Assembly (NCBI GenBank): GCA_018902385.1
Contig: JABSSW010000058.1
Coordinates: 62,001-126,000, forward strand
Source of the DNA: Physcia stellaris
Taxonomy: Eukaryota; Ascomycota; Lecanoromycetes; Caliciales; Physciaceae
DNA length: 64,000 nucleotides
Direction: 5' to 3'
This document shows, piece by piece, positions 1 through 64,000 of the stretch (the first letter of the stretch is position 1; every line of letters starts with the position of its first letter). The position numbers and the translations under genes are program-made. The notes under the pieces were generated by a model. The model was not told the origin of the DNA, did no database searches, and worked only from the letters and a program-made list of their open reading frames with translations.

Positions 1-2383
1 TTGAAACGGTCAGCAATGGTGACTTTCGGGCAATTTTTGCCACATCCATCTTTGACCTCAATGTTGGAGGATTAGAGCGTAGCGGGGCCATCTGCTGGAG
101 GAGAGTGGAGAGTTTTAAGATATTGATGCTGAATCAAGTGTAAATCTACCAAAAATGGTAAATCGAGAAGAAAGTATGTTCTTTGTTCACGGGTGCCACA
201 ACGTTGAAGAAGCGTAGCTTTCATTCAGGTCACCTTAGAATGAAGCTCTTTTCCTTGCATCAAGATGCCGACTCCAAGAAGGATGAAATGTAAGCTACTC
301 CTAAGCATGGGAGAAGTCCGAGGCTTGATGTAGACGGAAGATATTGGTCGTACCACCTTCTCATCCACAATCTTCCATCTCATGGAATTCCTAAAGATCG
401 GCAACCCTTCGACCATTTTCTTGGACCTATCTCTTTAAAGACAGCAAAAGTGGACTGACCAGCGTATTTATGGAGGAGTCTGAAGCTGCTCGGATTTATT
501 CTGAAGAATACCACGGTTTTGGGCGTGAAAATTGCAGGTGTCTCTAACAATATCGAAGGCATGCTGTGTATCTACTTCTCGCTCTGCTCGGCCTTTTCTA
601 TTACCTTGTTCTCGTGGAATCCCTGAAGAAGTCTGAGTTTCACACGGCGATTGAGGCTTGGACATCTGAATAAAAGAGATCTGCGTGAAGTGAAATGCCC
701 ATACATACTCACAAACAGCCATCTGCAATTTCTCATTGCAAAAGCATTCGTTAAGCGCTGTCATCGAACGCTTGTTGTTTTTTCTTTCTCAGCGAATCTT
801 TCGGCCGTTCTCGTCCTCGTACAGCAACAGATTCTGCAACATCCAAATGAGTGTTCGTATCGTTGATGAGATTCGTTTCGTCAGGCTTCGGGAAATCGTT
901 AATAGTAAGACATTGATTCAAGTCTCCGCTCGTGTTGAATTGGCGATGTTCTGGCTTGATATCACGTCAATGAGAATGCATCTCGCGAAGATTAACGGGG
1001 GTGTGAGTATGGTGAGAATTCAAGGGTGTGAGTGTAGTGAAAGGGGGTGTGGGTGCATCAGTTGCCGAAACAAATACGGCTTGGATATGTAAGGAGAGGG
1101 CACTGGAGTAGTGTGTGTCTACCGCTTAGCCTAGCAAACGAGCTCATAGCAACGCCAGGCCTTTACGCCGCCACTTCCCGCGGCTGAGAGAAAGGCAACA
1201 TTTGTACTTGGAACGTTTACTGAACAGACATCGGTTAAAGCACACTACAGAATCGGAGGAAAGTTCCGTCTTTGCTCTACCACCGATCCTGAGTGCCAAG
1301 TCGGTATGAAAGAAGCTCCTCGATCTTGGAGATTGCACAAACTAGCTCGGTGCTGAACCGTCTTGTAAAATTTTCAGTCTAATCGACGAGTTGAAGAGCT
1401 ATCCTGAGTTTTGGCTGACGTAGTTATTAATACTGACTGTGATCAGAAGGTCTGACTTTGTTGAAAGCTACTTGTTTAGCTAAATGAGCAACGCAGTCAC
1501 GACTGATGCTAAAATCATTCGACATTCATTGCTGCGTCTTGCCTAAACTTATAACCCTGAGAGGTTGAGACTCCTCCAGATTATATTGAGCCGAGAAAAG
1601 CTCGGTAAAAGGCGAGAGGTTCATAGACTAGGGTACTGGTTGGAAGTAGTAGATGAGAAATTTACAAGCCTACAGGCCATGACCCGGATGTCTGAATCAA
1701 TTAGAAGCAACTTCCTCTTAGCTTGAACGATCCGCGTTGCTACCTGTGTAATATAAACGCGCAAATACAATATCCTTTCTTTGGCCGGGTATATATCGAA
1801 CATCGTCTTTCTACCTGTCCGTTTGTGCTGTTATCCTTGACTTTGATTCATATCATCAACTCTTCAATTATTCTGAGCCAATTTCAAGCCACACGTGAGG
1901 CCTCAATTCTTTCATGTCCCGAAGGAAGGTCCCTAAAAACGAGGGATGCTGGATCGTGCCGCGCCAGCAAAATGCTCTGAGCTTTAGAGCCATGTCACAC
2001 CTGTAAGTCCTCTTCAGCCACGTGCCTCGGGGGCGCTTCATACGCCCCATCATCTGTGTTGGTCCAAAGGGCAGCGACACAATAATGGCAAACATCTTGA
2101 ACAAATGAGGTTTCCCGATCATGGACAGCCTCGTCGGAACTGTGCTTGAATGGCTTATCAAAGCTGTGGCGTTTAGGCAGTACTTGTGTCAGTTGATTGG
2201 TTTAGGGGAAGGACCCTGTTAGAGCTCCCTAATCGCAGTATCGTATTGTTGGTACCCAAACCGTCCAATTGCGAACTTCTATATGGTGAGTTCCTGTGAC
2301 CCAAGATTAGCTAAACCCTTATATAGGAAGACGTAGTTCGAAGTCGATTAGAATGCAACGCCCGAAAGCCGCTAAAGCTGCAC
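1..2383. other. No supported gene; left-edge intergenic sequence
   Basis: Base composition is balanced and all open frames are short (under about 120 codons). None shows a recognisable domain, a convincing splice-joined extension or a family resemblance. I looked on both strands for intron-joined continuations and found none I could defend. The segment may hold 3' sequence of the minus-strand gene that starts near 3446, or decayed sequence. Confidence 0.5.
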
Positions 2384-3446
2384 TTACTCGTCGAATATTG
2401 TAATATACATCTTGCGATTTGCGCCGAGGCCGCCTATCCTACCAGCCTTTTTTTGGAAGCGGAGGCACTTAGCAACCAGTGCCGTTGATGCTTCCCAAAG
2501 TTCGAACCAAGATGCCGTCGTAACTCTCCTATCACTCGAGTCGATAACAAACATACACCTCTCGTCATCGCCTGCTAATGTGTACGGAAGCGGTATTGTT
2601 GGCCTTGTATCGCCGGCTCTTCCGAAAAGCTCTTCGGGGGCACGATGATTTGCCATCCCTGACAATAGGAGTGAACAGGAACCAACCGGCGGGGCAATTC
2701 GTCCCGCACACGAAATTTGCGGCCTGTATGGTTGCATGGTCATGGTGAAATAGCTGCGTTGTTCTAGTAATAGTCAGATAGTTCTTAGCCACTGGCAGAC
2801 TCAGTCTGAGAGTAATCCGCATAAGCGAGCGTGCTGGGGATTTTAGCTATTACTGATCATAGAATAAATTTGTCAATGGAGTTATGGTTCAACTCGAACC
2901 TATAATCAATTCTATGGCCTTGTGTGAGGACTTACCAAAACTTGTTACCATCCCACCACGCCGCGTTTCCGCTGGACAACGTGCCAGAAGAGCAAAGGCA
3001 ATGTCGCGCAAAGTCCTGCCATCTGTAATACCCTCATCTTCGGCTGCCGATAGGTACAACGTAACAATACAGCGTGCGTCGTCTACCATCCTATCAACAA
3101 GCTAGATCTGGCAGCTCTCGTTTGTAAATCATGACTTACCACTAACCCAATTGTACGGAAGAGCAATACCCTGTCCTCCAGACTCACGTTGAAAGAATGT
3201 TAATCGTGCCCGGGAGCCATCTATCTTCGAAGCTGCGTTCTGGCAGCTCTCTGGATCTGCTACGGGATAAGAGATAGGTTCGCAATGATATCTCGGTGAT
3301 AGGTGACCTGGATATCCCAACGTGTTGTTTGTGGTAGAGGAATTAACGATGTTGGAAACAGCCAATGGAAGTATTAATGGGTCAAGAGTTGCCGATGTGG
3401 CGATTTTGAGGAAGAGGCACAACTCCAATAGCCCGAAAGGAAACAT
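2384..3446 (-). CDS. Putative small secreted fungal protein (three exons)
   Basis: Proposed exons on the minus strand are 3446-3147, 3101-2936 and 2763-2384, which give 281 residues. The first exon begins with a hydrophobic stretch (MFPFGLLELCLFLKIATSA) that looks like a cleavable signal peptide. The rest has scattered cysteines, no further membrane segment, and a C-terminal part with a tryptophan/cysteine region followed by a glycine-rich tail (GRIGGLGANRKM). I recall this layout from uncharacterised secreted proteins of filamentous ascomycetes, but I cannot name a domain. The phases of all three exons agree only if the first donor is the GTTAGT at 3146-3141 rather than the better-looking GTAAGT seven bases further on, so this join is the weak point. 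The second intron (about 172 bases) has a good branch-site-like CTGAC before its acceptor. Function unknown. Confidence 0.55.
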
Positions 3447-4861
3447 GATGCTTATATAAGCCAGGCGAGATGATTACAAAGGACTAACCAGAGGCTCATA
3501 TACTGGTGAATGACGCAGGGAAATTGGTAAAACGTCAGCTGGGCTTTTGATATATAGGAACTTGCACGGACATCATAGCACTGGGAAGAAGACAAGAAGA
3601 CACTGGCGGGCGGAAATGCGGTTCATCGACTTATAGGTGAGGAGGCAGGCCAGGCCATGGGCCAAGTTCCTCGGGAGGCGATTTATCCCCCGAGGCTACC
3701 GTCACAGTGAGTAGGCCTCTGAACCAGTCGGTAGGAACATTGCCAGTCTAAGAGCATGACCAGATGGCTTTGGATGCGCACGACAGTACCGAGTGTATCA
3801 ATTAAGTTCCAATCAAGCGACCGTTGGCATGTTTCAACGTCTGCCGCCAACGTGGTGATCACATAGGCGATAATGGCATAGGCGCTCCAGGGCTGCATGA
3901 GGTGAGCGGGTGAGCCTGCAGGTTTATTTCTGAAAGCACAGATCGAGAAGATCGCCTCAATCATCTGACAGTAGTGGAATAATGTCCCTACATGCTGGTC
4001 TTGAGCCTGTGGTGTGATGGATTGGTCTTTTGGGCCACCAAGCAGCAGCGTCACTGTCTGAGGTGGTGTAGCATGCGAGCGGCAATAGGATGTAACTTCC
4101 AGAAGCGTAATCTCTCCGCAATTTGACTAGCAATAAAAGCGACGCTGGCCCCGAAGTGTTTTTCATATTGTTACTTGATCTGCTATGACGAGGATGCTTA
4201 TATTGCTCCAGGCGCGGGAGGCACGAGCACTACATTTTGTTCTCCCGCTTAGCGCCTTGCATGGAATCACGACAGGTGGTTGGATCAAAAGGAATTCAAT
4301 TCTAATGGCGGATGGCCACATTAGTAGTGGCAAGATTGCTGCAATCAGGGACATGGCCGTATTGCCTAGATAAGGAGACAACGCCAAAGCAAGCCACGGA
4401 AGGTTCGTGGTATCGAAATCGTGACAATGTTTCCCATTTCTTTGAATCGAAAAGTTCAAACAACCATTGGTGGATTATCGCATCGCGGTCATCGTGATTT
4501 GCGACACTGCTAGCAGAGAGAAAGTAAGACGGTGTTTTCGTTGAGGTGGCGCATCGGTTGAAGTGATCCAAGTCACCAGTGGACCGTGCAGTGGTACATC
4601 TCACTCCGAATTGTCGTGAAAATCTGGTAGGTCGAAATAGGGGAAGTTTCGGGTTTCGTTCCACGTATGATCACTTACAGCCCTGGTGAGGAAATTTTTG
4701 TTTTCCCGTTTAAAATCCTCTTTCTGCGGCACGTAAATATTATTGTCTGGGTCGAGTAATTGTCGAGGGTCCCGCTGCAAAGTGCTATGACACTGAGACG
4801 CGAAGACGGCATCAACTGGTCAACAGATTGTACAACGCGGTGTTGTAGATTAATATGACTC
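3447..4861. other. Intergenic; possible decayed minus-strand coding sequence
   Basis: Between 4459 and 3683 three overlapping minus-strand frames are open for 70-120 codons each. They have amino-acid composition like the C-terminal half of fungal Zn2Cys6 transcription factors: helical, leucine-rich, with a PWSAYAIIAYV stretch near 3860. I could not join them with credible introns, no DNA-binding domain is present, and the likeness is weak. The rest of the interval shows nothing I can name. It also contains the promoter of the secreted-protein gene starting at 3446. Confidence 0.25.
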
Positions 4862-6093
4862 TCAATCGCCCGCTAGACTTGCATACTGGACATCGCCTTC
4901 CCCGGGTGGAGGTGCTATTGAGGCCATGTCGTCCACGATATTATCGATAACGTCGGCGCCAGGCCCAGCACTCGAATTTGAGACAGCCTCGCGAGCAGCT
5001 GCAACAGCCTTCGCCGTATCTCTGCCTTGACGAGCAAACGCCATTCTTTCTTCCTGTTCCATGTTGTCTAGCGGTCTTGGCCGACCCCATTGAACACGTA
5101 ATGGACAGCCGGCAATGACAGCTTTGCCTTGGCAGTGTTCAGCCGCCGCTTCAGCTCCTTCTCTAGTGGCGTAGTTGATGAAAGCACAATGTGCGCGATG
5201 CGAACAGACAACGGATCGTAATGTACCAAATGGTGTGAAAAAGGTTCGAATGGTATGTTCGGGTAGATCGTCTTCAACCCCAGTAACGAAAAGTGAAGTA
5301 ATGTTGGGGTCTCGTGGAGGCAAAATATCTTGAGGTTGCGGTGGTATTTGAGCTGTGGATGGGAACGCACGCCCTCCTCTTGCGGCTCCCCTCCCGCCGC
5401 GATATGCTCCGCCTCGGGCCCCAGGGCTACCGCGGCTTGGGTTCTCATAAGGCTGTGGTCGCGGTGGCCCCGCAATCCTTCGCTGACCTTCTCCTTCGGG
5501 ACTCCGAGACCTGCGTCTTTCTTGGCTGCCTTCACTTGCAGTTGCCTCTAGACGTCTCTGACGTTTGTAGTATGGCTCACTGTTAGCTAATCGCCGAAGA
5601 AGCTCCCGCGCCTTCTCGTCGGTCTTTTCATATTCCTCGACGCCTCCTCTACCCTCCTCGATCTCTCGTTCGTTTTCTTGCGCGTAATATTCTCGATTGA
5701 CGCTGCTCTGTGGGCCAGGTGCCAGCATCTTTAAAGCCGCGTCTCGCACGACAATGGGTAAACCGTACGATAGATCTAGCATACAGCATTGACAGCAATT
5801 CTTGAGGCGTGCGCAGGTGAGGCAGATGTTTGTACGCTTGGCGCGGGCCGTGCGGTCTGCTTTCCAGCGAAATACTGTGAACGGTCGTGTACATAGCTGG
5901 TAGAATGGGTTAATATCCGATCGGGATAGATTATTCATGAAACGTACGGGGCGCTTACCTTGCATTCGGCGCCATGATCTTCCTTTAGCATCTGCACATA
6001 CGGGTTCTCGGGGAGGCAGTTTTCACACACGGATGGAAAGTCCGTTGTCTCCCAGCCAGACCGATTGAGATCTTGTTTGATTTGTGGTGGCAT
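4862..6093 (-). CDS. slt11: Pre-mRNA splicing factor Slt11/Ecm2 (RBM22 family)
   Basis: Two exons, 6093-5959 and 5896-4862, joined across a 62-base GT-AG intron, give 389 residues. RBM22/Ecm2 proteins belong to the Prp19-associated part of the spliceosome. They contact the U6 internal stem-loop and help form the active site in the nucleus. The N-terminus (about 1-100) has the family's conserved cysteine pairs ([37 protein letters not shown]) and the [14 protein letters not shown] block. A single RRM lies at about 243-315 (SLFVTGV as RNP2-like, [11 protein letters not shown] as RNP1-like). Between them is a low-complexity RS/RGG-rich linker. The CCCH zinc finger that animal RBM22 carries at this place is not visible. 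The start is chosen because exon 1 begins with the conserved acidic/aromatic lead ([12 protein letters not shown]). It diverges from erg6, with 396 bases between start codons. Confidence 0.9.
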
Positions 6094-6489
6094 GATGGTG
6101 GAAATCCCCTCTTCAGCAAGATAGCATGAGAGTGAAGTATTAATACTCTGTTCAAATGATGTAGAGAAGCATCCAGAATAGTACGTTGGTCATCAAGACA
6201 ACAGGCCAAATGTGAATTGCACGTGGATCGGGATCGGTCAAAGGTTTTGCCGTCTCCAGTTGAGGCTGAAGAGTTGATCGAAGGGATTGGAAGTGGGACC
6301 ACGCGAGCCATCTCTCGGCCCGCATCGCCCCCTGTCAAAAAAAAAAAGTCGAGATTGGGCGTCAGTAGTCACTCATCACTCGAGCATGTGTGCCATGGTC
6401 CGTTTGTTGTCCAGTTGTTGTCCAGACTAACCCTTCTTAATACCCATCTGTTCTATTCCCCTCCATAATTGTCACGCTGACTGATCGTT
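6094..6489. promoter_or_regulatory. Shared divergent promoter of slt11 and erg6
   Basis: A 396-base head-to-head interval separates the two start codons. It carries a poly(dA) tract at about 6338-6348, a common nucleosome-free element of fungal promoters, nearer the erg6 side. I do not see a convincing sterol-response element. That the two genes share regulation is inference from spacing only. Confidence 0.5.
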
Positions 6490-7727
6490 ATGTCTCCAAT
6501 TGCCCTCGAGAGCGAAGATCATGATCGCGATGCCGCGTTCAACAAAGCACTCCACGGTAAATCAGCAGCAGAACGCGGCGGCATTCGATCGATGCTTAAG
6601 AAAGATCCTGCAGCGCAGAAGGCGGCTGTGGAAGAATACTTCAAGCATTGGGACAACAAAAGTGCGAGTACCGAGACCGAAGAGATACGGGAGGTCAGTA
6701 CACGAACTCTTTGCACCCCTTCCAATGCTGACCCATCCACAGTCCCGTAAAGCGGAGTACGCTACTTTGACGAGACAGTAAGGCCTGCCCTTCCCGAAGA
6801 TCATGTCCAGAACATTGACTAGTACGAAGCTACTACAATCTCGCAACCGACATCTATGAATATGGCTGGGGCAGTTCCTTCCACTTCTGCCGCTTCGCTT
6901 ACGGCGAGGGGTTTTATCAAGCCATTGCCCGCCATGAGCACTATCTTGCACATATGATGGGTCTCCGCGACGGAATGAAAGTCCTTGATGTTGGCTGCGG
7001 AGTCGGTGGCCCGGCGCGCGAAATTGCCAAATTCACTGGCGCCAACATCATAGGTCTCAACAACAACGACTATCAAATCGAGCGTGCAACAAAGTATGCT
7101 CAGAAGGAGGGATTGTCGAATCAATTGAAATTTACCAAGGGCGATTTCATGCAGATGTCTTTCCCGCCGGAGACGTTCGACGCCGTTTATGCTATTGAGG
7201 CTACTGTTCACGCTCCTTCGCTCGAGGGGGTGTATTCTCAAATTTACCGCGTCCTGAAGCCCGGCGGAGTCTTCGGTGTATATGAATGGCTTATGACTGA
7301 CGACTACGATAATTCGAATCCAGAACACAGGGAAATTCGCCTTGGCATAGAACAAGGTGATGGCATCTCGAACATGGTCAAGATCTCGGAAGGGATCAGA
7401 GCTATGAAAGCTGCAGGCTTTGAACTGGAGATACACGAGGACTTGGCAGATAGACAAGATGCACGACCCTGGTATTATCCTCTGGATGGGGATTTAAGGA
7501 TGGCAGGTAGCATTGGAGATATCCTAACCATAGCACGCATGACAAAGTGGGGACGGTTTATTGCTCATAATTCGATAGGGGGCGCTGAAAGGCTAGGCCT
7601 GTTACCGAAGGGAACCCGGAAGACGGCAGATAGTCTAGGTTTGGCCGCCGATTGCTTGGTAGCAGGAGCGAAACAGCACCTCTTTACACCTATGTACCTG
7701 ATGGTCGGCAGAAAACCGAATGCCTAG
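6490..7727 (+). CDS. erg6: Sterol 24-C-methyltransferase (ERG6)
   Basis: Three exons, 6490-6693, 6743-6777 and 6830-7727, give 378 residues, the usual length for this family. The enzyme transfers a methyl group from S-adenosylmethionine to C-24 of the sterol side chain in ergosterol synthesis and works at the ER and lipid droplets. The YEYGWG sterol-binding block (about 89-94) is followed by the SAM motif [10 protein letters not shown] (about 132-141). Further on come [10 protein letters not shown] and the post-motif I-III blocks IEATVHAP and [13 protein letters not shown], then a C-terminal sterol-methyltransferase domain ending [11 protein letters not shown]. Exon 2 is only 35 bases. The third exon begins after a non-consensus-looking acceptor (ACGAAG), which is the one that restores the conserved residue before YYNLATD. 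It converges on the NC2-beta gene, 390 bases apart. Confidence 0.95.
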
Positions 7728-8117
7728 TATGTTTGGATCCTTCTACTACCTTCTTAGAGCCGACCACAGGGAAGAGCGAGGTTTCTTATCTATGAAAAGC
7801 ATGGCATAAAATGTACATACCCGGAGCTGTCAAGTCGCCTAATAACCTAATAGTAGATCATTAGAATCACGTCCATTGTCACGGAGCAATCAGACAATTT
7901 TGGCAGCTAGGTAAATCTTAGGTATGAGGGTGACGAGTTTATGTGTGATCCGGGTATCTTCAATCTAGTGATTCACAAGGGACAAGCAATCCTAACCTGG
8001 CCAATGCCCTTCGAAATAATCAAGCCGCTAGGGGAATATCCCGCTACGGAGTCCGCCTTAAGACCTACAGAAAGCCGCACGAACACCAGCCATATCCTCT
8101 CCGCGGACAGCCATGAT
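7728..8117. other. Convergent 3' intergenic region
   Basis: These 390 bases lie between the stop codons of erg6 and the NC2-beta gene. The interval should hold both 3' UTRs and polyadenylation signals. I see no coding sequence, RNA gene or repeat in it. Confidence 0.6.
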
Positions 8118-9276
8118 TTACTCTGAAGGGCCTTGGTTGTACTTGTCGGTAGCCATTTGGAACAACTCCCGCTGCTTGGCCTCCAACTCCTCTTGAGACA
8201 ATCCACTTTGATCCATCTTGCTCGTCTTCTTTTCCCGCGACTACTCAACGTGTTGGCATCGTTCTTAAACCCTCGCCACCTGGTTGCTGTTGCGATTCCA
8301 ATTCGAGGACATACCTTCAATTGCTCCTTCTGGTCCCCCGCCGTGGCCAGCACCTCCTGGACGTATTCCGGGAATCCCAACTCCTTCAACGCATCGCCAA
8401 CATGCTCCGGCGATATGGTCTTCTTACTCTCACGCTCCATGATGTCGTTTGCTTCCGAAGAGACGAGGGAGATGAATTCGACGCAGCAGTCGATGAGGAT
8501 ATCGCGTGCGTCTTTAGTCATGGTTTCGCCGGGAGGAAGGATTTCGGAGATTATCTTTGACACCGTTGCTAGAATGGAGGGGGAGGATTAGCTTTGGGGC
8601 CCGACGAATATGGTCTGAAAAGTAGAGAGTGAAGGAGATGCGTGCCGTCGTTGAGGAGGGTGCGCTGTCGAACGAAACATTGCAACCAGGGAGCACTGCA
8701 ACTATATGCTTCAATCGTAACAGTGCCGCTCCGATAGGCTTTTGGGTTGTTATTGTGGTATCATCAAGAACGTCCCGTGCTAAAGTGCTAAGGTACCATC
8801 TCCCTTTTGGATTATTCTTGCGACCGTACCTGGACGAAATAAGAGAGAGCAAGCTATGGGGGTCCTAAAGATGATAAGGACGTGAAATGCTTGTCCGGCG
8901 TATGCTCAACAGGGACGGAGGAGGCAAACAATATAGAGCAGACCCCATAGAGATACTCATGACTTGTCCGTCTCGCTTGTCCAGATTACCCCATCTTTCT
9001 AACGCAACGAAGTGCTTATTGGGCATGTGCAGAGCCAAAGTTCATGAAGCTCGACCTGAGGAAACCAAGCAATGTCTTCTGGGTGATAAGGGATGAGAAA
9101 GTACTGTCTATACGATAGAGTGGAAGAAATCATAGAGAGAGAGAGAGAGAGAGAGAAAGAGAGCCTGGCATAGCTACCTTTGGGGAGGGAGAGATCGTCA
9201 TTACCTTCGTGAGATATTAGCAACAATCGTACATGGGAGGCAGAAGTAGCATACCACCGAATTCCCGGTCAGACAT
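8118..9276 (-). CDS. NC2-beta / Dr1 transcriptional regulator (histone-fold)
   Basis: Four exons on the minus strand, 9276-9255, 9204-9178, 8568-8315 and 8240-8118, give 141 residues. NC2-beta (Dr1) pairs with NC2-alpha through a histone fold. The dimer grips TBP on promoter DNA, blocking TFIIA/TFIIB or redistributing TBP. Residues 1-16 carry the conserved lead-in MSDREFGGNDDLSLPK. The histone fold follows at about 18-95 (KIISEILPP, DARDILIDCCVEFI, SSEANDI, KKTISPEHVGDALKELGF). The C-terminal QSGLSQEELEAKQRELF helix matches the TBP-contacting tail of the family. Exons 1 and 2 are tiny (22 and 27 bases) and are supported by phase and by the conserved N-terminus. Intron 2 is about 609 bases, ten times the local norm, and holds a (GA)n tract. 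Confidence 0.9.
9131..9163. repeat. (GA)n microsatellite inside the long NC2-beta intron
   Basis: About 30 bases of nearly pure GA on the plus strand, read as a CT tract in the transcript. It lies just downstream of the 5' splice site of the 609-base intron and could serve as a binding site for polypyrimidine-tract proteins; that is inference. Confidence 0.85.
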
Positions 9277-10774
9277 GATTGAGGCTATGGGTCCCGCCGG
9301 TAGGTGTAATGTTTCTTAGCTATTCGGAGGTCTCAAACTATGGAGTGACATTGTAAAGAGACGCCGGAATATCTAGGAGATCTAGAAAGGGTTAAAGTCT
9401 GTCATCGAGTCTCGTTTCTTATCACAACATCGTTGGTTTAAGCGAGAAACTAGCGTTGATATAGATTACATACAAGCCTTAAGCTATTTGTTTCAGAACT
9501 TCTCATCACCGCCCCAGCCCACTCGTCACTATTTTCGAGAAATTGCCCAAGCAGCATCTGTGTCTGATGTATTGTGACAGAGCAGTATCTTAATCCATTG
9601 CGACCCGTTGCACACTGCCCTCCCACCGAGTTCCATGCGTTGACCGTGAGATACAATACGCCAGGATGGTCCGACTGTCGGATTCTTTGGTTTCAAGGTA
9701 AGCTATGCTACACCTCATTCCCTGCATGTGACCATTCTATGATGAACGTCGTGTCGCCCCTATCAGACCATCGAGCTTAGCTCTGCTGGTGACGTACCTG
9801 TCCTAGCCAAACGGACTATCTGATCCTACCTGTCACAATGCCGCACCTTTGTCGAGAATGTTATAGTTATACCTTTACTAATCTTTCGCCAGCTTAGATA
9901 CTCCCACTTAATTGAGAATGCACAGTAAGAGCTCTTAGAAATGTGGATCCCGGTACATGCAGAACGAGTCGACTTTGATATCAAGCGGACCGCAAGAGCT
10001 GTCACAGGACGACAATGAGCTACGCATAGAGCTCCTCGTCAGCTTGTAGTATGACTGTGCTAGGTAGGTCTTCATTTCGTCTCTTGACATCCAGTCTCGA
10101 ATGCCAAAAACAATGATGAACAAAACAAAGTACTATCAAATACAGATCTACAATGACGAACAATTTTGGTTCGATTACCTGATAATTTCTATCCTTGATA
10201 ATGACAACCAATACTTCAGAGAAGGTTGCAGGCTGATATGTAAAAGCAGTCTTCATCACAGAGCAAATAGGTTCTACTGGCCCGGTGTAGTAGCGCCTGG
10301 GTTAAGCACCTAAGGCTGGCAAATTCCGCTCACCATTATCACATGGTTGCTAGCCAATACCAGTCGACGACTGCCTTGGCAAGGACTGCAAACGATGAAT
10401 GGAAATTCCGAAAAGACCCTTGGCGCAGAGACTAAGGCAAATGAGGCGTCCCTATACGTGTAGGTAGACTCGATGTTGGACACAATAATCTTCTCCCTCA
10501 AGAGTGCTTATGATGCAACCCAAATATTTCATGCTAATACCAAGTCGTCTACGGTCAATGCGGAGAAACTCCAAGTCTTTTCATCTTTCGACTGAAGCAC
10601 TTCTCTATCTAGACGCTATCTTAATATCTAACGCTATGGTGCCGCAGCTGACATCAAATAGCAACAGGCCTGTCCCGCAGTGGGCTGAATAACTTTTTGG
10701 ATTTGATGTCATACCTGGAACCGGGGCCCCCACAAGCTGTATCAATTTGTCGCTTCGACAGGCGTAACGTATGT
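9277..10774. other. Intergenic, no supported gene
   Basis: 1.5 kb lies between the NC2-beta start codon and the 3' end of the SDR gene, both on the minus strand. All open frames are under 80 codons with no family resemblance. It should contain the NC2-beta promoter. I see no RNA gene or repeat. Confidence 0.5.
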
Positions 10775-11702
10775 CTATTCCTGAAAGGATGACAGGTCTT
10801 TGTCATTCCAACTAGCGGAAGGTCAGGACATATCCATTTCGGCGTGTCCGCGCAACAGAATACGTACCTTAAAAACCTCCCAGTCAGATCTCTAGGTCCG
10901 TCTACGGCAAGCTTCGCTATAACGTGGCCCGGCTGCTCTGGTTTTAGCAGACCACCTTCCTTGTGCAACTTGTGATAGCGAGCAACGTCTTTCTCTAGCA
11001 TTCCTGGCCCGTGAACTTCGCGAATATCTCTCTGCATATCTGTATCGACAACACCCGGCCGAACTGAAATGCTGGTCACATCAGGTTCCTCTGCCCCCAA
11101 AGTCAAGGCGAGATGGTTTAGTGCAGCTTTCGAGGCGCCGTAGGCACCCCAGCCAGTGTAGGCATTGATCGCTGCGCCTGAGGAAGTGAAGATGATGCGG
11201 CCATGAGACTTTCGCAGCGCAGGTAGTGCAGCCGTGACCTACAAGACGAGTCGTTTAGCGTGGCACCCGAAGCAATCCTTCCGACTATCGGACAGCTTAC
11301 CCATGCTACGGCGCTGAAGAAATTCACATCAAATCCCTTTTTCCAAGCTTCAACACTGCTATCGCTGATGCGGGTCACAGGCTCTAAAGTGCCGTGGTTC
11401 AAAACAAGAGCATCAATCTGCCCAAACTCTTCGAGAGTCGCCTCCACTGTTGATTGGGCGACTGCGGGATCACTGAGGTCGGCAGCAACAGCCTGAACTT
11501 GGGTTGGATGCTTTGCCTTGAGCTCCTGGAGAGCTGCACCGCTTCGTGCTAGTACGACAACGTTGTTTGAAGCTTCGATGAGGTATTGGGCGACCGCCAG
11601 TCCAATTCCTAGGTCTAATCAACTTCTGTCCTTGTCCGTCCTTTCAAGAGTTGTTTCGTTCTGACCTTTGGAAGCTCCCGTCACAATGATTGTTTTGGGC
11701 AT
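10775..11702 (-). CDS. Short-chain dehydrogenase/reductase (SDR)
   Basis: Four exons, 11702-11666, 11608-11301, 11238-10868 and 10811-10775, give 250 residues, the classical SDR length. The protein should be a cytosolic NAD(P)(H)-dependent oxidoreductase; its substrate cannot be read from sequence. The Rossmann fold starts at once: TGASKGIG at residues 8-15 bridges the first intron. The NHG motif (LVLNHGTLEP, near 88) replaces the usual NNAG. Catalytic residues are the serine in FTSSG (about 134-135) and Y148/K152 in YGASK. The RPGVVDTDMQ block follows the active site. The last exon supplies only the typical C-terminal SWND tail. All introns are 56-61 bases and phases agree. It resembles fungal SDRs of the YIR035C/sepiapterin-reductase-like group. 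It is divergent from the FAD oxidoreductase, 355 bases between start codons. Confidence 0.88.
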
Positions 11703-12057
11703 AGTTGCAGATTCTGTAGTTCATTCATTGACTGGACACGTTTTTCCAACGAACAGAAATCTTTGCTGTAACTCAACGTCATATTCAAGTGGGGCATCTG
11801 GTCTACAGAGAGCTGCAAAGAAAACTCCTCCCCGCATCCAACTGATCACTTTGCGCGCTTGCCAACTAAGTACTGCGATTGGTTGCTACTGTTCGTGCGT
11901 CTGCCATCCATCTGCACAATCTCTCTATGGCTACAGGTACGTCGTTTCCCAGCATCTTCTTTGCTGTCTGGACTGGTTCCGGAGCCGTAAGGCATATTGT
12001 ACGAGCGACTTGCTCAAGAAACATGTCCTACTGCCCAACGATTGCCTGGGTCTGCCA
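11703..12057. promoter_or_regulatory. Shared divergent promoter of the SDR and FAD-oxidoreductase genes
   Basis: A 355-base interval lies between two oppositely transcribed redox-enzyme genes. A long plus-strand open frame runs through it from inside SDR exon 1, but it has no methionine or conserved sequence that fits the oxidoreductase family before 12058, so I treat it as non-coding. Confidence 0.5.
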
Positions 12058-13338
12058 ATGTTGACTCCGGATTCTTCGACAGTCATCATCGGAGCAGGCA
12101 TCATAGGCACCTCAACAGCCTACTACCTTTCTAACTCCAGCGATACCGACCCTTCCTCAATCCATCTTATTGAATCTTCCCCCGAGCTTTTCGCTTCCGC
12201 TTCGGGCTATGCTGCTGGCTTCCTCTCTCGCGGCTGGTTCACACCATCCTTGGCTTCTCTGGGAGCACTAAGCTTTGATCTCCACAGAGAACTCGCTCAA
12301 GAGAACGACGGCCCGCAGAGATGGGGATACAGCAAGAGCACTGGCACCAGTCTGGAAGAATCGATAGGCAAAGAGGGAGAAGACTGGCTTCTAGATGGCG
12401 CTAGCAGAAGTGTAGCCGCGAAGAACACGGAAGGCCTGAACGACTGCGACAATAGACCAACCTGGTTAAGAGGGAAAGGCACCTTAGACGTGATAAGCAG
12501 AGGCGACAGCACGGCGCAAGTCGATCCCCTCCGGCTTTGCCAATTTCTCCTCGATGCCAGTCTTTCCCGTGGCATACATCTTCACCATCCGGCCCGCGCC
12601 CTTTCAGTCTCTCGCTCTCCGTCTGGCTCGCTTGACAGCATACACATAACCACCCTTCCCGAATCTCTCTCACCACCACAAACGATCACTCTCCCCTGCA
12701 ATCGGCTCCTTCTCGCCGCCGGCGCGTGGACACCCCAGGTCCACCGCGCCCTTTTCCCCTCTTCTCGGATCAAAATCCCCATAACTTCTCTGGCAGGACA
12801 CTCCCTCCTTCTCCGCTCGCCGCACTGGCCCCCATCACGAGCAGCTCCCTCATCGTCATCCCCTACTACCACCCCAGCGCTTCCCACAGACCCCTCCCAA
12901 CTCCCAACCTCAACCCTCCCACCCTGCCACGCCCTCTTTACGACCGACCCAACCGGCTATGCTCCCGAGCTCTTCTCCCGGTCCCCAGGCCACATCTACA
13001 TCGCCGGCTTGAATTCATCGTCCTACCCCCTCCCTCGCGTGCCCACCGAGCGCGTCCTTGACCCCGAATCCATCGCTACATTACATAAGACCGCGGAGCG
13101 GCTACTCGGCAAAGGTTTGGAGGTGGAGAGGGAGGGGGTGTGTTGGCGGCCTGTCACTCAACGAGGGACGCCGATCGTGGGGGAGCTGGAAGGAGAACAG
13201 GGCGTCTTTGTTGCGGCGGGCCACGGGGCGTGGGGAATCAGTCTGAGCTTGGGGACGGGATTCGTCATGGCGGGGATGGTGAGAGGGAAGAGGGGGGAGG
13301 AAGAGCTAGGGGCTGATGTGGGGAGGTTGGGGTTGTAG
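12058..13338 (+). CDS. DAO-family FAD-dependent oxidoreductase (Tda3-like)
   Basis: A single exon of 426 residues. The start is the ATG five codons before the FAD-binding strand: VIIGAGIIGTSTAYYL gives G12-x-G14-xx-G17, and the acidic residue that binds the ADP ribose is in HLIESSP near 42. The DAO fold continues with a substrate domain rich in serine and proline, GRGLDV-like WLRGKGTLDVI near 145, and the C-terminal FAD contact GVFVAAGHGAWGISLSLGTG (about 385-405). Length and layout match fungal Tda3-type proteins. In yeast these are linked to late-endosome-to-Golgi traffic, and their chemical substrate is not established. The middle part is unusually proline/serine-rich, so part may be a flexible insertion. 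No signal peptide is visible. The coding strand is CT-rich compared with neighbours. Confidence 0.85.
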   Translation: MLTPDSSTVIIGAGIIGTSTAYYLSNSSDTDPSSIHLIESSPELFASASGYAAGFLSRGWFTPSLASLGALSFDLHRELAQENDGPQRWGYSKSTGTSLEESIGKEGEDWLLDGASRSVAAKNTEGLNDCDNRPTWLRGKGTLDVISRGDSTAQVDPLRLCQFLLDASLSRGIHLHHPARALSVSRSPSGSLDSIHITTLPESLSPPQTITLPCNRLLLAAGAWTPQVHRALFPSSRIKIPITSLAGHSLLLRSPHWPPSRAAPSSSSPTTTPALPTDPSQLPTSTLPPCHALFTTDPTGYAPELFSRSPGHIYIAGLNSSSYPLPRVPTERVLDPESIATLHKTAERLLGKGLEVEREGVCWRPVTQRGTPIVGELEGEQGVFVAAGHGAWGISLSLGTGFVMAGMVRGKRGEEELGADVGRLGL

Positions 13339-14053
13339 GACGTGTGGAGGCTGCAGGATTGACTGTTTCGAGAGCTTTTTAACCCTACTGTAGGTAAGGT
13401 CCAGTAGCAAAGTTGTGCAACTTTTAATCATCGCCGTCTTTCAGACGCTCCGGTTAGGCGACTTGGGAGAAATAGAAGGGATGAAGACATTTTCGTGCGA
13501 TTCTTTTTTGCTTTGATCCAAGGTTGTGTACCTGGCTTTGTCTTGCTTCCATCGGAGTTCAGGCGATGAGACCTGAGTAACGAACGATATCAAATGTTGT
13601 AGCACAACAGGCTAAGGATTGCTCCATGCTATTTGTGCTACGGCCTGGGCCTTTGCAAATTGTGCGTCTTTCGATGCGCATTATTATTTACCATGTCTCA
13701 CGCTAGCCTCTGTCAATCAAAATTACAATCTTCGCTGGCTGATAAGTGGATCTGGCTCATGGGCCCATAAGCCGGAGGGACGACGTTATGGACGTGGAGT
13801 CTGTTCAATGGCCATGTCTAGCAAATGTTCTACCTTCAACCTTCATGGGGACACGTACTGTACTTGGTGGTATGCTGCACCATTTGATTCTGGTGAAGCT
13901 TTTTGTTTTATTTGGACGTCATGAAGTCATCATTTATGTATAAGCATATTCTTTTTATCACTCTCCTCTCCTCATTTACAAGCAATCACCCCAGCTCCCT
14001 TAGTCTCCTCGGTTCTGCCCTCTTCCCCCTCCTCCTCTTCTTCTACAAACATC
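13339..14053. other. Convergent 3' intergenic region
   Basis: 715 bases between the stop codons of the FAD oxidoreductase (+) and the FGGY kinase (-). Two overlapping open frames of 65-101 codons on the plus strand have no family resemblance and look fortuitous. Otherwise it should hold the two 3' UTRs. Confidence 0.5.
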
Positions 14054-16108
14054 TTAATGCAAAGGTAACTTCATGTTGATCCCACCCCCACTCGTACTCT
14101 GCTCCTCGGCTTGCTTCACCGGCTTCGCCACATTATCCAACGGGTCCTCCTTCGCGCTGAGGCCGTTCGTGCTCTGGGACCACTTGTCAACCACATCGTC
14201 GATATCCTGCCGGTATTGCCGCTGGCTGTGGCATTGTTCCAGAAAGACCTTGTACTTGATAGTTAACAGCTCCTTCTCGTGTGGATCGCTGCTTGGCGGG
14301 ACTACTCGTCCGGGCTTGCTCATCCTGTCCATGATATCCCACAGAGGCTCCGTTTTGCCATCCTTGTCGGCCGAAGCGGCTTTGGCGCCTAGCATCGCTG
14401 CGCCGTGCACGACGGCCGCGTGCACGTATTGCGGGATGAGGACAGGCATGTCACATGCCGAGGCCATCAGGCGCATTAAGATGTCATTCTGGCATTGGGA
14501 GCCGGACATGAAGATGCTGTGGATCTGGTGGCCGGATTTGTTCATCGTTTCGATGATCTGGTGCGTTTGCAGTGCTATGAACTCCATAGTTGCGTAGTAG
14601 TACAACGCGAGGCCATCAATCGTCTTGTCGCTGCTAAGGCCGATGACTGAGCCAGTCATTCGCGGGTCGGCGATAGGTGAGCGGTTGCCAAAGAGATCGC
14701 CGTAGAAGAAGAAGTGGCGGCCAAGATAAGAGATTGTAGGTGCGTCTTGGGATTTGCGCATGTCCTTAAGGTGCTCGTTCAAATAGTCGTAGATGTTGGT
14801 ATTGTAGGATTCGGCTATGCTAATGGTTTGTTGGTAGGCAGGGTGGGTCTCTAGGACGTGCTTCAGGAGTTCACCTGTAGCACTCTGGCCGCCTTCGGCC
14901 ATCCAGTATTCGGGGATCAGGACATCACGGTACGGTCCCCAAACGCCTTTGACGAACACCGGCTCTGGTGACATGGCGATGTGGCAGGTCGATGTGCCGG
15001 CCACGGCAGCCAATCGCGTAAACGCTTGCGCTTTGTCGTTGCTTGCAGCACCAGAGTCAAGCTCATGGCTTCCAAGTTTTACTTTGGCACCGACTGTACC
15101 AACCCAGCCGGCGTAGGCATCAATCACACCGCTGCCAACTGCAATACCTTCAGGAAGACCAAGCTCGTTGGCAGCTTTTGCACTGAGGGTACCTGCTAAC
15201 TCTCCTGCACTGAAGTATTTCCCATTCTGTCTTTACGTTAACACTGAGACCCAGAATTAAAAATGAAAAGACACTCACTACCCCATTGACCCCTCCTAAC
15301 CGCTTGAAATTATCCTTGGTCAGGTCTTCCAACCCAATCTTGGTCAGGAAATCTTCTTGCCAGCCCTTGACGCTACCGTCAACGCCCACAGGCACGAAAC
15401 CTTGCTTGCAGACGGTGCTACAGAAGCTTCTATTTTCATTGCCAGTTGCCATGTGTGTCAGTGCGTCCGCTAGATCGTAGAATTTGCATCGGTCGAACAG
15501 CTCTTTGGGCATATGGTTCTTCAACCACAGGACCTTTGGTATTTCCATCTCGATTGACATGGTACCGCCCACGTAGCGGAGCAGATTGTGCTTTGTGGCG
15601 TTGATCTTTGCCGTCTCTTCGACGGGACGGTGGTCCAGCCAGAGCACGATATTTCGGTCATTGTCAAATTTTGGGCCGGTCACGGAAACGGGCTCGTCAG
15701 TGTCGTGAGAGAAGACGGCAAGGGAGCAGGTAGCATCAAATGCCAGACCTCGAATGGTAGTGGGGTCAATGTTGTGTTGATTGAGGATACGGTGGACTGA
15801 GGAACAGATACAACGCCAGATGTCATTTGTCGATTGCTCCTGGATGCAATTGTTAGCCCGAGGAGTAGTGGCCGGTGCATCGAGGGAGAGGTTACGTAGT
15901 AGCCCTGTTCTGGCTGCCATAGACCAATATTTTCCGAGGCTAAACCGACAATGTCGCCCTTGGCATCAATCACACAAGCTCGAGCGCTACCGGTGCCAAC
16001 GTCGATACCAATGTAGTGGTCCATGTGCACATTCAATTCATTGTGAGGGTCGGAAGAATATTGACGAGAGTTTTGGCGGTACTGCTGTCTGAAAGGTATG
16101 GAGGCCAT
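14054..16108 (-). CDS. FGGY-family carbohydrate kinase (D-ribulokinase-like)
   Basis: Three exons, 16108-15896, 15839-15279 and 15226-14054, give 648 residues. FGGY kinases phosphorylate sugars or polyols with ATP. The closest characterised group by layout is YDR109C/human FGGY, proposed D-ribulokinases, but the substrate is inference. The actin-like ATPase fold begins with the phosphate-1 loop YIGIDVGTGSARA (about 32-44). The first domain contains LDHRPVEE and MSIEMEIPKVLWLKNH. The candidate catalytic base is D294 in GVIDAYAGWVG. The second domain holds the ATP-binding block FMSGSQCQNDILMRLMA and the VHGAAMLGA segment. A ~29-residue N-terminal extension precedes the fold; an internal methionine (M29) could be an alternative start. 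The C-terminal ~60 residues are low-complexity. Exon 2's donor could be shifted by three bases (GTGAGT preferred). Confidence 0.9.
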
Positions 16109-17202
16109 ATTAGTCTAAGCCCTTGCGTCGTGAATCCTGGGGTACGTCTTGGCCTTGTGCACGAGGACAGCTTTCTGGCAGTTGCCGCGGGGTGCCAAGT
16201 GTGCCGAATGGATCGCCAGAGAAGATGTCGAAGCGTTGCGTAATGGGAAAGTGAGAATGGGAAAGCACAAGCCAGGTCTAGGCGCTGATCTTGGTATCCA
16301 GCGGGTTGACAGGTGTGGTAGGTGCGGGTGAACAGTGCCTCACAGTTGTGGTGTCTTGGAAGACGCTATCAACAGTTGGAGGATTCGCGTGTCCAAATGT
16401 CCCGAGAGGGATCCGGGAGGGGTGAATGCGTCTACTGTACTTGGAGGTCAATTGATTGCTATCGTCTCGACAAGAAAGGACCAGGCTGGAATGACAATGG
16501 GTGTATCAGGTAGGTGGGGGGAACGGTTCGATGAAGATTTTGGTTGACAGCGGCCCCTCGGCGGAAGTGCCCCTCTATACGTCATAACTGCTTCTCAATG
16601 TGAAGCTCAAAGGCCAGAGCATACATGTACTCAGTACATACTACACTCATCTCTCTAAGGTACTCGTACCTACTTTACCTTAATCTACATACTTAGGGAG
16701 GATATCACCAAACCATTAGCTGTGCTGCCTTCAGCCTGCATCTCTCATTTGCACCCCTCTCTCCCACCCCCAGACTCGGTCATTCATTCCATTCCATTCG
16801 AGCGCCTATAACATCCAGCAGACGAACGCTGATTCTGAAGTACGATCATTCTTCGGCAGCGTGCTCCAGGACTTCCCCCGACATCTCTTATCCAAGCGGC
16901 TCGTGGATAGCTCCGCGGCCAAAGGTAGCCTCGTTGAATCTGACAGGCGCCTGAATGCATCACCGATTTGCAGCGGGTAGAAAGTTTGGATCTTGCTCCC
17001 ATTGAGCGGAGCGTCGGTCGGCCCAATGCATCTTGATCGAGCGTATGTTGTCGAGTGCTACATCTCTAGCTTCAACAGCCACATGTAGAGATTCACAACT
17101 TGGTGTGCTACTTGACCGAGCACCCATAGGTTGCCTGAAATTATCGACCGCCCTCTTGTTGGCCATGTATCCCTCAGGCAAAATTTGAGGGTTTGACTGC
17201 CT
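16109..17202. other. Intergenic; promoter of the FGGY kinase
   Basis: 1.1 kb between the kinase start codon and the golgin stop codon, both on the minus strand. Open frames are all under 80 codons and unconvincing. Around 16625-16700 there is a cluster of short GTAC/TACCT palindromic words, a pattern often seen in ascomycete intergenic DNA; I assign it no function. Confidence 0.5.
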
Positions 17203-20200
17203 CTACTTCGTACTGACGGCCGACATCCACTTTTGTTCATCTTTCCTGCTCAACAGTCAGCCACAGATGGAAGCTTACAGGAGCGGATCATGTTACCGAT
17301 CAAAATGTAATAGCATCCCGAGCACAGGGATCAACTGCATCTGGTGCTTCTTGTCCTTCTGCTCGAGAAACTGCAGAAGCACATTCTTGAGGTAGACATA
17401 ATCCATCGCGCCGGGAACTTGGCCATTAGCTGCCTCCGTTGATCTACCTGGTGTCGCTCGATCCTTCGGAGCAGGTGAGCCAAGTCGTGACATGCTTGGC
17501 CCTGAATCAATTGATGTCCGTGAAGACGGTACTCCAGAGTCTGCAGCTTTTGTCTTGGCGACCTGGATGGCTCGGATCTCCTCTGCCATAGACTAAGAGA
17601 CAGTCAGCCTTCAGTGTAAGTATATAGAACAATGTCAAGGGTAATGGCAAACACAGACCTTGTTGGACTTCTGAAGCTTCTCGAGCCGTTGCTGTGTCTC
17701 TTCAGCGGACCTTCTCAGCTCTCCCTTCTGTCTTTCCAGCTCCCTCGCCTGCTTCTCACTCTCGTCCAGCGCATCTCGAAGCTCACTCATAGCTTTTCGC
17801 AATTCCTCTGCTTCCCGTGTTGACTGTTCTGTCCTGTACTCGAGGTCCTCACGTCGTCTTTTCCAGTCACGTTGAGCACCCTCAAGCTCTTCCTTGTCGT
17901 CCTCTACCCTCTTCAGGTTTCTCTCAGCTTCGCGAACTTTATTCCGCATCTCTTCCAGCTCCCGGGCTTTTCGTCTGCCTGCCGTGCTGGCCTCGTCTTC
18001 GGCACGATCTCTCTCTTCGTTAGCAGTATCCATGCGCTCTTTCATCTCCCGAGTCCGCGCATCCGCTCTTCCCTCTACATCTGCTAGAAGGCGTCTCATT
18101 GTTTCAGCCTCCCGGGTTCGTTCACTCAAAAGCCGATGCGCCTCAGCTACTTCTTCGTCAAGGCTTTCGCATCGTTCGCGGCTTTCCTTCATTTGAGTGG
18201 CCATCTCCGCCGTTTGATCCCGCATGCTAGTCATCAGGCTCTGAGCACTGGCATATTGTGCCGTCTTCAATTCAGTCTCTTCCTTCAGCCCTTCGTTCTC
18301 ATTGCGCAGCTTCGCAAATTGTTGCTCCAGATCTTGAAGCCTTGCTCTGGACGTTCGCAGCTCCTCTCTCGCCTTTGCCAGTTCTCTCGAAAATCGATCT
18401 ATGGACTCAGCCGCATGCTGCGTTTCCACCGTGAGGTCATGAACCTCTTGAGACGACTTGTTGCCGGCCTCTTCTGCTTTGAGCCTACCGCTGCTTTCCT
18501 GAGCGATCTTTTGGTTGAGCGCCTTGATCTCCGTGTCTCTCTCGCTTACGGCACGCTTTAAACTGGTTAACTCGGTCTGCATTTCTGCTTGCCTGGTTTC
18601 CAGCTTCTTCAACTCATCTTCCTTCTTGGTGAAGTTCCCTCTGACAATTTTCAGCTCTGCACTTTCGACCCTCAGATTGGTGAGTTCAGGCTGGGCCCTT
18701 TGAATGATCGCCTTGAGTTCGGTGATATCTTTAAATCTAGTGTTTGCCAGTTGCTCCGCGGCGGATAGGTCGGTTTGAAGACTAATTGCTTTACGCTTTA
18801 ATTCCTCCATTTGTTCAACAAGCGCACTATTTTTCTCTTCCGAGCTGGCCGTGCTAGAGGCGTGCGAGCCCTTCAGGTCCGCAATCTCCTTTTCGAATTC
18901 AGCGACGGTAGTTTCAAGGAGCTCTTTCTCCGCCAAGAGTTCTTTTGCTTTATCCTTCCATTCAACATGCTCTTGGCCGACATTGACCAAATCGTCCCGG
19001 AGTGACTCAATCTCTTCTTTCAGATCATCTTGGTCTTTCAATTTTCGTTGCATGTTCTCAAACGCTGTATCCTTCTCAGTGATAACTAAGCGTAAATGAT
19101 CCAACTCTAACTGAAGCTTGGTCAGCCTTTCAGCTGTGATCTCCGAGACCTGAGCTGCTTCTATGTCTTTCGAGATTAATTCGGGTCTTTCGTTCGACAT
19201 CGCTTCCTCGCTAGTTTCAGTCGTTGATTTCCCGCCCTTCTTTCTCTTCTTGTTTTTCTTCTTACTGGTGGTGGTGGAATGGATAACATGGTCTGCCAAC
19301 TGAAGTTCACTATTAGTATGGCCAGCCTTCTCGCCATTGACTTCTGATTTCCCTTTCACGGTGCTTGCTGCCTCAAGGCTAACTTCGTAAAGCGCCAGCT
19401 GCTTCTTATGTTCACTCTGTTCTGCTTGTAAGGCCTCGTCAGAGACCTTGAGCTGCCCACGCAGCTTGTCAACAAGTCCATTGAGAGTTCCGATCCGTTT
19501 TTCATTGGCCTTGGCATCTTTGTGAAGTGACTCGATATCGGCCTCGAAATCCTTTACCTTGGTTTGGAGCATCTCAGCCTGTTTTTGATCATCCTCTGAA
19601 GCTACTTGGGTTCGCAGACTGTCAACTTCTTGTTTCGCTTGTTCTAATTGCTCCGTCAAATCAGCAACCAAGCTTTTACTCCGTGATTCGCCTGATGCTT
19701 TCAAATCCCGTAACTCAGCCTCGACATTTTGGAGGTTTGCCGTCACTTTGTCGAGCTCCTTTCGTGAATCAGACTGTTCCTTCTTGAGCTCTGAGTCTGA
19801 CTTGTCCTTATACTCTCTCAGCACATTAAGTTCACGTGTGGCCTCTTCAAGGGATTCCGCCATGCTTTGAGTGGACTCTCTTGTGACAGCCAAGTCACTT
19901 TTTAGGCTTTTGATCTCGCCTTGCAATTTGTTAATCGTTTCTTGTTTCTCCTTGATCTCGGTCTCCATGCGTGGAAGCTCATTATCATACGAGAAAAGGT
20001 CCTCAACTCTCTCCTCAACTTTCGGTGACTCTGCAGGCTTAGATTTAGGAGAAAAGATCGACAAGCTCGCCAACGATCCTTTCCTAGATTTTGTTGAAGC
20101 CGCTGGTGATTGAATAGAAACACCAAGTGGGTCGCTAGCTATGCTTGCCTTTGGTTCACCTCCGTCAGAGGGACTTGTCTCTTCCGAATCCACGCTAGGC

Positions 20201-21030
20201 CCTTGCTGGATCTTGGCTTTTCGGAGGTTAGCAACCTCGTCCCAGGCTTCTTTGGTCTCCTTCTCTGCTTCCGCAAGCTTCTGTTTCATAGAGTCTCTTT
20301 CATTTGACACCCTTTTGAGCTCATCTAGGACCATATCACCCTTGAGATTAATGTTATTAAGGTATTCGACCAATGCGCCTGGATCGCTGATTGAGGTGAG
20401 GGGAGTGTTCTCTCTCAAGGAGGTCTCGAAGGGTTCGATTGTCTGGACCCGGGCATGAGCGAGGCGGTATGATCTTAGCAGTTCTATGTAGATTTAGTCG
20501 GGCACTCTGCCTTGTTTGCTAGACAGACGTACCATGGTATTTTGACTCCAACTTATCGAGCTTCCGCAATTTCACTCGTACGTCGGTTGGGAGCTCCGTT
20601 GCAATAGAATCTCTTGATTCTGTTCTTTCTTGCGCAGCACCATCGGCTGCATCCAATTTGGGATCCGCAGATGACTCGGCTGACGATTTCTGCCTTTTCG
20701 GTTCCAGTGGCCTGGGTGTGCCAGATCTACTGGGCACATCGTCATCTCCTACCACAAAGTCCGGCTCGAACTCTGCAGGATCGGCGGTCTTTCTGGGAGG
20801 AACGCCCTCTTTCCTTCCTCGCGGCCCTGTCCGCTCAGAACGGTTGGCAGGCGATTCATGGTGGACAGCAGGCCGCCTGGCATCTGAATTTGACCTTGAG
20901 GGAGACGACTGTGACAAGCGTTGACGAGCTTGCTCCTCGGCGATTCTAGAATCAATAGCCCCTTTCAGGCGCTACCACTTACTTTCAGTAACAGGAGAGT
21001 AAACTTATAGCATTAGCCTACCTGCAACAT
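17203..21030 (-). CDS. GRIP-domain golgin (coiled-coil Golgi tether)
   Basis: Five exons, 21030-21022, 20971-20533, 20483-17659, 17592-17297 and 17245-17203, give 1203 residues. Exon 1 codes only MLQ. The next exon supplies RLKGAIDSRIAEEQARQR, a lead typical of fungal golgins of the Imh1/golgin-245 type. A charged, proline/serine-rich segment (about 20-150) is followed by some 900 residues of near-continuous coiled coil with heptad spacing and few prolines, broken by a basic KKKNKKRKKGGK stretch (near 550). The C-terminus (about 1155-1203) is a GRIP domain: DYVYLKNVLLQFLEQKDKK, then LIPVLGMLLHF and DEQKWMSAV, split over two exons. Known GRIP domains dimerise and bind Arl1-GTP through the conserved tyrosine, placing the protein on trans-Golgi membranes. 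Divergent from Lunapark. Confidence 0.92.
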
Positions 21031-21682
21031 GGTTCCACTTGGGACCTGCTCTTTTCCTCTACGTCCGCATGATCGATGACCTCCCCTCGCAGGAATACGA
21101 GTAGCGCAAGCAATATACTTCGTAGAGTGGGCGAGACGTGTGTTTTAGTGTTGTTGAAAATCAAACCAATGAGAAAAGTCCCTGTGTGCAGAAGGTCGCT
21201 GTTGAGCTAGTGCAACGGCCCGAGCATACGCCGGTCCGCTGCGTAATCCGTAATCTTACGGTTTTCCCGATTTCGAAACGCTTTACGAATACTGGACGGC
21301 TTTTTTGCACATTCACCCCAGCGCTCAGCGCTCAATTATCTCCATGTAATTGTAACAGATTTGCCACTTCTAGAGCGTAATGGTGTCCGGACTCAAGTCA
21401 GATTTTCATCAAAGAACAGACACGAGAACCTGATTGGCCGACGTCATGGACATAAAGTCGAGGGTTAGGGTTAGACGAGTGACATCAAAATTGCGGGTAA
21501 ACCAGAGTGTCAAGCGTACATGTACCTACAAGGTTCGCAGACCGTTTCCGAAATCGAGCATGACGCTATCCTATCGTCATTAGTAGAATAGTTTGCCGAG
21601 CAGTCTCCTTTGGACCCGATTAACAGGCCACTCAATCACCTATTCGACCGCGATTAGTTTGCTGAAAGTTGTCAAGACCACA
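21031..21682. promoter_or_regulatory. Divergent promoter of the golgin and Lunapark genes
   Basis: 652 bases between two head-to-head endomembrane genes. Within 50 bases near the middle lie a CCAAT-box core on the minus strand (ATTGG at about 21432-21436), a CRE-like ACGTCA (21441-21446) and a telomere-like AGGGTTAGGGTTAG (21461-21474). No open frame here resembles a gene. Confidence 0.5.
21461..21474 (+). promoter_or_regulatory. Telobox-like TTAGGG repeat in promoter
   Basis: AGGGTTAGGGTTAG holds just over two units of the TTAGGG telomere repeat inside a gene promoter. In fungi, Myb-type factors of the Tbf1/Teb1 kind bind such sites at housekeeping promoters. Use here is inference from position. 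Confidence 0.5.
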
Positions 21683-23008
21683 ATGGTTTCCCTCTGGCCG
21701 TGGAAGGTCCGTAAATCTCTCCTCTGTAAACCTGTTGACGCACACTGAATGACCTCTTAATAGAAAGATAACAGCTCACCAGCTTCCTTTGAGAAGGCTT
21801 TATCTACACTGTCAGACAAAATCAAAAGGATCAATAGCAAGCTCAACGTCTTACGCCAACGGTCTCGGCGCTTTACTTTGTTGTGGACCTTGTACTCCAG
21901 TTTTGCTTACTTGCTCTACTCCATTATCCTTGTGCTTGTGCTAGGTTGGAGGAACTGGGGCATTGCGGAGTACTCAGCAGTGTTGGGTGGGCCAATCATG
22001 TACGGAGGATGTACTCCCGTCAACTTCGGCGCTGTTCGCTGATAGAGATGCAGCATTTTCGCCGTTCGTTATGTAGTGCTTTCGTATTACGGCTACCGTA
22101 TATCGAAGGTACAAGCTCAGTCAGAGCAATTCGAGAACCAACGGACAATGACCATTGAGAAGCTAAAGACTGCTACGAAGTATAACTCGACTCAAGAGTT
22201 ATTGAACAAATATGGAAGCACGCCATCACCAAAGAGGAAGTCTCCAGGACCCCCAAAGCAAGCTGATACAGGCACTCCAAGGAACTCCGGTCGTATCAAC
22301 ATTGTCCCGCCTCCGACAGCAAACATTCCGAAGCGATTGGGACAAACATCTTTGCCCACTACTCCTCAGCGGTCCACTCCCGTCATCGATAGTCCTTCGT
22401 CGCAGATTGCTCCTTACTCAGCAGCTGCTGCTACCGCAACCAGGGAACAGCCGTTCTCGCGTCAAGACACATCTGCCGAGTTCGCACCCAATGCTTTTCC
22501 TACACCATCCCAGTATGCGCAGCCATCCGATGGGCCAAGGTGGTATGACCGATTGGTAGATGTTCTTCTTGGCGAAGACGAAACATTACCCAAGAATCGC
22601 ATTGCTCTTATATGCGAACACTGCAGACTTGTCAATGGGCAAGCGCCGCCGGGTGTCAAGACCTTGGAGGATATTGGTAGATGGCGTTGTGGTGGTTGTA
22701 ATACCATGAATGGCAAAGAAAGCACGAGGAAGTTGGTTGCGAGCATCGAGAAAGAGCTAGCTTCTGAGAAAGAAGAGGCCTCCGGGAAAAGGAAGGTCAG
22801 CTTCACAGCTAAGAACCCTACTGACGACGAAAATGGCCCTTCTCAGATGAACGGAGATCACGAAAGCGATGTCACCCAGTATTCTGACGAGTCGGAAGCT
22901 GGTCAAGAGATATCTGAGAACATTCAATCAGTACCAGAGCCAGCTGCCGAGACTGATACTCCTCGACGACGTTCGACACGTGCCAAGTCGGGTGGAAAAA
23001 AGGGCTAG
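21683..23008 (+). CDS. lnp1: Lunapark (ER three-way junction protein, Lnp1)
   Basis: Three exons, 21683-21706, 21764-21999 and 22054-23008, give 404 residues. Lunapark sits at three-way junctions of the tubular ER and stabilises them. Exon 1 codes MVSLWPWK, the conserved N-terminal lead. A basic amphipathic stretch (about 20-44) precedes two closely spaced membrane segments (about 45-69 and 80-105), which are joined across the second intron. Then comes a coiled-coil block (SEQFENQRTMTIEKLKTATK) and the conserved NSTQELLNKYG. The central region (about 140-240) is proline/serine-rich. RWYDRLVDVLLGED leads into a four-cysteine zinc finger at C274, C277, C299 and C302 (CEHC...CGGC) that mediates self-association in the family. 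The C-terminal ~90 residues are acidic and end in a basic tail. Confidence 0.93.
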
Positions 23009-23744
23009 CTACTCAGTTGAGCCATAATGTACACTGCATTAACCTTTCACATGAGGAGAGATTTCGCTGTACGAGAACGAGATGAACGTGATCAGTGGCA
23101 CACTGTTACAACTGAGCGCTCAATCAAGCCTGCTCGATGCCGCAAACTTAGGAGCGTTGGAGAAGGTGTCGGATAAGATCATCTGGCATGCAAAGAATCT
23201 GCAATGCTATGCCAATCCCAATTTTACTGCATTCGCCCCTGACAAAACTGAGTGCGGATTTCACCCCTGCTCAATGCTCACATGATCACAATTATACACC
23301 GAAAACCGAATGAACAAATGATAGCCTGACTTGGGGAGTACGACGAGTCAAATTATGTTCTGAAATTCCAAAGACGGGTAGTCTTGATCTGGCGAGTCAT
23401 TCATGGTATCTTCTACCTGCACTCATTTTTGTCTTGGGGGAGGAGGCGCGGGGGGGGGCTGTAGAAATGACCGTCGCCCTGGAGACCGTCAAGGAAAACC
23501 AGCGCACGCAATCTACTCCTGGCACTTGCTCCTGGCACTTGGAAAGAAAGTGTGTCATCCCTCACTCATTCGAGGACACTTCCTGGTTTGGGTCTTCTGG
23601 AGTGTCTGTTCAGGCGATTTTCCTGTGGGGGTCTTCCTATCAGAACGGTTCAGCCAAATCCATTCCAAGATACATCTGCGTATTAATTACCACTCCGACC
23701 ATGCTCTTCATAATTTAAGGCAATTAGGAGGTCTGGCTGAAAGA
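23009..23744. other. Convergent 3' intergenic region
   Basis: 736 bases between the stop codons of Lunapark (+) and the unrecognised protein (-). Open frames of 67-116 codons show no conserved sequence. A G-rich run lies near 23438-23460. No RNA gene seen. Confidence 0.5.
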
Positions 23745-24740
23745 TTAGAATGACCTCGAGTACTGCCTTGTACTAATGCCTAACATACCGCCAAGATCGC
23801 TATGGTCCTCTCGCTCCTTCTCTGCGCCCTCGATCTCATGGTTCTCTTTCAGACCGTGGTCGGTGCGAGTAGGGGTGCTCTGTGTCTCGACCAGATTGCC
23901 TCCGACCCACAGCTGTGGTCTCTGATGCCGGCGACGCGGCTCTCTCTCGGGCTTAGCCCGCCATTCTTCCCAAAGCCGCTCTCGCCGCCTCTTTTCCTGC
24001 TCACATTTAGCTGCTGGGCAGTGCCATTCATTACTCAACCCCAGTGGATCATAATATACCTCGGCTTCATCAAAAGTTGCGCCTCCGCTTTCTTTAACGG
24101 CGGAGCGGCTACTGCTGGGCTTAGCGGTGCCGGCATGAGCTCGGACATTTCGAGCATCCTCTGCTTCTTCCTTGATCACAAGCTTTTTCCCGTAATCAGG
24201 GTTTTCGGCATCATCGACGCCTCGTCCATGGTCTCGTCGATGCTTTCTGACGGTGGCTCTATCGCTAGGCTGATGGTGGCTTTTGCTCCTTCCAGGTCTG
24301 TCTTCCTCGCCGTCTTGCTTGTAATTGAACGCATTAAGCGGAGGTTGGAAAGATTGCAAGACATCTTCTTCAGCTGAATTATACTCCTTGGAAGGGAACG
24401 ATTTCCCAAAGACGTTCTGATTGACGTAGCTCGTTCCTGTTGTTGCAATCTTTGTGACCGCGTTACTGGCTTGGCTAGCAACTTCACTAGCGGCAGCAGT
24501 CGCAGCTGAGGCAAGACCGCTCTTAGACAAGGAAATGGAGAGGCTGTTCCATGTGGATTTGGCGTTGTTGACTGTGGATTTCGCAGTGCTGAACACTGTT
24601 TTTACCGGTGTAGGTACTGGCTCTTTGTATTGTCTTTGCCAATCTTGATCCCATTTCGTGTATGGGTCAGATTCTACCCACTCGTATCCATCCTCCTCTC
24701 TGCACTCATCTGGTGAGTAGTCTCTTGTGTTTGTTGGCAT
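23745..24740 (-). CDS. Unrecognised hydrophilic protein, 331 residues
   Basis: One exon; I chose the ATG at 24740 (MPTNTRDYSPDE) because the frame upstream continues only from non-ATG codons. I do not recognise a family. The N-terminal 40 residues are acidic and aromatic (DGYEWVESDPYTKWDQDWQ). Residues about 50-110 form an alanine/serine-rich, probably helical amphipathic stretch (STAKSTVNNAKSTWNSL, then AATAAASEVASQASNAVTKI), which could bind lipid. A basic region rich in R/K/D follows. Near 225 is EVYYDPLGLSNEWHCPAAKCEQEKRRRERLW-like sequence with two cysteines six residues apart. No signal peptide or membrane segment. Codon use is like the neighbours, so I take it as a real gene; function unknown. 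Confidence 0.7.
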   Translation of the reverse strand: MPTNTRDYSPDECREEDGYEWVESDPYTKWDQDWQRQYKEPVPTPVKTVFSTAKSTVNNAKSTWNSLSISLSKSGLASAATAAASEVASQASNAVTKIATTGTSYVNQNVFGKSFPSKEYNSAEEDVLQSFQPPLNAFNYKQDGEEDRPGRSKSHHQPSDRATVRKHRRDHGRGVDDAENPDYGKKLVIKEEAEDARNVRAHAGTAKPSSSRSAVKESGGATFDEAEVYYDPLGLSNEWHCPAAKCEQEKRRRERLWEEWRAKPEREPRRRHQRPQLWVGGNLVETQSTPTRTDHGLKENHEIEGAEKEREDHSDLGGMLGISTRQYSRSF

Positions 24741-25781
24741 ATTCCTTTCTCGAAAATGTAGAAAGAAGAAATGTGGTAATCGAGTGAAGTGCTCTAGAGC
24801 CAGGCAGGTCTTGTATATCGCCAATACCAGGGTAGGAAGTCTTGGTGAAAAAACGAGGGATCTAAGACGGGCTTCCGTGAGCTCTACTGTATGGAGGACC
24901 TTGAGGCCTATCTTTTGGACAGTGGATGTTCAGTGTTCAGGTCTGCGGAAGAGGCACTATGGTGTCTAGAGCTCCTAAAAGATAGAGGTCCCTCTTCCAA
25001 ACACCGGTATCTGATGACTCGGTGTTGAGTGATGGATCTAAAACACAACACTCCAGAACTTTTAGAAGTGTGGAGAGGGTAGAGATGGTGTTTCTAATAT
25101 CGGCAGGCTGATGATGTGGAATGCTTTATGTTAGGGAATGCTAAAAGACGATGGATGTGCTTGTAATCCTAGAGAGTTTGGGTAAAGAAATACAGAGTAG
25201 AATATATAAAGTGAAGAAAGCCCCCACTCGACCTATATTATGAGATTTGATACTACATGGCTGATTCATGTCTAGCCATCTACTGGGTGGTTGAAGACTC
25301 AGGATAACAGGCATCGACACTGACACAATGCAGAAAGCTGCTCATACGAGGAGATCATGACCATCCATTCAGAAATAGTCATATCAATTTCTCGTTCATA
25401 TATAGTCATATCAAATGACTGTTGACTGGAGACATAGGATGCACATTGCCACTTCACTCAAGACTCCTGCATATCAACATCTGTTTTATCATGATGTTCG
25501 AAGTAGTACGATTGTACATGGATAAGTATTTATTGCAGGACTTCATACTTTAGATACTAGCCGAATTCATAGAGTTATTTTGATGCCATATACACGACCA
25601 CTAGTCTTGAAGATACCAATAGACAAGGGGAAAAGCAATACAGCAATGGTCTCATTACTGTTTCTCCAATGCATTTCATCTCTCCTTGTTGAGAGGTGCT
25701 TTTCTGCTAGCCAATAAGGGCACAATCAATGCAAGCCACTATCCTCATTTCCCCTCTTCCGGTTTCTGGATTATCAGCCTA
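24741..25781. other. Intergenic, no supported gene
   Basis: About 1 kb between the unrecognised gene's start and the 3' end of the Nic96 gene, both on the minus strand. Frames are short and AT content rises slightly. I see nothing beyond presumed promoter and 3' UTR sequence. Confidence 0.5.
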
Positions 25782-28700
25782 CTAATACACACCCACCTCC
25801 CCTCCCGCCCCAGTGACAGCCGCCCACACCCTCTCTCCCAATCTATACTTCACTAGCCCAGCAAAAACCATCAAGTCCTTCGCCGCCACCATCATCTCCT
25901 CGCTCATCGCCTTCCGAGTCTGGTTCTCGTACTGCGTCCCATTCTGCAACATCTCCCTCTGCTTACCTATACACGTGATGGTCCATAACAGCAACGGGCC
26001 GACGTTACGAGATACGGGTGGGGAAAGGGCGTTGAAAGAGGTGGCCATGGCGCGGATGGTCGGAATGGAGCCGGAGGCGTGGAGAGGTAGCAGGTTTAGA
26101 GAGGATATGACCTGTTATCGGAATTGTCAGTAGATGACGGGGTCAGGAAAGGGAAACTTTGTGGACGACTTACGTCGATCGCCTCAGACCATTGCCCGTT
26201 TGCGACTTTGGCTTTGGCGTCATCCATGCGGAGGAGGATACCGCACGTCTCGCGGTTGGCGGGACGAATCTTTTGGTAGTAAAGGGCGTTGGAGTTATAA
26301 AGCGAGATCATGTTATGTGCGAGGATGGCGGGATCATCGACAGAAGTCAGACTGAGACTGCTGTTTGCGGCTGGTTGTTGGTGGTTTGGGAGTTCCTGTC
26401 TGGGCTTCAGAGGCTGGAGTCGTACTCCAGTTTCGCCTATGTCCACGGCGATGGCTTCGGAGAGGGCGCGGTTGATGATGATTATGACATTGTCGTAGTC
26501 TTCTGCTAGGTGGTAGAGGAGGACTGCGTCTGTTGTGCGGCCGCTGTCGTCGGCTACGCTGGCAGCTTGCAGGGTTACGGTTTTGAGAAAGTCTTCTTGA
26601 TCTGCGATCCGTATGAGCTTCAGGCGCTGCTCGATAGAGCCTTTGAGTCTCCTTCCATCGCCCTGGATATCGCCGAGTAGCTGTGCGAATTCTCGAGTCT
26701 CAAGGACAAGCTCACGAAGAGCTTCATGGCATAAAGATGCTTGAGACTTGCCCATAGCACCTGGAAGATCGGCATTAAGGCATATTAGGGTAAGGTAGTC
26801 AACGGCGGCTTCAGCATTACTAGCTCGGAAATCTCGAGTGTAGTAGCCGAGCATACGCCCAAAACTGATTTGTGGTAGGTCTTTAGTGTTGTGGGTAACT
26901 ACGAACTATCAGTAAAGATCGTTGTATCTTCTGCAATAGGGCCTTACGAAGTTCGTTATCCGAGACAGAGAAGTCTGCGACACGCAACAGACCGTAGAAG
27001 TCTAAAGCAATTGCAAAATGAACAGCTGCAACATAGGCGTACGTATACAAGTAAGCCACTGCCTGCTCGAACATGCCGCCCAGTATTTGCAGGAAGAAAT
27101 ATGTCCCATAGCTTCCCATGCCCTCTGAGCCTTTCGAAAAGTAGCGCTGACCAATCTCTCTAATCGTCTCTCGCACTTCTTCCAGCCCATGAACTTCACC
27201 AGCAGACTCCTCCACGCGATTAACCTCTCGAGCAAGAGAGAATTGCAGCCATATCCAATCTTCAATACCCTGACCAACGCTATCTAACCTCATCTTGCCA
27301 AGCTCACAGCGACCGATGACTTTGTAGCATGCCATGCGATACGGGTCCAAGGAGTTTTCTGGTGCGATTCGACTCCGCTGCTGGTACTCCGCGGTAATTC
27401 GATCCTGTATCTGCCGTGGGAGTCGTCTATCCGGGTTACTTGCATAGCTTGTAATATACGTGATGAAATTGCGGTCTAAGGATCGGAAAGACGAAGAATT
27501 GCTGGTCACATAATCTGCAGCCTCTTTTACGAGACCACACCTCAACAAGAAGAAGATAAAAGCCCAGCAGTAGTCGTCACCGAGCCTTTGCAATTCGACG
27601 GAATCTGTTGTGAGCTCTTTCCGTGCCTCAAGTATCCTGATGTAAGCTCGGACTTTGTTGATTGTCGTGGGAACGCCGCCGATGTTAGCTTCCTTTGGAT
27701 TCTTGGCCACAATGGACTCTAATTGTTCGAAAAAAGCTCTTTCTAAACACCGTCGAGAACCGTCTAGTATACGTTTTCGGACGTTGATTGCCTTTGCTGA
27801 GTTCGGAGCCTCGTCAAGATAATCATCAGCGAATTGTCGCTCCCTCGGGACATCTGGATCCTTGAAAGTCCCAGGGTCTCGTTTTTCTCCCGTGATTTCT
27901 ATCAGTGCCTTGTAAGCGTCGATCAACTGGCCAGGGGAATCACCGAGTCGCTCGCTCTCGACATTCAAGAATCCCTGCATGATTGGATAGGGAAGCTCTT
28001 GCAATCGGGCTTGATTCAAACGTTGGACTTTCTCTGCATATTTGGCTTGCTTGTCTCTCGTAAATCGATCGTTTTGCGCACTGGGCGGTGATGTACTCTT
28101 ATCTGCTACATCTGCAAAAAGGGTGGCGTTGCCAGACTGAGCTGATGGGGATCCAATGACCGACTTTTGTAAGCTAGATGCACCAAAGATTGTTCGTCTC
28201 AATGAATCCTGTCCGGGGCGGCTTGATTCGGCCCCTCGCCCTCTCCTCGCTGATCTCCCAAAACTACCAGTATTCGCGCCAAGGTTCGAGCGAAAAGACT
28301 CCTCCAACCCAGCGCTGGCCTTTGCGAGCCCAAAATGCTCATAGATCTTTTTTCGTTGCAAGTCCCAATTAATGTCCACGTTTTGTTCGAGAAATAAGTC
28401 AAAGTTTCTATGAGCGCGTTGTATGCCTTCTTCTATCATTTTCAGGGTCGACTGTTGCTGCATGTGATTTATATATTTCGAGGTGTCCGGGTCCCATTCT
28501 GATATGTGTGGCTGCGAACTTCCAGGCAATGTCTGACTACCTAAAGACTCTAGATCACGTCGGCTAGCTCCAGGTTTCACACCTGATGCCGCAAGTAGAT
28601 AGTGTGCCCTGCTATCGGTTGAACCCCCTCTACCTGCTAGCTGTCCTGTGCCATGAAGCTCGCGGGCCCGCCGTGCAATGTCTCCCAGGCCCAACTGAAG

Positions 28701-29315
28701 ACTTGGAAGCTCGGCAAAGCTTGAGGCCCCATTTGTGTCGTGCGCCCGCTTCTTGCCTTTCTCTAATAGACTATTGAAGTAAGCTGGCTGTGAAGTACTT
28801 GTCCTCAGTCCTCCATTGTTTTGCTGTGGCTGCGTGGCTTGACCTTGTTGTTGAGGTTGCTGAGACGCAAAGAGAGATGAGCCAGCAGGTGCTGAGGTAT
28901 TTGCAGTGTTCGAGAAAAGAGATGCCCCAAAAGGTGCAGTCGTGGTGGCGGTAGCACCTAATGTAGGTGCAGAAGTAGAAGCTGTATTTGCAAATGGATT
29001 CGAAGCGCCTTGATTATTGGGCTGCAAATTGGCGAAAATACTTCCCAAATCTCCACCAGTCTTAGTTCCTTCGGCTTTTGAAGTACCGAGACTTCCGAAT
29101 AGGTTATTCGTCTGGGGAGGTTGCGAGGTAGTTGCAGAGCCTCCAAGGTTACCAAAAATATTGGAGGTTTGCCCGGGCTGCGATGTATTTGTTGTTCCGG
29201 AGGAGGGAACGGTCAAGAAAGAGGATTTTGGAGGGTCCGACGATTGCCCAAATATGGAAGACATGGGAGCCACAGAGCGGGCTGGCAGATCTGGTTCGGT
29301 GGAGGCGCGTTTCAT
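25782..29315 (-). CDS. nic96: Nucleoporin Nic96 (Nup93 family) with FG-rich N-terminus
   Basis: Three exons, 29315-26948, 26898-26174 and 26111-25782, give 1140 residues. Nic96/Nup93 is a scaffold of the inner ring of the nuclear pore and anchors the Nsp1-Nup57-Nup49 channel trimer. The first ~170 residues are of FG-nucleoporin type (SSIFGQSS, NIFGNLGG, NLFGSLG, several SLF and NPF units, Q/N/S/T-rich). A helical linker follows, including a predicted coiled segment near 285-330 (HMQQQSTLKMIEEGIQRAHRNFD), the likely trimer-binding region. The large alpha-solenoid runs from about 430 to the end, with PYPIMQGFLNVES, WAFIFFLLRCGL, FGRMLGYYTRDFRA and VDYLTLICLN. Introns are 49 and 62 bases. A downstream methionine (M18, MSSIFGQ) could be the true start. 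The AT-rich transposon block starts about 100 bases upstream. Confidence 0.93.
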
Positions 29316-29951
29316 AGATATTGATGGACGTGAATCTTCAAAATATGGAGCGCGTCAAGGGTATTAGCGTATGCATATCTCATCGGAAAGCTCGCTTAAA
29401 TGCGGATCCGCAATTCCCCTCCCCGCACCAAGTTTCGATGTGATTTCTGAAAAATTCAATCTTCAATTCAGCAAATCATTGCTCGAAAATCCACGCAATT
29501 TGTCAGTGAATAATATATCGCTTTGAATTTCTGTATATTTCGCTTAACGTTTTCATGATGTTGCAATACTGATTCGTCACGCAATCAATTCATTTTTTTC
29601 GTCGTCGCAATGTCAATCATCATATTCGTTGCGATTCGTTCTCGTCTTGTTCGTTACATTTTGTTGAAATGAAATTTTGCAAACATCGTTACTGAAATTC
29701 ATTGCGCATTTTTCACAATGTATCAAATTCGAAACAACATGTTTTTTTATGATTTTTCGTTCAAATTCATTTTTCGATTTATGAACGCGTGCAAAAAAAT
29801 AATCGTTGCAACAAAAAATTCGTTAAAAAAATATCTCGAAAAACAATCGTGAACTTATCAGAAAAAAATGATGTGATTTCTGTGAAAAAAATGAAACATA
29901 TTCGTTCATCAATTTACAATTTTTCGATTCATAAAAAAAATACAATGAAAT

Positions 29952-30271
29952 TGTAAAAAATAAAAATTCAGAATTTTCGAAAATGCGATTCGCATTTCGT
30001 CAAGCAATTCGATTATCGAAGTTCGAATGATTTCGAAAAAAATCAATTTCAATTATTTTACAATTCGATCAACGATAAACTCAACAAGTTCATATTGTCA
30101 ATCGAAATCGTTCGAATTCGTACGATTAAATAAATAAAATGTGAATAAAAAACAATTGCAAAACGTAATTTGTTTTGTAACGATTAATAAATCAATATAT
30201 TACATTTCAAGTTATACATTTTTGATGTCAATAATTCATTAAATTATATTATTTCTAATACGAGTTTTACA
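29952..30271 (+). repeat. 5' LTR of outer element (320 bases)
   Basis: Begins TGTAAAAAATA and ends GTTTTACA. It matches 59,343-59,662 over its whole length with no gaps and, by eye, 13 base differences (about 96% identity), all transitions. Confidence 0.93.
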
Positions 30272-33200
30272 TTTTAATCGTTATCATATTTCAGAATGAT
30301 GTCATTCGTGTATATTTAACAAAATACAGTTTTGTTGTTTCGCATACATCATGTCGAGTTTTGATAATGATTTGCTTTTTGAATTTGTCGAAAATGTTGA
30401 CGTATTTTTTTGATTGATTTATTACAAACAACAAATCGAAAAAAATCATAAAAAAAAAATCAAATTGCAAACTCGAAATATTGAGCGTTCGAAATTTGTA
30501 ATTTTTATTTCATTTATTTTTATTTCATTTATTTTTGTTTTTGATTTTGTTTGAAAATTTTTCGTCATGAAAATTATCGAGACGACATCGAATCAATATG
30601 AAAAAAAAAATTACAAAAAATGAAAAAAATATTGCAAACAAATGAAAAATCAATTCACGCAAAACAACGTGAATCACATGATTTAATTTTCGAATTTAAT
30701 CAAAATCGCATACGTTGATATTTATTTCAAATTAAATAGCAATGCGAACAAATTTTGAAACGCAAAAATCGATTTTCATTCAAACAAACAATACATCTGA
30801 AACGAATTCAAAATTTTTTTGAAAAACGACATCGAACGAGCAATCACGTTGCAACAAAATTTTTTGAAAAAATATCGCAAACACAAACAAAATCACAATC
30901 AATCGATTAAAAATTACAATGTCGAACGAATAAATATGTTTGCTGAATTGAAATTCGAATTCAAATTCACGAAAACAGTGAAATTCAATGATTTTCGTGA
31001 CGAATTACGTTTGAAATTTCGTTGCATGCTTTTTAAAAAAAAAGATTTTCACAAAAACGAAATTGTTTGAACGATTCAAACGTATAAAAAACGTTCAAAT
31101 TTAAAAAAAAAATTCAAGAATTTCAAAAAGCGTAAAATCTCGTTCGATATTGACAATTTTGAAAGCGAAAACGAAAAATTCAAAATTGCGAAATTCAAAA
31201 ATAAAAAAATCAAAAATATTAACAAAATTAATTCGAATCACGAATCAATCAAGTCGAAAAATATTCGAATGTATCGTTGATTCGTCAGCGAATTCAAAAA
31301 AATTCAAAACAAAAATAATTGTATAGATTGTGACAAATCAAATTATCAAATCGAAATTTGTACAGACAAAAAAAAAACAAAATCATTTTCGCTGATCAAA
31401 TTTTTGAACAATCAAAAAACTAATCGATTTGATGATTTTCGTTCAAATCGTTAAAAAAAAATTTTTCGAATTTCGATTTCGATACGTCGTTTTTTTCAGA
31501 CATGAACAAAAATCATGCTAACAAAAAAAAAACGACGCAAAAAATTTAAAAAATTCGTGATTCGTAAATGCGTCAAAATCAAAATTAACATACAAAACGA
31601 AAACAAATTTTGAAACGAATCGAAAACAATATTCGATACAAAAACGAAAATTAATTTGATAAATCATGTTTATGCGAAAAAATTGAATTTTCGTCGCTTT
31701 GAAATTTTAAACTGTGATGCAATAACAGTTGACAATCATCGTTTGAAAACGTATAACGTTTATTTCGTACAATTCGAAATGTCAAACGTCAAAAAAATTA
31801 ATCGTTTTTTCGAGAAATCGTTTTTGATCGTGAATTTGAATTGAAATTTAACGTTAAACATGTTTTGAATACAATTTTCGAAAATCAAAATGAATTGAAA
31901 CGACGACAATATCAAAATTTGACGTTGCAAAAAAATATTTCATTTTTATCACATGTCGTATCGAAAACATCGAATCAAAACAATTGATCATAAACGTCAT
32001 CGATAACGAAATCGAAACGTATTTCATGTTCGTACGAATGTATATTGACAAACAATTCGACATGCATGAAATGCATGTTTCAAAACGAATTCAAATAAAT
32101 TTGTTTTGATTGAAATGAAAAAAAAATTCGATGTCAAAATCATTTTTTTCGATATTTTGAAAACGTATGAAAAATTCGATAACGAAAATAAAATTTACGA
32201 ATTATCAAATCATGATTCAGACGATCATGTTATTGATTTAAAAAAAAAAACAAGAAATCGTCGCATGAATCAATTTACTTTTTATTCGAAAATAAATTTC
32301 GAATATTACGTGTTTACATCGAAAAACATTTAATTAACGATTTCATTCGATTTTCACAATTTTTTGCAAAAACGTTCATCTTGTTCGTTTCAAAAAAAAA
32401 CGATAATTTACGATTATGCGTGAATTACAAAAATTTTAATGCTTTCACGATAAAAAATAGATATTTTTTATCGTTAATCGATGAAAATCTAAATAAATTC
32501 AGCAAAATCGTCAAATATATCAACATTGATTTGATTGCTGCTTATCATCGATTGCGTATCAAACATAAAAACGAATGAAAAACAGTTTTTCGTATTCGAT
32601 ATGATCATTTCGAATATAACGTATTTTTTTTCGATTTCATTAACGTTTCGACGACGTTTCAAAATTTCATCAATAAAATTTTAGCGATTCGTCTCGATAT
32701 TAACGTCATTGTATATTTGAATGATATAATAATTTATTCGATGAACGTCGAAATTCATGTCGACGATGTCAAATGAATTCTTGATCGTTTTAAAAAAAAT
32801 AAATTATACATTGTTTTTGAAAAATGCAAATGATTCGTTGACGAAATAAATTTTCTTGAATTCGTCGTTTTTTTTCAAAAAATGAAAATGCAAAACAAAA
32901 AAATCGAAATTATTCAACAATGATCAATATTTCGCAATGTTTTCGACATCATGCAATTTCTCGATATCGTTAATTTTTATCGACGATTCATTAAACATTT
33001 CAATAAAATTGCTGAATTTCTGATCGTTATGTTAAAGAAATCACAAAAATTTCGAAAAAATATTCGTAAACGCAAACGAAATCAAAATCGAAATCGCAAC
33101 AAATTATCGAATATTCACATTTTTTTGATCAACGAAACATTGAAAATTTTCAAATAATTTCGCAAAACATTTATCGAAATATCAATTTTACGTCATTTCG

Positions 33201-33450
33201 ATTTCGAACGTGTTATTCGAATCGAAATCGACGCATTCGACAAAATTTTAAAAATCATTTTATGTTAACAAAACGACGAAAATCATTGACATTTTGTTAC
33301 GTATTTTTCGCGCAAATTGATTTCGATCGAATGTCATTACGAAATTTATGACAAAAAATTGTTGATTATTGTGATTTCGTTCAAGCAATGAAAACATTAT
33401 TTCGAAAACGCAAAAAAACAAATTTTTGTTTTTATTGATTACAAGTTTGT
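30272..33450 (+). mobile_element. Outer element, left internal part (gag to RNase H)
   Basis: Contains a lysine-rich gag-like relic near 30.8-31.1 kb. The reverse transcriptase region (32,381-33,157) still shows the family's fingers and palm order (LCVNYKNFNAFTIKNRY, then DLIAAYHRLRIK) and a thumb/connection region. RNase H relics follow up to about 33.45 kb, where the Helitron begins. Heavily mutated; no long frame is intact. Confidence 0.75.
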
Positions 33451-36400
33451 TCGTGAATTTTTTTAAAAAAATTTCATGTAAAAGTTTAAAATTAGATTTT
33501 CAATTCTAATAACAGTCGAAAATTTTCAGATCAATAATTCGCGAACAACGTCGTTAATTATTCAACGTTCAATAATATTATTATTCTTTAAATTTGTTTT
33601 ATCGTACGACTATCTTCATGTATGTGCGTGAATTTCATGAGTTTTCATCGATTGCGCATAAAAATGTGAAATTGATTAAACAAACGTTTTTCATGATTTT
33701 TGAAATTCGATGTCGAATTTTTTTTTTATCGAAATTCGAAATTTCAAATATCAATCAACGCATGCATTTTGTTCACACATCATTGTTTGCAACATATCAT
33801 TATTCATTTCGAATGTTACAACGTACGAATCAAATCATAAATAGATTTTAATTACAGTCGATTTCGATTGTTGCGCGTCATCGTGATATTTATTTCAAAT
33901 TGCATTTTTTTACAAAGACGAAAAAGTGCATGTCGAAATTTCGATCTAAATTCAATTAGACAAAAGTGTCGCACAAATCAATTGAACATGAAAAATTTTC
34001 TTCGTGAAAATGACAAAGTTTCAAATAAATTCGATTTTATCGACGACGACGACAATCATCACACGTCAAATACAAACTATTTATGACATGTCGAAGTTAG
34101 CGATCATATACATGTATTTCACATATGAAAAAATAATTCACACAACAACATTTCGATCAAATAATCGAATTTTCGCAATTTCGCAACAACATCAGATTGT
34201 CTCGTCGCTTTTCAATCATTTTCAATGTTTGTTTTCTGACTCAAGTTGCGCATGCTTCGTATATTTGATTTAATTAAACGTAATACGTTCAAAAACTAAA
34301 ATAATTTCGTAACATTGCTTTTTGAACATAAGAACGAAATTTGTCAAAATGAAAATTTTTGGATTTTGCTATAGAAATTCGACAAAACAACTCAAGAAAA
34401 CTTCAAACGAGCTAGATTCGTATTCAGTTCGTATCGTAAAATTGATTAATTGATACGAATTTTCGCGAAATGAACTGAAAAGCAAACATTGAAAACGATA
34501 AAACAACGACGAGACAATTTGAAAATTCTGCGAAAAATTTGAAAAATGCAAAAAATCGAATTTAAAACAAAAAAATCTTTTTTCATTGCACGTTTTTGAT
34601 TTTTTTGACGAAATTCTCGAACAACACGTTCATTTCAGAAACAATGATGTGAAAATTTCACTTTTTCGTGATTTTGAAAAATGCGACGTACAATTGATCG
34701 TGCGTGAAACAATTGCGAATTTGTATATTCACGTCAACGTATTTCAGAAATTGTTTTTGCGATTTATTAATTGTCATCGCGAATGCAAAACGAATAGAAA
34801 ATTGACGTTTGATAAATTGACAAAACATTATAGCACGACGATTTTTGTTGAATTCGTCATTTTTAAATTGCAATGATATGCGAAAAATGACGATTTTAAA
34901 ATTCTCTTTTTTGTCGTCAACGATTTCGATTTCGAAAACATGTTGATTTATACGAGTGATTCGAATTCTGATATCGTTGCACTTGATAAACGATTTCAGA
35001 TTTCGAAAAATCATGATAAACATATCAATTTTTAAACGAAAAGTGTGAAAAAAGAACGAAACTTCGTTATAACGATGAAAACATTCGTCGTCGAATTTTT
35101 TTTTCAGATTTGAATCAACGAAAATATTGACGCTGTGTTTCAATTGCAATGATTTACGAAATTTGTCAATGCAAACGTCATTGATATGCAACACGTCGAT
35201 GTTAGCGACGATCAAAATCGCTCGCTCGTTAAAATATTGATTGCTGAAAATACGAATATGAAAATCAGAATATATGATATCAATAAAATCAATTTGTGAA
35301 TTTTTGAAAAACAAATAATCGTGCTTTCATAAAGTCATTTCATTATTTTTCGTGATTATCGCATTATCGATATCGAGAACGTCGCGAACAAATTCGACTG
35401 TTTTTTGACGATTTTGATCGTTGAGCGAAAAATTCTGAAAACGCATATTAATGATTAAAAACAAAATATTCATCTGACGTCAAAAGAGAAATTTCTGAAA
35501 ATTCATATTGATCACGATATTTCGAAATTTGTTGACAACAACAAAAAAACATTGTTTGAAATTTTCGCAAAAACATACAACTTTTTTTTCAAAAACGATG
35601 ATTTCGTCAACGTCGCAAAAATCGAAAAAAATTCTGTTAACGATCATGAAATTTCATTTTCGTTGCATGAGAATTTCGTTTCAAAAAATCAATTTGATTT
35701 TTCGAATGAACTCGCAACGATCGTTATTTTTTTGATATTACACGTGCTTTTTTCGATGATATTCAACGAAATTTTGAATCGAAAATGAACAATGAATTCG
35801 TCGTCGAGAAGCGTGATCGCAATGTCTGAAAAAATCATCGCGAAAACAATGATCGACTCGTTTTGAAATTCGATTGTTCGCAATTTGATCATGACAATGT
35901 TTTGAACAAAATTTTTTTTTGTTTTTTCAAAATCGTCGAAAAAGAAAAATTGATCGAATTCAAAATTATTTTTCATGATCGTCTCGACGATTGTATTCGC
36001 GATTTTTAATTGATCAACATTGAATTTGTTTCAGTCGATCGCAACAAATTGTGAATCATCGATCAATGCGAATTTTTCGCGAATCAATCGATTGATTTCG
36101 ATTGCGAATGCGTTGAAATCGATAATCGAATCGAGCAAATCGTAAATGAACAAATTGTTCGAAAACTCGTCGTCAACTGTTCGATTTAGAAGTTTTGTTA
36201 ATAGAAACAATTTCAACTGCTCGTTCTGATCATTGAGAGTATCGATATTTACGTTTTTTGAATCGAATAATAATGATTTAGAAAGCAAAAAGTATTCACG
36301 ATCAATAGTTCATTTGCAATCGAAAGAAAATTTGCGAAAAAATTAATCGAAATTCACGAAATCGAAAATGCGATCGCAAATTGATAATCAAATTCAAAAA

Positions 36401-39400
36401 ACATCGAAAAATGTGCACGAATCACGAAAATTTTCGATCAATGAAAAATTTAGAAAATTCAACATCATCATACAAAATTTTCTGTATATTTGAAATGATT
36501 TTCGATATTTTCAACATTTTCAAATGCTCAAAAAACAGTCAAAATCGAAACGTATTCTCTAAACATTTTCGCGAAAATGCAAAAATCAATTTACGTTTTT
36601 TTGTGAATATTTCAAAATTGTAAAAATTCAACAAAAGCACACTCAATCAAAATTGTAACGAATAATTTTTTAAGCATCGTCGTTGTATCGAATTCAATAA
36701 TTTCGATTATAACGACATTTCATTCGTCGTCGTCATTAATCAAATCGAACTTCACGCAAATTTGTTTATAATTGAAAAAACGTAATTTCATTTCATTTTT
36801 TGAAGTTTTCGAAATTTGCATATCAATCGTTTTTAAATTTTCGAAAAATATGACTTTTTTTCGATTGCAAAACAGCAATCGCAAATAAAAAATATCGTCG
36901 AATTTGAAATTCATATAATACATTCGATTTACACATTTTTTTTTTTCGCATCATTCACGTTTTGTTTTTCTTGTGTCAAATGAAATATTTCGAAATATTT
37001 TGATAAAAAATCTCACGTGAATTCACAACGATATTTTTATTTTTTTTGCGAACAACGAAAAAAAAATTGATCGTTGTTTTCGCATTCGAAAATTAAACGA
37101 TTGATGACAAAATATTTCGTCAACATGATTTTGCGAAATTTTTCGTTATCGAGCAATTGTTGAATCGTGATCGAATCATCAAAATTAATGATTGTTTTTT
37201 GTTGATTTTTCAAATGAATCGAAAAACGTGTAACGACGAATTTGATTTCATCGATAAAATGATCATTTAATCGTCACGCAATTTCACAAAATTTTATTCA
37301 TCGAACGTCATGAAAAATCTTGATTTCATCGATCGCAAATTTTTTATCGCGACGATTTGTTAACGACACATTGATTCGTCGTTCAGAAATAAAAACATTA
37401 ATGAAAACGTCGACGCAATCGCATTCTTTGAAAATATATTTGTACAAATAATCAACGAATTTCGCATTGATGCAAATTTTGACGTTGATATGAATTCGAT
37501 ATTTTTGCAACAATCAAAAATTATACGAAATTATTCATTTGTTGTCATACGTGATTTTTTCGATTGATTCACGATGAATATGTCGATAAAACGAAAATTC
37601 TGTATGATGAATCAAATTCGTATGCTCTTTGAACGATTTGAAAAATTTTTTGATGCAACGATCTTGCTCGTCATGACAAAAATTTTTTTCATTGTTTTTA
37701 CAGTTTTTATGAATCATGTGCTCAACAATCAAATTGTGAAAATTTTCGTTTTCGACTTTATCAGAAATAACGATCTGAACAACGACGTTCACGTTGACGA
37801 CAATAATTTCGTTTTTTGAATCAGCGATTATTAAAATATGAACGTGAAAAAAATCACGTTTTTGAAACTCAATAACGTAAATGTGTGCATTCATGATTTT
37901 CAATACATGACGTTCGATAAAATCACGTAACAATTTTTTCAATTTCAATTCAAATATTTTATTGATCAACTCGAGACGATTTTCTATCAATACGTCAGAA
38001 TTCGCATCGCGAATAAGTTCAAATCAATTCGAATTGCAAATAAAAATGATGAAAAACGTGAATTTGATATATTTTCGTATCAAAATCAAAACATTTTGTT
38101 TTTTGTTTTTCAATCATCGAAAAAATTTCACGTGATTGAAAAACAATACGATGATTTTCTGTTCGATATCGTTGAGTTCGTAATCATTATTCAATCGATT
38201 CATGACGTCGTCATAAAAATCAACGCGTAAAATTTGTTGATTAAAACGAAAATAATTGAAATCATTAAGTTCGCAATTGACGAACGCATTTATCAAAAAA
38301 TGTTGCAATAAACGTTTCGAATGTAACAAACGATTGAATTTTCTTTTTCGATTTTGTATATAATATATCAGAAACAAACAGAACAATAAAACGTAAAACG
38401 ATCGAATAACAACGAATCAATTCATCGTAATTTTTTCACGATATATCGATCAACTCGCGAAACGTATGTGAAATTTACATCGTGATGAAAATTTCAGAAC
38501 GCACTGAATCGTGTCAAAAACACGTTCGTAAAATTCAAAACACGAATAACAACTCATCGTCATTGAAAATTTCACGATTTGACGTGTGAAGATTCATCGC
38601 AAAGAAATGACATTAAATCGAAAAAAACAATGATTTTCGCATTTTTTTCGCATTCGACTTCGAAATATGCAGAAAACGAAACATTTTACAGAATTTACGA
38701 AAAAAAAGAAGTTAATCGAAAAGAAAAATGATTTCGATGAGAAAAATGTAAAAATCGACGTATTTGAAACATATAACGATAAAATTTCTTTTGAATTATT
38801 CGTTTCGATTTTTTTTTTCACACGACGTATCATTATCATCGTTTTTTCATCGTTTTCAGTTTCACGTTCAGAATTTTCGTCGACGTTGTATTTCAAATCA
38901 TGATCATAAACGAAAAAAGTTTCGTCAAATTTAGTCGTTTCAAATTTTCGAATCAGCAATCGAATATTGTTTTCGTGAATTTGCAATGATATATTGTTCA
39001 TTCAATTTTGTTTTTCGCACGAAAATATGATCGAATATCGAAACGTCATATAACAAAAATGTCAATAAAAAACACGAATGAAATCATCGTTTGTAATCTG
39101 AATCAACAAATTTTTTTCAACAAATTTGTTGAAATTGAATATATTGAACATATTGAAAATTTTTGCGATTTCGATGAATGTAAATTTATTGTAAATATTT
39201 TTGATTATGCGTTTCGAATCATGTTGTTTCAATATCATTTGAATTTCGAAATCGTTTTTTTTCAAACGTTGATCACAACTTTTGAAAATTTTCGCGTATG
39301 AATTGTGATTTTTGATTAAACGTTGAAAAACATGCAACACGTTGATATCGAGTTTTTCGTCATGCATCAAACGACGTTTCAATTTTTTTTGAAAATCGTC

Positions 39401-41080
39401 GATTTGATATATTTGACAGAAATGTTCATAATCATCTGAATCAACGAAGACGAAATTCAGTTTATGATACATTTTTTTCATTGCACGAAATGTCGTTCAA
39501 ACGTTGTGTTTTTCATTCATTTTGATTTTTTCGTTGCAAAATGACAAAACATTGTTGTAAATTATAATGTATTCGTGAAATTTTCTATTTCGTCGAATGC
39601 GTCGCGTTTTGTTGACAAAATCAATTTGTTTTTGCATTACGAATTTTTTCATTTCGTACATGAATCGATCGAAAATTTTTTCGAGTTTTCGTTCGCGACG
39701 ACGTACACGATTTTTTTCGAAATCGTCAGAAAGTTTTTCATAATCGTCAAGATTTCGTTCAAATATCATCATGTCGAAAAAAACTCTGTCGTTGAAACAA
39801 CAATGTCAATATTGTTTGTTGAAATTTTTATCGCGTTTTTCAGAATATCGATAAATTTTGCAAAAAAAACAAACGTTTTCATTCATTCGCAATTTCGACA
39901 ACACGTGTGAAATAAATATGAAATCGAATTTTCGAACATTGAAATAATCAAAATTCAATTTTATGTCGTCACGCGTATTTCTCGATTTTGATTTTCGAAC
40001 ACGTGATCGAATTCGAATCTGATCATTTGATTTGATTTTTTTCGTTGATTCGCGTATATTGTTATTTCGTTGACGTTGAGTCGATCGCTTTTTCGCTTGC
40101 TGTGATGACGATATGATTTCAATTTCGTCGTCAAAAACGAAATCGAAATCGTGATCGTACAAATTAATATAAAAACGAGAAGAAAACAAATCGAAATCGT
40201 CGTCGTCATCGTTTTCTTGAGAAAAAAGTTGAAAAAAAAAAAACACGATTCGCGAAACGCGCAAATCGTCGTATTTTTTGACGAAAACGTACAACAACAA
40301 ATTCAAAAAAAGTAAATTGATAAAAAGTGAAAACGTTGACGAAAAAAACTCGTTGATCGTTTTTTGATTTTAGAAAACGTTTTCGTCGTTTTTTCGACGT
40401 GACATCATTGTTAACAATATTAGTGACATCGCTAAGAAATCGTTTAAACGTTGATTTCGTTGAAGTTGCAAAATGAAAAAACAAAATGATGATTTCATAA
40501 AAATTCATTCACATCGCAAATTGTTGTTGACGAACGCGATTCGCAACATTGACGACATGACAATTATTATATTTATTGAAAACGAAAATTGAACGATCGA
40601 ATGAAATCATGTTGTGAAATAAAAACAAAAAAATGTAATGCGAAAAAGATGAAAAAATGTAAAAATGAAAACGCGAAACTTTGTTGTTGTAAAATGTTTG
40701 ACAAAACTCATCGAGAAAAGAAAAACAAGAAAACGACGTTGAAAACATCATAACATCATCATCAAAAAATCAAATTACATGATTTTCGCGTCGTTGAAAA
40801 GCGCATGAGTAATTTTACAATTTCAATTCAATCAATAAAAAATGTACGCGTTGAATGATTGCGATGTAACGTGTGCAACAATTGCACGAACGCAAAAACT
40901 TTGATGATTGATCGAATAAGAAATAGCATATTATTTTTTTGAAAATTTAAATTTTCAATTGATGAAAATTATCGAATTTAACGAATACAAACGTAAAATT
41001 GATCAGAATTTTTTTCGATCGATCATTCGCGTCAAACGAATTTACAGAATATTTTATTATAGAAAGATTTTATCGCAATT
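33450..41080 (-). mobile_element. Helitron (Rep/helicase) fossil, minus strand, inside the outer element
   Basis: A rolling-circle DNA transposon of about 7.6 kb lies in the outer element's RNase H region. Read on the minus strand, the order is as expected for a Helitron. An N-terminal region (about 40.5-38.6 kb) includes a cysteine-bearing relic (CFFCKIYRYSEKR). The Helitron-like N domain follows (38.4-38.1 kb, NRKRKFNRLLHSKRLLQHFL). The HUH Rep endonuclease lies at 37,990-37,535, with the two-histidine motif as FHVHILII near 37,845. A Pif1-type helicase runs from 36.3 to 34.66 kb (SIIVFAMIFSDIAI, HFRFKISLNIIEKSTCNI, FAMTINKSQKQ, QLYVAFF), ending close to the helicase C-terminus. Many stops and frame changes are present; most tryptophan codons read as TGA. 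The terminal TC/CTRR and hairpin cannot be placed after so much mutation. Confidence 0.75.
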
Positions 41081-41172
41081 TGAAACAATTTATGATCACA
41101 ATTAGATTGTCGTCACGTCAAATTCGATGAATTCAAAAGTTAAATCGATATAATTTTTTAATCGATTATCGT
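41081..41172 (+). mobile_element. Short outer-element island between Helitron and middle element
   Basis: About 90 bases with plus-strand coding relics of the RNase H/pol linker typical of Gypsy elements (RNLKQFMITIRLSSRQ). It shows that the Helitron and the middle LTR element entered the outer pol at two nearby but separate points. Confidence 0.6.
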
Positions 41173-41389
41173 TGTGACGAACGTACATCGAATTCAACAT
41201 TTGACAAAATTCACATCGAATTAACATTGTTATTTTATGACATCGAATGTTAGAATCGAAATTCGATTTGACGCATTCAAAAGATCAAATTTTTTACATA
41301 TGTTTTTGCAAATTTCATGTATTTGTTTTTTATTTCGATATTTTCGTGTAATTATGTAATAATATCATATCATTGCATAATATCTCACA
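41173..41389 (+). repeat. 5' LTR of middle element (217 bases)
   Basis: Matches 56,389-56,605 over full length without gaps, with 12 base differences by eye (about 94-95% identity). Ends TG...CA. Confidence 0.92.
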
Positions 41390-42453
41390 TTATATCGAAG
41401 TCAATTTTTTTTTCATGTTCGTTTATGATACGCGAGCATTCAAATAAACAAAACTTTTTACAATTAAATTCAATGAACGAATAAAAACATAATAAATTCA
41501 ATTTGATTTTGATCATTCAACGAAAACAACGAAACATAATAAATTCGTTGTGAATTGAAAAAAACGAAACATAATAGATTCGTTTGTTTTGTTTTAAAAA
41601 ACGTTCAAAACAGACGAATTCACGCGATAATCTCGATTCACAATACAACAAATTTTTTTTTTTATTATTTTTGACGAAACATTCGTGTTTGAAAATTAAA
41701 AAATCATTGAATCAAAAAAAACATCAACAAACAAACATTTTTATTCAACATTCATTTGTTTCATTATAAACAAACATCTAGAAATTTCATTCAACATCAC
41801 ATCGAATTTGTCATTCTAAATGAAATTCAATTATCAAGATTTATTTAAATCATTGTTTTGTTCATTTTTTTTCTTTTTTTTTCAACAATTATTCGATTTC
41901 AATTCACAATTATGATTTTTTCAAATTTTCTTTTCGAAGTCAATCTGAAAAATCGATTATTGTTTAGCGAAATCACACAATTGAACGTGTATGTTTTTGA
42001 TCGAATAATCACAAATTTCGAACAATATATTATCGATATTTTTTTTGCTTTAAATTCTAATCAGAATGACGATGAGTTTGATAAAAATGAATCGTTCAAA
42101 ATCGTTAATTCGATAAACATTTTTTCGAAACAACAATTTCAATTAATGATCGTCAATCATTTCGACGAATTTTGAATTATTTTCGAGATTTTTCGACGAG
42201 ATCGAAATCGAAAAGTAATCGTCATTCGAATTTGAAATTTTCAAATAAAAAACATGAAAATCAAAATCTCGAATCATAATAAAAAAAAATATGAAATCAA
42301 CGAAATTTTGCGTGTCGTCAAAATCGAAATTTCTGTTGCTCAAATTCAATGTAATAAATTTTTCAAAATTCAACGAATTCGTGAAAATAAAAATAAACAA
42401 CGAAAAAAAACTGTTAAATTATCAGAATTTGAAAAATTTTCTAATTTCGAAAA

Positions 42454-42611
42454 TGTTATGAATTTGACTAGAGCTTTCTGTATTTAACATTCAGTCAATC
42501 AATTGACATTCAGTCAATTAAGTGATTTGATTTATGTAATTACTATGATATATATTTGGTCATTGACTTTCTAAATAGCTAATCAAGTTTTTTACATTCA
42601 ATACATCAACA
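42454..42611 (+). repeat. 5' LTR of inner element (158 bases)
   Basis: Pairs with 50,122-50,285. Eleven substitutions and one 6-base length difference near the 5' end by eye. Preceded by GAAAA. Confidence 0.9.
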
Positions 42612-45600
42612 ATCTGATAGCATTATTTATCACATCATCAAATCAGCATTTTTGCTAATCATTCAGCTAGCAATGCAATCAGAAATTTATCATTATTTGA
42701 TTGTAAATGTTATTTCATCAAAGTTTTTCGATGTGCTTCATTGTTTCATCGCTTTTTGAATCAGAATGATTACGTCACGAATTCGTCATTCGCTATCGCA
42801 TTCGCATTTGTTCGCAAAGATGAATTTCAAATTTTATTGAATTTTTGCTTTTATTCGGATTTTTTTTTTCTTTTTTTTTTTTCATTCATTTTATTTTCGT
42901 TGTCTCATTTTGAAATCATTTTTTGATATCAAACAACTTTTCAACATTTTGCTTTTTTTTGCTATTCAATATTGTCGTTACATTTTTGATTTACGAGCTG
43001 TTCACGAGTTGCTTTTCACTGTTACATTTTTTTGATTTGTAATTGCTTTTTATCGCAATTTTTTATGATTGAAAAAGTTTTTCAGTTAGTCTAAAAAGTT
43101 TTCTACATTATTATTGACTAGAAAGACAATTTTAGACATTTTTTTATCTTTTCGACATTTTGACTTCAGTTTTTAATCAGATTATTCAATTTGTTTGATC
43201 GTTGCACGAATTTTTGCAAATTGATCATTTTTTCATTTCATTGTTTAACAATTTAAATCGACGTACGATCGAAATTTTCACTGTTAGAAGTTACAAATCA
43301 TCTAGAATTCGAACTCAAGACGTTGTCTATTCATTTCAGTGAATTGACGACGTTATTTCATTGCAAAATTCGTTGAATCAGTTTCGAATCGATATTGTCG
43401 ATTTTCGGCAATCGAACGTTTTTCGAAGCTTTTCAGTTAAATTCGAAGTCGTAGTTAGTTCGACTATTAGCAACTCATCGTTTTCGTCAATATTTCGTGT
43501 ATCACTTTCGAGTGAGCAATTTTTCGTATTCAGATTAGATATTTTCATTCGATTCGAAGTCTTTACAGCTATTCAGCTCGAAATTTTTATTAGCTCAAGA
43601 TTTCGACGAAATAGCAATTCAGAAATTCGTGAATTTATTTTCTCGTCAATAATTTCTAATTATTCGTCAATTACTAATTTTGATTTCGATTTGAACATTT
43701 CACGTCAATTTATCGTCGAATCAGACATTACGAACAGTGAACATCGTTCAATCAGCATTCAGATTGACAATAGTCAGACATTTTTTTTCAATAGTCAAAT
43801 TTTTTTTTTCATTCAAATCGAAAAGATTCGTCGCATCATGTTTTCAATTCAATTATCATTTGAAATTGATCAAGTTTTTTGAAATGACATTATGATCGTA
43901 ATTATCGTTTTCGTTTCAATATTTCGTTTTGTTAATGAAACATTTTTTTTGTTGACAATAACATTTTTCAATCAATTATCAAATTTGCTGAAAATGTGAA
44001 TTATTTTGATTTTGATTACGAAAATTCATTCGACACAAATCAGTTCATCGTTAATTCGAAAAAACACAATTTTTATCGCGACGTTTTCATTTTCATCGAT
44101 CATTTGAAAAATTTGAAAAAAACTTTTTCTGATTTCAAAATGAAGAAATTAATATTCATTTGTCTAAAAGAAAATGCTTTGACTTGATATAACACGAAAT
44201 TTATTGAAATTGAAAAGAATTTTTTCAGAAAAGTTAGCATTGAACGTTGATGTGTTCACTTCATTAAGTGTTTCAAAAAACGAATTTCAATTACTTTGAA
44301 GAAATTACAAATCGAGATTTATATTTATGTTGATGCTCGTCGTGATCGTAAATCACGTTTTTACATGCAAGACATTTTTCGACATGCTAAAGCAACAAAT
44401 TTCTCATCAGTTTTTCATCAATGTACTATTGCATGAAACAATTTTGAATTGAATTTTCGTGCACAAATATTTGAATCATCGAAAAACATCATCTTGTTTA
44501 TTTTCTTGAATCAATTAGACGCGAAAAAAAGCGTGTGAATGAATATGACAATTCGTCATCGTGACAATTTTGATCAAAATTTCAGCAACAATGTTGATCG
44601 ATTTAACAATCGTTCAAGTAAACAAAATCGAAATAAAGACGACTTTAGTCAGCAATTTTACGTCAATTTTTTTCATTCAACGTATATTGATCGTCTTCGA
44701 GTTACAATTCATATCAGTATAGAAATTCAGTTTATCAATTTCAATCAAATTATCAATCTCGTCAGTTTTCAGAAAATTATCAGCAAAAATCTTTCGATCA
44801 ATTTTCAGTTGTTTTGTCGATTGCAAAGCAATTTTTTCTGTTAAAATTCTCAAGCGAATTCGTTTCGAATCAGAAATTCAACAAATCAAACGTCAAAAAA
44901 TTTGAAAAATTTGACAAAATCAAAACTTACAATGTCGACGAAGAAATTGAAAATGAATTCGAAAAAAATTTTTTCAATCAAGACGACATCGATGTTGACG
45001 ATCATTACGTTGACGATTATCATATTTCGAAGAACATTTTTTATTATCAATTTTCTTCATACAATGAATTCGAAAACGAAAATGACAATGTTGTTTATTT
45101 GATTACGTCAAAAGTGTTTTTGTTTGAATCAAACAAGCTAATCATCTGTAAAAAATGTGACAATGATTTCACGTTCAACAATAAGTTACACGAGCATTTT
45201 CGTTTCGATTGTTCTAACAAAATCGATTTTGTTTATTTTGTCGTAGTTGACAAGTTCGCTGACAAGTTCTCTTTTACTATTATGATTATTCAGAACTTTA
45301 AATTTATCGTGATTACGCGAAACTCAATTAAAAAGTTTTCGTCAATCAATTTTGATACGATTACGAATTCATTTTCAATTACATTTGACGAGTTTACAAG
45401 CTCATTTATCACGTCGTTTGAATCTATTATTTTGTCAGATACGTCGAAGTTTTTTTCAGTCAGTATTTCGATTTCTCTGAGAAAATTCAAATTTACATCG
45501 ATTTTTATCGTTGTTTCAAATGTCGACTTTAGCAAGAACGTCGACATTGATCATGATTTTCGAAACTGAAATTACGCGCGTATTCATGTAATTTTATTTT

Positions 45601-48600
45601 TTACAGTTGACGTCGAGTTTGTTTGTTTAAACATCGACGCTGAGATAGTTTTTTGTGATCGTCAATTTTTCAAGAAACAAACTTCGAATGTGTTTATTAA
45701 AATCATGATTACATTCATTTCAATACGTGATCTAAATGTCGACAAGCATATGACAATCGAATATGTTATTTTATTTATGTATTTTTCTGATCAAAAGAAT
45801 GACATCACAATTAGAACTAAAATCACTAAAAAGATGCATTTAGTCGATAATCTCAAAATTAACATGCTGTTGAGCAATGACGTTATTGACTCAAAAAAGA
45901 TCGACGTTAACATATCGAATAAATCAATTTACATTGATAATTATGAAATCATTGTTAGTTTCGAAGTTCGCATTTCACGCGTGATTGTTCAAACTTCAAT
46001 TCACGCACGCAAAATCACAGTAATATCTTCGCATAACGAACTAATATTTTCGATGCATTACATTATTGTTTCGTCCGATCGAAATTATTTGTTCGAGTCA
46101 AACGAGTTCAATTTTTCATTTTACGTTCATTTGATAAATTGTATTTTCAAGCACATCGTTGTTCGCAATGAAAATAATCAAACTGTGCACATATTTCGAA
46201 ATTGTCGTGTCGATCATATGACTGAAATTGATTTCATCAATGTTTTTCAGATTCACGTCGACGAAATTAGCGACGTCGTCGATTTAGTTTTTCGACGTTC
46301 AACTCGAGCACATAAGATTAACTGATTTAAAAAAATCATAATTGCAATTTACGTCGCTATCAATATGATAATTAATATCGTTGAATCAACGCTTGCTATT
46401 GTTGCTTCGATTTCGAAAGTTTTTCACAGTTTCACATTATCACAACGTGAAATTTTCACTCAATTAGATGTTCAGTTTTCGTCAATCTGTTATAACGATT
46501 TTCAATTTTTAGTTTTCGCAAACGATACGTCAGAAATTTCAGATTTATCGTCTGATGTGAAGTTTGCGAAATCTATCGCAAAAATTATTTTTGAAAACGA
46601 CGTTACTATTCATCGATTTAGCAAGAATGTTGTGAAGATTTTCACAATTCTGATTTTCGAATATTTCGACTTGTGAAAGAACATCGATTTCGCTCAACTT
46701 TCTCAAGAAAACTGAATGAGAATTTCGTTTAAGTCAGATTGAAAGCAAAAAATACTTGACAAAATTAAGATATATTTATTAGATAAAAAGAATAAAGAAT
46801 TCGTCGATGAAATTTTCGACAAATTGCACGAATCAAACAGATTTAGTTGAACAAACGAATTTATTTTTTTTAGTTATTCTGTTTTCTGTGTATGAAAAGA
46901 AGTTAATGACAAAAAAAAAAATCGCTCGATTGTAAATATTCGCGATTTTAATGCTATCATTCAGTCAGACGTTTATTTTTTATTTTTACAATTCAACATA
47001 ATTTTTGCTGTTATCGATTGTCAATACATCATTGTGTTGAATTGTTCGATTTTTTTTTATCAATGAAAAATTCATTCAAACGATAAACATAAATTAATTG
47101 TAATCACGCATCGCGAACAAGAAAACTTCAATGTAATTGTGATGAATTACAAAAATTCGTCGATTTATGTGCAACGTCAAATCGATCGACTTTTTCGATT
47201 TTACAAAATTTTCGTTAAAACGTATGTAAACGACATTGTCATTCATTTTAACATTTTGCAAAAACATTTCGCACATTTCAAACAAATTTTCGATATGTTC
47301 AAAGTTAACAACATTTTCATCAAATCGAAAAAGATTTTCATTGATTATTTCATTGTTCATTTTTTCGATCAAAAAGTCGATTTTTTTGATTTAATTACAG
47401 CTGAGAAAAAGTTCAAAATTATTTCACGTTTGTTCTTTTTTTTTATCACATTTCAATTACTCGAAACGTATCTAAAGTTTACGAACTGATTACGTGATTA
47501 CGTGTCGTGATACGTCGAAATATTCAAATCATTACAACAACTGAAGATTGAGCTATTTCACGACGAATTCGTAGCTGACAATGTCAGAAAAATTTATTTT
47601 CGCAATATCAAAATCAAGAATTCTACAGTTGAAGAAGTAATTTCTTTTCAGATTTTGCAATTTTTGTTGATCAAGTTTTTTTATTTTGTTCATTCGAATT
47701 CTGCTAAAAAGTTATTCGTGAATTTTGATTTCAACAAGAAATTCGAACTAATTGACATGATTTATCATGTTAAAAACAGTGCTAATTGAAATGACAAAAA
47801 ATATTCATTTCGCAAATTTATCGAGTTCATCTTGTTTTTCAATCGACTTTTAATCGACGTCGAAATCAAATATTGATCGATTGAGTTGAAGCTAATTGAC
47901 ATAGTCTGAATGCTAAAGAAAATAAAACATTTAATCGACTTTTTCGAGCAACGTTCTACTGTCATTTTCATTGATCACGACGCAGTTTTGAATTTAATTA
48001 AGCAAACAAGTTTGATTATTGCTTTCATTGATAAGCTTAATTTACGTCTCATTAGAGTTTTCGATTACATACAGCGATTCGAGATTGAATTACGTCACAA
48101 GTCAAACAAACAGCACATCGTATTTGATGCTTTTTCGCGTTTAATCAGCATTAATATTGACACAGCTTTTGAAAAAAATGAACTGAATGCTCTGTTCACT
48201 ACTGCTTTTGTGAAGATGAAAACAGACTTTCGTCAAAAGTTTGTTGCTGATTACAACATTGATTTAAATTGAAAAAAAATATTTTCAGTGCTTGATCAGC
48301 AGAACAAGAACGACGTGAACGTCGCAAAGTTTTTTTTTTATCGAGAGAACGAACTAATTTTTCGCTCTGATGATTACATCACTGATAATCACGTTTATGA
48401 GTTTCATCGTTTTTGCATATTTCAATCAATTATTCAGAACATTCTCGTCGTTGTTCACGATGATAATCATTCGAATTTTGTTCGTTGTTACGATAAAATA
48501 GCAGTTTTTTATTACATTCGTGATTTGTTCAAATATCTAAAAGATTTTCTTAAACACTGTTTTAAATGTCAAACATATCAAACACGTCGTCACAAATTCT

Positions 48601-50121
48601 ATGATTCATTGCAACTTATATTCATTTCGGATATTTTTTTTCACATTATCATTATCGATTTCATTCTGATTTTATCAAAATCACGAGTCGATCAATTCGA
48701 TTGCGTGATGTCAGTTAGTTGTAAATATTTCAAGCGTATAATGTTAGTTTCAGACAAAAACACATGAATAGTTGCACAATGAAATCACGTCTTGCTAAAT
48801 CGACTGAATATGACTGACTGAAAATTATTTAAAGCTATTATTTCGAATCGCGACAAAAAGTTTCTGTCGAACATGTGAATTGTCATGTTTATTCGTCTAA
48901 AAGTTAAATTCTTGTATTCGACTGTTTATCATTTTCAAATTGATGATTTGTTTGAACGAATCAATCAAATCGTCGAAATCGCTTTTCGTTTTCTGATTTT
49001 TACACTGAAATATTTCGATTTTTGATTTGAAGTTTTGTCGCATATGCAACGAGATTTCAACAATTCGATTAGTGTTGACAGTTTTTCAAATGAGATCGTT
49101 TATGATTTTATTTCGATTCAAATCACTGATTTAATTAAGTTTATCAATGTCAGCATTTTTGAGTTCACGTTGAAGAAACGTCGTCTTATCATTCGTCAGA
49201 ATGTTAGTGATGTCATAATTTTTGATCAAATGAATGTCAAGTTTCATTATGACAAAAAGCATGAATTTATGTTCATGAAGCAAAAAGATGTAACATTGAT
49301 CAAATTGCACAAAAATTATAATATATTTTCAGTTATCAACAAAAAATATGATCAACAATTTGTCGAATTTTTCACTATCATCGAAAAAATTGATCGATTG
49401 ACTTATCGTCTGAATATTTCTAGCAACTGATCAATACATTCGATTTTTTTCGTAGCACAATTGAAAAGATGTTCGTCGTTTTCGATCGATTTTTTCAAGC
49501 GTTTTAAATCAAATCATTTTGATTTCGTTTTTGTGAACGACGATACAGTTAACGTCAAGTTTTTTGAATTGTCACGCATCATCAACAAACGCATGATCAA
49601 GAAACGAAATATTGAATATTTTGTTGAATGAAAGAATTATGAATCAGAACACGATGTATGAAAAAGTTTTTCGAAATTCGAAAACGTTATGAATTTTGTC
49701 AAGAAATACGAACTGACAATGAATCAAAACATCTTGTCAAATCGATTAACTTTGTTTAGCGAGTTTACGAACTCGTCGTTTCAATCAAGTTAACTAAGTC
49801 AACTACTAAAAAGAACATATTGAAAAAAATTTTCAAGTTTACAATTTTCACAACGTTCATCAGAAAGTCTTTTTCGATTTCGTCAATTATGACATTTCTC
49901 AAGCAGAGTTTCGTCGTTGTCATTTTTTTTAAGATTTCGATGATTAAATTCATCAGTGTTTTCGCTTCGCTGATTATTTCGTTTTCTTTCGAATTTTTCG
50001 ACGCATTGATTCGTCGTTTCGTTCGACTCAATTAACTTTATGATATAGATATGAGATGAATCATGAATATAAATATGAATAACATCGAATCGAATGCTAA
50101 TTTTTTTCTATTGAAACAAAT

Positions 50122-50285
50122 TGTTATGAATTGACATGTGACTAAAACTTTCTGTATTTAGTATTCAATCAATCAATTGACATTCAATCAATTGAGTGAT
50201 TTGATTTATGTAATTATTATGATATATATCTGATCATTGACTTTCTAAATAACTAATCAAGTTTTTTACATTCAATACATCAACA
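50122..50285 (+). repeat. 3' LTR of inner element (164 bases)
   Basis: Pairs with 42,454-42,611. Followed at once by GAAAA, the same five bases that precede the 5' LTR. After it, middle-element gag sequence resumes. Confidence 0.9.
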
Positions 50286-53200
50286 GAAAAAGAATTTCGT
50301 TTTGAATTTAAAAAGCGTTCGTTCAAACAATTTGATTTTTTTGTTGAAAAATTTCGTTTTGATTTTAAAACACGCTTGTTTCGACATTTTGATTTTTTTA
50401 TTTTTTTTGAACATAAAAATTTCAATACGTTCGAATACATTCGTTACGATATTTGAAAAAATAAATGCATTGATAAATTGAAAATCAATTTCGATTGATA
50501 CGTCGATAAATTCAAAGAAATTTTTGCAATTATTGATTGAACAAAAAAAAAATTTGCGAAACATATCGATATTCGACGCGAAATTAAACGCAATTTTTTC
50601 GAATCAATTGATCAAATTTTCAAGTTTTTGAACGACATTTATATCGATGTTGATTATTTTCGAAACGTTCGTCGTCAATACGATGATTTGAAAATGAAAT
50701 TCATTGAATTTTTCAACGAATTTTATTTCGAATTTTTTTTTTTAATCAATCAACTGTTCAAGAAAAATGAAAAAAACAAAATTCACGATTTCGAAAAAAA
50801 AATCACAACGAATTTTCAACACGTCGACGTTGTTTTGAACGATTATGAAATTTTTGACGATTATTTTCGCAAATTTCAAATCATGAATAACAAACATCGT
50901 CGCATCAAAAACAACGATGTTAAAATTAATATTTTTTTCATTAAAAACAAATCATCGATCAATCAATTAAATTTTCGAATTCGTCGCAATAAACAATATA
51001 TAAAAAATTTGAAAATTAAATATACGACTTTTTTTTAAAAAAAAAACGTATAAAATTGTCATCGTTTGTTTTAATTTGTTTAAATTGAAAAAAAAATGTC
51101 GAAAATGTGATGAAAAAAATCATTGATAAAAAAAATGCATTTTTGACAAATCATTTGATAATTGAATCGACAATTTGATCAAACAAAAAATGTTTAATTT
51201 GCAAATCATTTTTTTGATCAACGATAATTTTTCAAATATCGACGACGATAATATAAATTTCGATGTTTCAATCACATTCGACGCTAAATCGAAAAATTAA
51301 CAATTTTTTTCGAAAACGCGAAAAAAATTATCAAAATTTGTTCACGAAATTTTCAGCATAACATCTTTAACGAATTTCATTGTAAATTTTTAATTAAAAA
51401 GATAAATCTGTTTTCGAATGATAAAAAAATCATAATTCATGATTTAATTGATATCGATATTTTTGAATACGTTTTCATTAATGAAGAAATTGCGCAAAAA
51501 ATATGTCATAAATTAAAATTAATTTCAATTTTTCTATTTCGATTTAAAAGAATTTTTAATTTCGAAAAAACGAAAATCAAATTTATTATTCATCAAATAT
51601 TGTTCAAAATGACGATACAAAATTATTCAAAATTTTTCGTTTCATTGTTCATCATCAAAATAAAACAACATTCGTTGATTTTAAAAAAATTTTGAATGAA
51701 CAAACATGAAATGATTTTCAATATGATCAACGACGAATGTTATTTTATTTCGAATCATTGTGATCACGTTAAAATTTTTTTTGCTATCACGTTCGTCTAT
51801 ATTTCAGAAATTATTTAATTCGAACAAGCATTCGAATAAAACGTTTTATTTGTCATTTTTTGAACGATTTTTAACGTCGTTTTCGTCGACAAACGTTTAG
51901 AAATATCAAATATTGCAAAAACGATCAATCTCGACATTTTTTCGAATAATTTTTTCTCGTTTTATTGTGAAAGATTCGGAAAAAAACGAACAATCAATAA
52001 AGAAATTTTTGAATTCAGATTTCAAATATGTCATTGAAAAAATAAACAAAAAGTATTCATCGAATAAGTTGTTCAAAAAAAAGCGAAAAACGAAAATCAT
52101 ACGTGAAATTCAAAAATCGAATTTAATTAACGTTTCGATAAAAAGATTTGACATTTTCAAAGAATTTGCACGTCGATTTAATCGACGATTTAAAATCACG
52201 ATTTCGAAAATTGAAAATAACGAACAAAATTTCGATTTTGATATATCATTGAACGTGACGTTCATCGACGCGACGATTTTTCAATCTTTAACAAAATTTA
52301 AAAGAAAAAAAAATGTCAAAATTTTTTCATTGATTATGAAAAAATTAAACGAAATTATTGACAACGTCAAAAAAAATTGATCAAAATAAAAATTAATTTT
52401 GATTTAAATTTCAATTTTTTTTTTAAAATTATGAAAACAATCGTCGAAAAATTGAAACGTAAAATTTTTGAATTTTTTAAACGTTTCGAAAGTGTATTCA
52501 ATTCGAAAAAAACAAACAAATTATTTTTTCATAAATTTTACAATCACAAAATCGAATTGATCGAAAATTCGAATCAATTGTTTCGAAATCGAATTTATTT
52601 TTTATCATTCAAAAAATTCGAAATTTTTCAAAAATATTTACACGACAATTTTCAAAAAAAATTTATCAATTCAAACAAAACGTTTTATGTTTCGTTTATT
52701 TTATTCGTCGTCAAATCGAATAAACAATTTCGTTTGTGCGTGAATTATCGAAAGTTGAACGTCATAATCAAACGTAATAATTATTTTATTTCGTTGATCG
52801 AAAAGATTTTCGCTAAAATTATCGATTGTAAATTCTTGTTCAAATTGAATATTATATCGATTTTCAATAAATTTCGAATGAATTCACAAAACGAAAATTT
52901 TATTATTTTTATATGTTCGTTAAACATTTACAAGTATCATGTATTGTTTTTCGATTTTATCAATGATTCGATCAATTGACAACATTACATGAACGATTTG
53001 TTGTTTGAATATATTAATCATTTTTGTTAAATATATTTGAATGATATTTTCATTTACAACAAAATTCGAAAACAACATGAACGACATTTCATTCAAATTT
53101 TTCAAAAATTGAAAAAAATTGATTTTCAAATCGATATCAAGAAATGCGAATTTTTTCAAACAAAAATTTCATTTTTAAAAGTCATATTATCGACAGAAAA

Positions 53201-56200
53201 TTTACGCATGAATTTCAAAAAAATGCAAAATATCGTCAATTGAATTCGTTCAACATGCATCAAAAAAATGCAAACGTTTGTGAATTTTTGCAATTTTTAT
53301 CGACGTTTTATCAAAACGTTTTCGAAATTCGTCAAATTTTTAATTCGAATGATCAAAAAAAAAATTGATTTCGAATGAATCGATTTCGTTAACGAAACAT
53401 TCGAAATTCTGAAAAAACAAATAATCGAAATTTCAATTTTTCGACATTACGATCGCAATCGTAAAATTATTTTGAAAATCGATTTTTCAAATTGATGTTT
53501 GAATGAAGTTTTATTTCAATACGACGACGACGAAATTTTTCATTCGATGATTTTTTTCAACAAAAAAATGATTTTTGTCGAATGTAATTACGAAATATAT
53601 GACAAAAAATTTCTGATCATTATTCGATGTTTAAAACATTGAAAATTCGAATTCGAAAATATTGACGAATCAATCGAAATTTACATCGATCACAAAAATT
53701 TGAAAATTTTTATGACAAACAAAAAATTCATTTCTCGTCAAATACGTTGAATCGAAATTTTAACGAATTACAATATCAAAATTCAATATCAATTCGAAAT
53801 CAAAAACGTCAAAACGAATGTTTTGATTAAAATATTTGAATTTCGTTTCGTCGAAAACGACGAACGTGAATTCTATAAAAAACGAATTTTGTTGTCATTT
53901 TTTCGATTGCAATTATGTTCGATTGACGTTCAAAACGATTTATACGAACGCGTCATGCAAATCAATCGAAAAAACGAAAATTGTATTAATTATCGTCAGA
54001 TTTTGATCGATGAACAAATCATCAACGAAAAAATAAATTTGCAAAATTGTTTCGATCGAAACGAAATTTTTTTTAAAAACGAAAATTTATAAATGTCGAA
54101 TCAATTAAATTTGATGATTGAAATAATTCGTGACGTTCACGATCAATTTTTCTGTGCATATTCGAACATGAATCGTATTGAAAAATTCATTAAACGCTAT
54201 TATTATTGATTTAGTATGAAATTATTCATCAAACGTTATATTCGTAATTGTCACAAATATCAACGATCGAAATTTTCACATGATGATCGTCACGAATTGT
54301 TAATTTCATTGTCGATTTCTAGTCAACGATAAATTGATATATCGATGAATTTCATAATTGAATTATTTGATTTCAAAAACAATAATGTCATTTGTATTAT
54401 TATCGATCGTTTAATCAAAAAACGTCATTACGTTTTTTGCGTGATTGATGACGATGATTTAACAATTCAAATTTGTGTCAAAATATTGTTTCATTATGTA
54501 TTTCGTATTCATGAATTATTTTCATTCATTATTTCAAATCGAAATAATCAATTCGTAAATCGCGTTTGAAAATTTTTTTGTAAACGATTAAAAATCAAAT
54601 GTAAATTGTTCATTGTTTTTCAATTTGAAATCGATGATCAAATCGAACGAACGAATCAAAATATCGAAATTCGATTGCGTTTGTATTGCAATTATCGTCA
54701 AAACGATTGAATTGATTGAATAAATATCATGAAATTCGTTGACAACAACGATGTTTTAATAATTATCGAATTCATTTCATTTTTCACTAATAAAAATTAT
54801 CATTTTCGAATGATTTTTGAATCAAATTTAAATGATTACGATATCATTAAAAAACATTTGTTGATTAAACAAAACGAATTCATTGTCGAAAAAATGAATC
54901 GTATCATCGAATACGTCAAAATCAATGTTATCGATGCAAAACAAAAAATGATTGTTCGAATCAACAAATTTCGTTTCTCAATAAATTTTGAAATAAAAAA
55001 TTACGTTTGATTAAATCGTCGTTATATAAAAACAATTCGCTCGTCAAACAAATTGAACGATAAAAAATTGAATTCATACAAAATGATCAAAAAAAAAGAT
55101 TTCGTTTATGAAATGAAATTGCTCGACGATATGCACATTCATTCAGTCTTTCATTTCTGATTATTAAGAAAAAATTCTAAAAATTCGTTGAAAAAACAAC
55201 ATAACGATTCTTCAAAATCAATTATCGCGAGCGAAACGTTTGAATGAAAATTCGATAATATATTGCAATTTCGATATCATTATCATCGTTTTCAATATCG
55301 TTGTAAATGATCGAATTGAAATTTTCATGATCGAATTTGATATTATGTCGACGATAACGAATTTCAAAATGCTCAAAACATCGTGAATGTTTTTCACGAA
55401 ATTAGTTCAAAAACAACGAAATTTGTTTTACGAAATAATTAAATTGTAAACATCGTTTATGATCGATCAAAAAACGTCAACATGAATTCGTTACAATTCA
55501 TTGTCAAATTGATTCAAATAGTTTTTGTTTCGATTTTTCGTTTTCATGTTATTTCGCGTTATTTATTGTCAGAATTTACGTCGCATGAAAAGTTGAATCG
55601 TGTCAAAAATATTTTTAGAAATTGTCGTCAAATTTTATTGAACAATAAATAATAATGTAAAATGTCATGCAATAAAATGAATAAACACAAATTGTCAAAA
55701 AAGTTCGAACATTTACGAGTTCGTCAACAAAATTTTCAATTGTTTATTAATGACACGCGAAATTATTTGTAAAATTCGTTCAAAATATTTGTTTTTCAGA
55801 AAATTTAATACATGCATATTTCGTTGAATGCAATGTACAAATCAAACGTCGTATATGCGATAACATCAACGCGTTAATCGTGATGATAAAAATTTTATCG
55901 ATTTGTTCAAATTGTTCGACTCGTGATATCAATTTGATGTTGCAAAAATTTTCAAAATTGTTGACGCGTTAAATCAAATTTACAATTTTTTGTTTGTTAA
56001 TGTTCGTCGAAGTTATTTTTTACGAAACGTATGAATTGATTATTTTTCAAAACATTCATTAAATTCACGTTTTATCGCATGCAATGTACACACGAACATT
56101 CGCATACGCGAAAATATCAAAACGTTGAACATTGTTACGATAATTTTATTAACATGATCAGATTGCTCATTTCATCGTAAATCGATTTGATGTTTTCATG

Positions 56201-56388
56201 ATTTTTGACGAATCGATTTCGCGAACGAAATCGATTTCACAACATTTCGAATTTATTTTTTCATTTTATCAATTATTCAATTCAACGTCATTCAACAGCG
56301 CATTTAAATCGCGCAAAACGTTCATCAATAAAAAAAAACGAATTCAATTGATCGTTTCGAAACGAAATTGAAAAAAAACGAAAAATAA

Positions 56389-56605
56389 TGTGACGAACGT
56401 ACATCGAATTTAACATTTAACAAAATTCACATCGAATTAACATCGTTATTTTATCACATCGAATGTTAAAATCGAAATTCGATTTGACGCATTCAAGAAA
56501 TCAAATTTTTTACATATGTTTTTGCAGATTTCATGTATTTGTTTTTCATTTCGATATTTTCGTGTAATTATGTAATAGTATCATATCATTGCATAACATT
56601 TCACA
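56389..56605 (+). repeat. 3' LTR of middle element (217 bases)
   Basis: Partner of 41,173-41,389. Directly beyond it, outer-element pol sequence resumes in the plus orientation, confirming nested insertion. Confidence 0.92.
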
Positions 56606-59342
56606 TTCGTTTCGATAACAAAAATTTTGTTGACGAATTTTCAAAACGATCTGATCACATGACGATTACTGAAAAAAACGTCGAAAACAATCGTCAAATT
56701 TTGAAACAATTGCAAAAATCATTAATCGCAAACTCGAAACGTTTCGAAAAAATGCGAATAAATGCGATCAAAATCATGAATACGATGCATGTCATGAAAC
56801 GATTCATGAATGCGATACATAACACGAAACGTCGATCGCATTTAAATGATTTAACAATCGAATCAATTAACGTTGTTTCGAAAACATTTGATTCAAAAAA
56901 TTCAAAACGAAATCGAATTTCAATCAACGTTGTTTCGAAAACATTCGATTCAAAAAATTCAAAAAATTCGAAACATTCGATTGAGCAAAAGTCAAACGTG
57001 ACACTTATAAAATGAAAAATTTTTGTGTTAAAATCAGCGATTGTATTTGAATGCGCAATGCATAAAATTCGAATACAAATTGTTTTACGAGAAAAAACGA
57101 CATATAACGACGAGTCAACATTTTCATTGTTGAATTTCGTTCGTGATTTGATCGTTAAAAATCAATTCGTTTTTGAAATATGTCGAAAATTAATTATTTC
57201 GAAAACAAAAACAAACAATTGACAACACAAAAATGAATTTTTGTATTACGACGATGTCGTTTACATTTCAAAAAATTTGCGTGAAAACGTTATTCGTGCA
57301 TATTACGATAATTTATTCGTTAATCATTTCGACATCGAACGAATGTTGAAATTAATACGTCGAAAATATTATTAATCGAATCAAAATTTTATCGAAATTT
57401 TTGAAATGCGACAACAAATCAAGAAATATTGTGAAACATGCGTCGTTTGCAAACGAAACAAAATTGCACGACACAAATCATACGACGAATTTTTTTTTTT
57501 TCGATTTTTGAATTTAAATAAATTGATTTTTTCATGAATTTCGTGACAAAACTTTTTTCAAATAAAACATGAAATAAAACGATTTACGATTCGATTTTAA
57601 TGATTGTGAATCGTTTAACGAAAATAATTCATTACATATCAATAATTAAAACGATTTTCGCAAAAAATTTGATCGAAATTCTATTTCGCGAAATCATTCG
57701 ATTTCACGATTTTTTTTCGTCAATCGTCATCGACAAAAATTTCATTTTCACGTTCAAATACAACGATGCATTATGTTACGTTTTGAAAATCAAACGTAAA
57801 TTGTCAATCGTTTTTTATTTTCAAATCGATGAACAGATCGAGCGAATGAACAGCGTCATGAAACAATTTTTTCGCGTTTTTGTCAATTTCGAACAAAATG
57901 ACTGAATAAAATTGTTGTTCATGATCGAATTCGTTTACAACAACAACAAACATGCATTCACAAATATTTTTTCGTTCGAAATTATGTTTGAATATTCATT
58001 TCGCATGTTTTTGAAAAAACATGAAACAAAAAAATTAAATTCAAATTCGCAAAAAAACACGTTGAACATTTAGTTGAATTATTTCGAATATTGAAAAACA
58101 ATTTATTTATGACATAACAACAACAAACGATGTATAAGAACGAACGCACGAAATCAATGTCATACAATGTCGAAAATTACGTGAATTTGAACGATAAAAA
58201 CATCAAAATTAAACGAAACAAAAAACTGAAATGAAAATTCTTTGATTCATTTCAAATTTTAAAAATTATAAAAAATCAAATTTATCGTTTAGATTTGCTC
58301 AAACGTTGACGCATTCACGACGTCTTTCACGTTTTTTTTTTGAAAAAGTTCAATTTTTAAAAAAAAAAAACGCGTATACGTCACATTTTTCTGAATTTTT
58401 TTATCAAGTTGAAAATATTGAATTCGACGAAAATATGAAAATGAAAATCACGAAAAAAATTTATGAAATCGAAATCATCAAAAACAACAAAATTTTCAAG
58501 ACAAATGAAATTTCAAACAAATTTTACAACGAATTCGATCTTTATTATTTCGTGAAATGAAAAAATTATGAAAACGCGATTTGAAAGTTTGCATCGTTTG
58601 TCAAACATTTTCGAAAAATTTTGCGACAATTTCATAACGAAAATTCGAAAAAATTTGATGTCAATAAAAAAACAAATCATCGAAAATCAAAAAAAAAATG
58701 AATTGAAATATTTATTGCATGTTAATACATTTTTCGTTTTCAAAATTTTGTGTGCTATTTATTGTTTAAAATTTACGACGCATGAAAAATTGAATCGTGT
58801 CAAAAACATTTTCAAAAATTGTTGTTCGATTTAATCGAACGATAAATCGTTGAATAAAAAATGTGAAATGAAATAAAAAAAAAATTTCGAAAATTTGAAT
58901 ATCAATGCGATCGCGATTAATGAACGTCTATCGCGTTACACATTTTTTCATGATATCGATGTTGATATTCGAAATAAAAAAATGAAAAAATGAAAAAATG
59001 TTCGAATTCAGAATTTTTTGTCAACAAATCAGTTGTCAATCATCATATCGAAAATTGTGAATGATACGAAATCAAACATTCGATCATGAAAACAACAAAC
59101 AATTGATTCATCAAATTATGCTTTTTCTGAATCATTCAAGAAAATGTTTTTTCAAATTTTTAACGCAAACTGATTATTGAATTCGAGCAAAAATATTTCG
59201 AAATGCGAAAATCACGATCATAATGATTTTTCAAGTCAATGCAAAATCAAAACAAACAAAACACGTCAAAACAAACAAAATACGTCAGAATTTTTGTTAG
59301 CATGTTGATTTCAAAAAATTTCGATGTTTAAAAAAAAACGTA
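56606..59342 (+). mobile_element. Outer element, right internal part (end of RNase H to chromodomain-like tail)
   Basis: The end of the RNase H/linker (NKNFVDEFSKRSDH) is followed by a spacer with a 57-base tandem duplication (56,863-56,976). After that come a zinc-binding lead (about 57.2-57.5 kb) and an integrase core (57,600-57,905, with HYISIIKTIFAKNL and FYFQIDEQIERMNS). The integrase C-terminal region reaches 58.2 kb and a chromodomain-like tail lies at 58.3-58.6 kb. The last ~500 bases before the LTR are non-coding. Heavily mutated. Confidence 0.75.
56863..56976 (+). repeat. 57-base tandem duplication in the outer element
   Basis: Two copies at a 57-base (19-codon) period, each starting TCAATTAACG or TCAATCAACG, in the spacer before the integrase. 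They differ by only a few bases. Confidence 0.8.
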
Positions 59343-59662
59343 TGTAAGAAATAAAAATTCAGAATTTTCGAAAATGCGATTCGCATTTCGTCAAACAATT
59401 CGATTATCGAAATTCGAATGATTTCGAAAAAAATCAATTTCAATCATTTTACAATTCGATCAACGATAAATTCAACAAACTCATATTGTCAATCGAAATC
59501 GTCCGAATTCGTACGATTGAATAAATAAAATGTGAATAAAAAACAATTGCAAAACGTAATTTGTTTTGTAACGATTAATAAATCAATATATTACATTTCA
59601 AACTATACATTTCTGATGTCAATAATTCATTAAATTATATTATTTCTAATACGAATTTTACA
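59343..59662 (+). repeat. 3' LTR of outer element (320 bases)
   Basis: Partner of 29,952-30,271; same length, same TG...CA ends. It is followed directly by GAAAT, the target duplication also found just before the 5' LTR. Confidence 0.93.
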
Positions 59663-60430
59663 GAAATAACAAAAAAAATCAACGAATTAATTATCGACGA
59701 GACGATGATTTTCGTTTGCATTGAATCGCAAATTTTTTGCACGTTATCGTCGAGCAAATGATGTGCGTAAACGAAATTTTGTTCAATGAAATGATTGATT
59801 GACGTCATCGAACATATGTTTTCATTGAACAATTTGCTCGTTATCATGTTGATCGAAAACGAAAAATTTTTTGAAATGTATTTTTTGTTTACATCATTTG
59901 AAATGAATTTTATTATTCGTTGAAATCGAAATTTTGATTGATTTCAATGAACAAACTATTTGCTTTGTACAAACATCAAAAAAAACTGATTCAAATTCGA
60001 TAATTTTTACGAATAATTACGATTCGATTTATTATCGTTATGCGACGTTTATTCTGCTCACAAAAGCGTGATTATTATGAACAACGTCAATATTCATTGT
60101 AATGCACGCATCAAAAAACTCATTGAAACACATGAATGTCAAATCAAATTTTTTTTTTTTCTATTTTTCAGATTATAATTCAATAAAACTGAATTTTTCG
60201 ATTTTAAAAATCTGAATCAAAACGCATTTTCACGAGATGTGATTTCGTTTTGAAAACACATTTGAAAAATTCTTGAAACATACGATGAAACAAAATCGAT
60301 GCGATCGTTTTGCGATAAAACATTTCAAATATAATGCTAATGAATACATATTCGAAAAAAAATTGAAAATTTTTAATGAACGATTAAACGTTGAATTAAT
60401 CAATTTCGAAATTTTTGAATGTTAAATGAT

Positions 60431-62450
60431 TTTTAGTTTTTTGCAAATAAAATAAAAGTTTTTCGAAATCATACAATGAAAATATTAAAATGTAAAATTC
60501 AAAAAATGTGACATCAAAAATGTATAGTAAAAACGATTGTATAATTAAATTAATAATTGCAAAATTAATTATTTAGCAAATTTTCAATTATATAATCAAT
60601 CAATCTGTTCAATCGTACACACATTTCAAAACTAATTCGAAAATATAAACTTGTTGAATTCAATCAAAAATTTGATATTGACGTGATCAAATTGATCGTT
60701 TTCATAATTTATTCGTTTCGATAATCGAATTGCTTGATATTCACATGCATGCGAATTGAATTTTTTCAAAATGCAAAAATAAAATGAAAATTTATTATAC
60801 AAAATCGCTTTTTTCTTTCGAATAAACAAACGAAATCGTGTTAAAAAACTAATAAAATCGAAAATTATGTAAAACTTTTAAATGTTACGAAATTCATCGT
60901 TTACATCATCAATATTTCGATTTCAATTTCTCTTCGCATCGATATCTAACTTGAAAAATTATGCGATGATGATGACGAAAATTGAAAATCATACGAATTG
61001 TATATTGATGAATATATCATTTGAAAAAATTGATATTCAAACGATGTTTGCGAAACATAAAAAATTTGATATGTATAATGCGTATATTGTTGTGATCATG
61101 CAAAATATGCAATAAACATTTGAAAAAATTCAAAAATAAACATTTGAAAAAATTCAAAAACAAAAATCGAATATTGATATGCAAAAATCGAAAAAAATGC
61201 ATCGAATATATTCATTGTTTTGCGATGACGTGTTTTTTGTATTTTTTTAATTTTTCGTTCGTAATTTTTTTTTTGACGTTTTTTCTTCTCGCGATAACAT
61301 TTAATTCAATTGATCGTGATTTTCGTTTTTTCACGTTTTTGTTTTTTCAACGACTGTTTATTGTTCGCGATAATAAAATCTTGCTCGAAAAATCATTCGT
61401 TTCACAATTCAGCAAATGAATTCGTGACGTTAATTTCAATTTTTGTTGTCGTCATACTTTTGATTCAACGATTCATTTGAATCGAATTCATGTTGTAATG
61501 ACGTTTTTTTTTGTTTGTTCAACATCAAATTTCAAAATTGCGACATTGTTCGTCTTTACATTGTCATTTATTCACGAATTTTTTTTTTTCAATCGAAACG
61601 AAATTAATTGCTTTTTTCGAATTTAAATTGATCGATACGAATGTGTTTTTTGAACGTGAATGTATCGTCAATTGAATCGACGATAATTTCAGCAAATCGT
61701 TTCATGATTGATTTAATTGTTTTCAATTCGTCGTTTTTGATTTGTTTTTTTGCAAACATTTTGAAAAAATCGATTTTGTAACGAATATTCAAAAATATCT
61801 CAATTTCGAAAAAAATTTCTGATTTTTTTTTCGTTTTCGTCATAGCAATTTTGATTAATTTATTAACAATAACAGTGATATCGTTTCATTCGATTTCGAA
61901 AAAATTCTTCATTGATTGTTTAATTCATTTTTTTCTCGAATGTGATTTTACAAAAATCAAAATGTTGTTGTTGATTCAATTCAATTCGTCATCGTTTTGT
62001 ACAATAATTTCGTAAATCAAATCGTTTTCAAAAAACTTTTGAATGTTGAATTCGCTTTTACGAATATTCGTGTATTGAATGTTTCAGCAAAAAAATTTGT
62101 TGTCGATTTTCAATTCGATTCGAATCGTCATCAAAAAATTTTCAATTAATTTTTCAACTTTTTTTTTCTCGTTTAGATGAAATTGCAATAACTCATCAAA
62201 AAATAAAACATTCATGTTTTTTATGACGAGCAATTTCTTTTTACGTCGACGTTTTATTTTTTCAATTTCGAATTTAATCATTTCAACGTCTTTTTCGACG
62301 TTACGACGAATTTTTTTCACAATTTGTTTATGTCGAACGCGAATTGCAACATTCGTTTTTTTTTGCAAATCGACGACGTAAATTGTTTTGACTTTTTTAT
62401 TTTTTTTGTTATTGATCGCAATTTCGTGAAAATCAACATTTGTTACGAGC
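60431..62450. other. AT-rich remnant sequence of unidentified origin
   Basis: Same mutational style as the rest of the block. At 62,452-62,084 on the minus strand a basic, coiled-coil-like frame (IEKIKRRRKKKLLVIKNMN, then FFDELLQF) recalls the C-terminal tails of pogo/Fot1-type transposases, but the match is weak. At 61,843-61,604 (minus) is another lysine-rich frame I cannot place. At about 61,114-61,160 there is a 23-base tandem duplication (AAACATTTGAAAAAATTCAA). No LTR pair seen here. Confidence 0.4.
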
Positions 62451-62669
62451 ATGCCTGGAGATTTCGGTTGGAGTCTTATTTTATCAGCGGGAGTTCATAT
62501 GAGGCTAGCGCGATCAGGGCTTGACGTTCACAATCTACTTCTGGCATTCGATTTTCATGTACATATTTGCTTCTTAGATCAAATATTCTCGTTATGTTAT
62601 TTATTGAGTTTTAGGCATGCGCCTTACATTATATTTGATTTTCATCGTGACGAGCGATGTAAAATTCAC

Positions 62670-63036
62670 ACTCGCAAGCGGTTTGCGAGTAGAAAGAAAC
62701 ACGGTCGATCAATTCGTGACGGTCGCACATCTTCAGCACGAAACCTCCTTATTAATTCGCAGTGACGGTGGTTCACTGTCTCTTGCACAGCAGATTTCTC
62801 GTTTTGGGTTTTGCGAGACTAATTGACATCCGGTCAAACGCTCTGCCGAAACAGGTTGCTCGTCGGGGTACGCGAGTAAGCAAAATAAGATCGCCAGTCT
62901 CGTAGGGGTACGCGAGATAAAAGAAAATCGCCAGTTGCTCGTAGGGGGAGCGAGTAGAAACAATGCTTTCATCGCTCGTAGGGGTACGCGAGTGTTTAAA
63001 AGAAAATCGTCAGATCACTTGTAGAGATACGCAAGT
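62670..63036. repeat. Array of seven CTCG...CGAG stem-loops
   Basis: Seven short inverted repeats lie in 370 bases: 62,670-62,690 (ACTCGCAA/TTGCGAGT, 8-base stem), 62,797-62,818 (TCTCG/CGAGA), 62,859-62,876, 62,898-62,917, 62,938-62,954, 62,975-62,992 (all CTCG/CGAG) and 63,017-63,036 (ACTTG/CAAGT). Five have loops of the type TAGGGGTACG or close variants. Several are followed by AAAAGAAAATCG(C/T)CAG, so the unit is an imperfect tandem repeat of roughly 35-45 bases. Composition is normal. No open frame explains it. Confidence 0.75.
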
Positions 63037-64000
63037 CAAAAGAAAATCGTCAGTCTGAAGTTCTCTCTTTGGAGGCGATGATTGCACTTCACTTTCACTA
63101 TGCGCATCGTGGGTCAGCGAGAATGGTCGTGAGTCTGCGAGAATGATCGTGGGTCAACGATAATGACAGTCAATAGTTGATCTTTCTGTTCTGAAAGTCA
63201 GTCAATCAGTGAGTTTGCTACAACGGCAGTCAATTGTCGATTTTCTTTTTCGAGCTTTCGGCATTTAGTCAATAGACGATCTTCGTGCTTTCTCGAGTCA
63301 GTCGGCTCACTCATCAAATGGTTTTTACAATACTCATTTTCTTGAAGCGTTGGGACATCGCTTGTTAAAGAGGAAAATAGAAGTCACACACAACAATCTC
63401 ACACCAAATCATCAAATCAACAAACAATCATCCAAAACTTCAAACAAAATTTTCGGTTTCTAGGTCTGTTACATTTTCAGCATGGCCGAGAAATTCACGC
63501 TTCGCTTCGTTTCGTCAGTGCCTCAGCGAGCCTGCTCGTTTCGTCGGCATTCAGTGAGTTCGCTACAACGATTAGTGAGTTTGCTTCAATGAAATTCTTA
63601 GTGAGTCGGCTAGAACGATCTCAATATGCATGCGTTCGATTTTTACATCTCTGCAGTCAACATCAAGAGGTGAATTTATTACATACAGCGATACGGGAGC
63701 AAATGGCATCGAGAGATGAAGAACAACAGTCAATGCGAGTCTATTACGCAGTCAATTCAGCTCGTTTTTTTCGCAGCCGTTTGTTCGGTCGTCAATGCAG
63801 CCAATATTTTGTCATTCGATTTTCTATTCTATAGTTTGCAGCCAATCAGGACGCGTCGATTAATAAGAACTCGAAAAGCTCAAATTCGAGGAGTTTGAAA
63901 CAGCACACGTTCGCGAAATCGATATCGTCATGCTGCTTTTGCTTTTATTCTGCTCGAGAAATCGGTCGTTTCATCATATTAATCTGCAGGTATTTCAGCG
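63037..64000. other. Unassigned repetitive-looking sequence at right edge
   Basis: Normal composition. The phrases GTGGGTCAGCGAGAATG/GTGAGTCTGCGAGAATG, GTCAATAG/GTCAATTG and GTGAGTTTGCT/GTGAGTTCGCT recur between 63,100 and 63,610, giving the look of degenerate short tandem repeats. Frames are short, none over 81 codons. An A/C-rich stretch at 63,380-63,450 leading to TCTGTTACA and then an ATG at 63,482 could be the leader of a retroelement that continues past the window, but I cannot support that from what is visible. Confidence 0.3.

Follow-up and report, generated by a model that had tools for sequence, protein, structure and literature searches.

A 3'-pyrimidine-specific C-to-T mutator has run almost to completion on the transposons of a 33-kb block within a 64,000-nucleotide stretch of Physcia stellaris DNA (the window). 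We observed directly the context spectrum of the C loss, its near saturation, the sharp edges of the block, its transposon content and the nesting of its elements. The reading that we favor, and consider quite probable, is a C-to-T mutator of a filamentous ascomycete that resembles repeat-induced point mutation (RIP) but hits CpC before CpT and both far more than CpA or CpG.

The GC content of the block (29,430-62,450) was 0.269, compared to about 0.50 in the genes to its left. A preliminary description of this DNA had reported near loss of CC/GG, strong depletion of CT/AG and retention of CA/TG and CG, and all three held when counted: there were 9 CC/GG where base composition predicts 1,194, and 995 CT plus AG where it predicts 3,243. 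Observed-to-expected ratios in the block and in the left flank (1-29,430), respectively, were 0.01 and 0.94 for CC, 0.31 and 1.11 for CT, 1.26 and 1.08 for CA, 3.18 and 0.87 for CG, and 0.41 and 0.70 for TA; TC was raised to 1.41-1.58 across the block compartments compared. Six of the nine surviving CC/GG sites were CCG/CGG, perhaps through a third-base effect or new mutations. The coordinates of the description were also right, with maximum-likelihood edges at 29,433 and 62,449 (3-log-unit ranges of 29,431-29,443 and 62,431-62,454, respectively), and the edges are sharp to 10 to 25 bp. By eye, no target duplication was seen at the outermost edges, 29,430 and 62,451.

The left 29.4 kb showed no leakage of the C loss. 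Pfam identified genes for Nic96, a lunapark-type zinc-ribbon protein, a sterol methyltransferase, an FGGY kinase and an STL11-like protein. Compared with PDB chains, the Nic96 product scored 412 bits with the best solved Nic96 and 168 bits with another, which we take to be the Chaetomium and yeast proteins, respectively; this gap in score is our basis for calling the host a filamentous ascomycete. Fewer than 200 bp separate the likely Nic96 start from the block upstream of it (29,265-29,431; start placed by eye), and the gene is intact. The preliminary description had named equally strong CC/GG loss in unique intergenic DNA as a finding that would count against it; seven left-flank stretches between open reading frames (ORFs) of at least 150 amino acids, taken from the unannotated ORF list and possibly containing exons, were normal (C share before C, 0.40-0.47). 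In the window, no Rfam family reached its gathering score, and no tRNA was found.

The block contains a nest of three LTR elements (E1, E2 and E3) and one Helitron (Table 1). E1 ends in TG..CA and has the target duplication GAAAT, that of E2 is ATCGT/TTCGT with one mismatch, and that of E3 is GAAAA. In a PDB sequence search, an E1 integrase piece (57,573-57,902; 1.1e-8) and an E2 RT piece (52,362-52,976; 2.5e-6) matched Ty3; the E1 and E3 RT pieces had no clear match in that search, and the E1 RT piece was placed by its likeness to the E2 RT piece (1e-15). Two of the 20 block pieces reached the curated Pfam cut-off, one with Helitron_like_N and the other with Integrase_H2C2 (8.4e-8, in E3); RVT_1 in E3 (7.8e-4) fell below its cut-off. 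No relative of the E3 integrase piece, the Helitron piece or two LTR patterns was found in viral contigs, and none of the E3 RT piece in the genome contigs searched.

Table 1. Features of the window, with positions counted from its first nucleotide
Feature	Position	Strand	Basis or remarks
CpY-exhausted block, whole	29431..62450	.	GC, dinucleotide ratios, change-points
Surviving CC/GG sites	34,361; 42,857; 43,407; 46,075; 48,629; 51,978; 59,503; others		
Nic96 gene, two ORF pieces, unmutated	26099..29354	-	Pfam Nic96 4.9e-111, 9e-75
E1, outer LTR element, Ty3/Gypsy-like	29952..59662	+	LTR pair, flanks; interrupted by Helitron and E2
E1 left LTR	29952..30271	+	320 aligned positions, 13 differences
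E1 right LTR	59343..59662	+	LTR pair alignment
Helitron-holding region	34501..41172	-	Helitron_like_N 6e-10 in 37,538-38,023; ends approximate, set by us
E2, LTR element, Ty3/Gypsy-like, within E1	41173..56605	+	LTR pair
E2 left LTR	41173..41389	+	217 aligned positions, 12 differences
E2 right LTR	56389..56605	+	LTR pair alignment
E3, innermost LTR element, least mutated, within E2	42454..50285	+	LTR pair
E3 left LTR	42454..42611	+	158 aligned positions, 11 differences, 6 gap positions
E3 right LTR	50122..50285	+	LTR pair alignment
E3 frame	44649..49790	+	1,714 codons: 23 TGA; 0 TAA, TAG, TGG
Right neighbor, partly mutated, same spectrum	62451..64000	.	Runs off window

We calculated C/(C+T) for each pyrimidine on both strands, split by the 3' neighbor, for the flank (1-29,400) and the block (29,500-62,440). 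Before C, this share was 8/4,787 (0.0017) in the block versus 0.445 in the flank, and before T it was 989/12,638 (0.078) versus 0.510. Before A it was 4,071/7,667 (0.531) versus 0.604 (p = 1e-18), and before G it was 3,778/7,849 (0.481) versus 0.444. Five compartments (the gaps, E1, the Helitron, E2 and E3) agreed in this spectrum. Within E3, C was kept at 5/1,186 positions before C and at 479/2,946 before T, and it is composition, not the two CpC differences in the LTR pairs, that shows CpC to be the faster target. The E3 retention before T exceeded that of E2 (113/3,001; p = 1e-61), with E1 at 148/2,965 and the Helitron at 175/2,450, and E3 as the youngest element fits the nesting. E2 lies inside E1 yet kept slightly fewer C before T (p = 0.02), which counts against a strict age order. 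The block DNA outside E1 (29,431-29,951 and 59,663-62,450; 521 bp on the left and 2.8 kb on the right) is equally exhausted and is perhaps an older element that received E1.

The target is set by the 3' base. The 5' base had a small, less than twofold effect in E3, where the C share before T was 0.091 in YCTY, 0.175 in YCTR, 0.171 in RCTY and 0.256 in RCTR contexts, compared to 0.48-0.55 across the same four contexts in the flank. Positions 29,952-42,453 gave no clean ranking (0.040, 0.110, 0.070 and 0.071, in the same order), and a bias of the C loss toward pyrimidine runs is therefore suggested but not established. Within 100 bp, E3 showed a same-strand correlation of retention (z 4.5, 200 shuffles). 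At 300 bp, sites on opposite strands were the more strongly correlated (z 4.1, against 1.8 for sites sharing a strand), so strand-wise action in E3 is only hinted at. The E3 minus strand kept 270/1,271 C before T and the plus (coding) strand kept 209/1,675.

These data are consistent with a defence that would convert C to T on either strand within transposons, picking its target by the 3' neighbor, with CpC fastest, then CpT, and with CpA and CpG hardly touched. Because C-to-T and G-to-A transitions preserve the pyrimidine and purine classes, such a mutator would never alter its CpY target pattern by its own products, and repeated rounds would lead to a fixed end state with C and G left just at pyrimidine-purine steps and GC at about half of its starting value. 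When all CpY sites of the flank were converted by script, GC became 0.244 and the ratios for CG, CA, TA and CT became 3.64, 1.47, 0.31 and 0. This composition is close to that of the block (0.269, 3.18, 1.26, 0.41 and 0.31, respectively).

By the code table, the sole new stop that a CpY mutator can make is TGA from TGG, whereas CpA mutation turns CAA and CAG into TAA and TAG. Glycine, proline and tryptophan codons would be lost under the proposed mechanism, and across six frames these residues fell from 5.8, 5.8 and 1.7% to 0.014, 0.014 and 0.005% in the block. All three are absent from the 44,691-49,430 part of E3. The E3 frame still holds 53 CAA and 15 CAG codons, and 61 TAA/TAG would be predicted in it from the other five frames; its TGA-only stops are as expected if TGG alone became a stop codon. 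A Helitron frame (37,040-40,369) likewise has 1,110 codons with 13 TGA and no TAA/TAG, and these two frames are the longest among the 19 listed TAA/TAG-free runs of over 250 codons. The pattern fails in an E2 stretch (50,541-54,092), which has 19 TAA and 18 TGA when read in a single frame, possibly through frame changes or through age or other decay.

Comparison of the LTR pairs gave the same target. The by-eye count of the preliminary description proved exact, with 36 substitutions, 35 of them transitions, over 695 aligned positions in three pairs, and so did its split by context into 24 CpT plus 2 CpC, 8 CpA and 1 CpG, in addition to the 1 transversion. Expressed as sites lost in one copy over sites where at least one copy is still C, loss was 2/2 for CpC, 24/34 for CpT, 8/94 for CpA and 1/57 for CpG (pyrimidine versus purine 3' neighbor, Fisher p = 2e-16). 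With almost no CpC left to lose, the pairs record mostly CpT changes. Since 8 of the 35 transitions lie at CpA and the block has a smaller C share before A than the flank, either some CpA sites are hit too or the elements started with another composition. LTR divergence was 4.1% for the outermost element E1, 5.5% for the middle element E2 and 7.0% for the innermost element E3, the inverse of the nesting, probably from saturation in both copies of the older elements. LTR dating would give the wrong insertion order here, a caution for such genomes. By eye, the LTR differences showed a bias by copy and strand, which is left out of the argument.

The block is like Neurospora RIP in its C-to-T changes on both strands, its confinement to transposons beside intact genes, its gradation by element age and its choice of target by the 3' base. 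Canonical RIP makes transitions only, and 35 of the 36 LTR differences were transitions. Neurospora-type RIP also prefers CpA (PMC2621366, PMC12543289), whereas the block nearly spares CpA (8/94 in the LTR pairs, against 24/34 for CpT and 2/2 for CpC), hits CpC fastest and has TA depleted rather than raised. Canonical RIP raises TpA/ApT, which was 0.42 in the block and 0.72 in the flank, and lowers (CpA+TpG)/(ApC+GpT), which was 1.39 and 1.27. The composite RIP index was -0.97 in the block, below the -0.55 of the unmutated genes, and a screen by index would therefore rank the block as less RIP-affected than its flank.

Other departures from CpA are on record, as far as the available parts of the papers go. 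In Pyricularia (Magnaporthe) oryzae, Botrytis and Sclerotinia, a CpT target is tied to a RID motif (Amselem 2015, PMC4352252). CpT is likewise a main target here, but those fungi are described with CpT alongside CpA and with no CpC signature named in the accessible text, whereas the block is led by CpC and nearly spares CpA. For ten genomes, the same source lists CpA, CpT and CpG signatures; the term CpC does not occur in its accessible parts. Its CpG-type basidiomycete decay, the Microbotryum TCG context, is also context-bound C-to-T change in transposons, but the block keeps CpG (0.481 before G versus 0.444 in the flank). RIP islands of Cladonia rangiformis, as excerpted, share sharp borders with gene space and higher GC in later nested insertions; their GC peaks near 16%, while the block stops near 25%, the floor to be expected under a CpY rule (PMC12542154). 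RIPCAL defines a CpC class, and the same paper, in its accessible portion, reports for S. nodorum dominant CpA, CpT in some repeats, and CpC depletion without a matching rise in product (PMC2621366). Extracts on Monilinia give CpA with some CpC-to-TpT double changes (PMC8959702). Those on Monacrosporium haptotylum show no decrease in CpA with a raised TpA index, an earlier departure from CpA (PMC3828140). The CpT half of our spectrum is not new, since in the available part of van Wyk 2021 the form that dominates alignments of RIP-capable fungi is CpT (PMC7882544). A CpC-first, CpA-sparing spectrum was not found in the available portions of the open-license literature searched, where the reported targets are CpA, CpT or CpG.

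The preliminary description had attributed the block to a repeat-directed C-to-T mutator. A C-to-T mutator with a 3'-pyrimidine preference is borne out, acting on both strands of the transposons, leaving the genes to the left untouched and nearly sparing CpA; its direction by repetition is presumptive, drawn from the transposon content and sharp edges of one locus. The mutator is likely RIP in the wide sense and would then act in the sexual cycle. The simplest guess at the enzyme, evenly balanced in our judgment if the rest holds, is a candidate RID/DIM-2-class methyltransferase with changed specificity.

A repeat- or heterochromatin-directed mutator of another kind, for example a cytosine deaminase that acts on DNA and prefers a 3' pyrimidine, is unlikely. 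It would produce the same C-to-T outcome, and the same-strand correlation within 100 bp in E3 (z 4.5) is what a strand-wise enzyme gives, but at 300 bp the opposite-strand correlation (z 4.1) exceeds it (z 1.8). Moreover, AID/APOBEC-type deaminases choose their target by the 5' base, and here the 3' base decides and the 5' base has a small effect (YCTY 0.091 versus RCTY 0.171 in E3). We give still less credence to slow decay, in which CpC/CpT methylation in transposons and deamination of methylcytosine over time would act without a dedicated mutator. Such decay yields context-bound C-to-T change in silenced DNA, and the partly mutated right neighbor could represent a younger stage; however, MAGGY in Pyricularia carries, in the accessible text, more methylation at CpA than at either CpC or CpT (PMC7979813). 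Also against slow decay, CpC is almost gone, the 36 LTR differences include a single transversion and a 1,714-codon frame is free of TAA/TAG, which together mean that CpY sites were hit very many times and mutations of other kinds were few.

Damaged or modified G following a purine (CpY on the opposite strand), for instance O6-alkylguanine left unrepaired in heterochromatin, is very improbable as the cause. Temozolomide produces signature SBS11, in which C turns into T at CpC and CpT as in the block, but SBS11 acts on genes too and the left flank is normal (0.445 before C), and no known source would confine damage within edges of 10 to 25 bp. General AT pressure, UV damage, CpG methylation decay (MIP/Masc2-like) and a nuclear code that reads TGA as Trp are refuted by the context pattern, even though GC is low (0.269) and E3 is open for 1,714 codons if TGA is sense: CG is in 3.2-fold excess, TA is depleted, TC is enriched (1.41-1.58) though UV damage targets TC, CG observed/expected is 3.18 with 0.481 before G versus 0.444 in the flank, and the 44,691-49,430 part of E3 also lacks Gly and Pro codons.

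A RIP-like mutator with the order CpC, CpT and then, far behind, CpA and CpG thus remains our preferred reading. From 1,239 fungal genomes, Badet and Croll 2025, in the portion available, conclude that RIP-like defences share a CpA preference (PMC12543289), and the block is a single-locus counterexample. It also exposes a blind spot of index-based RIP screens, in which near-saturated mutation gives a composite of -0.97. We think it more likely than not that a fungal lineage has a repeat-directed mutator for CpC/CpT that nearly excludes CpA/CpG and has an exact end state invisible to the indices; if so, such genomes would previously have been scored RIP-free by TpA/CpA indices. If the enzyme is a RID/DIM-2 homologue, it would offer a natural change of specificity for asking what reads the 3' base.

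The DNA to the right of the block may be a younger adjoining element. Its C/(C+T) (62,455-63,999) was 0.231 before C, 0.381 before T, 0.592 before A and 0.509 before G, or 0.52, 0.75, 0.98 and 1.15 relative to the flank. Before T it ranked in the direction of E3, with 0.322 in YCTY, 0.382 in YCTR, 0.396 in RCTY and 0.449 in RCTR contexts. A minus-strand ORF (62,084-62,494) spans the right block edge. Tandem arrays at 62,855-63,166, with 40-bp units (5 copies) and 20-bp units (3 copies) containing GGGG runs, hold many of the remaining GG of this neighbor.
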